Origin: Planctomyces sp.
GTDB lineage: Bacteria > Planctomycetota > Planctomycetia > Planctomycetales > Planctomycetaceae
DNA length: 45,181 nucleotides
Reading direction: 5' to 3'
NCBI GenBank assembly: GCA_016795105.1
Contig: JAEUIH010000061.1
Coordinates: forward strand, 1 to 45,181
Of this stretch, positions 1 to 45,181 are shown in pieces. A program made the translations under genes and the position numbers. The notes beneath the pieces were generated by a model. It had not been told where the DNA came from and did no database searches. It was given only the letters and a program-made list of their open reading frames with translations. Within the stretch, counting starts at the first letter, position 1. Each line of letters starts with the position of its first letter.

Positions 1-17
1 CAATTGGGCGACCTGAG

Positions 18-77
18 CGGAGAGACAGGGATTCGAACCCTGGGTACCCTTGCGGGTACTCCGGTTTTCAAGACCGG
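18..77 (-). tRNA. 3' fragment of tRNA-Ser(UGA), probable attachment site
   Basis: Read on the minus strand the segment holds a perfect 5-bp anticodon stem with loop CTTGAAA (anticodon TGA at plus 68-70), a long class II variable arm (GTACCC, GCAA, GGGTAC), a T arm (CAGGG, TTCGAAT, CCCTG) and the 3' acceptor strand TCTCTCC with discriminator G. No CCA is encoded. No D arm and no 5' acceptor strand GGAGAGA follow at higher coordinates; similarity to a tRNA stops at the edge of the anticodon stem. A tRNA cut at the anticodon arm is what tyrosine integrases leave at the distal end of an integrated element, so this is read as the att site, not a working tRNA. Confidence 0.85.
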
Positions 78-317
78 AAGGCCGATTCCGTAAGTGATTG
101 CAACGAAAGCAGCTTACGTCAAATTGAGAAACCCGTTGCAGCGCCCATTGCAGCGCCGAATGGTCACGATTTGGCAGCCCATGACAACTTGTGTCATCTC
201 CCCGCTGACCTGGGTCGCGTTGTGGAGACGTGGCCGAAACTCTCGGCAGAAGCCCGTTTGATGATCATGGCGCTGGTATCAGCTGCCGAGCCGAGCTCCT
301 CGCAGACACCGAAATGA
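78..317 (+). pseudogene. C-terminal tail of an integrase-like protein (remnant)
   Basis: A plus-strand frame ending at TGA 315-317 is open to the left window edge and runs straight through the tRNA fragment. Its last 80 or so codons read like a real protein tail: a Pro/Ala linker (EKPVAAPIAAPNGHD), then a helical segment with ADLGRVVETWPKLSAEARL and a short tail ending SQTPK. I associate LxxVVxxWPxLxxxxR tails with planctomycete integrases and nearby proteins; this is from memory, not a search. No start codon or catalytic part is present next to the tRNA fragment. It could be a decayed integrase, or the 3' end of the integrase at the other island end that is joined only in the circular form. 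Confidence 0.4.
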
Positions 318-467
318 AACACTTCGGCCGATACTCGTCATAACTTTGAAAGCTGGTTCGCTGGATGACAACACTCCGAATGCCCATGACGCTGGTTTCA
401 CTGGCATGATCAAGCGATCAGTCTTTGTTCCTTCAAATTGCGGCTGCAAATTCCGTAGTATCGACTG

Positions 468-497
468 CTGATCGTGCGACGCAAACCGCACGATCAG
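468..497. repeat. Perfect 11-bp inverted repeat
   Basis: The arms CTGATCGTGCG (468-478) and CGCACGATCAG (487-497) are exact reverse complements around the 8-base loop ACGCAAAC. There is no T-run after either arm, so a simple intrinsic terminator is not supported. It lies in the gene-free stretch beside the tRNA fragment and could be a recombinase or regulator site, or an RNA hairpin. Confidence 0.6.
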
Positions 498-568
498 GAA
501 GCGAGTCGAATCTGGTTTTCACAGTTTTCTGCCCACCTGAGAGCTCAGACTCTGTCGAGTTGCGCGGA

Positions 569-601
569 CTTGATTGCGTGCACTGTTTTGCGGCAATCAA
601 G
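569..601. repeat. Perfect 9-bp inverted repeat
   Basis: The arms CTTGATTGC (569-577) and GCAATCAAG (593-601) are exact reverse complements around a 15-base loop. The stem resumes after one mismatch. It sits about 70 bases from the inverted repeat at 468-497 in the same gene-free stretch. Confidence 0.5.
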
Positions 602-1013
602 CCCGTGCGGCCAACGGGGAATAGTGGGCTTTTAGGCATTCCCGGCAGTGTGAGCCGTTCCCCCACGGAAATCTAACGAACGTGGTTGAAACTGCACGGA
701 CGGAAGTAAGTGGTGGTAGTCTCGAAGTGCCTGGCACAACAAGGTTCTCGTTCCACTCGCTTCCGTTCTTTTGTCTACATCTCGGACGTTCGCGTCCATC
801 GCCAGCCTTCTCGAACCATGAATTCGATTGCACATGTGGAATTTGTCACGACAGCATTCGACAGCTCGGACGGTGTGAAGTCTTTGAGACAAGAGCGGCA
901 ACCGTCTGAGTGGTATCTCACCTCGGTCGATCTTACCGGAGTAGTAGCGTAGCAGGGAATAAGGCGACTTGCTGAGTTTCGAAGTCAAGGAAGTTCAGGA
1001 GGCACTTCAGTGC

Positions 1014-3479
1014 TCATTCCTCGTCTTGGTATGTCAACAGTCGAAGTGCGTTGAGCACGACAAGCAGCGTTGAGCCTTCATGGAGACTAACTGCGGGGCC
1101 GAGTCGCAAACCCAGTATTGTCGCTGGCACAAGAAAGGCAACCATTCCGAGACTTAGCCAAAGGTTCTGCCGAATGATGCGACTTGTTTGGCGGCTGAGC
1201 CCAACTGCGAACGGCAAATGGTTCAGGTCATCAGCCATTAACGCGACATCCGCTGTTTCGAGTGCAACGTCCGATCCAGCTGCGCCCATGGCAATTCCCA
1301 CAGTAGCATTGACCATCGCCGGAGCGTCATTGACTCCGTCGCCGACCATCGCCACGCTCACGTTTTCGCTGAGCTTTCTGATGGCCGTGACTTTGTCATC
1401 AGGCATTAAATCACCCATCGCTTCATCAAGGCCGACATCTTTCGCCACTGCATTGGCGACCTGTTGATTGTCACCGGACAGCACAATCATTCTCTGGATG
1501 CCAAGCTCCCGCAGTCGAGCAATCACGTTTCTGGCGGAACTGCGTGGAGTATCCATCAGGCCAATCACACCAAGGTATTTGTCACCGCGATGCACGATCA
1601 TGGTGGTTCGACCACTGGCTTTTAGCTGATTCAGCGTCTCCAAAATCGTCGAGGGTAACGCTGAGCTTTTCGATTCTGAAAACAAACTTTCTTTGCCGAT
1701 GGTCACGACCTGATCGTCCACCGTAGCTTTTACGCCACGACCGGTGATACTCCGAACGTCGTGGGCCTGAAGCACAGGCAGATTCTTCATCCGAGCTTTT
1801 CCGCCAGTGACGACCGCTGCCGCCAGAGGATGATCGCTCAGCAATTCCACGGCAACTGTCACACTCAGCAATTCCGCTTCTGTGATTCCTTCGGCACAGA
1901 CTACGTCCGTGAGTTGAGGTTTTCCTTCGGTCAGCGTTCCCGTCTTATCGAACGCGATGATCTGCACCTTGCCGAGGATCTCCAGAGGCGCGCCACCTTT
2001 GACAAGCACACCACCCCGTGCCGCACGAGCCACGCCGCTCAACACCGCACTTGGCGTAGAAATAGCGAGAGCACACGGACTGGCAGCCACCAGGACGGCC
2101 ATCGCACGATAGAATGACTTGCTGAATGGTTCATCAATGACCATCCATGCGAACAGCAGCACGACAACCAACACAAGGACTGCTGGAACAAACCGACGCT
2201 CGAAAGTGTCCGTCAATCGCTGCGTCGGAGATTTCTGTGTTTCGGCTTCGTTCACCATTTGAACAACGCGGGCGAGAGTGGATTCGCTTGCGAGCTTCGT
2301 GACCTGAATCTCAAGGGCACCGCTGTTATTGATGGTCCCGGCAAAGACCCGGTGGGCGGCATCGAGTCGATCCGGATTGGCAGCAGCCTGCTGAGGATCT
2401 GCGACCGGTCGTTTGTCGACAGGCACGCTCTCACCTGTAATCGGAGCCTGGTTGACGCTCCCTTCGCCTTTGATCACAAAGCCGTCGGCCGCAATCCGCT
2501 CATTCGGCTTCACAACGACAACGTCCGCAACCTGAAGCAGGTCCACTGAGATTTCTTCTGTGTTGCCGTTGCGACGAACAAGGGCCGTTTGCGGTGCAAG
2601 CTCTGCCAGGGCCTCAATCGCCCGTTTAGCGCGGCCCATCGCAAAATGTTCCAGAGAATGTCCAAGGCTGAATAGAAACAGCAGTAACGCCCCTTCAGCC
2701 CATTCTCCGAGGCTCGCTGCGCCAAGGGCCGCGACCAGCATCAAAAAGTCAATTTCAAAGCGCCGTGCCAGCACGTTTTCGAGAGCTTCACGAAAAGTGA
2801 AATAGCCACCGAAAACATACGCGGCCAGATACAGGCTCCACGGAACCCAAGGGGACGGACTTGTGAAGTTCGAGACTAGCCAGCCTGTCACCAGCAAAAC
2901 GCCGCAAATGCCAGCAAATAGCAGCTCTGTCTTTTCGCCGAGCCAACCACCGTGTTCGTGTTCGTGCTCGTGTGCCTCTGCTGGAGCTTTTGGCTTTATC
3001 CCGGGACGGTCGCCTGCGACCGCAGCAACCGGCGCATCAGTGAGTGGAACTCCAATCTTTCGCATTGCGGCGCGGATGCTGTCCTCGTTCGTCACCTTTC
3101 GATCGAATTCAATCTTCAGCAAGCCGGTCGGCGAAACGGCCGCATCCAGAATCCCGGGGATCTCTTTCGCTCGTGCTTCGAATGAGCTTGCCTGCCGAGC
3201 GTACATCGTTTGAGAATTCAACAATAAATGACCGAACTGTTGGTCCAGCTCCGCTCCAGCCCGAATCGCGAGTTCTCGCACCTCGCCAATTGAAAGTTGA
3301 TCCGGATCGAAATGAATGCATATCTGATTCACTCCATCCAGGCTCGTATCGACAAGGTGAGCTGTGTCAATTCCCTTCTTCGCCGTCAGGATATCGCCAA
3401 GCCGTCGAACACAGGCATCGCGAGCATCCGGCACCGCTGGTAACAGCAATGCAATATCAAGCTTAGTCTTTTCAGTCAT
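1014..3479 (-). CDS. P1B-type heavy-metal-transporting ATPase (P1B-4-like)
   Basis: An 821-residue cation pump of the inner membrane that uses ATP to export divalent metal. Visible landmarks are the TGES actuator motif (348-351), the metal-site SPC in the sixth membrane helix (467-469), the phosphorylation site DKTGT (511-515), the HP motif (550-551), GDGVND (713-718) and HEGST in the last helix (800-804). SPC together with HEG(G/S)T is the P1B-4 signature, usually Co/Zn/Cd or Fe export. Residues 1-80 and 95-145 resemble two HMA folds that lack the CxxC ligands; a His-rich linker (AHEHEHEHGG, about 169-178) precedes the first helix. It is the last gene of its run, and its ATG overlaps the stop of a 31-residue ORF by 8 bases, suggesting translational coupling. 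The substrate metal is inferred only. Confidence 0.93.
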   Translation of the reverse strand: MTEKTKLDIALLLPAVPDARDACVRRLGDILTAKKGIDTAHLVDTSLDGVNQICIHFDPDQLSIGEVRELAIRAGAELDQQFGHLLLNSQTMYARQASSFEARAKEIPGILDAAVSPTGLLKIEFDRKVTNEDSIRAAMRKIGVPLTDAPVAAVAGDRPGIKPKAPAEAHEHEHEHGGWLGEKTELLFAGICGVLLVTGWLVSNFTSPSPWVPWSLYLAAYVFGGYFTFREALENVLARRFEIDFLMLVAALGAASLGEWAEGALLLFLFSLGHSLEHFAMGRAKRAIEALAELAPQTALVRRNGNTEEISVDLLQVADVVVVKPNERIAADGFVIKGEGSVNQAPITGESVPVDKRPVADPQQAAANPDRLDAAHRVFAGTINNSGALEIQVTKLASESTLARVVQMVNEAETQKSPTQRLTDTFERRFVPAVLVLVVVLLFAWMVIDEPFSKSFYRAMAVLVAASPCALAISTPSAVLSGVARAARGGVLVKGGAPLEILGKVQIIAFDKTGTLTEGKPQLTDVVCAEGITEAELLSVTVAVELLSDHPLAAAVVTGGKARMKNLPVLQAHDVRSITGRGVKATVDDQVVTIGKESLFSESKSSALPSTILETLNQLKASGRTTMIVHRGDKYLGVIGLMDTPRSSARNVIARLRELGIQRMIVLSGDNQQVANAVAKDVGLDEAMGDLMPDDKVTAIRKLSENVSVAMVGDGVNDAPAMVNATVGIAMGAAGSDVALETADVALMADDLNHLPFAVGLSRQTSRIIRQNLWLSLGMVAFLVPATILGLRLGPAVSLHEGSTLLVVLNALRLLTYQDEE

Positions 3480-3567
3480 CGTCTCTCGCCTTCACGAAGT
3501 ACTTCAGGCTGCTGACGCTGACGAGCAGAAGTGCTAACAAAATCAGCGGGACTTTGGTCCAGTTCAC
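3472..3567 (-). CDS. Small hydrophobic ORF coupled to the P-type ATPase
   Basis: A 31-residue ORF starting with GTG at 3565-3567 and preceded by GGAG five bases upstream. It reads VNWTKVPLILLALLLVSVSS and then a short basic/acidic tail, so it predicts one membrane helix of about 17 residues. It lies 25 bases after the His-rich lipoprotein gene, and its stop overlaps the ATPase start by 8 bases. The ribosome site, hydrophobic core and overlap support a real gene, either a small accessory subunit of the pump or a translational coupler. I do not recognise a family. Confidence 0.6.
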   Translation of the reverse strand: MNWTKVPLILLALLLVSVSSLKYFVKARDDD

Positions 3568-3592
3568 ACAATCTCCAGCAAGGAATGATGGG

Positions 3593-4153
3593 CTAGTGTT
3601 TATGCCCGTCATCGTGCTTATGTTCTCCTTCGTGCTGATGTTCGATTTTTCCTGAGAATGATTTGCCGTCGATCATGACGACCAACTTCGCAGCGGCATC
3701 GTGACTATCGAGGTCACTGGCCAGCTCTTCGTCCTTCACCGAGAAACGAGACGACTTGCCTTCAGGATCGGTTGCTTCCCGTTCGGCTGGTAGCTTGAAC
3801 TGTTCTGCTTTTCCGTCGTGCGAAATGTTAATCATCAGTTCGGCCGCTTCGATTGGAACGGCCACCTTGGCGGCACTGTCCAAAATGTAGACGGTCACGC
3901 TGCCTGCTTCGCCGTGGACAACTTCGGCGTGGTACTCCTCGTTGCCCAGTTCGACGAGGTCTCCGTGATGTGGACCTTCACTTGGATGAGCATGCTCATC
4001 GTGGTCGCCTGTGTCCGGAGGAAGCTCAGAAATTGTGTTGCTGGGAACTGTCGTGCCGGTTTCACTGCATCCTGTAATGCAGATGAGTGACGCTCCAAGT
4101 ATCGGCAGCCAGAGACATTTCAGGGAAGGAAACGAACAACGATAAATGGTCAT
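3593..4153 (-). CDS. His-rich exported lipoprotein
   Basis: A 186-residue protein with a type II signal sequence (hydrophobic 14-26, lipobox ITGC near residue 29), a His/Asp-rich stretch (DHDEHAHPSEGPHHGD), a beta-rich middle and a His-rich end (HQHEGEHKHDDGHKH). The HGDLVELGNEEYHAEVV segment resembles HGGIIIPIGSDSYHAEAV in the lipoprotein at 28436-29344, so the two probably share a domain. The ends look suited to binding divalent metal in the periplasm and may pass it to or buffer it for the pumps. The start has AAGG nine bases upstream. It precedes the 31-residue ORF and the P1B ATPase on the same strand. Confidence 0.75.
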   Translation of the reverse strand: MTIYRCSFPSLKCLWLPILGASLICITGCSETGTTVPSNTISELPPDTGDHDEHAHPSEGPHHGDLVELGNEEYHAEVVHGEAGSVTVYILDSAAKVAVPIEAAELMINISHDGKAEQFKLPAEREATDPEGKSSRFSVKDEELASDLDSHDAAAKLVVMIDGKSFSGKIEHQHEGEHKHDDGHKH

Positions 4154-4264
4154 GACGACCTTCTTTCATCAACAAGAAGCAGACCTTTCTCTGGCGACGC
4201 ACCGGAAAAAGGTCTGCAAGTTTTCATGCAAAAATATTCTGCCAGATTTCTCGCAAAGATCGCA

Positions 4265-4954
4265 CTACGCCACTTTGGCACGGGAAAACGATTCTTCGCT
4301 GATTTGTCCATCATTCAACACTAGTCGACGCTTTGCACGGGCCGCAGCAGTGAGGTCATGCGTCACCGTGATAATCGTCCGGCCTTCATCATAGCAGGTA
4401 TCGAAGGCTTTGAGCACGACCTCGCGACTTGTTGGATCCAGGTTGCCGGTCGGCTCATCCGCTAGAATGATCTGTGGATCATTGACCAGCGTACGAGCCA
4501 GGGCGACTCGCTGCTGCTGGCCAACGCTTATTTCCGATGGCTTATGATTCAGCCTGTCGCCAAGTCCAAATCGCTGGAGCATTGCGGTTGCCAGTCCAAC
4601 TTGATTAACCGGTGAAACATTGTTTAGCGCCAAAGGCACCTGAACATTCTCCAATGCTGTTAGATACGGAATGAGATTGAACGTCTGGAACACAAATCCC
4701 ATGCGTTCCCGTCGAATTGCAGAACGGGAAATCACAGACTGCTCATAGACTGAAGTATCATCCAGCCAGATTCGACCGGATGTTGGCGAGAGCATACCTC
4801 CGAGCAGCGACAGCAGCGTTGACTTGCCACTGCCACTGGGACCGACGACCGCCACGTACTCACCGGCCGAGATTCGCAGATCTTCACACTGCAGTGCCGT
4901 CACCGTTTGTCCGCGCCGAGTGTAGATGCGTTTGACATTTTCAAGTCTGATCAT
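4265..4954 (-). CDS. ABC exporter ATP-binding protein (LolD/MacB type)
   Basis: A 229-residue nucleotide-binding subunit with Walker [10 protein letters not shown] (38-46), Q-loop Gln90, a slightly divergent signature SVGQQ (143-147) in place of LSGGQ, Walker [13 protein letters not shown] (from 162) and H-loop His199. This is the compact MacB/LolD subfamily that energises FtsX-like permeases acting on periplasmic or membrane substrates rather than moving ions across the inner membrane. The start at 4954 is chosen because AGGAGGTG sits just upstream and overlaps the stop of the permease gene; an upstream extension would run into that gene. Substrate unknown; context suggests a role in metal tolerance. 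Confidence 0.9.
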
Positions 4955-4956
4955 GG

Positions 4957-6180
4957 CTACACCTCCTGAAAGCAAAGACAAGGATCAAGCTTTGCGGCCT
5001 GACGAGCGGGCCAGTATGCCGCCAGCACAGCGAGCAAAGTTGCTGCACTGACCGCCATCACGGCTAGTCCTGGCAATGGTACGATGCTCACACCAGCCCA
5101 TTGTGGACCAATTAGAACTGCTGTCAGCAGACCAATCACACAACCGATGGTCCCCGCAACCAATCCCAGCACCAGTGCCTTCATCAGGAACAGTCGCTGG
5201 ACAAAGCTCGGCGTTGCCCCAATCGCCATCAATGTCCCGATCTCCCGACGACGTTCACGAACATTCGCTGCGATCGCGCTCGCCAGACTTGCTCCGCCGA
5301 CCAGGATCAAGATGCCCAGCACAAACCAGGATGTTCCAGACATCAGCCGATTCACCCCGACCTGAGTCTGAACCACCTGGGAGACAGTTACCACGCGGGC
5401 ACCGGGTAGTAGTTTGCTCAATTCCGGTACAAGATCTCCGGCTGCGTCTTCACAGCATCCGATGACCTCAATCGCACTAACGACTTCACCGGACTTTGCC
5501 AGCTCCTGCACGGTATGCAAGTGCGCAAAGACCCGCGAATCGTCAACAGTTCCAGTTCGAGTCAACGTCCCCAAGACCGTAAACGTTCCTCCCAGCAACT
5601 CGACGGTGTCACCTTCAGAGAAGGCACATCTGTCGGCCACATCCGCACCCAAAACGATTTGGTTCTTTTCAAGGGATTCGATCGAACGCGTGGTGTTCAG
5701 CGACTCCGGAGTCATGTCCGCCGCAGTAGGCTCATGACTGGCTTTCTTACAGCCGTCATGTTTCTTCGGAGTAAACAAGGCTGCGGTTTGCCAAGCCTGC
5801 TGAGCTGTGAATTCACTCTGAGGCAGGATTCCTGTCAGCGTCACTTCCAGACCGCCCAGACTGGCGGGCATGCTGAGTTTTGGGGTGACCTTTTCGACTC
5901 CTGCCAGTCCCGCCATGAGCACTTCCGTCACATGTTCTTCCGGGAGCGTCTGTCCATTGCGATCCGCCGCGTAATAGTTTTGCAAAGACGCATCCTTCGG
6001 AAGGATCAGGATGTTTGCACCAAGACTGGAGAGTTGTCTGGAGACTTCCTGCTCCGAATGCACGGTCACATGTCGGATCGCAACAAGGGCCGCGACGCCC
6101 AAAAGGATCGCAATGCTGCTGGAGAGCACCGACCACGGGCGTTCACGCAATTCTTTCCACACAAGAGATCTAAGGTTCAT
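4957..6180 (-). CDS. FtsX/MacB-like ABC permease
   Basis: A 407-residue permease with one N-terminal membrane helix (about 17-37), a large periplasmic domain and three C-terminal helices with an FtsX-type ending (RRREIGTLMAIGATPSFVQR, then two hydrophobic segments). The periplasmic domain includes SSLGANILILPKDASLQNYY and several Cys residues (KHDGCKKAS, ADRCAFSEGD, EVIGCCEDAAGD), which could bind metal. It lies between the exported protein at 6183 (2-base gap) and the ATPase (start immediately after its stop), so the three form one unit. Only one permease gene is present, so a homodimer is expected. Confidence 0.88.
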   Translation of the reverse strand: MNLRSLVWKELRERPWSVLSSSIAILLGVAALVAIRHVTVHSEQEVSRQLSSLGANILILPKDASLQNYYAADRNGQTLPEEHVTEVLMAGLAGVEKVTPKLSMPASLGGLEVTLTGILPQSEFTAQQAWQTAALFTPKKHDGCKKASHEPTAADMTPESLNTTRSIESLEKNQIVLGADVADRCAFSEGDTVELLGGTFTVLGTLTRTGTVDDSRVFAHLHTVQELAKSGEVVSAIEVIGCCEDAAGDLVPELSKLLPGARVVTVSQVVQTQVGVNRLMSGTSWFVLGILILVGGASLASAIAANVRERRREIGTLMAIGATPSFVQRLFLMKALVLGLVAGTIGCVIGLLTAVLIGPQWAGVSIVPLPGLAVMAVSAATLLAVLAAYWPARQAAKLDPCLCFQEV

Positions 6181-6182
6181 AA

Positions 6183-7025
6183 CTAGTTCCTCCTTGCTGA
6201 ACTAGATTTCGTGGCCTGTTGAGCTGGTGCAGCAGCATGCTTACAGTTTGGATCATCGCAGCATTGCCCTGATTTGTGAATCGCGGCTGCAATTTGTGCA
6301 GGTGTGGAGGCCGAATCAAAATGTCCGACCATGACGCCGGGCGGAGCGATCAAAACAGCATACGGACCTTCCACTCGCAATGGATCAATCTGCATTTGGC
6401 TGATGAATCGCAGTTCTGCCGGGTCATCGACACGCATGGAAGCAAACGACATCCGATCCTTGAATTGAGGATCTGCCTGGAGTGCTTTGACACCTGATGG
6501 AATGGTGGGCTCATCGCTTGACGAAACAAGCACAAAGACCAACTGTTTGTTCTGCAGTGACTTCATGCATTTCATCATCGTTGGAGTTACAATCGCGGCA
6601 CTCAGATGCTCGTCAGAGACTGTTTTTGCGAACACACCGGTGATGGCTCCGTTGGGTGCGACTGCAACTGTCAACGGCATCGGTGCCCGAGCAATTCCGA
6701 AATGCTGAACGAGTGGCTGTTCAGACGGATCGTTGGCTCGAGCTGTTACAACTACAGCCTGTTCCTGGCGTTCAGCAACTCCAGTTTCGACGACACCCTG
6801 CATTGCACGGGTGGCCGCGTTGTCTTCTTTTGAAAACACAATGAAGGTGTATTTCCCTTCGCTGCCGGCCGCCTTCAGAGATTGCTCAAGCCGACTCAGG
6901 TTACGGGCTTGAGCAACTTCGGGAGCAGATGATTGCCGCAATTGTGACTGTGCATAAAGCGGTTCGCTCAGGGTGATCCATCCTCCAACAACACCAAACA
7001 ACGCAAACATCGTAGACGACTTCAT
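6183..7025 (-). CDS. Exported protein with two thioredoxin-fold-like halves and a Cys-rich end
   Basis: About 280 residues. The chosen ATG gives a signal peptide (MKSSTMFALFGVVGGWITLS up to PLYAQ) and has AAAGGA six bases upstream; a longer frame to 7076 lacks a signal sequence at its start. Two successive alpha/beta segments (KYTFIVFSKEDNAATRAM and QLVFVLVSSSDEPTIPSGVK) resemble thioredoxin-like folds without a CxxC. The C-terminus has GQCCDDPNCKH, a likely metal site. The gene ends two bases before the ABC permease start, so it is probably the periplasmic partner of that ABC system. No named family recognised. Confidence 0.7.
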   Translation of the reverse strand: MKSSTMFALFGVVGGWITLSEPLYAQSQLRQSSAPEVAQARNLSRLEQSLKAAGSEGKYTFIVFSKEDNAATRAMQGVVETGVAERQEQAVVVTARANDPSEQPLVQHFGIARAPMPLTVAVAPNGAITGVFAKTVSDEHLSAAIVTPTMMKCMKSLQNKQLVFVLVSSSDEPTIPSGVKALQADPQFKDRMSFASMRVDDPAELRFISQMQIDPLRVEGPYAVLIAPPGVMVGHFDSASTPAQIAAAIHKSGQCCDDPNCKHAAAPAQQATKSSSARRN

Positions 7026-7109
7026 GTTGATTCCTTTCGAAGTAATTCGCGTCTCAGACACGTAAATGAGAAACAATTTGTAGGCAGACGACTCATGAGC
7101 GTGTTTCGC

Positions 7110-7439
7110 TCACGTTCGTGGCGAAAGCATGATGATTGCCATGCCCATAAGGCAGATGATGACGCCAAACACATCCCAGCGACTTGGCCGCACTCCATCG
7201 ACGATCCAGAGCCAGCAAATAGCCACTGAGATGTAGACTCCGCCGTATGCAGCATAGACTCTGCCCGACGCAGTTGGATGCAGTGACAGCAGCCATGCGA
7301 ACAACGATAGACTGATTGCGCCTGGTATCAATAGCCATGCTGATTTGCCTTGCTTCAGCCAGAGGTAGGGCAGATAGCAACCGACGATTTCTGCAATTGC
7401 CGTGACAACAAACAAAAGCAGAGTGATGATGGCGTTCAT
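7110..7439 (-). CDS. ynfA: YnfA/UPF0060 family membrane protein
   Basis: 109 residues with four predicted membrane helices and the typical YnfA pattern: [20 protein letters not shown] near the start, then [17 protein letters not shown], and [17 protein letters not shown] at the end. Length matches the family. YnfA proteins resemble small multidrug resistance transporters and often sit in metal or drug resistance islands; the substrate is unknown here. The gene lies 172 bases after a Cys-rich ORF and 84 bases before the exported protein at 6183-7025. Confidence 0.92.
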
Positions 7440-7611
7440 GACCAGATCCGCGTTGGACTTCAGGGAGACCTGCTGTCGACAGTCGCCCGAGTCGATCCTT
7501 TATCGGGACTGAAGCAGGGTGACACTATCCCGAACAGAAGTGGTATTCCACCTCTCTGCGCGTTGAAGTCGCGGTCCGGCAGAATGAGAGCGCAGCGTGC
7601 GCAATGGAATC

Positions 7612-8130
7612 TCAACAGCGAATGACGGTTGACGACACCAGCGTCAGCCCCACACTCAAACAAACTGGAGATTGAATTCGTATAGACGTATCAGTCTTAG
7701 GGCGATTTCGCACCAATTGCCCCGGAAAACACAGCGAAATGGTCGGTCTACTCGCCTTTCGAACCGATGCTGTGATATTCATCCTGCTCTTTGAAGCAGG
7801 GACCGTGGTTGAACCGAGCGGTCGATGCTGGCAGCCACAAGGAATTGCGTGGGTAACGGGTGATCCCAGCGGATACGTCACACCACTTGAAGAGCTCTCT
7901 TCTTCCTGATGTTCATGATTCTCAGCAATCGCGCAGACAGCATGACTGTGCCCCTCATGTCCATTAGCGTTCAGATGCTCGTGATCATGGTCACAACAAG
8001 GACACGCCTGAGTGAGTTCATGAATGCAGCAAACGGTGCCATCACTGCGAAGGCAAAGCGTTGCATTGGCCCACAATCCATTGAGGATTTGGGACGCGAT
8101 CAACAGCGTTCCTAGCAGTGTTCTGAACAT
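7612..8130 (-). CDS. Cys/His-rich exported protein, family member 1
   Basis: 172 residues. The ATG at 8130 has GGAG upstream and begins a signal peptide (MFRTLLGTLLIASQILNGLW). The mature part contains TVCCIHELTQACPCCDHDHEH, a His cluster (NGHEGHSHAVC) and CGCQHRP, and ends ...STVIRC. It is one of seven short exported Cys-rich ORFs in the window, each the first gene before a transporter or small exported protein; here YnfA follows after 172 bases. A metal-binding periplasmic protein or a metal-sensing leader ORF are both possible. No family recognised. Confidence 0.6.
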   Translation of the reverse strand: MFRTLLGTLLIASQILNGLWANATLCLRSDGTVCCIHELTQACPCCDHDHEHLNANGHEGHSHAVCAIAENHEHQEEESSSSGVTYPLGSPVTHAIPCGCQHRPLGSTTVPASKSRMNITASVRKASRPTISLCFPGQLVRNRPKTDTSIRIQSPVCLSVGLTLVSSTVIRC

Positions 8131-8298
8131 TCCGACATTCTCCAGCAAACGAACATACTCTGTTTTCGACTCGACCAATCATGTTCAATCATTACTGAAT
8201 CACAGTCAGGCAAACTTGATGCTGCCACTGAAATCTGCCCAGACTGCCTGAATTGGGTTGAGCAGGCAAAGTCACGGCCGCATCGTTGTGTTTCAGAG

Positions 8299-8940
8299 TT
8301 AGTGATCATGCTTAACGGCAAAACCAAGCTTCTGAAGCCACTCCGCGCGTTTTTCTGCCGCTTCATGCCCTGCACATTCGATCGTTCGAGTTTTGACGCA
8401 GCGAAATGTTACGTCCGTATGACCTTCGTCAGCACTTTCCTTGAATTCGCAGCCAAGTGCTTTGCAGACGACGATGAACTCAGCACTGGTCCCTGCTTTT
8501 TCAAAGTGCTTCTCAATCCACTCTTCGGCCTGAAATGAGATGACTTCCATTTCTTCGTCATGAGCATGTTTGTGGGCGTCATCGTGTTCTTCATGATGCT
8601 CAGGATCTTCGCTGTGCAAGGTTTCGCAACCAGCATCGCTCAACCAATCCTGCCACTTGTGAACCAATTCCTCGGATTGCAGAGTCACGAGCGTCCAGCG
8701 TGGCTGCTGAAAAGTGACATCTATATGTCCGTCGTGGGATTCAACCTTGGCTTTGCACCCAAGTTTCGTCAGCGCCTTTTCAAACGCAGCGCCCTTCTTG
8801 GGATCATCAAACTCTTTCGTGATTGGCTCCGAAGCCCGATACGCAAAAACGAAGGTTTCGTTCTCATCTGCCGCGATCGACGAGGCAGTCATCGTACTGA
8901 TGAGCCCTGTCATCAATGTCATCAATTGCAATAGTTTCAT
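8299..8940 (-). CDS. Exported two-unit metal-ligand-rich protein (copy B)
   Basis: 213 residues with a signal peptide (MKLLQLMTLMTGLISTMTAS, cleavage near SIAADE). Two related units follow. The first runs from about KLGCKAKVESHDGHIDVTF to DAGCETLH, the second from ALGCEFKESADEGHTDVTFR to KLGFAVKHDH. A linker between them is acidic and His-rich (EDPEHHEEHDDAHKHAHDEE). The unit pattern is LGCx-(8)-HxGHxDVTFx and later a WL/GF-x-x-x-H ending. It is paralogous to the gene at 9030-9626, which lies immediately upstream in the operon direction. Metal binding in the periplasm is inferred from His, Cys and acidic residues. No family recognised. Confidence 0.78.
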   Translation of the reverse strand: MKLLQLMTLMTGLISTMTASSIAADENETFVFAYRASEPITKEFDDPKKGAAFEKALTKLGCKAKVESHDGHIDVTFQQPRWTLVTLQSEELVHKWQDWLSDAGCETLHSEDPEHHEEHDDAHKHAHDEEMEVISFQAEEWIEKHFEKAGTSAEFIVVCKALGCEFKESADEGHTDVTFRCVKTRTIECAGHEAAEKRAEWLQKLGFAVKHDH

Positions 8941-9029
8941 TCGTCTACGCTCTTTTCCTAAAAACTCAGACTTCACGCCTCTGATGAACTCGTTCGACAG
9001 TCGAGCGAGTCTTATTGGCCCACAGGCCA

Positions 9030-9626
9030 TCAGTGAGCATGTTCCGTCTGAAATCCCTTTTTCTCCAGCCAGGTTTGCAATGAATGTGCTTCATCATGAT
9101 CGATGCAAACCAGGTTTCGACGCGAGGTACAACGGAACCTGACGTCGATATGACCGTCATGTCCGCCTTTGCGGACTTCACATCCCAGACCTTTGCAGAT
9201 CGCAACGAATTCGTCGGCCTTTGCTCCATCCTCGAAATGTTGCGATTGCCATTCAGATTGCATGTATTGCACGGCAACGGCATCTCTTGACGAGGAATGA
9301 GCGTGTCCATGCAGAGTCTCGAAGCCATTCTTATTCAGCCATTGTTCCCAGCGGTCAGCATTCTCATGGGATTCCAGAGTGACCTCCCGCCATTGCACGG
9401 AACGAAACGTCACATCCGAATGGTTACCGTGTCGATTCACTTTGGTTTCACAACCCAGTTTCCGAAGCATTGAAAGTTTCTTTTCCGCATCAGCATCATC
9501 TTCAGCATGAAGACTTTGCCACTCCTTTGAACGAAAAGCGACTGACTCCTCACCCTCGGACGCCGTCGTCACGGAGTTGGCGATTGAAAGAACTGCAATT
9601 GCGAACAATGTGGCTCTCACTAACAT
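9030..9626 (-). CDS. Exported two-unit metal-ligand-rich protein (copy A)
   Basis: 198 residues with a signal peptide (MLVRATLFAIAVLSIANSVT). It holds the same unit twice: LGCETKVNRHGNHSDVTFR through NKNGFETLHGHAH, and LGCEVRKGGHDGHIDVRFR through EKKGFQTEHAH. Each unit carries a Cys, an HxxH-type cluster, a DVxFR strand and a final HxH. Four copies in two adjacent genes indicate internal duplication followed by gene duplication. It follows the RND pump after about 156 bases on the same strand, so it may be a periplasmic metal buffer or chaperone for the pump. This inference rests on ligands and position only. Confidence 0.78.
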   Translation of the reverse strand: MLVRATLFAIAVLSIANSVTTASEGEESVAFRSKEWQSLHAEDDADAEKKLSMLRKLGCETKVNRHGNHSDVTFRSVQWREVTLESHENADRWEQWLNKNGFETLHGHAHSSSRDAVAVQYMQSEWQSQHFEDGAKADEFVAICKGLGCEVRKGGHDGHIDVRFRCTSRRNLVCIDHDEAHSLQTWLEKKGFQTEHAH

Positions 9627-9782
9627 GACTGCGACTTTCTGAAATTGTCTTACAGCCGATACGTCCGGGACTGTAAAACGGATTGACTTGATCTCTGCTC
9701 GCGAACAAGGAACAGACGACGAAGTTCAGAGGTCGCACTTTGCGTGCCGTCGTTTAGATTCTTCTGTATCAAATGGATTGTT

Positions 9783-12700
9783 TCAGTGGCTCCCGGCTGT
9801 TGTGGCAAATTGGTGATTCTGAAGGGCCTCTTCATGAGGCTCGACCAGCGGAATCTCTTCCGCAGATTCACTAACCACCCGTTGAGCTGCTTTGAGACCG
9901 AATAGCCAGAACAGTGCTGGGTGGACGAAGAAGTCCAGAAGTGTCGAACTAATGACACCACCGAGTATCACAGTCGCGACAGGGTACAGGATTTCTTTGC
10001 CCGGCTCGCCAGCAGCCAAAACCAGAGGCACGAGTCCAATACCGGCTGTTAACGCTGTCATCAAAACCGGTGCCAGCCGTTCAAGCCCCGCTCGTATGAT
10101 CATGGAATGCGACCATGTCTCGCCTTCATATTTCACCAAATGCAGGTAGTGGTTAAGCAGCAGGATACCGTTTCGAGATGCGATGCCTGCCAGTGAAATG
10201 AAGCCGACCATGGCCGCAATCGTCAGTGTCTGACCTGTCAGTACCAATGCTGCCACACTTCCAATAAATGCCATTGGCAATGCCGCCATGACCTGCAGAC
10301 TCAAATTCACCGACCGAAACATCGCATAGAGAGTCAGAAAGACGCCTACCAGAGAGACGACGAAGAGAACGCCGAGAATTCGACTGGCTTCTTTCTGACT
10401 TTGAAACTGGCCGCCGTACTCGACAAAGTAGCCTGGCGGAAGACTCGCAGCGATCGGATCCAACTTCTTCTGAATGTCTGTCACGACGTCGACCACACCT
10501 CGTTCGCTGACGTTGCACTGAAGTACGATGCGTCGTCGCACATTTTCACGATTGATTGTGTTGGGACCACCAGCCTCGTAGATGGAAGCAACAGATTCCA
10601 GAGGCACGGTGCCCCCTTCGGGCAGGTCTATTGAGAGTCTTCTCAGTGCTTCCATATCCTCGCGATTCTTGTTGTCAAATCGCACCAGCAAATCAAATGT
10701 TCTTTGGCCCTCAAGGACTTCGGACACCACAACACCATTCAGAGCCGTTTCTATGAACTGGTTCACCTGTCTGGCGGTCAGTCCATTCAAAGCCAGCTTT
10801 TCGCGTTTGAGTTCAATACGCATTTGTGGAATCAGGACTTGCGGTTCGAGCATGAGGTCCGCGACACCAGGCACGGACTTAATGGCCTGCTCCATTTCCT
10901 GAGCCTTTCGACGCAGCAGATCGAGGTCATCTCCGTAGATCTTGATACCAATCTGCGCCTTTACGCCGGACAACATATGCGAGATGAGATGAGAGATTGG
11001 TTGCTCGACAGCAGAGACGACTCCCGGGATATCGGCCATCGCTTCTCGAATCTCGTTGATCTGCTCTTCACGCGTCAGGTGCGAATTCTGATTGAGATCA
11101 ATGATGAATTCGCTGGTGTTCACACCTTCTGCGTGTTCATCCAACTCTGCTCTCCCCGTACGTCGCCCCACTCGAATCACATCCGGAACCTGCATCAGTC
11201 TCTGTTCACATCGCGAAGCAATACTGTTCGATACGGCGAGCGATGTTCCAGGAGGTAGAACAACGTTGAGCTGTATTGAGCCTTCGTTGAATGGAGGGAG
11301 GAAGTCTCGCTCCAAATTGAACACGAAGACTCCCGCAATGGCGACACAGCCCATAACCACCGCGAGATTGAGTCGCGGAAACGCAAGACTGAAGCGGATG
11401 ATTCGACTGGCGAGTCCCTTCAGGATACGAAGCAGAAATCCATCTTCACCATGCTCCGAGAGTTTTGCATTTCCCAGCAGTAGGTAGGAAAGCACTGGAG
11501 TCACTGTGAGTGAAACCAGAAGGGACGCGGCAATCGAAACGATGTAGGCCACGCCCAGCGGAGCGAAGAGTCGACCTTCCATCCCTGTCAGTGCAAACAG
11601 CGGAATAAATACGATGCAAACGATGATCGTGCTGAAGACAATGGAGTTGCGGACTTCCGTGCTGGCCTGAAACACAATCAGCAAAGGATGCTTTGGCTTG
11701 GTCGCGTGCCTATTTTCTTTCAGTCGACGGAAAATGTTTTCAACGTCAACAATCGCATCATCCACCAATTCTCCCAAGGCGACCGCGAGGCCACCCAGCG
11801 TCATCGTATTGATCGACATCCCTGCCGCTGCAAAAACCAGAGCTGTGATGACCAGCGACAATGGAATAGCAGTCAGAGTGATAAACGTCGTTCTGATATT
11901 CATCAGGAAAAGTACCAGAATGATCACAACGAGGATCACTCCGTCACGTAGTGCTTCGACGACATTCTCGATCGCTCGATCAATGAATGACTTTTGCGAA
12001 TAGAGAGGTATAACTCGCAGGTCCTTTGGAAGAGATGGGCCTAGTTCTGTAATCGCCCGAGTGACATTCTCCGTGACGGCACGAGTGTCGGCTCCTGGCT
12101 GTTTATTGATTGTCATCACGACGCATGGTCCACCAGACCAGGGAGCGGTTCCGATTTCGTTTTCGCCATCAATCTCAACATCCGATCGTTCGAACGCTGC
12201 GCTGTCGCCGCGTTTGACTTGCCCACCCGCAACGATCCGTGCTACCTGAGTCAACAAGACGGGGCGACCTTCCCGAATCGTCACAACGATCTGCTCAAGA
12301 TCCTCTACGGTCTGGATTCGTCCCAATGCTCTCACCAGCAGTTCATTCGGTCCCTGTTGATCAAGATATCCCCCCGTGGCGTTTTCATTACTGCTGACGA
12401 CAGCCTCCTTGACCTGTTCCAGTGTCACACCGAAGCGGAGTAATTCATCGGGATTGACGAGGACTTGAAACTGCTTTCTTTGGCCTCCCATCGTGAAGAC
12501 CTGAGCCACGCCGGGTATTGTCAGAAGTCGCTGACGAACCACCCAATCTGCAAGTGTGCGAAGTTCTAACGGATCCGTTTTTCCTCCGTCGCTGTACATC
12601 CCGAGCATCAGGATCTGACCCATGATTGAGGAAATCGGAGCAAGCTGTGGAGTGACTCCGTCAGGCAACCGTCCCTGCATCAGTTGCAGGCGTTCGTTGA

Positions 12701-13028
12701 CGACCTGACGGTCATTGTAGATGTCCGTGTTGAAGCCAAATTCGACATAGATCACGGAGATACCGACCCCCGATGAACTCCGGACTGCCTCAACGCCATT
12801 GGCCCCGTTGAGCGCCGTTTCGATCGGAAAAGTGATCAGAGATTCGACTTCCTCGGGCGAGAGACCTGGAGCCTCCGTCATCACGACCACTCGGGGACGA
12901 TTCAGGTCCGGGAACACATCGATCGGTGTAATAAGTGCGAGGTATGTGCCGTATCCGGTCACAAGAAGAGCTGCCGCAAGCACCAGCATTCGCTGGCGGA
13001 GCGCGAAACGAATAATTGCATTCAACAT
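9783..13028 (-). CDS. Heavy-metal efflux RND pump (CzcA/CusA family), pump 1
   Basis: A 1081-residue proton-driven inner-membrane pump that expels metal through an adaptor and a TolC channel. It shows the family start (MLNAIIRFALRQRMLVLAAA), PIDVFPDLNRPRVVVMTEAP (35-54), the large periplasmic loops, and in the fourth helix GELVDDAIVDVENIF (419-433) with the paired Asp at 423-424 expected for proton relay. This motif differs from the textbook CzcA and CusA signatures, so I do not assign a metal. RBS AAGGAG precedes the ATG. It starts 14 bases after the adaptor gene stop. Its C-terminal tail is acidic (EEIPLVEPHEEALQNHQF). Confidence 0.95.
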   Translation of the reverse strand: MLNAIIRFALRQRMLVLAAALLVTGYGTYLALITPIDVFPDLNRPRVVVMTEAPGLSPEEVESLITFPIETALNGANGVEAVRSSSGVGISVIYVEFGFNTDIYNDRQVVNERLQLMQGRLPDGVTPQLAPISSIMGQILMLGMYSDGGKTDPLELRTLADWVVRQRLLTIPGVAQVFTMGGQRKQFQVLVNPDELLRFGVTLEQVKEAVVSSNENATGGYLDQQGPNELLVRALGRIQTVEDLEQIVVTIREGRPVLLTQVARIVAGGQVKRGDSAAFERSDVEIDGENEIGTAPWSGGPCVVMTINKQPGADTRAVTENVTRAITELGPSLPKDLRVIPLYSQKSFIDRAIENVVEALRDGVILVVIILVLFLMNIRTTFITLTAIPLSLVITALVFAAAGMSINTMTLGGLAVALGELVDDAIVDVENIFRRLKENRHATKPKHPLLIVFQASTEVRNSIVFSTIIVCIVFIPLFALTGMEGRLFAPLGVAYIVSIAASLLVSLTVTPVLSYLLLGNAKLSEHGEDGFLLRILKGLASRIIRFSLAFPRLNLAVVMGCVAIAGVFVFNLERDFLPPFNEGSIQLNVVLPPGTSLAVSNSIASRCEQRLMQVPDVIRVGRRTGRAELDEHAEGVNTSEFIIDLNQNSHLTREEQINEIREAMADIPGVVSAVEQPISHLISHMLSGVKAQIGIKIYGDDLDLLRRKAQEMEQAIKSVPGVADLMLEPQVLIPQMRIELKREKLALNGLTARQVNQFIETALNGVVVSEVLEGQRTFDLLVRFDNKNREDMEALRRLSIDLPEGGTVPLESVASIYEAGGPNTINRENVRRRIVLQCNVSERGVVDVVTDIQKKLDPIAASLPPGYFVEYGGQFQSQKEASRILGVLFVVSLVGVFLTLYAMFRSVNLSLQVMAALPMAFIGSVAALVLTGQTLTIAAMVGFISLAGIASRNGILLLNHYLHLVKYEGETWSHSMIIRAGLERLAPVLMTALTAGIGLVPLVLAAGEPGKEILYPVATVILGGVISSTLLDFFVHPALFWLFGLKAAQRVVSESAEEIPLVEPHEEALQNHQFATTAGSH

Positions 13029-13042
13029 GTCTGGCTCCTTGA

Positions 13043-14596
13043 TTAGTGGTTATGTCCGGCGTGAGGATCGACGCCACCACCCGCTTTGTTTTTCAGAGCC
13101 ATTTGCATCTGGTGTGCTCCACGCTGAGCAACGATATCTCCGGGAAAGAGGGAGCCGTCACTGGCAATCACAGCATGTGAAGAATCACGGTATCTCACAT
13201 GCACGGGCACTCGATCAAAGTGCTTCCCATTCTGCTGAAACACAAACGATTCAGCACCTTCCCGCGCGATAGCCTCAACGGGCAGGACAATCTGGTCAGT
13301 CCATTCTTCGACCGGAACACGCACCTGAACTCGTTGTCCGGGACGGTACTTCCAGTCAAGGAACTTTTGACCATTGGGAGAAGGCATTTCTCTGGCAATC
13401 TCATTCGGCAGACGCACGAAGAACGACAGAGACCGAGACTCGACGTCAATATCACTGGCCGAATACACGAGGTCCAGGTTTTCCACGTTTCGAACAGTTT
13501 CCCCGCTTCCCTCAAAGAGAGCCGTAATTTTCCAGTTTCGCTCACCGCTTTGAGACAGCAATTCCAGATCCTGTTCGAAGGCGCTGCCTTGAATGTACAA
13601 CTCCGAGAAATCTGCAAGGACCGCAAGGGTCGTTCCCGCTGCAACAGTCTCTCCTTTGTGAACGAGCACTTCCTGAAGAATCAAGGGAGTGCCGTCTGTT
13701 TCCTTGTTGGCGACAAGGCTTCGTTCCTCAACGGCACTCGAATTGTGCTGCGGCTCGTCGGCCGACACGGCAGGGCCTCTTGTCATGGAAACTGGGCGGG
13801 TTGCCGTACTGGACAAATGCAACTCATCGTCCCCGTGCCCGTCACGACCAGGGGCGATGATCTGCAGATCTCGTAACAGACGCTTGTTTTTTGCGATGTC
13901 TTCGATTTGCCGTTCGGAGAGTCCATGGAGTCGGAGTGCTTCTTTCTGGGCATTCATCTGGACTTCCAGTTTCTCTTTGGCGTATTGGCGTTCCAAAAGA
14001 GTCTTCTGCGAAACTGCCCCAGCTTCCGTGGCCTTCGAAAGTCTTGCGATCTCTCTGGTCTCAACATCAAGCTCTCCGACCGTGCGCAACAAATCTGTCT
14101 GTGTCGAAACAAGGGCTTCGGCCGTGATTCGCAACTGGAACAAGAGTGTCCCGGGTTTCACCGCCTCTCCTTGAACGGCATGAACGTGCGTAATGACAGC
14201 AGCCATTGGTGTCGAAATCTCAACACGAGTCCGCCCTGGTCTTTCAACCACGAGGCCCGGCACCGTGATCGAACGGCGAAAAGTCTGCTGTTTCAGAGGC
14301 TGCAGGAATTCGGCTGCTAATCCGATGTTCCCCTGTGCCTGAACTGACAGTTCAAGAGTGTTGGAGTCATCGGAGCCGTGATCGTGACCGGCATGTGAGT
14401 CTTCAGCGGCAGATGCACCGCTGTGGTCATGTTCATCGATCGCTGACGTACTTTTTGTTTTGGAAATCGTCTGTCGAACAATCTCCTGGGCAGGTTGCCA
14501 CCAATGGGAGCGAGTTGCGACTCCTGCGACAACAGTCACAAGCAAGCCTATTCCCCAGATCCATCGAGCACGCGATGAGGGCGCAGGGTTCTTCAC
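13043..14596 (-). CDS. RND efflux periplasmic adaptor (CzcB/CusB-like) with His-rich ends
   Basis: 517 residues, starting with GTG (GGAG seven bases upstream). One N-terminal membrane anchor (about 11-30) is followed by a His/Asp-rich stretch (DEHDHSGASAAEDSHAGHDH), a lipoyl-like hairpin half (PMAAVITHVHAVQGEAVKPG), an alpha-helical hairpin, the second lipoyl half (VLVHKGETVAAGTTLAVLAD), a beta-barrel and a membrane-proximal domain. The C-terminus is also His-rich (GGGVDPHAGHNH). It directly precedes pump 1 and is its partner. The extra His tracts suggest the adaptor captures metal itself. Confidence 0.93.
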   Translation of the reverse strand: MKNPAPSSRARWIWGIGLLVTVVAGVATRSHWWQPAQEIVRQTISKTKSTSAIDEHDHSGASAAEDSHAGHDHGSDDSNTLELSVQAQGNIGLAAEFLQPLKQQTFRRSITVPGLVVERPGRTRVEISTPMAAVITHVHAVQGEAVKPGTLLFQLRITAEALVSTQTDLLRTVGELDVETREIARLSKATEAGAVSQKTLLERQYAKEKLEVQMNAQKEALRLHGLSERQIEDIAKNKRLLRDLQIIAPGRDGHGDDELHLSSTATRPVSMTRGPAVSADEPQHNSSAVEERSLVANKETDGTPLILQEVLVHKGETVAAGTTLAVLADFSELYIQGSAFEQDLELLSQSGERNWKITALFEGSGETVRNVENLDLVYSASDIDVESRSLSFFVRLPNEIAREMPSPNGQKFLDWKYRPGQRVQVRVPVEEWTDQIVLPVEAIAREGAESFVFQQNGKHFDRVPVHVRYRDSSHAVIASDGSLFPGDIVAQRGAHQMQMALKNKAGGGVDPHAGHNH

Positions 14597-14748
14597 TTTG
14601 AATCTCCAAGAGTGCGGCCACCAATACTGCGGCGCGGCAATTCAGTGGCATCGAGAAAAGGTCGAACAGTTCTGTCGTTCTGCCAAAAAGCAAATGGCAA
14701 AAATCAAGACAAAACAATGGTTGAAGAGACAGTCGGTCTCGTTAGCGG

Positions 14749-15198
14749 CTACACAATCCAGACCTGAGTCAGCGCGCGCGGGCTCGGCGATTGCGGCGGA
14801 GCACTTTTGATGGACATCAGCAAGAGCACTGACTGACTCGAAGCAGGTGGCAGGCTGAGTTGCTCCAGAGGCGATACCTCGGGTCTCAGGGCCATTTCTG
14901 GGCATTCAGGCCGCAGTGTTTCTGAGCAAATGTAGGTACAACGTTCCTCGTCGCATCGATGCCGATCGTCATCGGGGCAACAGGGCAAACCCGATTCGGG
15001 CGTGTCGCTACCACATTGCGGTAGGCCAGCTGGCGAATGGCATTCGTGATGCTTATGACCGGGACAAGGGGGCTGTGTTTCAGCAACTTGGACCGACTGT
15101 CTGCTCATCCCCACGTGCGCATGGTGCCAGCAACAGCCAAAAATGCTGTGAAACAGCATTGGCAGCAGCGTAGCGGCGATAGCCAGTGAACGAACCAT
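14749..15198 (-). CDS. Cys/His-rich exported protein, family member 2
   Basis: 149 residues with a signal peptide (MVRSLAIAATLLPMLFHSIF) followed at once by GCCWHHAHVG. Later Cys/His groups are PPCPGHKHHECHSP, LPCCPDDDRHRCDEERC and TYICSETLRPEC. The C-terminal half is Pro/Ser/Leu-rich, ending PSPRALTQVWIV. It is the first gene ahead of the adaptor and RND pump 1, with a 152-base gap. Role unknown: a secreted metal-binding protein or a metal-responsive leader ORF. Confidence 0.62.
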   Translation of the reverse strand: MVRSLAIAATLLPMLFHSIFGCCWHHAHVGMSRQSVQVAETQPPCPGHKHHECHSPAGLPQCGSDTPESGLPCCPDDDRHRCDEERCTYICSETLRPECPEMALRPEVSPLEQLSLPPASSQSVLLLMSIKSAPPQSPSPRALTQVWIV

Positions 15199-15664
15199 GA
15201 GATTGATGCTCTTGGAAAGAACTCATCGACAGAGGTGAAGGGTATCGCAGCAAGTTCAGTGCCTCAATAGCAGTTGACCGCGAAATCGCTTGGCATAATT
15301 CGTGAATTCCCGCACTTCTCCAGAGTTGACTCCAACGTGTAAAAGCTCGTCAGGCCGAGACTTCCTTGGCTTCCTGATACGATCTACTCGGTATGAGAGT
15401 CGGACCGTTTGGTTTCAGGCGACTTCATATTGACACCATTTGACATCGAGTTGAACACAGAGCCAGTGGACTTCGTCTAATTGGAAACACCCCCGAATCA
15501 AGCTTTCTCCGGAACAATCAGCAGCAACGGCAAATTCTGCCGATCGGCATTGAGTTTGCCTCCCAGGCACTCAGTGTTCTTGCAGAGTTGATTTGCAGTG
15601 AATGGCGACTTTCGCATGCCGCGATAGTCATTTCCTCCGAGGTAGGTCTACGAAAGGCTGAACC
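15199..15664. other. Divergent intergenic region
   Basis: This 466-base stretch separates the minus-strand Cys-rich gene (start 15198) from the plus-strand Gly/His/Tyr-rich gene (start 15665). It should hold the promoters for both directions. I see no convincing consensus promoter, repeat or ORF. Confidence 0.4.
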
Positions 15665-16039
15665 ATGAACAGGATTTTGATGGTGACTTTTTTGGGTGTG
15701 GGATTCGCTCTCATGGGGAGCGATGAGATTGCTGAGGCCGGGCATGGTTGTGGATACGGCGGTTACTCATATGGAGCACCAGTCTATTCCTATCCTCCAG
15801 CGTACGCATACGCTCCGTCGTCTTACGGATACGTAACTCCTGCATTTTCATATGCACCGACCTGTCAGTCCGCGTATGTACAGCCGTCTTTGGGTTACGG
15901 CAGCAGCATCAGTATCGGGTTTGGCCACGGCCACTCGGTGGGTCATGGAGGTCACTGGAGCGGACACGGGAGCCACTTTAGCGGTCATCATCACGGCGGC
16001 CATCATGGCGGTGGACACCACGGCGGCTGGCATCACTAA
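15665..16039 (+). CDS. Gly/Tyr/His-rich exported protein
   Basis: 124 residues with a signal peptide (MNRILMVTFLGVGFALMGSD, cleavage probably near AEAGHG), RBS AAAGG seven bases before the ATG. The middle is Tyr/Pro/Ser/Ala-rich (SYPPAYAYAPSSYGYVTPAF) and the C-terminal third is almost only Gly, His, Ser and Trp (GHGHSVGHGGHWSGHGSHFS, ending HHGGHHGGGHHGGWHH). Such a sequence is probably disordered and binds transition metals through His. It is a single-gene unit facing away from the pump 1 operon and is followed by an inverted repeat. Confidence 0.75.
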   Translation: MNRILMVTFLGVGFALMGSDEIAEAGHGCGYGGYSYGAPVYSYPPAYAYAPSSYGYVTPAFSYAPTCQSAYVQPSLGYGSSISIGFGHGHSVGHGGHWSGHGSHFSGHHHGGHHGGGHHGGWHH

Positions 16040-16062
16040 TTGGCATTAAGTGGCAATGCCAA
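16040..16062. terminator. Possible terminator hairpin
   Basis: The arms TTGGCATT (16040-16047) and AATGCCAA (16055-16062) pair perfectly around AAGTGGC, starting at the last base of the Gly/His-rich gene's stop codon. The downstream sequence CCAATTTCCC has only a short T-run, so termination is plausible but not strong. Confidence 0.45.
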
Positions 16063-16114
16063 CCAATTTCCCATGCTGTTCGGCAGATGGCGAAGTGATG
16101 GCCCCGTCACTCTT

Positions 16115-16148
16115 TTCAACTCGGTCGATTCACACTGACCGAGTTGAA
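16115..16148. terminator. Hairpin between convergent genes
   Basis: A perfect 12-bp inverted repeat: TTCAACTCGGTC (16115-16126), a 10-base loop, GACCGAGTTGAA (16137-16148). It lies between the ends of the convergent genes at 15665-16039 and 16207-17730, where a bidirectional terminator is expected. Neither side carries a long T-run. Confidence 0.55.
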
Positions 16149-16206
16149 TCTGTCTCATGTCCTGTGCTTCGGCCGAGTAACCGTCATGTCATCACATCGC
16201 TCAACA

Positions 16207-17730
16207 CTATTGTCCGCTGAGTGACTGGTCGCGAAGAGCACTATCAAACTCGGTGTCCCGAGTTGCATCAAGTCCGCCTACCAAAACTTGTCCGTCAAGG
16301 AGTGCCGTCGTTTTGGCGAGTTCGAGTTGCCAGCTGACGAATTCCTGGTTGGTGTCGAAATACGTTTTGCGTGCCACAAGAACCTGAAGAAAGTCGTACT
16401 CGCCAGCCTTGTATGCCTGCTCTGCCAGGTTGAGTGATTCTTCTGCTCTTGGCAGGATCTCCTGATGGTATTGATCGACAGATGCGGCTGCGGCTTCAAA
16501 CCCACTGATGGCTTCGGCAAGTCGTGACTCGATTGACAACTCTGTTCGTCGAACATCCTGCGAAGCCCGGCAGAATTCGGCCTGAGCGGCAGCGATATTG
16601 CCTTCGTTTCGATTGTGAATCGGCAGCGGTACGCCGATCTGAGTGTTCAACATCCCAGATCCTGTACCGTTATCACGGCCAGCGCCTACCATCAGCGAAA
16701 GGTTCGGAATGGCTTGAGCATTCTGCCGTTCGATATTTGCCCGAGCGCGGGCGAGCCGTGCCCGGGCTCCCTGCAGTTCGGGGCTTGATGCCAGCATTTG
16801 CGATTTGACTGTCTCCCAGTCTCTTCGTTCGGCGGAACTCGGCAGCAGTCCATCAAGGACGCCAGGGTCATTACCGGGCACACCGGCTGTTGCCATAAGC
16901 TGTTTCCAGGCACCCGTAAACGCGGCGTCAGCCTGTTGGCGTTGAAGTTGAATCTGCTTCAACTGGATTTCGGCCTGCAAGACTTCCGGACGAGTACCCT
17001 CTTTAGCGTTCAGGCGAGCTTCAGCAAAACTGACGCCCTTCACCGCGACAGTTTCGAATTCTGTAGCCAGATCCTTTCGCCGTTGTGCTGCAAGCGCTTC
17101 GTAGAACCGTTGGCGGACATCGGTAAGAACGCGAAGTCTCTGCGTCTCAACTTCCCAGAGCTGTGACTGAACTTCCTGACGCAGAACACGTTGATTCTTC
17201 GTCAGCTTGTCGCCAAGTACGAAGTCCTGTTCGATAAACGCGACATGTTGATCAGTGCCTCTGTCGGCGAGTTGACTTGCCTGATAGCCGACAACGGGAT
17301 TCGGTTTTCGCCCTACCTGATTTTGGTAGCCCATGGCTTTGTGAGCTGATGCCGAGGCCTGGAGGACTGCTGGGTTCTGCTGCAATGCAATGGACTCAAG
17401 GGCAGCCAAGGACCAACCAGCGTGCTCGTTGATTGGTTCTGTAGAATTGGAAGATTCGTCCAACACCGCTGTCATATCTTCAGTTACGGTGTACTGCACT
17501 GGGTGAATGCCGGACGTCTTCTGCGAAGAATCAACCTGCATTTCAACGTCATCATCGGATACCGGCTTCATTGATGGTTGAAGCTCAAGCGTTGAGGATG
17601 AAGCCAAAGTCGATTTCTGTGGCATCGTGCTGTGGGACATCCCGATATTGGATCGACCACTGGCACAACCGGCCCCAAATAGCATCAGCGTCAGTAACGC
17701 TGCATTTCTGCGTACAACCATTTTCCACAT
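16207..17730 (-). CDS. TolC-type outer-membrane efflux lipoprotein (CzcC/CusC-like)
   Basis: 507 residues with a lipobox (MLFGAGC, Cys about 22) and GGAG eight bases before the ATG. An extended low-complexity N-terminal part precedes the paired helical repeats of the outer membrane efflux protein fold: SLAALESIALQQNPAVLQAS starts the first and ASSPELQGARARLARARANI the second. IGVPLPIHNRNEGNIAAAQ is the usual strand-turn of this family, and AEQAYKAGEYDFLQVLVAR is the typical closing helix. It forms the trimeric exit duct for RND pumps. It is the only TolC-type gene in the window and may serve both RND systems. It follows a Cys-rich ORF by 61 bases. Confidence 0.92.
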   Translation of the reverse strand: MWKMVVRRNAALLTLMLFGAGCASGRSNIGMSHSTMPQKSTLASSSTLELQPSMKPVSDDDVEMQVDSSQKTSGIHPVQYTVTEDMTAVLDESSNSTEPINEHAGWSLAALESIALQQNPAVLQASASAHKAMGYQNQVGRKPNPVVGYQASQLADRGTDQHVAFIEQDFVLGDKLTKNQRVLRQEVQSQLWEVETQRLRVLTDVRQRFYEALAAQRRKDLATEFETVAVKGVSFAEARLNAKEGTRPEVLQAEIQLKQIQLQRQQADAAFTGAWKQLMATAGVPGNDPGVLDGLLPSSAERRDWETVKSQMLASSPELQGARARLARARANIERQNAQAIPNLSLMVGAGRDNGTGSGMLNTQIGVPLPIHNRNEGNIAAAQAEFCRASQDVRRTELSIESRLAEAISGFEAAAASVDQYHQEILPRAEESLNLAEQAYKAGEYDFLQVLVARKTYFDTNQEFVSWQLELAKTTALLDGQVLVGGLDATRDTEFDSALRDQSLSGQ

Positions 17731-17791
17731 TGGATTTGCTCCAAAAGCGTAACTGAGAATTAGTCGAACTCAAATGAATGAATCCAACGAG

Positions 17792-18256
17792 TTACACTTG
17801 AAGGCGCGCGAGGGCGCTCCGCGGCACTGGCGGCGACGCCACATTGTGTCTTGATTGACCAGTCAAGAGCGCCGAGAAGCTGGAGGTCGACCATACTTCC
17901 GGTGTTCGTAAACAATCATCGCATTGAGTTCGCACGGGAATGGGCGATGGCGCGAAGACTGCGGCGAGAATCCGGGTACAGGCAAGGTTGCCTTCATGAC
18001 TTGGCAAATGCAACGGCGAAGCAGCGCTGTTGATGCTCAGACGAGAATTGCTGACGATTTCACTGCCATGAACGTGATGGCATGATGCTGTAGCGGTTTC
18101 ATGCTGACAGACCGCATCTACTGATGAGCACCGTACGGACGAACAGTCCGCACATCCGCATGGCACCGCTGATCGCCCAATCAGGCAGATCGCGAGGATC
18201 ATCGAAATGATGCGACTGTAAACGACCACGGGAGATCCATTCCGCTTGTGAATCAT
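17792..18256 (-). CDS. Cys-rich exported protein, family member 3
   Basis: 154 residues from the ATG at 18256; other starts are possible because the frame is open to 18355 without a signal sequence in that extension. A hydrophobic segment (IISMILAICLIGRSAVPCG) is followed by CADCSSVRCSSVDAVCQH, SCHHVHG and later RTQCDDCLRTPE. The tail is PPVPRSALARLQV. It is 61 bases upstream of the TolC-type gene on the same strand. Composition and position match the other Cys-rich ORFs that open transporter operons here, but sequence identity to them is low. Confidence 0.5.
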   Translation of the reverse strand: MIHKRNGSPVVVYSRIISMILAICLIGRSAVPCGCADCSSVRCSSVDAVCQHETATASCHHVHGSEIVSNSRLSINSAASPLHLPSHEGNLACTRILAAVFAPSPIPVRTQCDDCLRTPEVWSTSSFSALLTGQSRHNVASPPVPRSALARLQV

Positions 18257-18631
18257 AACGAGTGTCCGTACTCGTCCATTCAGAACGATCGGCGCAGCGG
18301 AGGATCGTTCTCCACGAAAGCGTCGCCCAATTTGGACACGACGCAGGACTCTCATTCACCAACGGAATTAAAGCTAAAACCTGCGCCTCTTGCCCATTTG
18401 AGCATTTTCTGGCGTTCCCGTGGGTGCTGACCCTGTGTCATTCTGATTCAGCCTGTCGTCACCTTGATTGATGCCAGTTTTGATACGGAGGTATCTCACC
18501 CTCAATTTGCGGGCAAAACTCTTCCAATTAAAAAATGACGTGTGCGGAACAGGAATCGCAATTCAAAGTCAAACTGCCGCAATGAAGCGGTTTATGAAAA
18601 AACAACACAACTCGTCAGGGAGACTTTGATC
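18257..18631. other. Divergent intergenic region
   Basis: About 375 bases between the minus-strand Cys-rich gene and the plus-strand gene starting at 18632. It should carry divergent promoters. An A/T-rich patch (CCAATTAAAAAATGACG) sits near 18530. I see no ORF or repeat that I can support. Confidence 0.35.
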
Positions 18632-19132
18632 ATGTTCAATCTCAGATGGCTCGCGTGCTCGTTGATATTCACATCGTTTGCGGTAGTGTCGGATACTGCC
18701 AATGCTCAGGACTTCTGGAATGCCCGTCGCAATCCCAACTGCGGCCAATCAAATGGCTATCCCACTTCAGGCATGCCATCGCACCGAAGTTCCCTTCGGT
18801 CCTATGGAGATTATCCGAACTATGATTCTCGCGGATATTTGCCGAATCGCAGTGACATGCAGCCTTACTCTCAACAGAGGCATTTTCAAGAGCAGACCTT
18901 GTACAACCGCTCTACACCGTCGCCTTACCGATACGACAATCGACAAATGACCTGGCAAGGATCGTCACTTTCTGGATACCCAGGTCGAAACTCTGGCACA
19001 GTCTACGATTCTTTGCATGGCGACTATCACACAGTTCCGCGGAGCCAATCGTATCCAACATCGACAGGTCATGCTCACGGCCACTCGTCTGACATGTATC
19101 GCGAACAGTTTTCGGGGCATTCTGGCTGGTGA
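18632..19132 (+). CDS. Exported Tyr/Ser/Pro-rich protein of unknown function
   Basis: 166 residues with a signal peptide (MFNLRWLACSLIFTSFAVVS, cleavage near ANAQDFW). AGGGAG lies upstream of the ATG. The mature protein is hydrophilic and rich in Tyr, Ser, Arg, Pro and Gln, with no hydrophobic core, so it is likely disordered. It ends in a His-containing tail (TGHAHGHSSDMYREQFSGHS). One of several low-complexity exported proteins in this region. No family recognised. Confidence 0.65.
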   Translation: MFNLRWLACSLIFTSFAVVSDTANAQDFWNARRNPNCGQSNGYPTSGMPSHRSSLRSYGDYPNYDSRGYLPNRSDMQPYSQQRHFQEQTLYNRSTPSPYRYDNRQMTWQGSSLSGYPGRNSGTVYDSLHGDYHTVPRSQSYPTSTGHAHGHSSDMYREQFSGHSGW

Positions 19133-19300
19133 TCTCCAATTATCGGTAATGAACATACCGGAGTGATTTGCACGGCGGCAGTCTCTCCGGTTCCTTTTTC
19201 AGAGTCCGCAGAGTAATGTGATGAAGAGACTGATCATTGCTCAGTTCAGTGTCGAGACGGCTTACTAACCCCCCCTGCTTTCCAAGACGGAGGCTCTTCC

Positions 19301-20092
19301 ATGAATTCGTTCAAGCAAAAATTGTACTGCTTGGCTACCTGCGTATGTTTCCTGGCCGTAGCTCCAGCATTCGGACAGCATCGTCACGGCCATGACGATG
19401 TTGTGCATCACAATGGACACCATGATGTGATCCACCATCACGGTCGCCACTTCGGACACCAAGACTGGAATTACGTCGTTCCACACCATGATGCTCACCA
19501 TCACAGCGGTTCGTATTACGTTCAGAATCAGACGTACTACTACACGCCAACTCCGGTTGTGCGAGTTTCCTCTGCGTCAATCCAAACGGCACAACTCCAG
19601 CCAGTTCAAGTTGTACAAAAGCCAGTGCAACTTCAGTTTGGTGGATATGCTCGATTTGAAGATTTGTCGGGTCGGCTTGAAACGGAAGTGAATCGACTCT
19701 GTCTCGATATGCACTACAACTACCAGCACAATCCTGGATTCGCAGAGGCATACCGAGAGGCGTATGCACTGCTTGAATCTGCAAAGTTTGTTCATGCAAA
19801 GGAGCATCAGGGCGACCGCGACGCAATTCGACACCACGTAACCCAGATGGACCAATTGATGCACCACGTTCTGGAGGAAATTCGCCCATGGTCTCGCCAT
19901 CACTCACGTCAAGTCGCGTCGGGCGGGGTCATTGAAAAATCGAGTGCCGTTGAAGCGATTCTACACCACCTTTGTTACGATGTTGGTGTAGAGCCACACG
20001 GTGATGATGAGCCAGCTCCTGCCCCCAATGCTGCCGAAGAACAGGCGCCTGCTCCAGGTGCTGTGATCAACTCGCCGCCTCCGGGATTCTGA
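19301..20092 (+). CDS. His-rich exported protein with a helical domain
   Basis: 263 residues; GGAGG precedes the ATG. After a signal peptide (ending VAPAFGQ) comes a dense His tract, about residues 27-70 (RHGHDDVVHHNGHHDVIHHH and on), then a Gln/Val/Pro linker, then a helical region (about 120-235: FEDLSGRLETEVNRLCLDMH, and HVTQMDQLMHHVLEEIRPWS). The C-terminus is acidic and Pro/Ala-rich. The His tract suggests a metal sponge; the helical part may mediate assembly. A strong hairpin follows the gene. No family name known to me. Confidence 0.78.
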   Translation: MNSFKQKLYCLATCVCFLAVAPAFGQHRHGHDDVVHHNGHHDVIHHHGRHFGHQDWNYVVPHHDAHHHSGSYYVQNQTYYYTPTPVVRVSSASIQTAQLQPVQVVQKPVQLQFGGYARFEDLSGRLETEVNRLCLDMHYNYQHNPGFAEAYREAYALLESAKFVHAKEHQGDRDAIRHHVTQMDQLMHHVLEEIRPWSRHHSRQVASGGVIEKSSAVEAILHHLCYDVGVEPHGDDEPAPAPNAAEEQAPAPGAVINSPPPGF

Positions 20093-20123
20093 TCTTCAAC
20101 TCTACGAATAACGATCGCTTCTG

Positions 20124-20149
20124 AAACGCCTCGCTCCAGCGAGGCGTTT
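20124..20149 (+). terminator. Intrinsic terminator after the His-rich gene
   Basis: A perfect 12-bp stem with a 2-base loop: AAACGCCTCGCT, CC, AGCGAGGCGTTT, followed by ATTCTT. It begins about 30 bases after the stop codon at 20092. The GC-rich stem and flanking A/T make it the clearest terminator in the window. Confidence 0.8.
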
Positions 20150-20345
20150 ATTCTTGGATTGCTTGCAAACCTGAGTTGCTGTTTTTGCCGGTCCGCCGCT
20201 CATTTTTGAGAGCCATGCCGAATGCCTTACCGCAAAATGAGCTGTGGCAGAAAATGTAGCCTACGCTACAAGTCTATGTTGTGCCATTTCCGCACAGAGC
20301 CGAAGATTGATAGTGGTGGTTGATGCCAACACTGCTGCTGAACGG

Positions 20346-21305
20346 ATGAGCAACCAAATGGATTCATTTGCGGACCAGACTGTTCGGATCAGACGACGGG
20401 CCACAGTATATATTGCTCTATCAATCATCTTGATTTCAGCAGGCATTGCAAAGGCCGACGAGATTTACTGTCGTTTTGAGCCTATCCAAACAGTGAACAA
20501 TCTCTTCAAGAACGTGCAAAGTCCTCACTCATCGCACCATTCGACACTATTCAGATGGCCTGGTCAGGATGCAATGCCTCCGGATCCGTATTCCGCGATG
20601 GCTACAGATCGCCCGGACGTTACTGAGGCCAGTTCAACTGTTGGTGCCGGCGTCCTGCAGATTGAGACCGGCTACACGTATGTGCGAGATCGCAGTGATG
20701 GAGACTTGAGTCAGTCTCACTCGTTTCCAGAGACATTGTTCCGATACGGAACACCAATTGACTGGCTGGAACTTCGGTTCGCCGCAAACGCCTCTGAAGA
20801 GAGTTTACCGACTGGTTCATCCACGGGAATTGAAGACATTTATGTCGGGGCAAAACTTGGATTAACCTTGCAGGATGGAGCTTTTCCTGAAATGGCCCTT
20901 GTGCCTCAAATGACGATTCCGACTGGTGCCTCCGGGTTCACCTCAAACAAGGTCCTTCCCGGATTGAACTGGCTCTACGGGTGGGATCTCAACGACCAGA
21001 TCAGCACCGCAGGGAGTTCCCAATTCAACTTCGCCGTTGATGAACAAAGCAATCGTGACTAGACGGAGTGGATTCAGACATGGACCGTAGGCTATTCGCT
21101 TCATGACCAGGTCGGGGCTTACACAGAATGGTTTGCCTTCTTTCCACATGGCTCAGACTCTGCACGTACCGAGCACTACGCAAACTGTGGTCTGACGTTC
21201 GCGGCAACCGCGGACATCCAATTCGACGTCCGAACAGGCATGGGGTTAAATGACGCCGCTGCCGACTGGTTCACCGGAATCGGAATGGCAATTCGATTTC
21301 GATGA
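20346..21305 (+). pseudogene. Outer-membrane transporter-like gene interrupted by an in-frame TAG
   Basis: The frame opens with a signal sequence (RRRATVYIALSIILISAGIA, then KADE) and continues through TDRPDVTEASSTVGAGVLQI, IEDIYVGAKLGLTLQDGAFP and LPGLNWLYGWDLNDQI, a pattern typical of the MetA-pathway-of-phenol-degradation/transporter outer-membrane beta-barrel family. A TAG at 21060-21062 stops it. The same frame then stays open for 80 more codons (TEWIQTWTVGYSLHDQVGAY to WFTGIGMAIRFR), which supply the missing last strands and the expected C-terminal aromatic-basic end. Because the frame is unchanged, a single base substitution explains it; readthrough is possible. The start could also be at 20358. 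Confidence 0.75.
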
Positions 21306-21368
21306 CTCTCGAATCGCATGTCAAAGTCGACAAAAGTCAGAATCGCCAATCCGTTGCCAAAGCATAAA

Positions 21369-21405
21369 GGCGTGCTGACCACTTGGTTTCTTGCGTCAGC
21401 ACGCC
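21369..21405. terminator. Bidirectional terminator hairpin
   Basis: A perfect 11-bp inverted repeat: GGCGTGCTGAC (21369-21379), a 15-base loop, GTCAGCACGCC (21395-21405). It lies between the convergent genes ending at 21305 (plus) and 21439 (minus), with AAA on the left flank and TGTTT shortly to the right. Confidence 0.7.
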
Positions 21406-21438
21406 ATGTGTTTGGCCCTTTACTTGAGTGCGAGAACG

Positions 21439-21687
21439 CTAGATGTCACTGTCATTCAGGTCCACGCTGCCACTTGCGAGCAGTGCTGGGTCTTGAATCT
21501 CGCGAGTCAGCAAGGCGTGGCGTCCTTTTGTCGAAGCTCGGTTGTAAAACTTTGAGGTTCGAAGCCTCAACTGATACCGGTTGGCTATTTCAGTTTCGGT
21601 TCCTGAATCTGTCAGGAGTGAAAAGCATTGGGTTGTGACGATGCCCAGGACCAGTGATGAAAGAATGATCGAAAAACGAGACATCAT
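21439..21687 (-). CDS. Small exported protein with LRxRTxxFYxRA motif (copy 1)
   Basis: 82 residues; AAGGAA lies eight bases before the ATG pair at 21684-21687. It begins with a hydrophobic segment (SRFSIILSSLVLGIVTT). After a short spacer comes LRLRTSKFYNRASTKGRHAL. The ORF at 43437-43640 has LRNRTTRFYERA in the same place after a similar signal segment, so the two are paralogous. In both cases a Cys-rich exported ORF lies about 215 bases upstream on the same strand. No function known. Confidence 0.62.
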   Translation of the reverse strand: MMSRFSIILSSLVLGIVTTQCFSLLTDSGTETEIANRYQLRLRTSKFYNRASTKGRHALLTREIQDPALLASGSVDLNDSDI

Positions 21688-21910
21688 GGCGAGTTCCTTG
21701 CCGGAAGTGAGGAGTTGTGTAGACGCGATGTGACTCGACTCTCTTCATAAACTGTAGTCGAATCCCAACGGATTTTCTGCGGTGATATAGTCAATCACAG
21801 ATCGCAGTTCGTAAGCCGGATACGGCGTCTGTGATCGCACCAACAGCATTGAGTGCCGAAGTGTTGTTACAAACGCGGAGTAGCGGAGCAACGAAAGACT
21901 CTACCAACTG

Positions 21911-22336
21911 TTAACAAAGCAAGGCACAGAACCTGATATGGAGTCGTGGCGTAGACTGATTCGAACGAGGAGTCAATATGCGGCAGGATCTCTCGTTCGT
22001 TCTTCGATGCGGACCAACGGACGTGAGATCGTCGTCGATGACGTCGATCCGACACTGTTCAGTCTCTGCAATTACTGGCGAGCTCTCTGCACAGCATCTG
22101 TGTGAAGGTCCCGGTGCAGGCAAATCCTCGGAGCATACTGCGACTGATCGATGTTGGGTATGGCGAGTACTGTGCTTGTGCTTTTCACAACGACAGTGGT
22201 GTTCAGTTTCGTGTCTATGTCGACCGCCGTTGATATGACAGTCTGCGCTCAGGCAATGCTGATGCGTCAGGCAGATCCACTCCTGGCCCGCCAGCGACAA
22301 CAAAATCGCGAGAATTGTGTGAGCTTTCGATCGCAT
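21911..22336 (-). CDS. Cys/His-rich exported protein, family member 4
   Basis: 141 residues from ATG 22336; a TTG nine bases further upstream is also in frame. A hydrophobic start (AHTILAILLSLAGQEWICLT) is followed by HQHCLSADCHINGGRHRHET, HHCRCEKHKH and SHRCCAESS. The protein ends RLHIRFCALLC. The ending R-x-C-x-x-x-C is also found in the genes at 42897 and 43854. It is followed on the same strand by the small exported protein at 21439-21687, and this two-gene order recurs at 43437-44225. Confidence 0.62.
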   Translation of the reverse strand: MRSKAHTILAILLSLAGQEWICLTHQHCLSADCHINGGRHRHETEHHCRCEKHKHSTRHTQHRSVAVCSEDLPAPGPSHRCCAESSPVIAETEQCRIDVIDDDLTSVGPHRRTNERSCRILTPRSNQSTPRLHIRFCALLC

Positions 22337-22645
22337 ACGTGTCAAGATCGAACAGTGAGACTCAGTGAGACTACATTGATTGAAACGGTTGCAGTCCAGT
22401 CAACGGATTCTATGTCGCACAGACGGAAAATTTCGTTCGATTGGCAGAGTTTCACTTACAACGTCGTCGTTTGTTAGCGATTCTCTGCCATTGAAGTGCA
22501 TCATTTGACATCAAACCATTCATGGAGGGTACGAGAATTTTGCCATCAATGGCTGACCGTGATCGCAGAGATTGGGTTCAAAGTTCAGGTTTGTTAGCTG
22601 CGATTCGACGGCAAACCAACAATTCGGAAAAGGCTAACCGGACTA
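22337..22645. other. Intergenic stretch without a gene
   Basis: About 309 bases between the start of the Cys-rich gene and the stop of the minus-strand gene ending at 22646. Apart from a short tandem repeat of AGTGAGACTC near 22354-22374 I see no structure and no supported ORF. Confidence 0.35.
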
Positions 22646-23293
22646 TCACCTTTGACCAGCAGTTGTTTCCTGTAGGTGCTCACCATGCCGGTGATCGTCG
22701 CCGGCCTTTTTCAATTCTTCCACTTTTGCCAACGTAGCTTTGGGATTTGCTTTGGCTTTCCCGCTGCAGCCTTTGCAGCACAGAAAGACGCGCGTACCGT
22801 TCAGATCCAGCTTTACGGGAGAGCCCATCGAGCCGAGCAGGCCCTTGGTTTGGATCGCACAGTACTTCTGGGCTTCCGCAGCGGCTCGGTCCTCTTTCGA
22901 GAGTTTAGCGAGAACAGCCGACGATTCCGTCAGCGCCTTGGCTTTGACAAGCGTGTCTTCGCCGCCTTTGACTGCCTCTTCGACGCAACTTTCACAGCAC
23001 ACGAAGACAGGTTTGCCATCAACCATAACTTTGACGGGCGTCCCCATGGCACCGAGGCGGCTGTACTCCATCATGGCGCAAAATCGTTGGGCCTGAGCCA
23101 ACTTGCGGTCGGCAGCGGGCAACTCGGTGAGTGCTTCGGCAATTTCTTTTTCCATTGTTGCGGCATCATGATCATGATGCTTTGCGTCGGCACTGCCCGG
23201 CTTGTCATCTGCGACAACAGCCGCAGCCAGCGAAAGACAGGCAACCATTCCAAGCGCCGTGCTCAACATCAAATAAGATCGTAAAGTCATCAT
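22646..23293 (-). CDS. Exported protein with two TRASH/YHS-like metal sites
   Basis: 215 residues with a signal peptide (MLSTALGMVACLSLAAAVVA) and His-rich ends (DAKHHDHDAA and DDHRHGEHLQ). Two related units bear the core FCAMMEYSRLGAMGTPVKVM...FVCCESC and YCAIQTKGLLGSMGSPVKLD...FLCCKGC. The C(A)...GxMGxPxK...CCxxC layout resembles the TRASH/YHS class, which binds a transition metal with Cys residues. The lipoprotein at 29387-29794 carries one such unit and is clearly related. AAAAGG lies upstream; the ATG at 23290 is an alternative start. It is divergent from the gene at 23984. Confidence 0.82.
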   Translation of the reverse strand: MMTLRSYLMLSTALGMVACLSLAAAVVADDKPGSADAKHHDHDAATMEKEIAEALTELPAADRKLAQAQRFCAMMEYSRLGAMGTPVKVMVDGKPVFVCCESCVEEAVKGGEDTLVKAKALTESSAVLAKLSKEDRAAAEAQKYCAIQTKGLLGSMGSPVKLDLNGTRVFLCCKGCSGKAKANPKATLAKVEELKKAGDDHRHGEHLQETTAGQR

Positions 23294-23983
23294 TCAGGCA
23301 ATCCTTTTGGGAATTGAAACATCAAACGAATCCTGCATTTTCCGACTTGCGGTCCGAGATCCAAAATGGAAACGGATCAGGAGTTCAGTGGGTTAGATGC
23401 ACAGACTGTCGTCGCTCTTCACAGAATTCCGAAATTGTTACCAAGGTTTTCGAAATTCGGGGGAATCGCCGTAAATCTTGCGTGAATTGAACGTTTGGCA
23501 GTCAACTTGACTCAGGTCTATGGGAATCAAAAATGCCGCAATAGAATTTGGAACACCTTGGGTTGCGATCAAAGTTGTTGCCGTGAGCGAGACAGATTCG
23601 CGCATCGTCGGCGTTGTCATCAACATCAGCAACTGGTTCAATTTAAATTGCAGGCGCTCGATCAGCTTCGCGTTGCTGGACCTGAAGTGCCAGCCTCCGG
23701 TGTGCGTATTCGCACGGTCGAAATGCGATGGAAAATTCAGAAACTTCTCGTGAAGGAAACACGCACACTGAACATCCAAGTACGTGGCGACATTGGCCGA
23801 TGATCGCAAGTGACATGCTTAGCGGGCATCGTTCGATTCGGCATGTTCAGATTGGAAAATTGATTCATTGGCAGGTGGTGGCTCCATTTGGTGCAATCAC
23901 TGTCACCGTCTCTGTTTCCGTTGGAAACAGAACTTTCCTCACACTGTGCGGACAAATTCTTGTCTGCGAATTGGAGATTCATT
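23294..23983. other. Long divergent intergenic region
   Basis: About 690 bases between divergent genes. Short open frames occur on both strands but lack ribosome sites and protein-like composition. The plus frame ending at 23803 has a protein-like last third (LQALDQLRVAGPEVPASGVR) and could be a decayed gene end. A tight hairpin lies at 23911-23931. Confidence 0.4.
23911..23931 (+). promoter_or_regulatory. Tight hairpin in the leader of the gene at 23984
   Basis: TCTGTTTCC and GGAAACAGA form a perfect 9-bp stem around GTT, ending 52 bases before the start codon and followed by ACTTTCCTC. This could act as an mRNA leader structure, an upstream terminator or a dyad operator. Confidence 0.45.
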
Positions 23984-24535
23984 ATGACGACCGTTTCGAA
24001 CCTGATGAAAGTGTTACTGATTTGCGTCGCGATTGGAACTGCTGGACTTGCCCAGGACCGCCCGCGGGATGCAGGTTCCAAAGCCCGTGGCCAAGCTTAC
24101 AAATTCTGGGTTTCGCGAAGTTCAAATGCGCATGCCCGAGACAATGCACGAAGCGCATTTCATTATGGCAGAATCCAACAGGCAGTGCCGGCAGCCCCTG
24201 TTCAGGAACATCTCACCGCAGTTCGCGACAATGTACAGAAATCTCAAAAGGCAATCAGCGAGTTGAAGAAGGATAACCCCGAAAACAAGGAAGCCCTTGC
24301 GTCCATTGCACGCGTCGATGCAATTCACAAAAAAGTTCTGGAACACTGTGATCGACTGGATACACAACTTACGGATGGAGAGGGTGACAGTGATGAAGTT
24401 TGTGCATGTTGTGTTGACATGCACCGCGACCTTAGTGCGGCGGACGCCGAGATGGAGAAATTGATGAAGGCACTGAAGATCGAAAATCTGGAGTTACCTG
24501 GCAAGGACGGCAATTCAGTTCCTCCGCAGAAATAG
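23984..24535 (+). CDS. Exported helical protein with CACC motif
   Basis: 183 residues with a short signal sequence (LMKVLLICVAIGTAGLAQ); TTGGAG is upstream of the ATG. The mature part is mostly helical and charged: VQEHLTAVRDNVQKSQKAIS, then ARVDAIHKKVLEHCDRLDTQ, then DEVCACCVDMHRDLSAADAE. Cys and His residues on successive helices (HCDRL, CACC, DMH) suggest a small helical-bundle metal-binding protein. It is a single-gene unit just ahead of the ECF sigma region. No family recognised. Confidence 0.72.
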   Translation: MTTVSNLMKVLLICVAIGTAGLAQDRPRDAGSKARGQAYKFWVSRSSNAHARDNARSAFHYGRIQQAVPAAPVQEHLTAVRDNVQKSQKAISELKKDNPENKEALASIARVDAIHKKVLEHCDRLDTQLTDGEGDSDEVCACCVDMHRDLSAADAEMEKLMKALKIENLELPGKDGNSVPPQK

Positions 24536-24642
24536 GTCATTTGCACAGAAGAAGATTAAGGTGCGATGCTGAACAACTTCGGAGCTCCCTTTACCTGGGC
24601 AATCGGGACCAGGATCAGGAGGCTGACATTCTTAGGTCGCAT

Positions 24643-24685
24643 GGCTCGCCACCGCTGGCCGTCACTGATCATCGGTTGGCGAGCC
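24643..24685. repeat. Inverted repeat upstream of the ECF sigma gene
   Basis: GGCTCGCCA (24643-24651) and TGGCGAGCC (24677-24685) are exact reverse complements 25 bases apart, between the gene ending at 24535 and the sigma gene starting at 24781. It may terminate the upstream gene or serve as a control element; the long loop weakens the terminator reading. Confidence 0.4.
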
Positions 24686-24780
24686 CGGGCGTTCGGTTTC
24701 CGATAGAGTTGATGCGAGTGCAGTTGTGATCATCACGTTTATAGCGTTTTTCCAAACGAATACGATTTTCGAGAGTTGCC

Positions 24781-25308
24781 ATGTCGCTTGAAGACAGCTT
24801 GATTCGACTTGCTGTCACAGGCGACCGTGAGGCCCAGCGACTGGTTTATGAATCCCTGAAAGATTCAATCGGTCGCTTGGTTTCACGGATCATTGACGAT
24901 TCTGACGTTGATGACGTAACCCAGGATATTTTTCTACGTGTGTTCTGCTCGCTTGGCGAGTTTCGATTTGAATCGAAATTCACGACATGGGTGTACCGGC
25001 TTGCGGTCAACGATGCTCTGCAGCATCTTCGTCGCAAACGTCGTCGGCCTCTGGTGCCGCTGGAGAACCTGGAAATGCCTGGTCGGACTCAACAGAATGA
25101 CATTGAGAACAATGAGGTCTTGCATCTTGCACTTTCGAAGCTGGACCCGGAACTTCGGGTCATTCTTCATTTGAAGGAAGAGCAGGACGAATGCTACGCA
25201 ACGATTGCCGAAATCCTCAGGATCCCGGAAGGGACGGTCGGATCGCGGCTCAATCGGGCGCGTCGAGAATTGAAGAAAGAACTGCTGGCTCTGGGTTGGG
25301 GAGATTGA
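24781..25308 (+). CDS. ECF RNA polymerase sigma factor
   Basis: 175 residues with sigma region 2 (about 14-95, including DVDDVTQDIFLRVFCSLGEF and FTTWVYRLAVNDALQHLRRK) and region 4 (about 117-168, with CYATIAEILRIPEGTVGSRL, a helix-turn-helix). It has no region 3 or 1.1, as expected for ECF factors. Its stop is one base before the ATG of the anti-sigma gene, so the two are co-translated and the factor is presumably held inactive by that protein. It is the best candidate for the regulator of the metal genes, by analogy with the CnrH system. Confidence 0.93.
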   Translation: MSLEDSLIRLAVTGDREAQRLVYESLKDSIGRLVSRIIDDSDVDDVTQDIFLRVFCSLGEFRFESKFTTWVYRLAVNDALQHLRRKRRRPLVPLENLEMPGRTQQNDIENNEVLHLALSKLDPELRVILHLKEEQDECYATIAEILRIPEGTVGSRLNRARRELKKELLALGWGD

Positions 25309-25309
25309 C

Positions 25310-26137
25310 ATGAATTGCGAAGAAGTCAGAGCTCGGCTATCGGAATTCTACGACGGCGAATTGCCAGTCGATCGCGCTGCAGAGATCAGTGAACACGTCA
25401 ATAGTTGCGACGTTTGCGCTGTAGAACTCAAGTCCTTCGGTCAGATCGGCGGACTGTTACGTCAACAACGCGATTTATCGACTGCACCGGGAAATTGGGC
25501 AAAGATTGTTGAGCGTCTGGACGAGCAAACTGGTCGTTTCCGGCCGTGGCGTTTTCCGCGGGCATGGTATCGTTTGCTCCCGCTGATGGTGGCATCGCTG
25601 ATCGCCGCCGTTGCTATTGGCTATTGGGCAGCATCGCGAACATCGCCTGACCAGGCCGAACGCATCGCCGCCGCTCACGTGCATGAGACACTGACTCGCT
25701 TTCCACAGAAGCCGCATGCCGTCGTTGATGAATTGTCTGCTCAGTATCGAGGGGCTCTGGTTTCACTTGACGCTGCCAGGGAACTGCTGGGGTACGAGCC
25801 GGTCGTGGCGAAACTGCCCTCTGCTGGTTACCGAGTGGCGTCAACTCATGTGCTGAAAATGCCTTGCTGCAAATGCCCGGCCTCATTGTGTGTTCGCGAA
25901 GACGGATCGGAGTTTCTGATCTTTGAGCACAATGAAGAGCAGCCAATGTGGTTTGGTGAATCGCCTGCAATTTCCGCAAAATGTGGCGGTCAGGTATGCC
26001 ACTGTGTGCAAATGCCGGATCAGCTGGCAGTCACCTGGAAGGTGGGGACTAGATATGTAACCGCTATTGGTGTCAATGATCTTGAGGAAATCGCAAGTCT
26101 TATGGCTGTCGTCAACCATTCGGATGCCGCTGGATAG
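25310..26137 (+). CDS. Membrane anti-sigma factor with Cys-rich periplasmic domain
   Basis: 275 residues. The N-terminus is a zinc-binding anti-sigma (ZAS) domain with H29, C33 and C36 (HVNSCDVC). A membrane helix spans about 87-107. The outer domain carries two Cys clusters: PCCKCPASLC (C186, C187, C189, C194) and CGGQVCHC (C225, C230, C232), with H180, H207 and H231 nearby. This layout suggests that the outer domain itself senses metal or redox state and releases the ECF factor. In the known Cnr system the sensor is a separate protein; here the two functions appear fused. Co-transcribed with the sigma gene. Confidence 0.85.
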   Translation: MNCEEVRARLSEFYDGELPVDRAAEISEHVNSCDVCAVELKSFGQIGGLLRQQRDLSTAPGNWAKIVERLDEQTGRFRPWRFPRAWYRLLPLMVASLIAAVAIGYWAASRTSPDQAERIAAAHVHETLTRFPQKPHAVVDELSAQYRGALVSLDAARELLGYEPVVAKLPSAGYRVASTHVLKMPCCKCPASLCVREDGSEFLIFEHNEEQPMWFGESPAISAKCGGQVCHCVQMPDQLAVTWKVGTRYVTAIGVNDLEEIASLMAVVNHSDAAG

Positions 26138-26187
26138 TCCATCTAATTATGGCAACATCAAATTAGAACCTCTCGAAGGATATGTCA

Positions 26188-26778
26188 ATGACAATGTCCG
26201 CTTCAGGAACGCCAGATCTGGGCGATATCTTTTGGAACGAGATTGCTGACCGGCTGCGATTCTTTATCCGCAGCCGCATTGAAGATTCTCATACTGCCGA
26301 CGATTTGGTTCAGGATGTCATTCTGAAGGCACAGCTAAATCTGCATTCTGCTCCGATGCACAAACTGTCTGCTTGGATGTTTCAAATCGCCAGAAACGTC
26401 ATCATTGACCACTACCGATCACGAAAGCATCGACGAGCGGCCCAATTGGACGACGAAACACCGATTGAAGAATCCGAAACAGTCATCGTCTCAGAATTAA
26501 GTGGCTGCATCCGACCGATGCTGGCACGGTTACCCGATGCGTCTCGCGAGGCACTGGAGCAGACGGATTTGGGTGAACTTACCCAAATCGAACTTGCCAA
26601 ACAACTTGGCCTTTCGGTGCCGGGCGTAAAATCACGTGTTCAGAGAGCACGAGAACAGCTGCGGACTGTTCTCGTGAGCTGCTGCGCTCCGAAAACGGGG
26701 AGTGATGGGAGTGTCGTCAGTCATGGCTGCGATTGTCTGCCGCCTGACTACTGCAGCAAGAAGTCTGGAAAATGCTGA
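26188..26778 (+). CDS. Second ECF sigma factor, SigZ-like with Cys-rich tail
   Basis: 196 residues from the ATG at 26188, chosen because AAGGA lies seven bases upstream; 26182 is also in frame but too close. Region 2 includes TADDLVQDVILKAQLNLHSA and MFQIARNVIIDHYRSRKHRR; region 4 includes ELTQIELAKQLGLSVPGVKS. The C-terminus has SCCAP, HGCDCLPPDYC and KKSGKC, a tail seen in SigZ-like factors, where Cys residues may sense metal directly. It lies 50 bases after the anti-sigma gene and overlaps the next small ORF (ATGCTGA). Confidence 0.88.
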   Translation: MTMSASGTPDLGDIFWNEIADRLRFFIRSRIEDSHTADDLVQDVILKAQLNLHSAPMHKLSAWMFQIARNVIIDHYRSRKHRRAAQLDDETPIEESETVIVSELSGCIRPMLARLPDASREALEQTDLGELTQIELAKQLGLSVPGVKSRVQRAREQLRTVLVSCCAPKTGSDGSVVSHGCDCLPPDYCSKKSGKC

Positions 26779-26957
26779 TCCCCAAAACATTCCGCCGAGC
26801 AGATTCCGAGGAAAAAGCCGGAGAGTCGAAGGATTCGATTGCTCGGAATACGGTTTTTGCAGAATCCTTGCATCCATTCTCAATGTCATCCGTCACCTCA
26901 GATGAACGCTGCGGTTGTCGCGGCGTGAACACTTTTGAAACGGGAGACTGGAGATGA
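26772..26957 (+). CDS. Small coupled ORF between SigZ-like factor and HMA-MauE gene
   Basis: 61 residues, hydrophilic, with one Cys pair (DERCGCRG). Its ATG overlaps the sigma stop (ATGCTGA) and its own stop overlaps the next start (ATGA). The double overlap argues for translational coupling and a real gene, but composition is unremarkable and no family is recognised. It could instead be a chance open frame between two coupled genes. Confidence 0.45.
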   Translation: MLIPKTFRRADSEEKAGESKDSIARNTVFAESLHPFSMSSVTSDERCGCRGVNTFETGDWR

Positions 26958-27697
26958 CAACGTCACTTCAATTTAAAACGAACTTGAACTGTGAAAGCTG
27001 CGTGGCTGCAGTGAAGCCATTCCTTGATGATGTGCCGAACATCCGCGACTGGGAAGTCGATACGGCAACGTCAGACAAGATACTGGCCGTTACGGGTGAC
27101 AATATCTCACTCGATTCTGTTACGGTGGCAGTTGCAAAAGCTGGTTTTGTGGCGACGGGTGACGCTCGCACCATCAAAAGTCGATCCGACGCGATCTCAG
27201 CGGCCGAAGTTCCGAAAGGCGTCACGTATTACCCACTACTCCTGTTGGGAACATTTTTGTCTGGCGTTGTCGGTCTTGTGGAACTTCGACTCGGAGCATT
27301 CGATGCAACGCGAGCCATGCAGAATTTTATGGGGGCATTCTTTCTGGCGTTTGCCTTCTTCAAACTTCTGGATCTACGCGGATTTGCAGATTCCTATCGT
27401 ATGTACGACATTGTCGCTCAGCGACTTCCTTCCTACGGTTATGTCTACCCATTCATTGAACTGGCGCTTGGTGCCGCATACATCGCAGGAATCCAGCCGA
27501 CTGCAGTCAACCTGACAACACTTGTGTTGATGTCGGTGAGCAGTATCGGCGTGATTCAAAGTGTGCTCCAGAATCGCAGGATTCGCTGCGCGTGTCTGGG
27601 AACAGTCTTCAATTTGCCAATGTCGACCGTGACGCTTGTTGAAGATGGGCTCATGATTGCGATGGCTGCTGGTGCATTGCTGGGCATAGGTCATTGA
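26954..27697 (+). CDS. HMA domain fused to a MauE/DoxX-like membrane protein
   Basis: 247 residues. Residues 1-75 form a heavy-metal-associated domain with the copper/zinc ligand motif CESC (C13, C16). The rest has four membrane segments (YYPLLLLGTFLSGVVGLVEL, NFMGAFFLAFAFFKLLDL, YVYPFIELALGAAYIAGI, and a C-terminal one) and the motif RIRCACLGTVFNLPMSTVTL, typical of MauE-like redox-associated membrane proteins. It might move reducing power or metal across the membrane. It is the last gene of the sigma/anti-sigma unit, which supports a role in metal sensing or handling. Confidence 0.88.
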   Translation: MTTSLQFKTNLNCESCVAAVKPFLDDVPNIRDWEVDTATSDKILAVTGDNISLDSVTVAVAKAGFVATGDARTIKSRSDAISAAEVPKGVTYYPLLLLGTFLSGVVGLVELRLGAFDATRAMQNFMGAFFLAFAFFKLLDLRGFADSYRMYDIVAQRLPSYGYVYPFIELALGAAYIAGIQPTAVNLTTLVLMSVSSIGVIQSVLQNRRIRCACLGTVFNLPMSTVTLVEDGLMIAMAAGALLGIGH

Positions 27698-27789
27698 TTG
27701 TATCGCGAGTCAGTATCGGGAATTGATCTGGATGTAATTCTGTTTTTCGCTAGAATACCGGCACGGAATCTCAATTGGACTGAATCGTC

Positions 27790-28200
27790 ATGTTTCATCG
27801 TATGCTGTCAATACTGCTGATCGGCGCGACCCTTTTGGGGCCGTCAATCTGCTGTTGCACTATGAAAGTGGCGAGTGCAGAATCTTCTGCACCAGTGTGC
27901 TGTTGCTGTGAACAGGATGATGCGGCGAAACAGTGTCCAGACGATTCCGATGGCAATCGCGAGCATGAATGCCCTTGTCGCAAGCATCAATCCGTGGGAG
28001 CAAGGCTTGATGATAGCCTGATCCTTCAGACGTCACCGTCTGTGAAGTGGATCATGGAACTCTCGGACATCTGCTCGCCGGTATTGTTCCGGCAAGCTGA
28101 TAGCGTGTCGCCACAAGGCGCGAGCTTTCTGCCAGGAAGATGCCCCCCACTGCAGGCGGGCAGAGCACTTCTGATTGCGCACGGCGTAAGTCGCTGTTAA
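27790..28200 (+). CDS. Cys-rich exported protein, family member 5
   Basis: 136 residues with a signal peptide (MLSILLIGATLLGPSICCC). Cys clusters follow: SICCCTMKV, PVCCCCEQDD and HECPCRKH. The C-terminal half is less charged and ends RCPPLQAGRALLIAHGVSRC. The start at 27790 could be moved to the ATG at 27802. It stands 235 bases before the lipoprotein that opens the second efflux operon, repeating the arrangement seen for the other Cys-rich ORFs. Confidence 0.65.
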   Translation: MFHRMLSILLIGATLLGPSICCCTMKVASAESSAPVCCCCEQDDAAKQCPDDSDGNREHECPCRKHQSVGARLDDSLILQTSPSVKWIMELSDICSPVLFRQADSVSPQGASFLPGRCPPLQAGRALLIAHGVSRC

Positions 28201-28435
28201 TCCTGGCGGCTCATCGGCATGCTGCCGCTGCTCAACTCGCAATGCATCGCGGTTGCGGCAATTGAGTACAGTGGCCGACGCCTTCCCGTTCTCCAGGCCA
28301 TCCCGACAGAAAACTGTCTGCGAGACAGCATTCGTTGCTCTCGCGCAAATGCTCCGCCTGCGGTGTGAGCACACTTTACTGTTACTTGAACTGCCCCGAC
28401 GCAATGCTGCGTTGGTGACTGTAAGGAGTCGCATT

Positions 28436-29344
28436 ATGACATTAAATAAATATCTGTCTTCTGGCATCATGCTTTCTACTGGCGCTCTTATCGCGATTGC
28501 GGCGGGCTGTGGCTCACAGTCTTCTCCAACGGTCGCCACTCCGCCCGCGATGCCAACATCGACAAACAATGCCCCGGTGACATCGACGATTGCTGCCGTC
28601 ACCGCTGACAGCAACGAAAAACAGGCCGATGAGGAGGTGCATCCGCATAAGCCCGGGAGCCATGGCGGAATCATCATTCCGATTGGCTCGGACAGTTACC
28701 ATGCAGAAGCGGTCATCGAAACGACCGGTGATTTTCGCTTGTTGATGCTGGGCAAAGATGAGACCCGTATTCAGGAAGTGGATGTGCAGCCGGTCAAAGC
28801 CTATGTCAAGGCGATCGGTGAGCCAAGCGCGACGCCGATTGACCTTGCGGCTGTTCCTCAGGACGGTGACGCGCCCGATAAAACGTCGCAGTTCGTCGGG
28901 CAGTTGCCGGAAGAATTCCGGGGCAAACAACTGGACGTCACGATTCCCAACCTGCGAATTGCCGGGGAGCGATTTCGTGTGGGTTTCACGACGGTGACCG
29001 AAAGCCACGCTGAAGAAATGCCTGAGAGTCTGCCGGCAGAGGAAGAACGGAAGCTGTATTTAACGGCGGGCGGAAAATACACGGTGGCCGATATTAAAGC
29101 GAATGGCGGTGTGACAGCCACTCAAAAATTTCGGGGTGTCCCGTCGTCGCACGACATGTTCCCAAAGGAAGGCGATCGAATTTGCCCCGTGACAAAGACG
29201 AAAGCCAACCCAAAATTCACATGGATTGTTGATGGGAAGTCTTATCAGTTCTGCTGTCCACCGTGCGTCGATGAGTTCGTGACTATGGCGAAAGAGCGGC
29301 CGGAAGAATTGAAAGCTCCCGATGATTACATCAAGTCGAAATAG
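28436..29344 (+). CDS. Lipoprotein with a YHAE domain and C-terminal YHS-like metal site
   Basis: 302 residues; AAGGAG precedes the ATG. A lipobox (IAAGC) is followed by a Ser/Thr/Pro linker, then VHPHKPGSHGGIIIPIGSDS and YHAEAV, which resemble the lipoprotein at 3593-4153. The C-terminus has GDRICPVTKTKANPKFTWIV and FCCPPCVDEF, the CPVT...FCCxxC pattern of the YHS/TRASH class. It likely binds metal at the outer face of the inner or outer membrane. It opens the operon that continues to pump 2. Confidence 0.82.
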   Translation: MTLNKYLSSGIMLSTGALIAIAAGCGSQSSPTVATPPAMPTSTNNAPVTSTIAAVTADSNEKQADEEVHPHKPGSHGGIIIPIGSDSYHAEAVIETTGDFRLLMLGKDETRIQEVDVQPVKAYVKAIGEPSATPIDLAAVPQDGDAPDKTSQFVGQLPEEFRGKQLDVTIPNLRIAGERFRVGFTTVTESHAEEMPESLPAEEERKLYLTAGGKYTVADIKANGGVTATQKFRGVPSSHDMFPKEGDRICPVTKTKANPKFTWIVDGKSYQFCCPPCVDEFVTMAKERPEELKAPDDYIKSK

Positions 29345-29386
29345 GTTCACAGTGTTTCCGAATCACCTTTCAATTGGAGATTGAAA

Positions 29387-29794
29387 ATGAATGTTTCCTG
29401 GAAGTCATTGTCTTGCTTTGCGGCTCTTGCGACCTTTGCGGCTGGCTGCCAGTCGCAAACTTCGCCGCCACCAGCTGAAGCATCGGCTATCGTCGAAGCA
29501 GACGGTCATGACCATGCCGAGCATGAGCACGGTGATGGCGGCGAATCTGATGTGAAGTTAGCGATGGCAGAACTGAGCCCCGAGGATCGCAAGGAGGCCG
29601 AAACACAGAAGTTCTGTGCTGTCATGAACACCAGCCTGCTCGGATCAATGGGCGCTCCGCTCAAGCTTGATGTGCAGGGCCAACCCGTCTTCGTGTGCTG
29701 TGCTGGATGCAAATCGAAGGCATTGAAGAATCCAGATGAGACCCTGGCGACGGTGGCAAAGCTGAAGGCTGAGAACAGCATCACTAGAGAATAG
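29387..29794 (+). CDS. TRASH-like metal-binding lipoprotein
   Basis: 135 residues from the ATG at 29387 (TTGGAG upstream; an in-frame TTG at 29381 is an alternative). A lipobox (FAAGC) is followed by an Asp/His/Glu-rich linker (DGHDHAEHEHGDGGESD) and one unit KFCAVMNTSLLGSMGAPLKL...FVCCAGC. This unit is nearly the same as those in the protein at 22646-23293. It is probably a periplasmic Cys-ligand metal binder passing metal to the adaptor. Confidence 0.82.
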   Translation: MNVSWKSLSCFAALATFAAGCQSQTSPPPAEASAIVEADGHDHAEHEHGDGGESDVKLAMAELSPEDRKEAETQKFCAVMNTSLLGSMGAPLKLDVQGQPVFVCCAGCKSKALKNPDETLATVAKLKAENSITRE

Positions 29795-29833
29795 GCGTTA
29801 CCTAACTCAATTTATGGAAAAAGGAGGGTCGTG

Positions 29834-30967
29834 ATGAAGTGCCTGAATCTCAGCGTCATTGCAGCATTGTGTCTTGCGTCATTGTCTGCCGCGGATTGTT
29901 CGGCCAGCGATCCAGTTGTGATTGCCTCCGGACACGGAGCACAAGCACCAAAACAGCCGCAGGCGGCTGTCGGCGAAGATGGCTCAGTCCACGTTGTCTT
30001 CGGGACTGGCGACGCGGTGCAGTACTGCCAGTCACTCGACGAGGGTTTGACTTTCGGAAAGCCACGGCAGGCATTCCGAGTTCTAAATCTGTCACTTGGA
30101 ATGCGTCGCGGTCCTCGAATTGCGAAAACGAAGGCCGCGATTGTCGTAACCGCAATTGGTGGTCAGATCGGCAAAGGCCGCGACGGCGACGTCCTTGCAT
30201 GGCGCTCGACGGACGAAGGTAAGACATGGCAAGGGCCCGTTCGAGTGAACGACACGGCTGATTCAGCGCGTGAAGGACTCCATGCGCTGGCGTCTGGTCA
30301 CGACGGTTCGATCTGGTGCGTCTGGCTCGACCTTCGAGACAAGAAGTCGGAAATCTACGCGACTGTTTCTAAAGACGAGGGTGCCACATGGGAAGCCAAC
30401 AAGTGCGTGTATCGTTCACCGGATGGAAGCGTCTGTGAATGCTGTCACCCGTCGGTGATCGTCAACGGCAGCAGTGTGCATGTCATGTTTCGAAACTCGA
30501 TCGGCGGCAACCGCGATATGTATCTTACATCTTCAACGGACGGTGGAAAATCGTTTTCAGAGGCCCGGAAACTGGGTGCCGGAAACTGGCAACTGGATGC
30601 GTGTCCGATGGATGGTGGCATGGTGGCGGTCAGCCCAAATGGTTCGCTGGAAACTGTCTGGCGACGCGATGGAAATGTCTATAAGGCAGCAGGCGATGGA
30701 TCGCCAGAAGTTCTACTCGGTAAAGGCCAGCAACCGTGGATTGCCGCAACTCCAAAGGGATCAGTCATCGTTTGGACGGTGGGCCGTGAGGGTGATCTGC
30801 TCGTGCAGAGCCCCGTCTCTGGGCAACCACAGAAGCTGGCCGACGCAGCACGCGATCCGATGATCACAGCAGCTTCGAATGGTACACGCCCCGTCATCGC
30901 TTGCTGGGAATCCAAACTCAGCGGCGGGTCGGTTCTATTGGCCACTCGAATTGATCTGGTCAAATAG
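29834..30967 (+). CDS. Exported sialidase-like beta-propeller protein
   Basis: 377 residues with a signal peptide (NLSVIAALCLASLSAAD). AAGGAGGG precedes the ATG; the GTG three bases earlier could also start. Several Asp-box-like turns are visible: SLDEGLTFGKP, STDEGKTWQGP, SKDEGATWEA and STDGGKSFSEA, which mark a BNR/sialidase-type beta-propeller. A CxCC motif (GSVCECCHPSVIV) lies in the middle. Sialidase activity is doubtful given the metal operon; the Cys motif suggests metal binding. It is the third gene of the pump 2 operon. Confidence 0.8.
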   Translation: MKCLNLSVIAALCLASLSAADCSASDPVVIASGHGAQAPKQPQAAVGEDGSVHVVFGTGDAVQYCQSLDEGLTFGKPRQAFRVLNLSLGMRRGPRIAKTKAAIVVTAIGGQIGKGRDGDVLAWRSTDEGKTWQGPVRVNDTADSAREGLHALASGHDGSIWCVWLDLRDKKSEIYATVSKDEGATWEANKCVYRSPDGSVCECCHPSVIVNGSSVHVMFRNSIGGNRDMYLTSSTDGGKSFSEARKLGAGNWQLDACPMDGGMVAVSPNGSLETVWRRDGNVYKAAGDGSPEVLLGKGQQPWIAATPKGSVIVWTVGREGDLLVQSPVSGQPQKLADAARDPMITAASNGTRPVIACWESKLSGGSVLLATRIDLVK

Positions 30968-31034
30968 TAGTCCAGTAAGTCCGCTGTACTTGTCAGTGTT
31001 GAGTCCACTTCACCGTCAGATCAAAGGTCTGTCC

Positions 31035-31985
31035 ATGTTGAAATCGTTTGGCGTCGTAATTCTTCTCATGCTCATCGGCCTATTCGGTTGCGGGCAACAA
31101 ACAGCCGCACCTTCCCCTGCGCCAACAGGCCATTCTTCCACCGGCGCAGAAACAAATCTGCCGGACCCGCACGCCGGGCACAGTAACAACGGTGCGCCAT
31201 CGAAAGTTGATCACGACTCGCACGTGGGCCATGAGAACATGCCAATGAATATGACGTCGCCCCGCACACTCGTCGTGATGACCGAACCGTCGCAGCCTGC
31301 GGCTGGGTCGATGACGAAGCTCATGTTAAGAATTCAAGACGTCGATGGCACGCCGATTAAGACATTTGACGTCCTTCATGAAAAGCTTGTGCATTTGATT
31401 ATTGTCCGCGACGGGCTGGATGAATTTGCGCACCTGCATCCGGACGTGGACAGTTCCGGCATGATCACAACTCAGTTCGCGTTTCCGAAGTCCGGAAAAT
31501 ACAGACTCTTCGCCGATCATCAGCCACAAGGCCAACCACAGGGACTGGCGACTGGCGAAGTGAATGTCGTCGGTAACGATGATCAAGCGGCGGCGCTGGT
31601 GCCGACTGCTTTGCCGGAAGTCACAATCGGTGACATCAAAACTCACATTTCCATTCGACCGGGCGAGCAGGAAACGAAAGTTCAATTTCACTTCGTCGAT
31701 GGCGACGGCAATTCAGTCAGTGACTTACAGCCTTATCTCGGAGCCATGGGACATCTGGTCATCATCAGTGACGACGGCGGCGAATATGTTCACGCGCACC
31801 CTTTGAGCGAAGCCAGAACCGCTCCCGATGGAACCGTCGAGTTCGCGGCCCACATTCCGAAGTCAGGAATCTACAAGGCGTGGGGCCAGTTCCAGCGAAA
31901 TGGGAACGTCTTTACCGTGCCGTACGTATTGAAACACGAAGTAGATAGCGCTGATAAGGAATCGAAAGTCGAGACAGCGAAATGA
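31035..31985 (+). CDS. His/Met-rich lipoprotein with two Ig-like domains
   Basis: 316 residues; AAAGG upstream of the ATG. A lipobox (IGLFGC) is followed by a His/Met-rich segment (DPHAGHSNNG, HDSHVGHENMPMNM), then two related beta-rich domains. Each has an HLHP or HAHP site and a proline strand: EFAHLHPDVDSSGMITTQFA with FPKSGKYRLF, and GEYVHAHPLSEARTAPDGTV with IPKSGIYKAWGQF. This layout recalls the YtkA/CopC-like periplasmic proteins found with copper/silver genes. The stop overlaps the adaptor start (ATGA). Confidence 0.8.
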   Translation: MLKSFGVVILLMLIGLFGCGQQTAAPSPAPTGHSSTGAETNLPDPHAGHSNNGAPSKVDHDSHVGHENMPMNMTSPRTLVVMTEPSQPAAGSMTKLMLRIQDVDGTPIKTFDVLHEKLVHLIIVRDGLDEFAHLHPDVDSSGMITTQFAFPKSGKYRLFADHQPQGQPQGLATGEVNVVGNDDQAAALVPTALPEVTIGDIKTHISIRPGEQETKVQFHFVDGDGNSVSDLQPYLGAMGHLVIISDDGGEYVHAHPLSEARTAPDGTVEFAAHIPKSGIYKAWGQFQRNGNVFTVPYVLKHEVDSADKESKVETAK

Positions 31986-34231
31986 TGCGTTTGGTAGCCA
32001 TGGATACGAGAAAGACGATGATGAAAAAATGCTCCGGGCTGATGATTGTCTGTCTTGTCTCCACATTCGCATTTGCGCACGAGGGGCACAAGCCGCTGCC
32101 GACGCGCGGGATGGAAGTGAACGCGGAAACGGGGAAGATGATTCTCACAAAGTCAGCGCGTGCAACGCTGGATGTACAAACCGCAGAAGTCGGTCCGCAG
32201 AAAGTAACCCAGTCGATTCTGGCCTATGGGACTCTGGTCTCGCCGTGGAACCGTCATGCAATGGTGAGTTCACCGCTCTCAGGCCGAATTGTCAAGCTTT
32301 TGGTGTCGCCGGGAGAAACCGTCAAAGCCGGGCAGGTTCTGGCCGAACTTGACAGTCCAGAGCTGGAGTCGCTGCAGCTGGAGATTCGCAACGCGCAAAC
32401 GGCGCTGAATCTGTCTCTCAAGCTGCGGTCGTCGGCTGAGTCTGCTGGCAAATCGGGTGCGATTCCGGAAATCCGATTCATCGAAGCGAAGAATCAGGTC
32501 CAGAAAGATCGTGCCTCATTGGAAATCGCTCGGGCCAAGTGGCTGAGTCTGCAGCTTCCACCTGAAACGCTGGAAGCGATTCTGCAAACACCAGACGAAC
32601 CATTTCAGCAGTGTCTGGCCCTGAAGAGTCCGATTGATGGAACTGTGACACACACAGACCTGTCTGTCGGAAAGGTGATCAACTCCAAAGAGCACTTGTT
32701 TGAGGTGCTCGACCTGTCATCGGTGTGGCTGAAGATCGGCGTGCTGGAGAAGGACCTTTCCCGTGTCGCGATCGGGCAATCGCTGGAGTTGACTCTTACT
32801 GCCTATCCCAATGAGAAGATCCCTGCGCAGGTCGATGTCTTTGGTCAGTTTCTGGATCCACAGACACATCTCGGAACCATTTGGGCGTCACTGTCGAACT
32901 CTCCTTCCAGCGATTTGCTGCTTCTGCCGGGCATGTCCGGACAAGTTCAGCTGAAGGTGGGCGATACGGGCGACAAGGTTGTCGTGCCGATCTCCGCTGT
33001 CATTCGCGATGGAGCCGAACGGTTCGTGCTTGTGGAAGAAGAGCAGACGCAGGTGGCCTCAACGTATCAGAAACAAACGGTCGTTTTTGGTCAGCGCATG
33101 GGGGACTTGATCGAAGTGAGTGGCGGCAATTTGTTTCCCGGAGATCGCGTGGTCACTCGCGGAAGTCATGAGCTTGGCAGCTTCTTTACAAAAGGCGTAC
33201 TGAAGGTCAGCGATGAAACGGCCCGTGATATTGGGCTCATCCTGCAACCAGCAGCAAAATTGACTCTGGCCGAGACAATCACAGTGGATGGTCTGGTGGA
33301 TGTACCGCCAACACGGCGTACCGTGGCTTCCGCACAGCTCGGCGGGTCTATTGCACGCATTCTTGTGGATCGTGGACAGAAGGTTCGGGCTGGCGAAGTG
33401 CTGGCGGAAATCGTCAGTCAGGATTTCCAGAATTTGCAGCTCGATCTGCTTCGAGCTCATCTGGATGCCGAGTTGCAACAGGAAATCATGAGCAATCTTG
33501 GTGAGGCTGGTGATGCTGTCTCACAGCGACGACTGTGGGAAGCGGAAAGTCGACTCAACCTCGTTAACAGCCTGCGTGAGAATGTCAGGCAGCGGTTGAC
33601 GACAGCCGGCATTTCCGAAGAACAATTGACTCAGTTGGTGACCACGCGAACGCTATTGTCAACGCTCCCTGTTCTTTCTCCGATCGATGGAGTCGTGATG
33701 GATTTCGACAAGGTTCTTGGTCATGTTGTGCAACCGGATGAGTCAGTGTTCGAGATCCACGACCTGTCTCAAGTGTGGGTGCAGGGATTTGTGTCTGAAC
33801 GCGATCTCGCGCGAGTCAAAGTAGGGCAAGCGGTCCGCGTTCGATTTGTCGCGGATGCCGCAGACGTTGTGACGGGGACTCTTGTCCGCAGTGGCAGTTC
33901 GGTGGGACAGGATGATCGAACATTGTCGTTCTGGATCGAACTCAAGCAGATGCCTCGTGTGCCAGTTCAACACAACATGCTGGCTCGACTGACGATTGAG
34001 ACGGGAAACATTCCGCCACGACTGGCAGTACCACGCGAGGCCATTGTTCGCGAAGGGACACGGTCGTATGTGTTCGTTCGCAAAGTAGATGACACCTTTG
34101 AACGGCGTTCGGTCGTGCTCGGTCGTTCGGATGACGTGGCGATAGAGATTTTGGAAGGCCTTGTGCCGGATGATATGGTCGCTGTCAGCGGGGCTCTGGC
34201 CCTGCAGACAGGTTACGCGGCGTTGCGTTAG
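31982..34231 (+). CDS. Double-length RND periplasmic adaptor (tandem fusion)
   Basis: 749 residues, about twice a normal adaptor. Signal sequence MKKCSGLMIVCLVSTFAFA precedes HEGHKPLP; the start may be 31982, 32018 or 32021. Two full adaptor units follow one another. The first has SPLSGRIVKLLVSPGETVKA, then SPIDGTVTHTDLSVGKVINS and VVVPISAVIRDGAERFVLVE. The second has AQLGGSIARILVDRGQKVRA, then SPIDGVVMDFDKVLGHVVQP and LAVPREAIVREGTRSYVFVR. Each has its own helical hairpin. Since adaptors assemble as hexamers, a fused pair may form a trimer of dimers. The pump 2 gene follows after 16 bases. Confidence 0.92.
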   Translation: MMRLVAMDTRKTMMKKCSGLMIVCLVSTFAFAHEGHKPLPTRGMEVNAETGKMILTKSARATLDVQTAEVGPQKVTQSILAYGTLVSPWNRHAMVSSPLSGRIVKLLVSPGETVKAGQVLAELDSPELESLQLEIRNAQTALNLSLKLRSSAESAGKSGAIPEIRFIEAKNQVQKDRASLEIARAKWLSLQLPPETLEAILQTPDEPFQQCLALKSPIDGTVTHTDLSVGKVINSKEHLFEVLDLSSVWLKIGVLEKDLSRVAIGQSLELTLTAYPNEKIPAQVDVFGQFLDPQTHLGTIWASLSNSPSSDLLLLPGMSGQVQLKVGDTGDKVVVPISAVIRDGAERFVLVEEEQTQVASTYQKQTVVFGQRMGDLIEVSGGNLFPGDRVVTRGSHELGSFFTKGVLKVSDETARDIGLILQPAAKLTLAETITVDGLVDVPPTRRTVASAQLGGSIARILVDRGQKVRAGEVLAEIVSQDFQNLQLDLLRAHLDAELQQEIMSNLGEAGDAVSQRRLWEAESRLNLVNSLRENVRQRLTTAGISEEQLTQLVTTRTLLSTLPVLSPIDGVVMDFDKVLGHVVQPDESVFEIHDLSQVWVQGFVSERDLARVKVGQAVRVRFVADAADVVTGTLVRSGSSVGQDDRTLSFWIELKQMPRVPVQHNMLARLTIETGNIPPRLAVPREAIVREGTRSYVFVRKVDDTFERRSVVLGRSDDVAIEILEGLVPDDMVAVSGALALQTGYAALR

Positions 34232-34247
34232 GTTGTTCGAGAAACAT

Positions 34248-37200
34248 ATGCTGAATGCCATTATCGCCTTTTCCCTGAAGAATCGCGGCTTCGTGCTGAT
34301 CGCTGCGATCGCAGTGCTGGTCTACGGCAGCTACACACTCAGCGAAATGCCGGTCGATGTTTTCCCCGACCTGAATCGACCAACAGTCACCGTTATGACG
34401 GAGGCTCCGGGCCTTGCACCGGAAGAAGTCGAGGTGCTGGTGACTCGACCGATTGAATATCTGCTGAACGGCGCAACGGGTGTTCAACGTGTCCGTTCGG
34501 CATCCGGAATCGGATTGTCAATTGTTTGGGTGGAGTTTGACTGGGGCACCGACATTTATCGCGACCGGCAGATTGTCGCCGAGAAAATGCAGATTGCCCG
34601 CGAGCGGCTTCCCGGGGATGTGAATCCGGTGATGGCTCCGATCTCGTCGATCATGGGTGAGATCATGCTCCTTGGACTGCGATCCACGAAACCGCCTTCC
34701 GACGAAGCTGCAGAAGGTGAATTGAACATGGAACTGCGAACGCTTGGTGAATTCACCGTTCGCAATCGATTGCTGGCAGTGGAAGGCGTGTCGCAAGTGA
34801 CCGTCATGGGCGGAACTTTGAAGCAGTATCAGATCATTACTTCGCCTGCGCGACTGGCGGCTCAGAACATCACGCTGGAGCAACTGACGACCGCCGCGGA
34901 AAAGGCCAACGTCCTTGCAGGCGGCGGGATTATGGTGCGATCGCCAAAAGAATCTTTAATCCGGATCAGCGGGCAAAGTCTGACTCTGGAAGAAATCGAG
35001 AACACGCCGATTGTCTGGCGCAACCAGCGAGCCGTACTATTGAAAGAAGTGGCTGACGTGCGGTTCGGGGGACCAGTCAAGCGTGGCGACGGCAGTGTGC
35101 TGGTGCGTGAAGGCGATAAGATCGAAGGTGGCTCGGCCGTCATTCTGGCCGTGCAGAAGCAGCCCAACGCAGACACACTGAAACTTGATCGACAGATCGG
35201 GACTGTGCTGGAAGAACTGCAACGCGACTTACCGGAAGGCATCGTCATCGAAGATCGCATCTTCAAGCAGGCAGACTTCATTGAGGCTGCTGTGGAGAAT
35301 GTGGTCGAAGCGATTCGTGATGGTGCAATCTGGGTGGTTGTGGTTCTGTTTATCTTTATGTGGAATTTCCGCACCAGCATCAGTTCGCTCACCGCCATGC
35401 CGATCTCAATCCTGCTGACAGTGCTGATTTTTCGCTGGTTTGGAATCTCGATCAATACGATGACGCTGGGAGGCATCGCTGTGGCCATCGGCGATCTCGT
35501 GGACGACTCGATTGTGGACATCGAGAACATTTACCGTCGCCTGAAGGAGAACCGTCAGAAGCCAGTCCCCGAAGACGCAATCAAGGTCATCTACGATGCA
35601 TCCTGTGAAGTGCGCAACTCGATTGTTTACGCGACGCTCATCGTCGTGCTGGTGGTCTTCCCGCTGTTTTCGATGGCCGGTCTTGAAGGCCGCATGTTCG
35701 CTCCGCTGGGCGTTGCTTACATGACGTCGTTACTCGCATCGCTGGTGGTGTCGCTCACAATCACGCCGGTGCTGGCTTCGTACTTGCTCCCAAAGGCCAG
35801 ATTCCTGGAAGAAAAAGGCGACCCGTTTGTCCTCCGGGTATTGAAGTCTGCCACGTCAGTCATGCTGCGGTGGACGCTGCGGCACGCCAATCTGGTGCTC
35901 GGTGGGACAGTCGCGATGGTCGGCGTTGCGATGCTGGCGCTCTTCTGGATGGGTGGCGAATTCCTTCCGCCATTCAATGAGGGCACTTTCACCATCAGCT
36001 TTCAGACGGAACCGGGCACCAGTCTTGACGAAAGTCAGCGACTGGCTCAACGTGCCGAAATGCTGCTGATGGAGATTCCCGAAGTGATTTCGATTTCGCG
36101 GCGTACGGGCCGAGCGGAACTGGACGAACATGCGGAAGGAGTGAACTCATCCGAGATCGATGTTCGCGTCCAGGAGTATCGGCGTCCCAAATCCGGCTGG
36201 CGCGCGGCGGTCCTGCGATTGATTCCCATTGCACATTTATGGGGATTCGAGACGACCGGGCGACCTCGCGAGCAGGTTCTGGCGGAAATCCGCGATCGGA
36301 TTACCTCGATCCCCAGTATCAAAGCCAATATCGGTCAACCGATTTCGCATCGCTTGGATCATATCATGTCCGGCGTGCGGGCTCAGATCGCTGTCAAGGT
36401 CTTTGGCAGCGACCTGCGGGAACTGCGGAATGCTAGTCAGGATGTTTATACGGCGATGAGCCAAGTACGCGGCGTCGTTGACCTGCAATTGGAACCTCAG
36501 GTGGAAGTTTCACAGGTGCGTTTGCAGGTGCGTCGAGAAGATGCAGCTCGGTATGGGCTCGCCCCCGGCGACGTGGCCGCACTGCTCGAAACTGCCTACA
36601 AAGGCCGAGTGGTTTCCCAGGTACTGGATGATGACCGATACTTTGGACTGGTCGTCTGGTACGACGAGGACTCTCGCAATGATCCCGATGTAATCCAGCA
36701 AACGATTCTGGACACGCCTTCCGGGCGCAAGGTTTCACTAGGAGAAGTGGCCGATGTGCTCGACACGACCGGGCCGAACACGCTGAATCGAGAACACGTT
36801 CAGCGGCGCATTGTCGTCTTCTGCAACGTCGAAAGCCGCGATCTGGCCAGTGTCGTCGGGGAGATCAAAAACCTGGCGAAACCCATTGAAGAACGTCTGC
36901 GGACACTGCCGGGGAATTATCACATTGAATTCGGCGGTCAGTTTGAGGCACAACAGCAAGCCAATCTTCGGCTGCTGGTATTGGGAAGCGTGTCGGTGAT
37001 TGGAGTGTTTCTGTTGTTGACGAGGTGCCTTGGATCCTGGCGAGCCGCGTTGCAGGTTCTGGCCAATATTCCACTGGCCGCACTGGGGTCCGTGGTCACT
37101 CTGCTGATTGTCAATCAACCAACGACTGAAGCTCTGCAAGCAGCCGAATGGTGGCAGTTGCCACAAGTCTGGATCAGTGCGAGCAGTTTGTCTGTCGCTC

Positions 37201-37589
37201 ATTGGGTTGGGTTCATTACTCTGATCGGCATTGTCAGTCGCAATGGCATCATGATGATTTCGCACTACATTCACCTTATGGAACACGAGGGCGAAGTATT
37301 TGGCGAAGACATGATCATACGTGGCAGTCTGGAACGTTTGGCCCCAGTGATGATGACGGCGGCAACGAGCTTCATCGGACTGTTGCCGCTTCTGTTTGGG
37401 GCAGGACAAACCGGGAAAGAAATCCTCTACCCGCTGGCACTCGTTGTATTCGGCGGCATGCTGACATCAACTGTGCTTGATCAGGTGGTAACACCAGCAT
37501 TGTTCTTCCGATTCGGAAGAAACATCTTCGTTCGAGTGGATAATGCATCAGCGGATTCGCAGAGATCAGGAATGCAATCAACACTGTAG
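34248..37589 (+). CDS. Heavy-metal efflux RND pump (CzcA/CusA family), pump 2
   Basis: 1113 residues from the ATG at 34248; the upstream in-frame extension lies inside the adaptor gene. It starts MLNAIIAFSLKNRGFVLIAA and shares MPVDVFPDLNRPTVTVMTEA with pump 1. The fourth-helix motif is GDLVDDSIVDIENIYRRL, the same subtype as GELVDDAIVDVENIF of pump 1. An insertion near YRRPKSGWRAAVLRLIPIAH follows the AELDEHAEGVNSSEI segment. Both pumps therefore belong to one subfamily, likely duplicated, with separate adaptors. It is the last gene of the plus-strand operon. The metal is not determined. Confidence 0.95.
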   Translation: MLNAIIAFSLKNRGFVLIAAIAVLVYGSYTLSEMPVDVFPDLNRPTVTVMTEAPGLAPEEVEVLVTRPIEYLLNGATGVQRVRSASGIGLSIVWVEFDWGTDIYRDRQIVAEKMQIARERLPGDVNPVMAPISSIMGEIMLLGLRSTKPPSDEAAEGELNMELRTLGEFTVRNRLLAVEGVSQVTVMGGTLKQYQIITSPARLAAQNITLEQLTTAAEKANVLAGGGIMVRSPKESLIRISGQSLTLEEIENTPIVWRNQRAVLLKEVADVRFGGPVKRGDGSVLVREGDKIEGGSAVILAVQKQPNADTLKLDRQIGTVLEELQRDLPEGIVIEDRIFKQADFIEAAVENVVEAIRDGAIWVVVVLFIFMWNFRTSISSLTAMPISILLTVLIFRWFGISINTMTLGGIAVAIGDLVDDSIVDIENIYRRLKENRQKPVPEDAIKVIYDASCEVRNSIVYATLIVVLVVFPLFSMAGLEGRMFAPLGVAYMTSLLASLVVSLTITPVLASYLLPKARFLEEKGDPFVLRVLKSATSVMLRWTLRHANLVLGGTVAMVGVAMLALFWMGGEFLPPFNEGTFTISFQTEPGTSLDESQRLAQRAEMLLMEIPEVISISRRTGRAELDEHAEGVNSSEIDVRVQEYRRPKSGWRAAVLRLIPIAHLWGFETTGRPREQVLAEIRDRITSIPSIKANIGQPISHRLDHIMSGVRAQIAVKVFGSDLRELRNASQDVYTAMSQVRGVVDLQLEPQVEVSQVRLQVRREDAARYGLAPGDVAALLETAYKGRVVSQVLDDDRYFGLVVWYDEDSRNDPDVIQQTILDTPSGRKVSLGEVADVLDTTGPNTLNREHVQRRIVVFCNVESRDLASVVGEIKNLAKPIEERLRTLPGNYHIEFGGQFEAQQQANLRLLVLGSVSVIGVFLLLTRCLGSWRAALQVLANIPLAALGSVVTLLIVNQPTTEALQAAEWWQLPQVWISASSLSVAHWVGFITLIGIVSRNGIMMISHYIHLMEHEGEVFGEDMIIRGSLERLAPVMMTAATSFIGLLPLLFGAGQTGKEILYPLALVVFGGMLTSTVLDQVVTPALFFRFGRNIFVRVDNASADSQRSGMQSTL

Positions 37590-37611
37590 TTCAACGGCCC
37601 GCAACGGCAAG

Positions 37612-37629
37612 TGAAGAAAGCTTTCTTCA
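37612..37629. terminator. 18-bp palindrome between convergent genes
   Basis: TGAAGAAAGCTTTCTTCA is a perfect palindrome with no central loop, between the ends of the pump 2 gene (37589) and the minus-strand permease (37642). It could form a terminator for both strands or be a protein-binding dyad. The A/T-rich arms make a terminator only moderately likely. Confidence 0.45.
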
Positions 37630-37641
37630 GATCCTTCGTCG

Positions 37642-38775
37642 TCACTCTTGCCTCAAAGCGTTCACGATCTGTAACGTTGCTACCTGTATGCCAGGAAAGA
37701 TGGCGGCCAGGACGCCAACCATGGCAGACACAACGGTACCCGAAATCGCCAGTTCAATGGAAGGACGAAAGGCGATCATGGCCCCCTCTGCTCCGATGGC
37801 AAATCCTCCGAATTGGAGAAGTGTTGCTGCGATCAATGTTCCTGAAATTCCACCGCTGAGACACTGAATTGTGCTTTCTGTCAGGACCAGCCTCATGGTT
37901 CGGAATGGCCGCACTCCAATTGTTTGCAACACGGCATATTCTTTGATGCGGTCCTGGACACTCATGACCGTCGTCGTGGCGACCAAGGCAAGAACAAGTC
38001 CGACGCAGGCGTAGCCCAGCCAATGCGCGAATCCTATCAGGTCGACAAGATCTGAAAGAGTACTGACCTGGAAAGCGCCTTTTCGGCGTGTCGTTGTGGC
38101 CACCGGCCCTGACCGGAGAATGCTGTCGATTTCACGTGCGACTGTATCGGGGTCTGCAGCTTCAGTGAGCAGCACCTCGTGCTGAGTCACCAGCCCGGCA
38201 CCATCTTTGTCCTGGGCGAGTTGCAGGTAGGCAAGACTCGTGTAGATGAGGTTTTCCTCCGAAGCCGCAGAAGATTTGAAGACCCCAACAACCCGCACGG
38301 ACTGGCCACCGATTGTAAACTGATCACCGACGTGCAGGCTTCGACGCTGAGCGACACTTTGACCGATGATCGCTCCATCACGCCTTTCAGCAAACTCCTC
38401 CCATGATCCTGTCGTGAGAGTTAAAGAACGGTTTTTACGAATCTGTTCCGGGGAAGCTCCGTTGAAAACAACAATGTCCAGGCTGGCACGACAGTTGTTG
38501 GTCCAGACCTGAATTGGCATGACCTCCCTGACTCCGGAAATTTTTTTGATCTCTCGCGCGTAATCTTCCGGCAACTGACTGCTGGTCGGGCAAAATCGAT
38601 TTTCCTGAAAGACGATTAAGCTGCGATCTGCGTCGGAACTTGTTGTCAGTCGTTCGAGCCCTTCCTGAACGGACCCGACAAGGCAAAACACAAACATTGC
38701 GACGGCCGTACCGCTCACGGTCAGCAGCGTGCGGGCTCGATGCCGTATCAGCGTCTTAAGGACATAGCCCAGCAT
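37642..38775 (-). CDS. FtsX/MacB-like ABC permease (permease B)
   Basis: 377 residues from the ATG at 38775, chosen because CAGGAG lies upstream and because [20 protein letters not shown] is the usual family start. One N-terminal helix ([20 protein letters not shown]), a periplasmic domain (with [14 protein letters not shown] and TNNCRAS), and three C-terminal helices ([20 protein letters not shown]; ending [18 protein letters not shown]). It overlaps the ATPase gene by 20 bases. Together with the permease at 41572-42726 it probably makes a heterodimer. Confidence 0.88.
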
Positions 38776-39478
38776 GGGGAATCTCCTGTCTGACATCAAC
38801 GGACGGTGTTTCCAGAAACTTGCCACGATTCAAGACCATTCGCCGGTTCGCAATCGCGGCCACACCAGCGTCATGCGTCACCATGAGCATCGTAATGTTC
38901 AGTTCCTGATTGAGGCGTTTGAGAAGTTCCTGAATCTGACTGCTGGTTTCAGCGTCAAGGCTGCCGGTCGGTTCATCGGCAACGACGACCTGTGGATGAG
39001 CCACGATTGCACGAGCAATCCCGACTCGTTGCTCCTGTCCGCCGGAGAGTTGTCTTGGATAGTGGTCGGCACGATCACTGAGGCCCACAGCTTCGAGGGC
39101 CAGTTCGACTCGCTTCTGACGTTCTGCGGAGGTCAGTTTCAGCAGGAGTGTCGGCAGTTCGACATTCTCGTAGGCCGTGAGCACGGGAATCAGATTGTGA
39201 GTCTGAAAGATGTATCCGAGGTTCTCGGCGCGCCAATCGGCAAGCTTCCCACGACTGAGTCGAGTGATCTCAGTTCCATTGACCACAATCGTCCCGGAGT
39301 CCGGGCGATCGATCCCGCTGACGAGATTCAACAGAGTGCTCTTCCCCGTCCCACTTGGCCCCATGAGCGAGAGGAAGTCGCCTCCAGCGAGATCCAGTGA
39401 GACGTCATCCAGGGGCGTAATTGTCTCGTCGCCTTTCCGAAATCTCTTTGTCACATTCTTGAGTTCCACAATTGCCAT
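38756..39478 (-). CDS. ABC exporter ATP-binding protein
   Basis: 240 residues with Walker [10 protein letters not shown] (40-48), signature LSGGQ (144-148), Walker [13 protein letters not shown] (from 164) and H-loop THD near 202. LolD/MacB subfamily. Its ribosome site GAGGTGA overlaps the stop of the adaptor gene, and its 3' end overlaps permease B, so the operon is tightly packed. It differs from the ATPase at 4265 by carrying the canonical signature. Confidence 0.93.
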
Positions 39479-39481
39479 GAC

Positions 39482-41041
39482 TCACCTCTTCATTCCGAGT
39501 ATCTGGTCTTCTGCCTGCGCCTCGACATTGTCTCCCGATTGCAGGCCATCGGTCCCGGACGCTATCAGCTTGTCTGTGATCACGAGTCCCTCAATGACTT
39601 CGACAAGTCCATCACCGGTGTCAGTACCAGTTTTGATCACCTGCTGAGCAGCACTTCCATCGGGCGTTGAAACCCAAATGAAGGGGCCTTGTGGGCCCGA
39701 CTGGACTAACGGCTTTGGCACGAACAAGTGTTGTGTTTCCGTGAGTGCATCGGGTTGCTGCGTTGTCGTCGGGGCCAGAAATGTGGCTTTGACCAGCATC
39801 TCAGGAGTCACGACGGAAGGTGGATTTAACAACTCTACCTTCACCTCCAGCGTGTTCTTCTGCACATTAGCCGAACTCGTGGGCCGGAGAACTCGCCCTT
39901 CAAGTTTTGTTCCGGACGCAGGCGTTTCGATTTCCACAGGGGCTCCGGGAACGACCATCGCCACGTCTTCCAAACGAACGTCGGCACGAATCTGAAGTCT
40001 GTTCGGATCATACATTTCGATGACGATCGAAGAGTCCAGACCAGTTGAGTCATCCAGTCCCGCGACCCGAGAACCCGGCGAAGCGAGCACTCGAAGAACT
40101 TTTCCCGTGAAGGGGGCACGAATCGTTGTTCGTTCCAGTTGCAGTTTCGACTTTTCAAGCTGAACAAGTGCCTGGTGACAAGCTGCTTCTGCTGAGACGA
40201 GTCGTGCATTGACATCGTCAAGTGTTCTGTGTTCGTCCACAAGTTGGTCCAGTTGATCTTTCAGGGCGTTGACTCTCGACTGTAGAGCGGCGACCTCTTT
40301 TTCAAGATGCGGACGGCGACTCGCAAGTTCCGACAACTCCGCAGCGGCCATTTCTGAATCTCGGCGAGACTGTTCAAGGGCAATCCCAGCAACGGCAGTC
40401 CCTGCGATCGACTTCCCTTCAAAGCTCAAACGAGCGAACTTCTGTCGTGCTTCCGCCGCTTGAACCAAAGATGGCAACCGAGCGAGTTCCGCGTTCGCTC
40501 GTGCCAGTAGACTTTCGGCCTCCGCCAATTCGGCTCGTCTGTGTGTCGGATCGTTCAGGCGAGACGTCGCAGCTTTTTTCTCGGCCTCCGCTCGCTGAAG
40601 CTCACCATTCGCCATTTCCTTTGCTGCTTCTGCCTGTTCAACCTGTAATTCAGCATCCCTCACCAGGAGTTTTGCGACCGCCTCTCCCTTTTTAACCTCC
40701 TGACCGTCGACTACCAGGAGTTCGTCCACAACTCCGCCGACAAGAGCTGTAACTTTCGCCGACGAAGGTCGAGGTTCGACCCAGCCAGCCGCCTGAAACA
40801 GAACCGCACCGGATGAAGTCACCGTACCGCGTTTGGCAACGACAGGAATCACCGTCACTTTCTTCCGCGGCAGCAATTGCTTTGCAATCGAAGTACCAAA
40901 CAGTGTCAGGAAACCAAGCAGGATTCCCAATGGAATGACATATCGCGAAAACACTCGACGCGGTCGCCCCGTCGCGGCATTGTGCGAACGGGGCAACTTG
41001 TCGAGAGCCAGTTGCCTGAGATTCAACGGCGTGGTGCTCAT
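39482..41041 (-). CDS. MacA/HlyD-type ABC exporter adaptor
   Basis: 519 residues with one N-terminal membrane helix (about 32-54, VIPLGILLGFLTLFGTSIAK). The two lipoyl halves are AKVTALVGGVVDELLVVDGQ and RTTIRAPFTGKVLRVLASPG, separated by a long coiled coil (about 130-310) rich in Ala, Glu and Leu. A beta-barrel region and membrane-proximal domain (LVITDKLIASGTDGLQSGDN) follow. Such adaptors link FtsX-type permeases to a TolC duct. It starts two bases after the lipoprotein stop and precedes the ATPase. The window gives it no TolC of its own. Confidence 0.9.
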   Translation of the reverse strand: MSTTPLNLRQLALDKLPRSHNAATGRPRRVFSRYVIPLGILLGFLTLFGTSIAKQLLPRKKVTVIPVVAKRGTVTSSGAVLFQAAGWVEPRPSSAKVTALVGGVVDELLVVDGQEVKKGEAVAKLLVRDAELQVEQAEAAKEMANGELQRAEAEKKAATSRLNDPTHRRAELAEAESLLARANAELARLPSLVQAAEARQKFARLSFEGKSIAGTAVAGIALEQSRRDSEMAAAELSELASRRPHLEKEVAALQSRVNALKDQLDQLVDEHRTLDDVNARLVSAEAACHQALVQLEKSKLQLERTTIRAPFTGKVLRVLASPGSRVAGLDDSTGLDSSIVIEMYDPNRLQIRADVRLEDVAMVVPGAPVEIETPASGTKLEGRVLRPTSSANVQKNTLEVKVELLNPPSVVTPEMLVKATFLAPTTTQQPDALTETQHLFVPKPLVQSGPQGPFIWVSTPDGSAAQQVIKTGTDTGDGLVEVIEGLVITDKLIASGTDGLQSGDNVEAQAEDQILGMKR

Positions 41042-41043
41042 TG

Positions 41044-41562
41044 TTATTTCCCGGCTCGGACAAAGACTTTGCTGACAGCAAGTGAAAGGTTGCCCTGATC
41101 GTCCCGTTTCGCATTTCCCTGAACGACGACCTCAGACAATTCTTTGACACCCAACAATTCACGAGCATCGCCCGACACTGGTTTTCCGGTCTCATCGACC
41201 AGCTTGACTGTGGCGATGTTGGATTTCACGTCGTCCTGCTTGCAGCAGTAGTCCCACGGTGTTGGACAACCTTCATCATCAGCACAGTACGGCACCTTGA
41301 GATCCACAATGGTGAATGCCGCGATACCATCAACAAACGGTTTTTCTGATCCGCCGATGCGTCCTGCAACGGTGATGGGTTTGTCGTTCTCGGCAGTCTC
41401 TCTCGCTGCGCCAACTGCGATTGCATCAGCGGGCTCTGTTGGCAGGATGTAGGCCGACGATGCGGCCGGCACAGCTGGCTTTGTTTCGGGATTACTCGTC
41501 CCTTCGCCGCAGCCGACAAGCGCGACCATAAATCCAGTAATCACTGTGTTGAAAATTCTCAT
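41044..41562 (-). CDS. Lipoprotein of the ABC exporter operon
   Basis: 172 residues; AGGAG six bases before the ATG. Lipobox (MVALVGC) followed by a Pro/Ala linker. The mature domain is beta-rich (ITVAGRIGGSEKPFVDGIAA, FTIVDLKVPYC) and resembles an OB-like fold, with a Cys-rich loop CADDEGCPTPWDYCC, a probable metal or disulfide site, and a closing strand (SLAVSKVFVRAGK). It sits between permease A and the adaptor with almost no spacing, so it likely works with the exporter. No family recognised with confidence. Confidence 0.78.
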   Translation of the reverse strand: MRIFNTVITGFMVALVGCGEGTSNPETKPAVPAASSAYILPTEPADAIAVGAARETAENDKPITVAGRIGGSEKPFVDGIAAFTIVDLKVPYCADDEGCPTPWDYCCKQDDVKSNIATVKLVDETGKPVSGDARELLGVKELSEVVVQGNAKRDDQGNLSLAVSKVFVRAGK

Positions 41563-41571
41563 AGATCACTC

Positions 41572-42726
41572 CTAAATTGCTTTCAAACAAACAGCCACCG
41601 ACTGTCGCAATGCCTTGACCGCTGGTGGCAGCGCGCCCAAAGCTCCGAGTAACAACCCAGCTCCGCATCCGACAACCAGAGCGAAGCTGTCTATTCGTAA
41701 TGCAAAGGCTCCCATCGTGAAGCGAATTGCGTGTCCATTCAGCACTGTCAGTGCAAAGACGCCTGCCAGCAGCGATGCGGCAGCGGCCATGACGACGCCT
41801 TCCTGAATGAGGCTCAACAGGATCGATCTTCGACGATATCCCACAGCCTGTAGAGTCGCGATTTCGCGAATGCGGCCGGCAATGGCCCCGTACATCATGT
41901 TCATACCAGCAAACAAGCCTGCGCCAGACACAAGCAGCACCACAAGCCACGCCAAAAGTCGTACAGGGCGATAGTACTGCTGGAGAGCGGCGTAAAACTC
42001 GGTCTCGCGGACGGCCTGAAGTTCAAGGTCTGTTCGCTCTTTGCAGAACAGAGTCAGCTCAGACGATGAACTTTGAGGAGGCAAGAGCAATGCAACCAGA
42101 CTGATGTCCTGTCGCTTTGTTGCCGCTTGAAAGTCGGACAGGCCGCACCAAATCTCAGACTCAAATGCTGTCCCCTCAGCCACAAATCGACCGCTGATCT
42201 TCCATTCCTGACCTTCAAAAGTGATCTTCTGCCCCACGGACAATTGAGACGGATCGGAGCCCAGTTTGGCTGCAGAAAGTTTCCCCGCCATCACTTCGCC
42301 GCGGCCCGGCCATGTTCCCTCAACCAGACGAACCTGGCGGCGAACCAGTGGACTGGTCTCAGTCACAGCTCGAATCAAGCCAAGCCCACCTTGTCCATTC
42401 TCCGTCACGATCCGCGTACCGAGGTAGATCTCCGGCGACGCGAATGTCACTCCGTATCGGTCAACGGTTCCTGCCACGCTCGAAGTCAACAGCCCCGGAG
42501 TTCGAGCAGCAATCGCAGAACTCTCGATGTTTTCGCCCGCTGAAACAGAATAGATCAGCACGACATCCGGATCACCACTGTCCACCAGTGAAACTTCGAG
42601 GCCACGAATGAATCCCACGACGACCATGATCAACAATACGACAATCGACAATGCCACCAGTGTCAGCCCTGATCGAACAGGGCGACGCGCGAGATTTCGA
42701 ATTCCGTATTCCCAGGGAAGCAGCAT
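41572..42726 (-). CDS. FtsX/MacB-like ABC permease (permease A)
   Basis: 384 residues from the ATG at 42726, where [20 protein letters not shown] matches the usual start of this family. A TTG at 42774 opens a 16-residue extension with no membrane character. One N-terminal helix ([18 protein letters not shown]), a periplasmic domain ([20 protein letters not shown]), and three C-terminal helices ([20 protein letters not shown] lies between). It is the first transporter gene of the operon, 170 bases after a Cys-rich ORF. Confidence 0.88.
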
Positions 42727-42896
42727 TGGATTTTGCACGCTGTTGTAGTTCAATTTGCCAGAGGCAATCTGCAATTTGCGTCGAGATGCGGAGCGGACGG
42801 TCTAAACATAATCCGCATGAGAATCGACCGGGGCCGCAATGGCTGGTCGGAAGCCACGGGAGTAACACCGTGGAAACAACCGGAGATCCGGAGCTA

Positions 42897-43328
42897 TCAA
42901 CAGGTCAGCGAACAGACGCGAACGCGCATGGACATGCCATGGTTCATTCGTCGTTGGGGCAAGTCATCAGCGGATGCTCGCAAAAATAGACTGAAACATC
43001 CCCGCATCAGCAGGTGGTCAGCCTTCAGACTGAGTGGCACGCTTACCGGTATGTCCTTCAGCTTAACGAGCTTACTTGGGACCATTCCGGAGCATGCACC
43101 CTGACAGCTACAACAATCTGTGTCATGATGATCAGGCGTCCCCGAATTCGATCTTTCAGAACTCGAATTGGACGTTTTCGCCTCTTGATGACAGTGTCGG
43201 CAGCATGCCTTCACCGGCTTCGAGGCAGTTTTGGAATGCGTATCAATAGCGCAGCAGTTTCCGGAAGTGCACGAAAACGTGCATAATACAACGGAAATGA
43301 TCAAAATGATGCTGATCAGCCGACGCAT
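42897..43328 (-). CDS. Cys-rich exported protein, family member 6
   Basis: 143 residues with a signal sequence (MRRLISIILIISVVLCTFSC). Cys groups follow: SGNCCAID, ACCRHCHQEA and DCCSCQGACSG, with His/Asp between. The end is MRVRVCSLTC, sharing R-x-C-x-x-x-C with the genes at 21911 and 43854. It is 170 bases upstream of permease A on the same strand and so occupies the first position of the ABC operon. Confidence 0.62.
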   Translation of the reverse strand: MRRLISIILIISVVLCTFSCTSGNCCAIDTHSKTASKPVKACCRHCHQEAKTSNSSSERSNSGTPDHHDTDCCSCQGACSGMVPSKLVKLKDIPVSVPLSLKADHLLMRGCFSLFLRASADDLPQRRMNHGMSMRVRVCSLTC

Positions 43329-43436
43329 GAAATGTTCCGCTCCAGTTTCTGAACGCTGAAAGCATACTTCGCGACAGTCGTATCGTCGAGTTCAATTAAT
43401 GAAACACTGCCGAAAAGACGACCGTCCCCTGCGATT

Positions 43437-43640
43437 CTACGCTCGTTCGACTCCGCCGTTGTGCAACCGAAATGAAACCGCAACTCCGGCCCGTTCGTAG
43501 AATCGAGTTGTGCGATTTCTTAAGTGTGGTCGGCTTGCCAGCATTTGCTGAGCACCTTGTTCACGATGCACGATGGGGATCGCCGGAACACAAACAACAG
43601 CACAAAAAACGACACTGATGATCAACCTGGAAACAGACAT
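43437..43640 (-). CDS. Small exported protein with LRxRTxxFYxRA motif (copy 2)
   Basis: 67 residues from the ATG at 43640, which has GGAG seven bases upstream. The start is a signal/anchor segment (MSVSRLIISVVFCAVVCVPA). PHLRNRTTRFYERAGVAVSF follows, matching LRLRTSKFYNRA of the ORF at 21439-21687. Both follow a Cys-rich exported ORF by about 215 bases. Function unknown. Confidence 0.58.
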   Translation of the reverse strand: MSVSRLIISVVFCAVVCVPAIPIVHREQGAQQMLASRPHLRNRTTRFYERAGVAVSFRLHNGGVERA

Positions 43641-43853
43641 GGGACGACTCCGATATTTTAGCGCATGCCGAGGCTGGAATGCGACGAATTGGTAGTGCAG
43701 TGTCAGCGACGATGCCGACGACGGGAATTCGGGCAGCGGCAGAGCCGCAGGAAGTGAGCTGCGGCGAATCACCGCAAAGAGGAAACTCCCAGCACATCGC
43801 TCAGAGTGACGAACAACTCGTCAGGAGAGGCGATGGCGAGTTTCATGAGCCCG

Positions 43854-44225
43854 TTAGCACAGCATACTGCAATACCGAACGTAAGCTGGTACGCCAACCA
43901 TTCGCAACCGTTCAGGTGGTCGAACGGTCTCCAAAACATCGGCATTTTGGAGGACAACATCCCTACTGACGCAGACGCCATCGAAAGTGCTTAAACTCGA
44001 TTGTTCGGAAATGAACTCTCGATGTCGCGTTGATGGATCGCCGGTACAGGAGCAAGGTGCCGACGGTAGCGATTCACTGCACTCATCAGTGCTGCAGCAG
44101 CCTTGTCCGTCGCAAGTCAGTGTCTCAGAACCATCAAGGCAACAGTCATGCTCGCACGACTGTTGAGGAATAACCTCGGACAGCAGTAACAAGCAGGCGA
44201 TGAGTTTTGGGATGAAGGTTGCCAT
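43854..44225 (-). CDS. Cys-rich exported protein, family member 7
   Basis: 123 residues with a signal sequence (MATFIPKLIACLLLLSEVIP). Cys groups: SCEHDCCLDG, TCDGQGCCSTDEC and APCSCTGD. It ends AYVRYCSMLC, sharing R-x-C-x-x-x-C with the genes at 21911 and 42897. It is followed by the small FYxRA protein at 43437-43640. It is the last gene before the integrase region. Confidence 0.62.
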   Translation of the reverse strand: MATFIPKLIACLLLLSEVIPQQSCEHDCCLDGSETLTCDGQGCCSTDECSESLPSAPCSCTGDPSTRHREFISEQSSLSTFDGVCVSRDVVLQNADVLETVRPPERLRMVGVPAYVRYCSMLC

Positions 44226-44570
44226 GACTTACTCTCAGTCATCGGCGAAGGATTGCAAGTTCAGAAGTAGGGAATCACCGTATAGTGGGCGACAGTTTTG
44301 TTCGGATAAACACACTGAGGAAGCCGTCTACTCAAGAGGCTAGATTTCCGTGCTGGACAAAAGACGTTATCCGGCGTTAGGGTCGGGGGGTGGAAAAACT
44401 CATCGGATGGCCGGAAGTTTCTGCGGTTGCCGAGTGAGTGAAACAGAGGCATCATTGGCCAGTGAACTGATGGGTTCTGCTTGCGGATGCTGGCCTTGGT
44501 CAGGATCGGGTTGTTGATGAACTTTGCCGCTTGATGAGTGAGGCGGCTGCATGATTGCTCAGGGAGGAGT
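44226..44570. other. Intergenic region before the integrase
   Basis: A 345-base divergent gap between the Cys-rich gene (start 44225) and the integrase. No gene or strong repeat is visible. The G-rich patch GGTCGGGGGGTGG lies at 44380-44392. Confidence 0.35.
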
Positions 44571-45181
44571 ATGTCGATTGAAGATGCGTTGAGGTTGAAT
44601 GGACCTGGAACAGAGCTGGTGGAGCGGCAGGATGCGGAATTGCCGACGCTGATTCGGGATGCGGGTGTGGCGGCGAAGTTTGCATTTGAGGAGTTCCTCC
44701 ACGGCAAGATCCGCAACCGGTTTACTCGCAAAGCGTATCTGCATGCGGTGAAACGGTTCTCGGATTGGTGTGTAGAGCGGCAACTGGATTTGGTGCGAGT
44801 GGCTCCGGCAGATGTTGGCAGATATCTGGATGCCATGATGGTGTCTACGCCGACTCGGAAGCTGCATCTGGCTGCGTTGCGGAGGTTCTTTGATGAACTG
44901 GTGATGCGGCATGTGGTGATTCTCAATCCTGCTTTGTCTGTGCGGACAGAACGGCATCAGGCAGTGGAAGGAAAGACGCCGGAGATCTCCATCCAGCAGG
45001 CTCGACGATTGCTGAAGGCGATTGATTGCTCGCACGATGTTGGCCGCAGGGACAGGGCAGTCATCGGCATTCTGATCTACACCGCAGCTCGTGTGGGAGC
45101 TGTGGCGAAGCTGCGGCGGTCTGATTTCTACCGGTCTGGTGATCAGTTCTGCCTGAGGTTCCATGAGAAGAACGGCAAGGT
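44571..45181 (+). CDS. Tyrosine recombinase/integrase, 3' end outside the window
   Basis: At least 203 residues, open to the window edge. AGGGAGGAGT directly precedes the ATG. Residues about 40-125 form a core-binding SAM-like domain (FTRKAYLHAVKRFSDWCVER, then HLAALRRFFDELVMRHVVIL). The catalytic domain begins near 140 and shows the first catalytic Arg in ILIYTAARVGAVAKLRRSDF. The HxxR and Tyr box would lie beyond the window. It is oriented towards the expected intact tRNA-Ser end of the island. It is the likely mover of the whole region. Confidence 0.92.
   Translation, partial: MSIEDALRLNGPGTELVERQDAELPTLIRDAGVAAKFAFEEFLHGKIRNRFTRKAYLHAVKRFSDWCVERQLDLVRVAPADVGRYLDAMMVSTPTRKLHLAALRRFFDELVMRHVVILNPALSVRTERHQAVEGKTPEISIQQARRLLKAIDCSHDVGRRDRAVIGILIYTAARVGAVAKLRRSDFYRSGDQFCLRFHEKNGK

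Follow-up and report, generated by a model that had tools for sequence, protein, structure and literature searches.

The window, meaning the whole stretch of 45,181 nucleotides of planctomycete DNA that we analyzed, carries seven short ORFs (ORF1 to ORF7) whose predicted products have 123-188 aa, 10-14 Cys each and a hydrophobic N-terminus. All seven are present where a preliminary description had placed them, ORF5 on the plus strand and the other six on the minus strand. Ten ORFs in the window, the seven included, are 100-200 aa long, contain 10 or more Cys and carry a hydrophobic 12-mer close to their N-terminus; 60 dinucleotide shuffles gave 0.38 such ORFs on average and never more than 2. 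In nine of ten pairs of relatives dN/dS ranged from 0.25 to 0.47, which supports coding in the relatives, and the tenth pair (88% identical) gave 0.72. Past the signal-like segment there is a Cys/His motif, and the partner gene on the same strand is one of metal handling, the metal role of the ABC permease being presumed from its island. The gaps to the next gene, described earlier as 61-235 bases, measure 61-232 with the starts that we chose. That each ORF comes first in its transcription unit could not be established, as ORFs 1, 5, and 6 begin 168, 92, and 108 nt behind a gene on the same strand. The C-termini of ORF1 to ORF7 read STVIRC, TQVWIV, LARLQV, FCALLC, GVSRC, VCSLTC, and YCSMLC, respectively.

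Leader families and their partner genes

The idea that the seven ORFs make up one alignable family did not hold. In profile alignments (hhalign), the ORF5 family matches the ORF6 family over its full length (95%), the match between ORF2 and ORF6 is confined to 20 signal-sequence columns and ORF1 shows no match at all. The N-terminal segment is hydrophobic in the aligned members of the ORF1, ORF2, ORF5, and ORF6 types. These four are families of coding ORFs found repeatedly in planctomycete genomes, and the members of each mostly lie directly 5′ of a single kind of exporter or metal-island gene. In relatives the ORF, its position and its partner are all conserved for these four, while ORFs 3, 4, and 7 gave only weak database matches. 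The partner counts below refer to loci kept after reading, window loci counted. Left out as weak or broken were L003, L007, L010-L013, L039, L052, L053, L061, L068, L070-L072, L075, L077-L080, L082-L085, and L087-L091; the counts also omit matches from the ORF2 and ORF6 searches without a cut locus, and ORF7 (L076).

ORF2 (14749-15198, minus strand; 149 aa, 11 Cys) precedes a CusB-like adaptor and a CusA-like pump (pump 1). The HlyD/CusB-type adaptor (PF16576) lies at 13043-14596 and the RND pump (PF00873; CusA/CzcA-like by name only) at 9783-13028, both on the minus strand. Matches to ORF2 were found in 33 of 119 genomes, its own included. Of 29 ORF2-type loci, 28 show the next gene (L017 stops at a contig edge), and in 26 of these it is a homolog of this adaptor. 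In the reverse test, all 12 planctomycete pump-1 loci with an adaptor 5′ flank had a leader or a leader tail. ORF1 (7612-8130, minus strand; 172 aa from the ATG at 8130, 12 Cys, with a longer TTG start at 8178) is followed by YnfA and a gene that we named thioredoxin-like (no Pfam match). It has matches in 11 of 119 genomes, its own included, two of them with internal stops, and an adaptor is next in seven of the 10 kept ORF1-type loci. ORF5 (27790-28200, plus strand; 136 aa, 13 Cys) precedes a lipoprotein gene on the same strand, named YHS-like by us and without a Pfam match, and then the pump 2 operon; a gene of the same type comes next in seven of seven kept loci, which include the window and a 56% paralogue from its own genome and exclude two weak matches.

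ORF6 (42897-43328, minus strand; 143 aa, 14 Cys) precedes a MacB/FtsX-type ABC exporter, whose permease (MacB_PCD/FtsX; 41572-42774, minus strand) is found downstream in 14 of 14 kept loci, two of them with another ORF between. A profile of this family matched in at least 89 of 347 genomes of the class. Among 392 genomes of the phylum at least 27 had a match, two of them outside the class and both partial, the total of outside-class genomes in that set not being stated; both counts are lower bounds, with about 10 candidates scored per genome. From the 117 match rows of the class search, 14 weak partial matches, two discovery loci and L115 (frame not settable) were left out, and the 100 loci analyzed comprise 11 from the discovery set and 89 new ones. 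The next gene is a homolog of a window gene in 88 of the 100 (ABC permease 61, adaptor 23, four others). A domain scan of 10 of the remaining 12 (L099 and L120 left out) found an HMA-domain protein in eight, PAP2 in one and nothing in one. The ABC permease, the commonest partner, has no metal domain of its own in a Pfam scan.

ORFs 3, 4, and 7 may also be leaders, a more weakly supported assignment that draws on their anatomy and, for ORF3, on a short shared tail. ORF3 (17792-18256, minus strand; start uncertain, up to 18355) precedes a TolC-type outer membrane efflux protein (PF02321; 16207-17730, minus strand) and has weak database matches and irregular Cys spacing; its tail RLQV-stop also occurs before TolC in L195 and L205 and was not seen in L197. 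ORF4 (21911-22336, minus strand; 141 aa, 12 Cys) has a CC 59 residues from the end and the tail IRFCALLC, and ORF7 (43854-44225, minus strand; 123 aa, 13 Cys) a CSC 63 residues from the end and the tail VRYCSMLC. A database search returned weak matches and no convincing relatives for these two. Both ORFs are followed by FYxRA genes. FYxRA was discarded as a conserved partner, as by eye no recognizable leader lies ahead of it in four clear relatives (L218, L220, L231, and L233).

Fixed motif-to-stop distance, conserved tail and intergenic RNA

In the 100 ORF6-profile loci, the distance from the last CxnC pair to the C-terminus, hereafter the ruler, has a median of 64 residues and falls within 59-69 in 96 of them, whereas the part ahead of this pair ranges from 45 to 83 residues. 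Within five residues of the median lie 96 of the 100 rulers vs. 55 of the 100 N-terminal parts (Levene p = 1e-11, an optimistic value because the profile matches share ancestry). Four values fall outside 58-70, namely L138 and L174 (a later pair taken by rule), L153 (C-terminal extension), and L190 (atypical motif). In ORF6 itself, the last motif CCSCQGAC (43092-43115, minus strand) is 64 residues from the C-terminus. The last conserved motif of ORF2, CDEERC (C82 and C87; 14938-14955, minus strand), places C87 62 residues from the end, and the ruler is 60-66 in 28 of 28 loci of this type, those of L014, L035, L064, and L074 having been set individually (62, 64, 62, and 66). It is 71-73 residues in seven of seven loci from CPC of ORF5 (27970-27978, plus strand) and 69-74 in 10 of 10 from CGCQH of ORF1 (7825-7839, minus strand; 72 in ORF1 itself). 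Across the four discovery families the ruler is 60-74 residues, narrow in each.

The linker spanned by the ruler shows no conservation (0.19 bits per column), in contrast to the last 14 residues, which reach 1.88 bits and run up to the stop codon. Like translation arrest peptides, the leader ORFs have a conserved C-terminal motif near their stop codon. The tail of ORF6, GMSMRVRVCSLTC (42900-42938, minus strand), belongs to the family pattern sGRxLRxLxxS[FLW]x[CIL]-stop, with G-13 in 90%, R-12 in 68%, R-9 in 72%, and S-4 in 80% of the 100 loci. In the tail of ORF2, RALTQVWIV (14752-14778, minus strand), Q, V, and W at -5, -4, and -3 are kept in 74, 78, and 74% (n = 27). ORF5 ends in RALLIAHGVSRC (28162-28197, plus strand) and ORF1 in GLTLVSSTVIRC (7615-7650, minus strand), a tail also present in L193 and L195; its family ends in R-C in 10 of 10 aligned members. 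The leader stop codons are mixed (TAA 40, TGA 36, TAG 24 in the 100 profile loci) and thus carry no release-factor signature.

The gaps between leader and next gene are structured. After collapsing similar gaps, their RNA fold z was -1.40 (n = 68) and that of the stretch ahead of the leader -0.12 (n = 66; p = 4e-8, also optimistic given the shared ancestry). Here and in the hairpin, masking, CTGCGC and C-excess analyses below, the starts used for the leaders of L024 and L067 lie too far downstream, which affects only the upstream control of these two loci. In the window, z was -1.68 for the ORF2-adaptor gap (14597-14748, minus strand), -1.43 for ORF1-YnfA (7440-7611, minus strand), -2.56 for ORF5-lipoprotein (28201-28432, plus strand) and -2.67 for ORF7-FYxRA (43641-43853, minus strand). 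Plain hairpins occurred in 95 of 150 gaps, in 59 upstream stretches and in 103 downstream coding stretches, and intrinsic-terminator-like hairpins in 15 of 150 gaps vs. four and three in the control stretches. We discarded the latter as a general device, given that they occur in only 15 of 150 gaps and that plain hairpins are no rarer in downstream coding sequence. Masking of the Shine-Dalgarno sequence by a gap hairpin found no support, as in 59 ABC-permease loci the ribosome-binding site was on average no more masked than with shuffled flanks (unpaired 0.45 vs. 0.44, with seven loci lower than every one of the 15 shuffles). A motif, CTGCGC, that at first appeared strong was dropped, being partly inside the permease coding sequence and repeated by relatives; with similar gaps collapsed, it remained in nine of 68 loci vs. 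a shuffle mean of 3.7. The first 30 nt behind the leader stop show C at 0.33 and G at 0.25, a mild C excess compared with the downstream gene rather than with matched intergenic sequence, which is only suggestive of a Rho-type C>G bubble.

Relation to known leaders and small metal-resistance proteins

The preliminary description had named CruR and CutF as precedents; the principle of a fixed spacing from Cys motif to tail is shared, and the leaders belong to neither group. CruR of Bordetella pertussis (bp2923) is a DUF2946 protein (PF11162) with a CXXC, 45 residues, and then RAPP three residues before its end, and is independent of its export signal (PMC9426467). The leaders resemble it as small ORFs with a signal-like N-terminus heading metal operons, with a conserved distance from Cys to C-terminal motif, poor structure and metal-homeostasis partners. 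They differ in having no RAPP, no DUF2946, a ruler longer than 45 residues (about 60-74) and a tail ending at the stop, and in that export is predicted to matter. No DUF2946 match appeared at E ≤ 1 among the seven window ORFs, 14 ORF6-type and 28 ORF2-type members, nor at E ≤ 0.001 in the window's own genome, and hhalign against planctomycete DUF2946 gave 0.2% for the A2 alignment (ORF6 type) and 10.7% for A1, so we rejected membership. Among 151 proteins, R-x-P-P was absent from the last 15 residues, with no RAPP-like motif, and Pro-Pro was found there in five. For CutF, of the Rhodobacter capsulatus cutFOG locus, the source argues that with a spacing of 45 the metal site sits within the SecY vestibule, proposes delayed co-translational export as the mechanism, and requires Pro-Pro in the last 15 residues and fewer than 150 aa for CutF-like lists (PMC9973294). 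Both have a Cys-motif leader, predicted to be exported in our case, ahead of copper genes, partners that include RND components, and a structured gap; unlike CutF, the leaders rarely have Pro-Pro and show no Shine-Dalgarno masking, and a spacing of 60-73 would bring the site clear into the periplasm.

Arrest peptides acting at stop codons, for which stalling with the stop codon in the A site and leader ORFs linked to secretion are reported, share with our leaders a C-terminal motif at the stop codon; they have been investigated for their role in monitoring protein localization, the accessible portions of those reports mention no metal motif, and their tail motifs differ. CopL is a small metal-resistance protein ahead of a metal operon. 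CzcI is one upstream of czcCBA (PMC9973294). The leaders share this position and match the profiles of such proteins faintly, and no stop-codon tail is described for CzcI or CopL in the source text at hand. ORF6 matched CzcI (NF045614) with E 0.0019 and 18.8 bits against a cut-off of 100, one of 14 ORF6-type members matching at E ≤ 1; two of 28 ORF2-type members matched CopL (best E 0.012) and three of 28 LpqS (best E 0.014). Identity with CzcI, CopL or LpqS was rejected, the matches being weak and that to CzcI far below its cut-off.

Proposed metal sensing by the nascent leader and its alternatives

The leaders are probably translated, exported ORFs with a cis-acting role in metal sensing, and from their sequences we judge them to be of the arrest type, a planctomycete form of the known kind of nascent-chain sensor. 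The nascent leader would be targeted by SRP/Sec through its putative signal sequence. Once translation reaches the stop codon, termination would be slowed or arrested by the conserved tail, which then lies inside the exit tunnel, and the last Cys/His motif, some 60-73 residues upstream and so past the ribosome tunnel (about 30) and SecYEG (about 17), would be exposed in the periplasm. Bound metal would alter the pull on the chain and with it the dwell time at the stop codon, and this would change the folding of, or Rho access to, the structured intergenic RNA and hence expression of the efflux gene behind; we infer export, metal binding, stalling, and the direction and level of control. Weighing against this reading are the lack of a metal domain in the ABC permease, the ribosome-binding sites that are no more masked than with shuffled flanks, the plain hairpins that are equally frequent in downstream coding sequence, the codon bias of the tail, the mixed stop codons and the missing clear families of ORFs 3, 4, and 7. 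A wider reading, quite possible but tentative, is that termination-stage arrest peptides across the Planctomycetia, with tails such as GRxLRxLxxSFLC-stop, QVWxL-stop, and STVVIRC-stop, read periplasmic metal by means of this ribosome-plus-translocon ruler; with several efflux genes per island each having their own leader, a cell would hold several such sensors in parallel. If true, co-translational metal sensing reaches beyond the proline-based CutF/CruR leaders to a large planctomycete group, in a version with a different tail, a longer ruler and several uses in one island. The fixed spacing also yields a quantitative prediction, namely that the Cys motif is periplasmic by the time translation arrives at the stop codon. 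Our Pfam and NCBIfam scans, together with a Pro-Pro filter, would overlook these proteins.

The preliminary description had offered a metal-sensing leader or a family of secreted metallopeptides. The latter, periplasmic metal-binding peptides (metallothionein-like or chaperones) acting in trans and co-operonic by chance, would suit the signal-like N-terminus, the mostly 7-17 Cys and many His, the metal-island partners and the N-terminal motifs GCCxHHxH and CPxxC, which are also conserved in the ORF2- and ORF6-type alignments. We consider it unlikely: such peptides offer no obvious reason for a conserved stop-codon tail held at 60-73 residues across a non-conserved linker, a layout that favors the leader, each subfamily mostly keeps one type of partner gene, and a structure model from a shallow alignment of 12 sequences shows poor order and no confident fold past the N-terminal helix (mean pLDDT 56).

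Hydrophobic C-termini, which suit tail proteases, are found in the leaders, and the faint CzcI, CopL and LpqS matches might point to trans-acting periplasmic regulators like CzcI or CopL that modulate a pump or sensor kinase and whose tail serves in protein-protein contacts or in recognition by a Tsp/Prc-like protease. This seems quite improbable, given the weakness and small number of those matches, and a degron or docking tail would need no fixed distance to the Cys motif. It is very improbable that the conserved object is the RNA, in the form of an attenuator or riboswitch-like element that extends over tail and gap, and that the peptide is incidental. The structured gaps, the initial enrichment of CTGCGC and the biased tail codons (R-9 is CGC in 75% vs. 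29% elsewhere) agree with such an element, and given this bias the tail may owe some of its conservation to the RNA level. Against it, tail residues also vary by synonymous codons, codon-position pattern and dN/dS indicate selection on the protein, the enrichment of CTGCGC shrank once similar gaps were collapsed, and no Rfam family reached threshold within the window. As for the layout from motif to tail, whose key feature is the fixed ruler, the preliminary description had seen it in part.

Cys-rich leader ORFs and the genes that follow them

The preliminary description had proposed seven Cys-rich exported ORFs, and all of them (ORF1 to ORF7, at 7612, 14749, 17792, 21911, 27790, 42897 and 43854) were found; each carries 10-14 Cys and has a hydrophobic N-terminus. 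When we asked for ORFs of 100-200 aa that have 10 or more Cys and start with a hydrophobic 12-mer in the N-terminal part, the window held 10, the seven included, against a mean of 0.38 and a maximum of 2 in 60 dinucleotide shuffles of it; the three others lie at 23728 (+), 29839 (+) and 24122 (-). Nine of ten pairs of relatives had a dN/dS of 0.25-0.47; the remaining pair, whose members are very similar, had 0.72.

We searched 119 relatives with single proteins (E<=0.01; the window's own genome is counted and some matches are interrupted by stops) and found matches to the ORF2 type in 33 genomes, to ORF6 in 20, to ORF1 in 11 and to ORF5 in 10. For these four types the next gene is also kept, as counted over the loci retained after reading, which include the window loci and one paralogue from its own genome. 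The ORF2 type precedes an adaptor in 26 of the 28 loci with a visible next gene and a thioredoxin-like protein in two, the ORF5 type a YHS-like lipoprotein (7/7), the ORF6 type an ABC permease (14/14, with another ORF intervening in two) and the ORF1 type an adaptor (7/10), the window's own ORF1 preceding YnfA. The names YHS-like and thioredoxin-like are our labels; the two window proteins so named had no Pfam match. The anticipated conservation of leader and position was thus borne out in part: ORF3, ORF4 and ORF7 gave weak matches only, in 5, 6 and 5 of the 119 genomes, respectively.

A profile built from 14 ORF6-type proteins (E<=0.001) matched at least 89 of 347 class genomes, 11 candidates per genome being scored. 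We analyzed 100 of the resulting loci, 89 of them new, after leaving out 14 partial matches and dropping one. A homolog of a window gene comes next in 88 (ABC permease in 61, adaptor in 23, four others once each), and in ten of the other 12, scanned for the next gene, we found an HMA domain (8), PAP2 (1) or no domain (1). A Pfam scan revealed no metal domain in the permease itself, whose putative metal role is assigned because of its neighbors. The ORF6 profile hardly leaves the class: when 392 genomes of the phylum were searched, with about 10 candidates scored per genome, at least 27 had a match, two of these lying outside it.

In the reverse direction, relatives of pump 1 in named genomes come mainly from planctomycete MAGs (96% identical in Planctomycetaceae MAG-39, 71% in Fuerstiella sp.). 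Fourteen such loci were read, 13 of them usable, as L204 has no 5′ side. A leader stands ahead of the adaptor in 12/12 planctomycete loci, in 11 as an ORF; at L200, on a contig edge, only its last 60 codons are present. The sole proteobacterial locus, L203 (Hyphomicrobiales), carries a Cys-cluster ORF at the leader position before the RND adaptor (about 2883-3281, +), which ends in DLNRPPKSFA some 42 residues after the last Cys by our count and whose best Pfam match had an E of 0.32. It looks like a CutF-like proline-type leader, perhaps the counterpart of the planctomycete ones. Judged by sequence comparison, the leader ORFs are real genes with conserved neighbors.

Several other genes of the window deserve mention. 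An ECF sigma factor identified by Pfam (26182-26778, +) has a Cys-rich C-terminal extension, SCCAPKTGSDGSVVSHGCDCLPPDYCSKKSGKC, and presumably resembles the CorE-type metal-sensing sigma factors. Between pump 1 and ORF1 lie two tandem proteins of repeated Cys/His-containing modules (8299-9626, -), one of which was scanned against Pfam with no match. The small FYxRA proteins (21439-21687, -, and 43437-43772, -) share a hydrophobic N-terminus and a motif like ARxHLRxRTxxFYxRA with relatives at L218, L220, L231 and L233, four loci in which no recognizable Cys-rich leader stands ahead.

A fixed distance and a conserved C-terminal tail

The distance from the last Cys motif to the C-terminus, which we call the ruler, varies little. 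Measured from the last CxnC pair in the 100 profile-search proteins, it has a median of 64 residues and an interquartile range of 63-65, and 96 of the proteins lie at 59-69, whereas the stretch that separates the first Cys motif and this pair spans 45-83 (Levene test, p 1e-11, an optimistic value for related proteins retrieved by a single profile). Measured from the motifs of each family, the ruler is 60-66 in ORF2 types (28/28) and ORF6 discovery members (14/14), 69-74 in ORF1 types (10/10) and 71-73 in ORF5 types (7/7). A right-justified alignment of 81 non-redundant ORF6-type proteins gave 1.88 bits per column for the last 14 residues, 0.19 for the linker and 0.68 for the surroundings of the Cys motif; the values for tail, linker and Cys motif were 1.53, 0.19 and 0.51 in 27 ORF2 types, and those for tail and linker were 1.57 and 0.26 in ten ORF1 types.

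The tails, which abut the stop codon, read sGRxLRxLxxS[FLW]x[CIL] in the ORF6 type, RAxxQVWx[LI] in many ORF2 types, LTVxSTVVIRC in the ORF1 type and ILRAVNSLRC in some ORF5 types. ORF4 (CC at 59, FCALLC) and ORF7 (CSC at 63, YCSMLC) fit both ruler and tail. ORF3 has irregular Cys spacing and only its last residues, RLQV, in common with the frames before TolC in L195 and L205. The R-9 codon of the ORF6-type tail is CGC in 75% of cases against 29% elsewhere, a codon bias by which the tail may also have a nucleotide-level role.

Comparison with known leader peptides

The scans assigned the leader proteins to no Pfam or NCBIfam family. DUF2946, the CruR family, matched neither the members scanned nor the window's 8.9-Mb genome at E<=0.001; CzcI fell far under its cut-off, and CopL and LpqS matched weakly. 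Pro-Pro occurs within the last 15 residues of 5/151 leader proteins. Among the 119 relatives, 16 genomes have DUF2946 matches, 12 of them above cut-off, and the ten loci read have RAPP or RGPP tails, so both kinds of leader, as assigned by these matches, coexist in the class. Five of those ten precede genes that by eye look pseudopilin-like (L208, L209, L210, L211 and L215), and the protein after the leader at L216 looks Flp-pilin-like, also by eye.

In CutF, 45 residues separate the metal motif from the C-terminal motif, and the authors argue that, with about 30 residues in the ribosome tunnel and about 17 across the membrane, the metal site sits in the SecY vestibule (PMC9973294). CruR likewise has 45 residues to RAPP, constant within one or two, and five added residues are reported to reduce copper control strongly (PMC9426467). 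Compared with these, the planctomycete ruler is longer, at 60-73 residues, and its tail at the stop codon resembles that of the NSP-stop and NAP-stop arrest peptides, which are reported to stall while the A site holds the stop codon. By our arithmetic, at stop-codon decoding such a ruler would put the metal motif about 13-26 residues into the periplasm. A secreted metallopeptide, an alternative to a nascent-chain device, would not be expected to keep such geometry across an unconserved linker, and we hold it to be less likely. A structure model from 12 sequences, a shallow alignment, was poorly ordered past the N-terminal helix (mean pLDDT 56, pTM 0.23). The best reading, and a fairly probable one, is that planctomycetes have a conserved variant of the metal-sensing leader ORF, marked by its long ruler and by a tail that abuts the stop codon; its export, metal binding, stalling and regulatory role are predicted.

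Planctomycetes go unmentioned in the main text of the CutF paper (PMC9973294); the CruR paper notes a few DUF2946 homologs in them (PMC9426467), and a 2024 arrest-peptide paper reports leaders of the LPPP kind from Phycisphaerales and from two further orders of planctomycetes. A literature search that reached few subscription papers and preprints, on CruR and CutF in planctomycetes, Cys-rich leaders, arrest peptides, metal resistance of planctomycetes, CzcI and CopL, found no report of these proteins and nothing on translocon distances.

RNA of the gap between leader and next gene

The gaps fold more stably than their shuffles (mean z -1.17, 148 loci; -1.1 to -2.7 in the seven of the window). 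The control means are -0.16 for the stretch upstream of the leader, -0.25 for downstream coding sequence and -0.32 for the leader body. With similar gaps collapsed, the values were -1.40 (n=68) and -0.12 upstream (n=66; p 4e-8). Plain hairpins are not commoner in gaps (95/150) than in downstream coding sequence (103/150), nor is the permease ribosome-binding site more paired than with shuffled flanks; we therefore regard SD masking as no likelier than a route through Rho or anti-termination. A CTGCGC hexamer recurs in gaps and tail codons of several loci; coding sequence and relatedness explain part of this, and a small excess stays.
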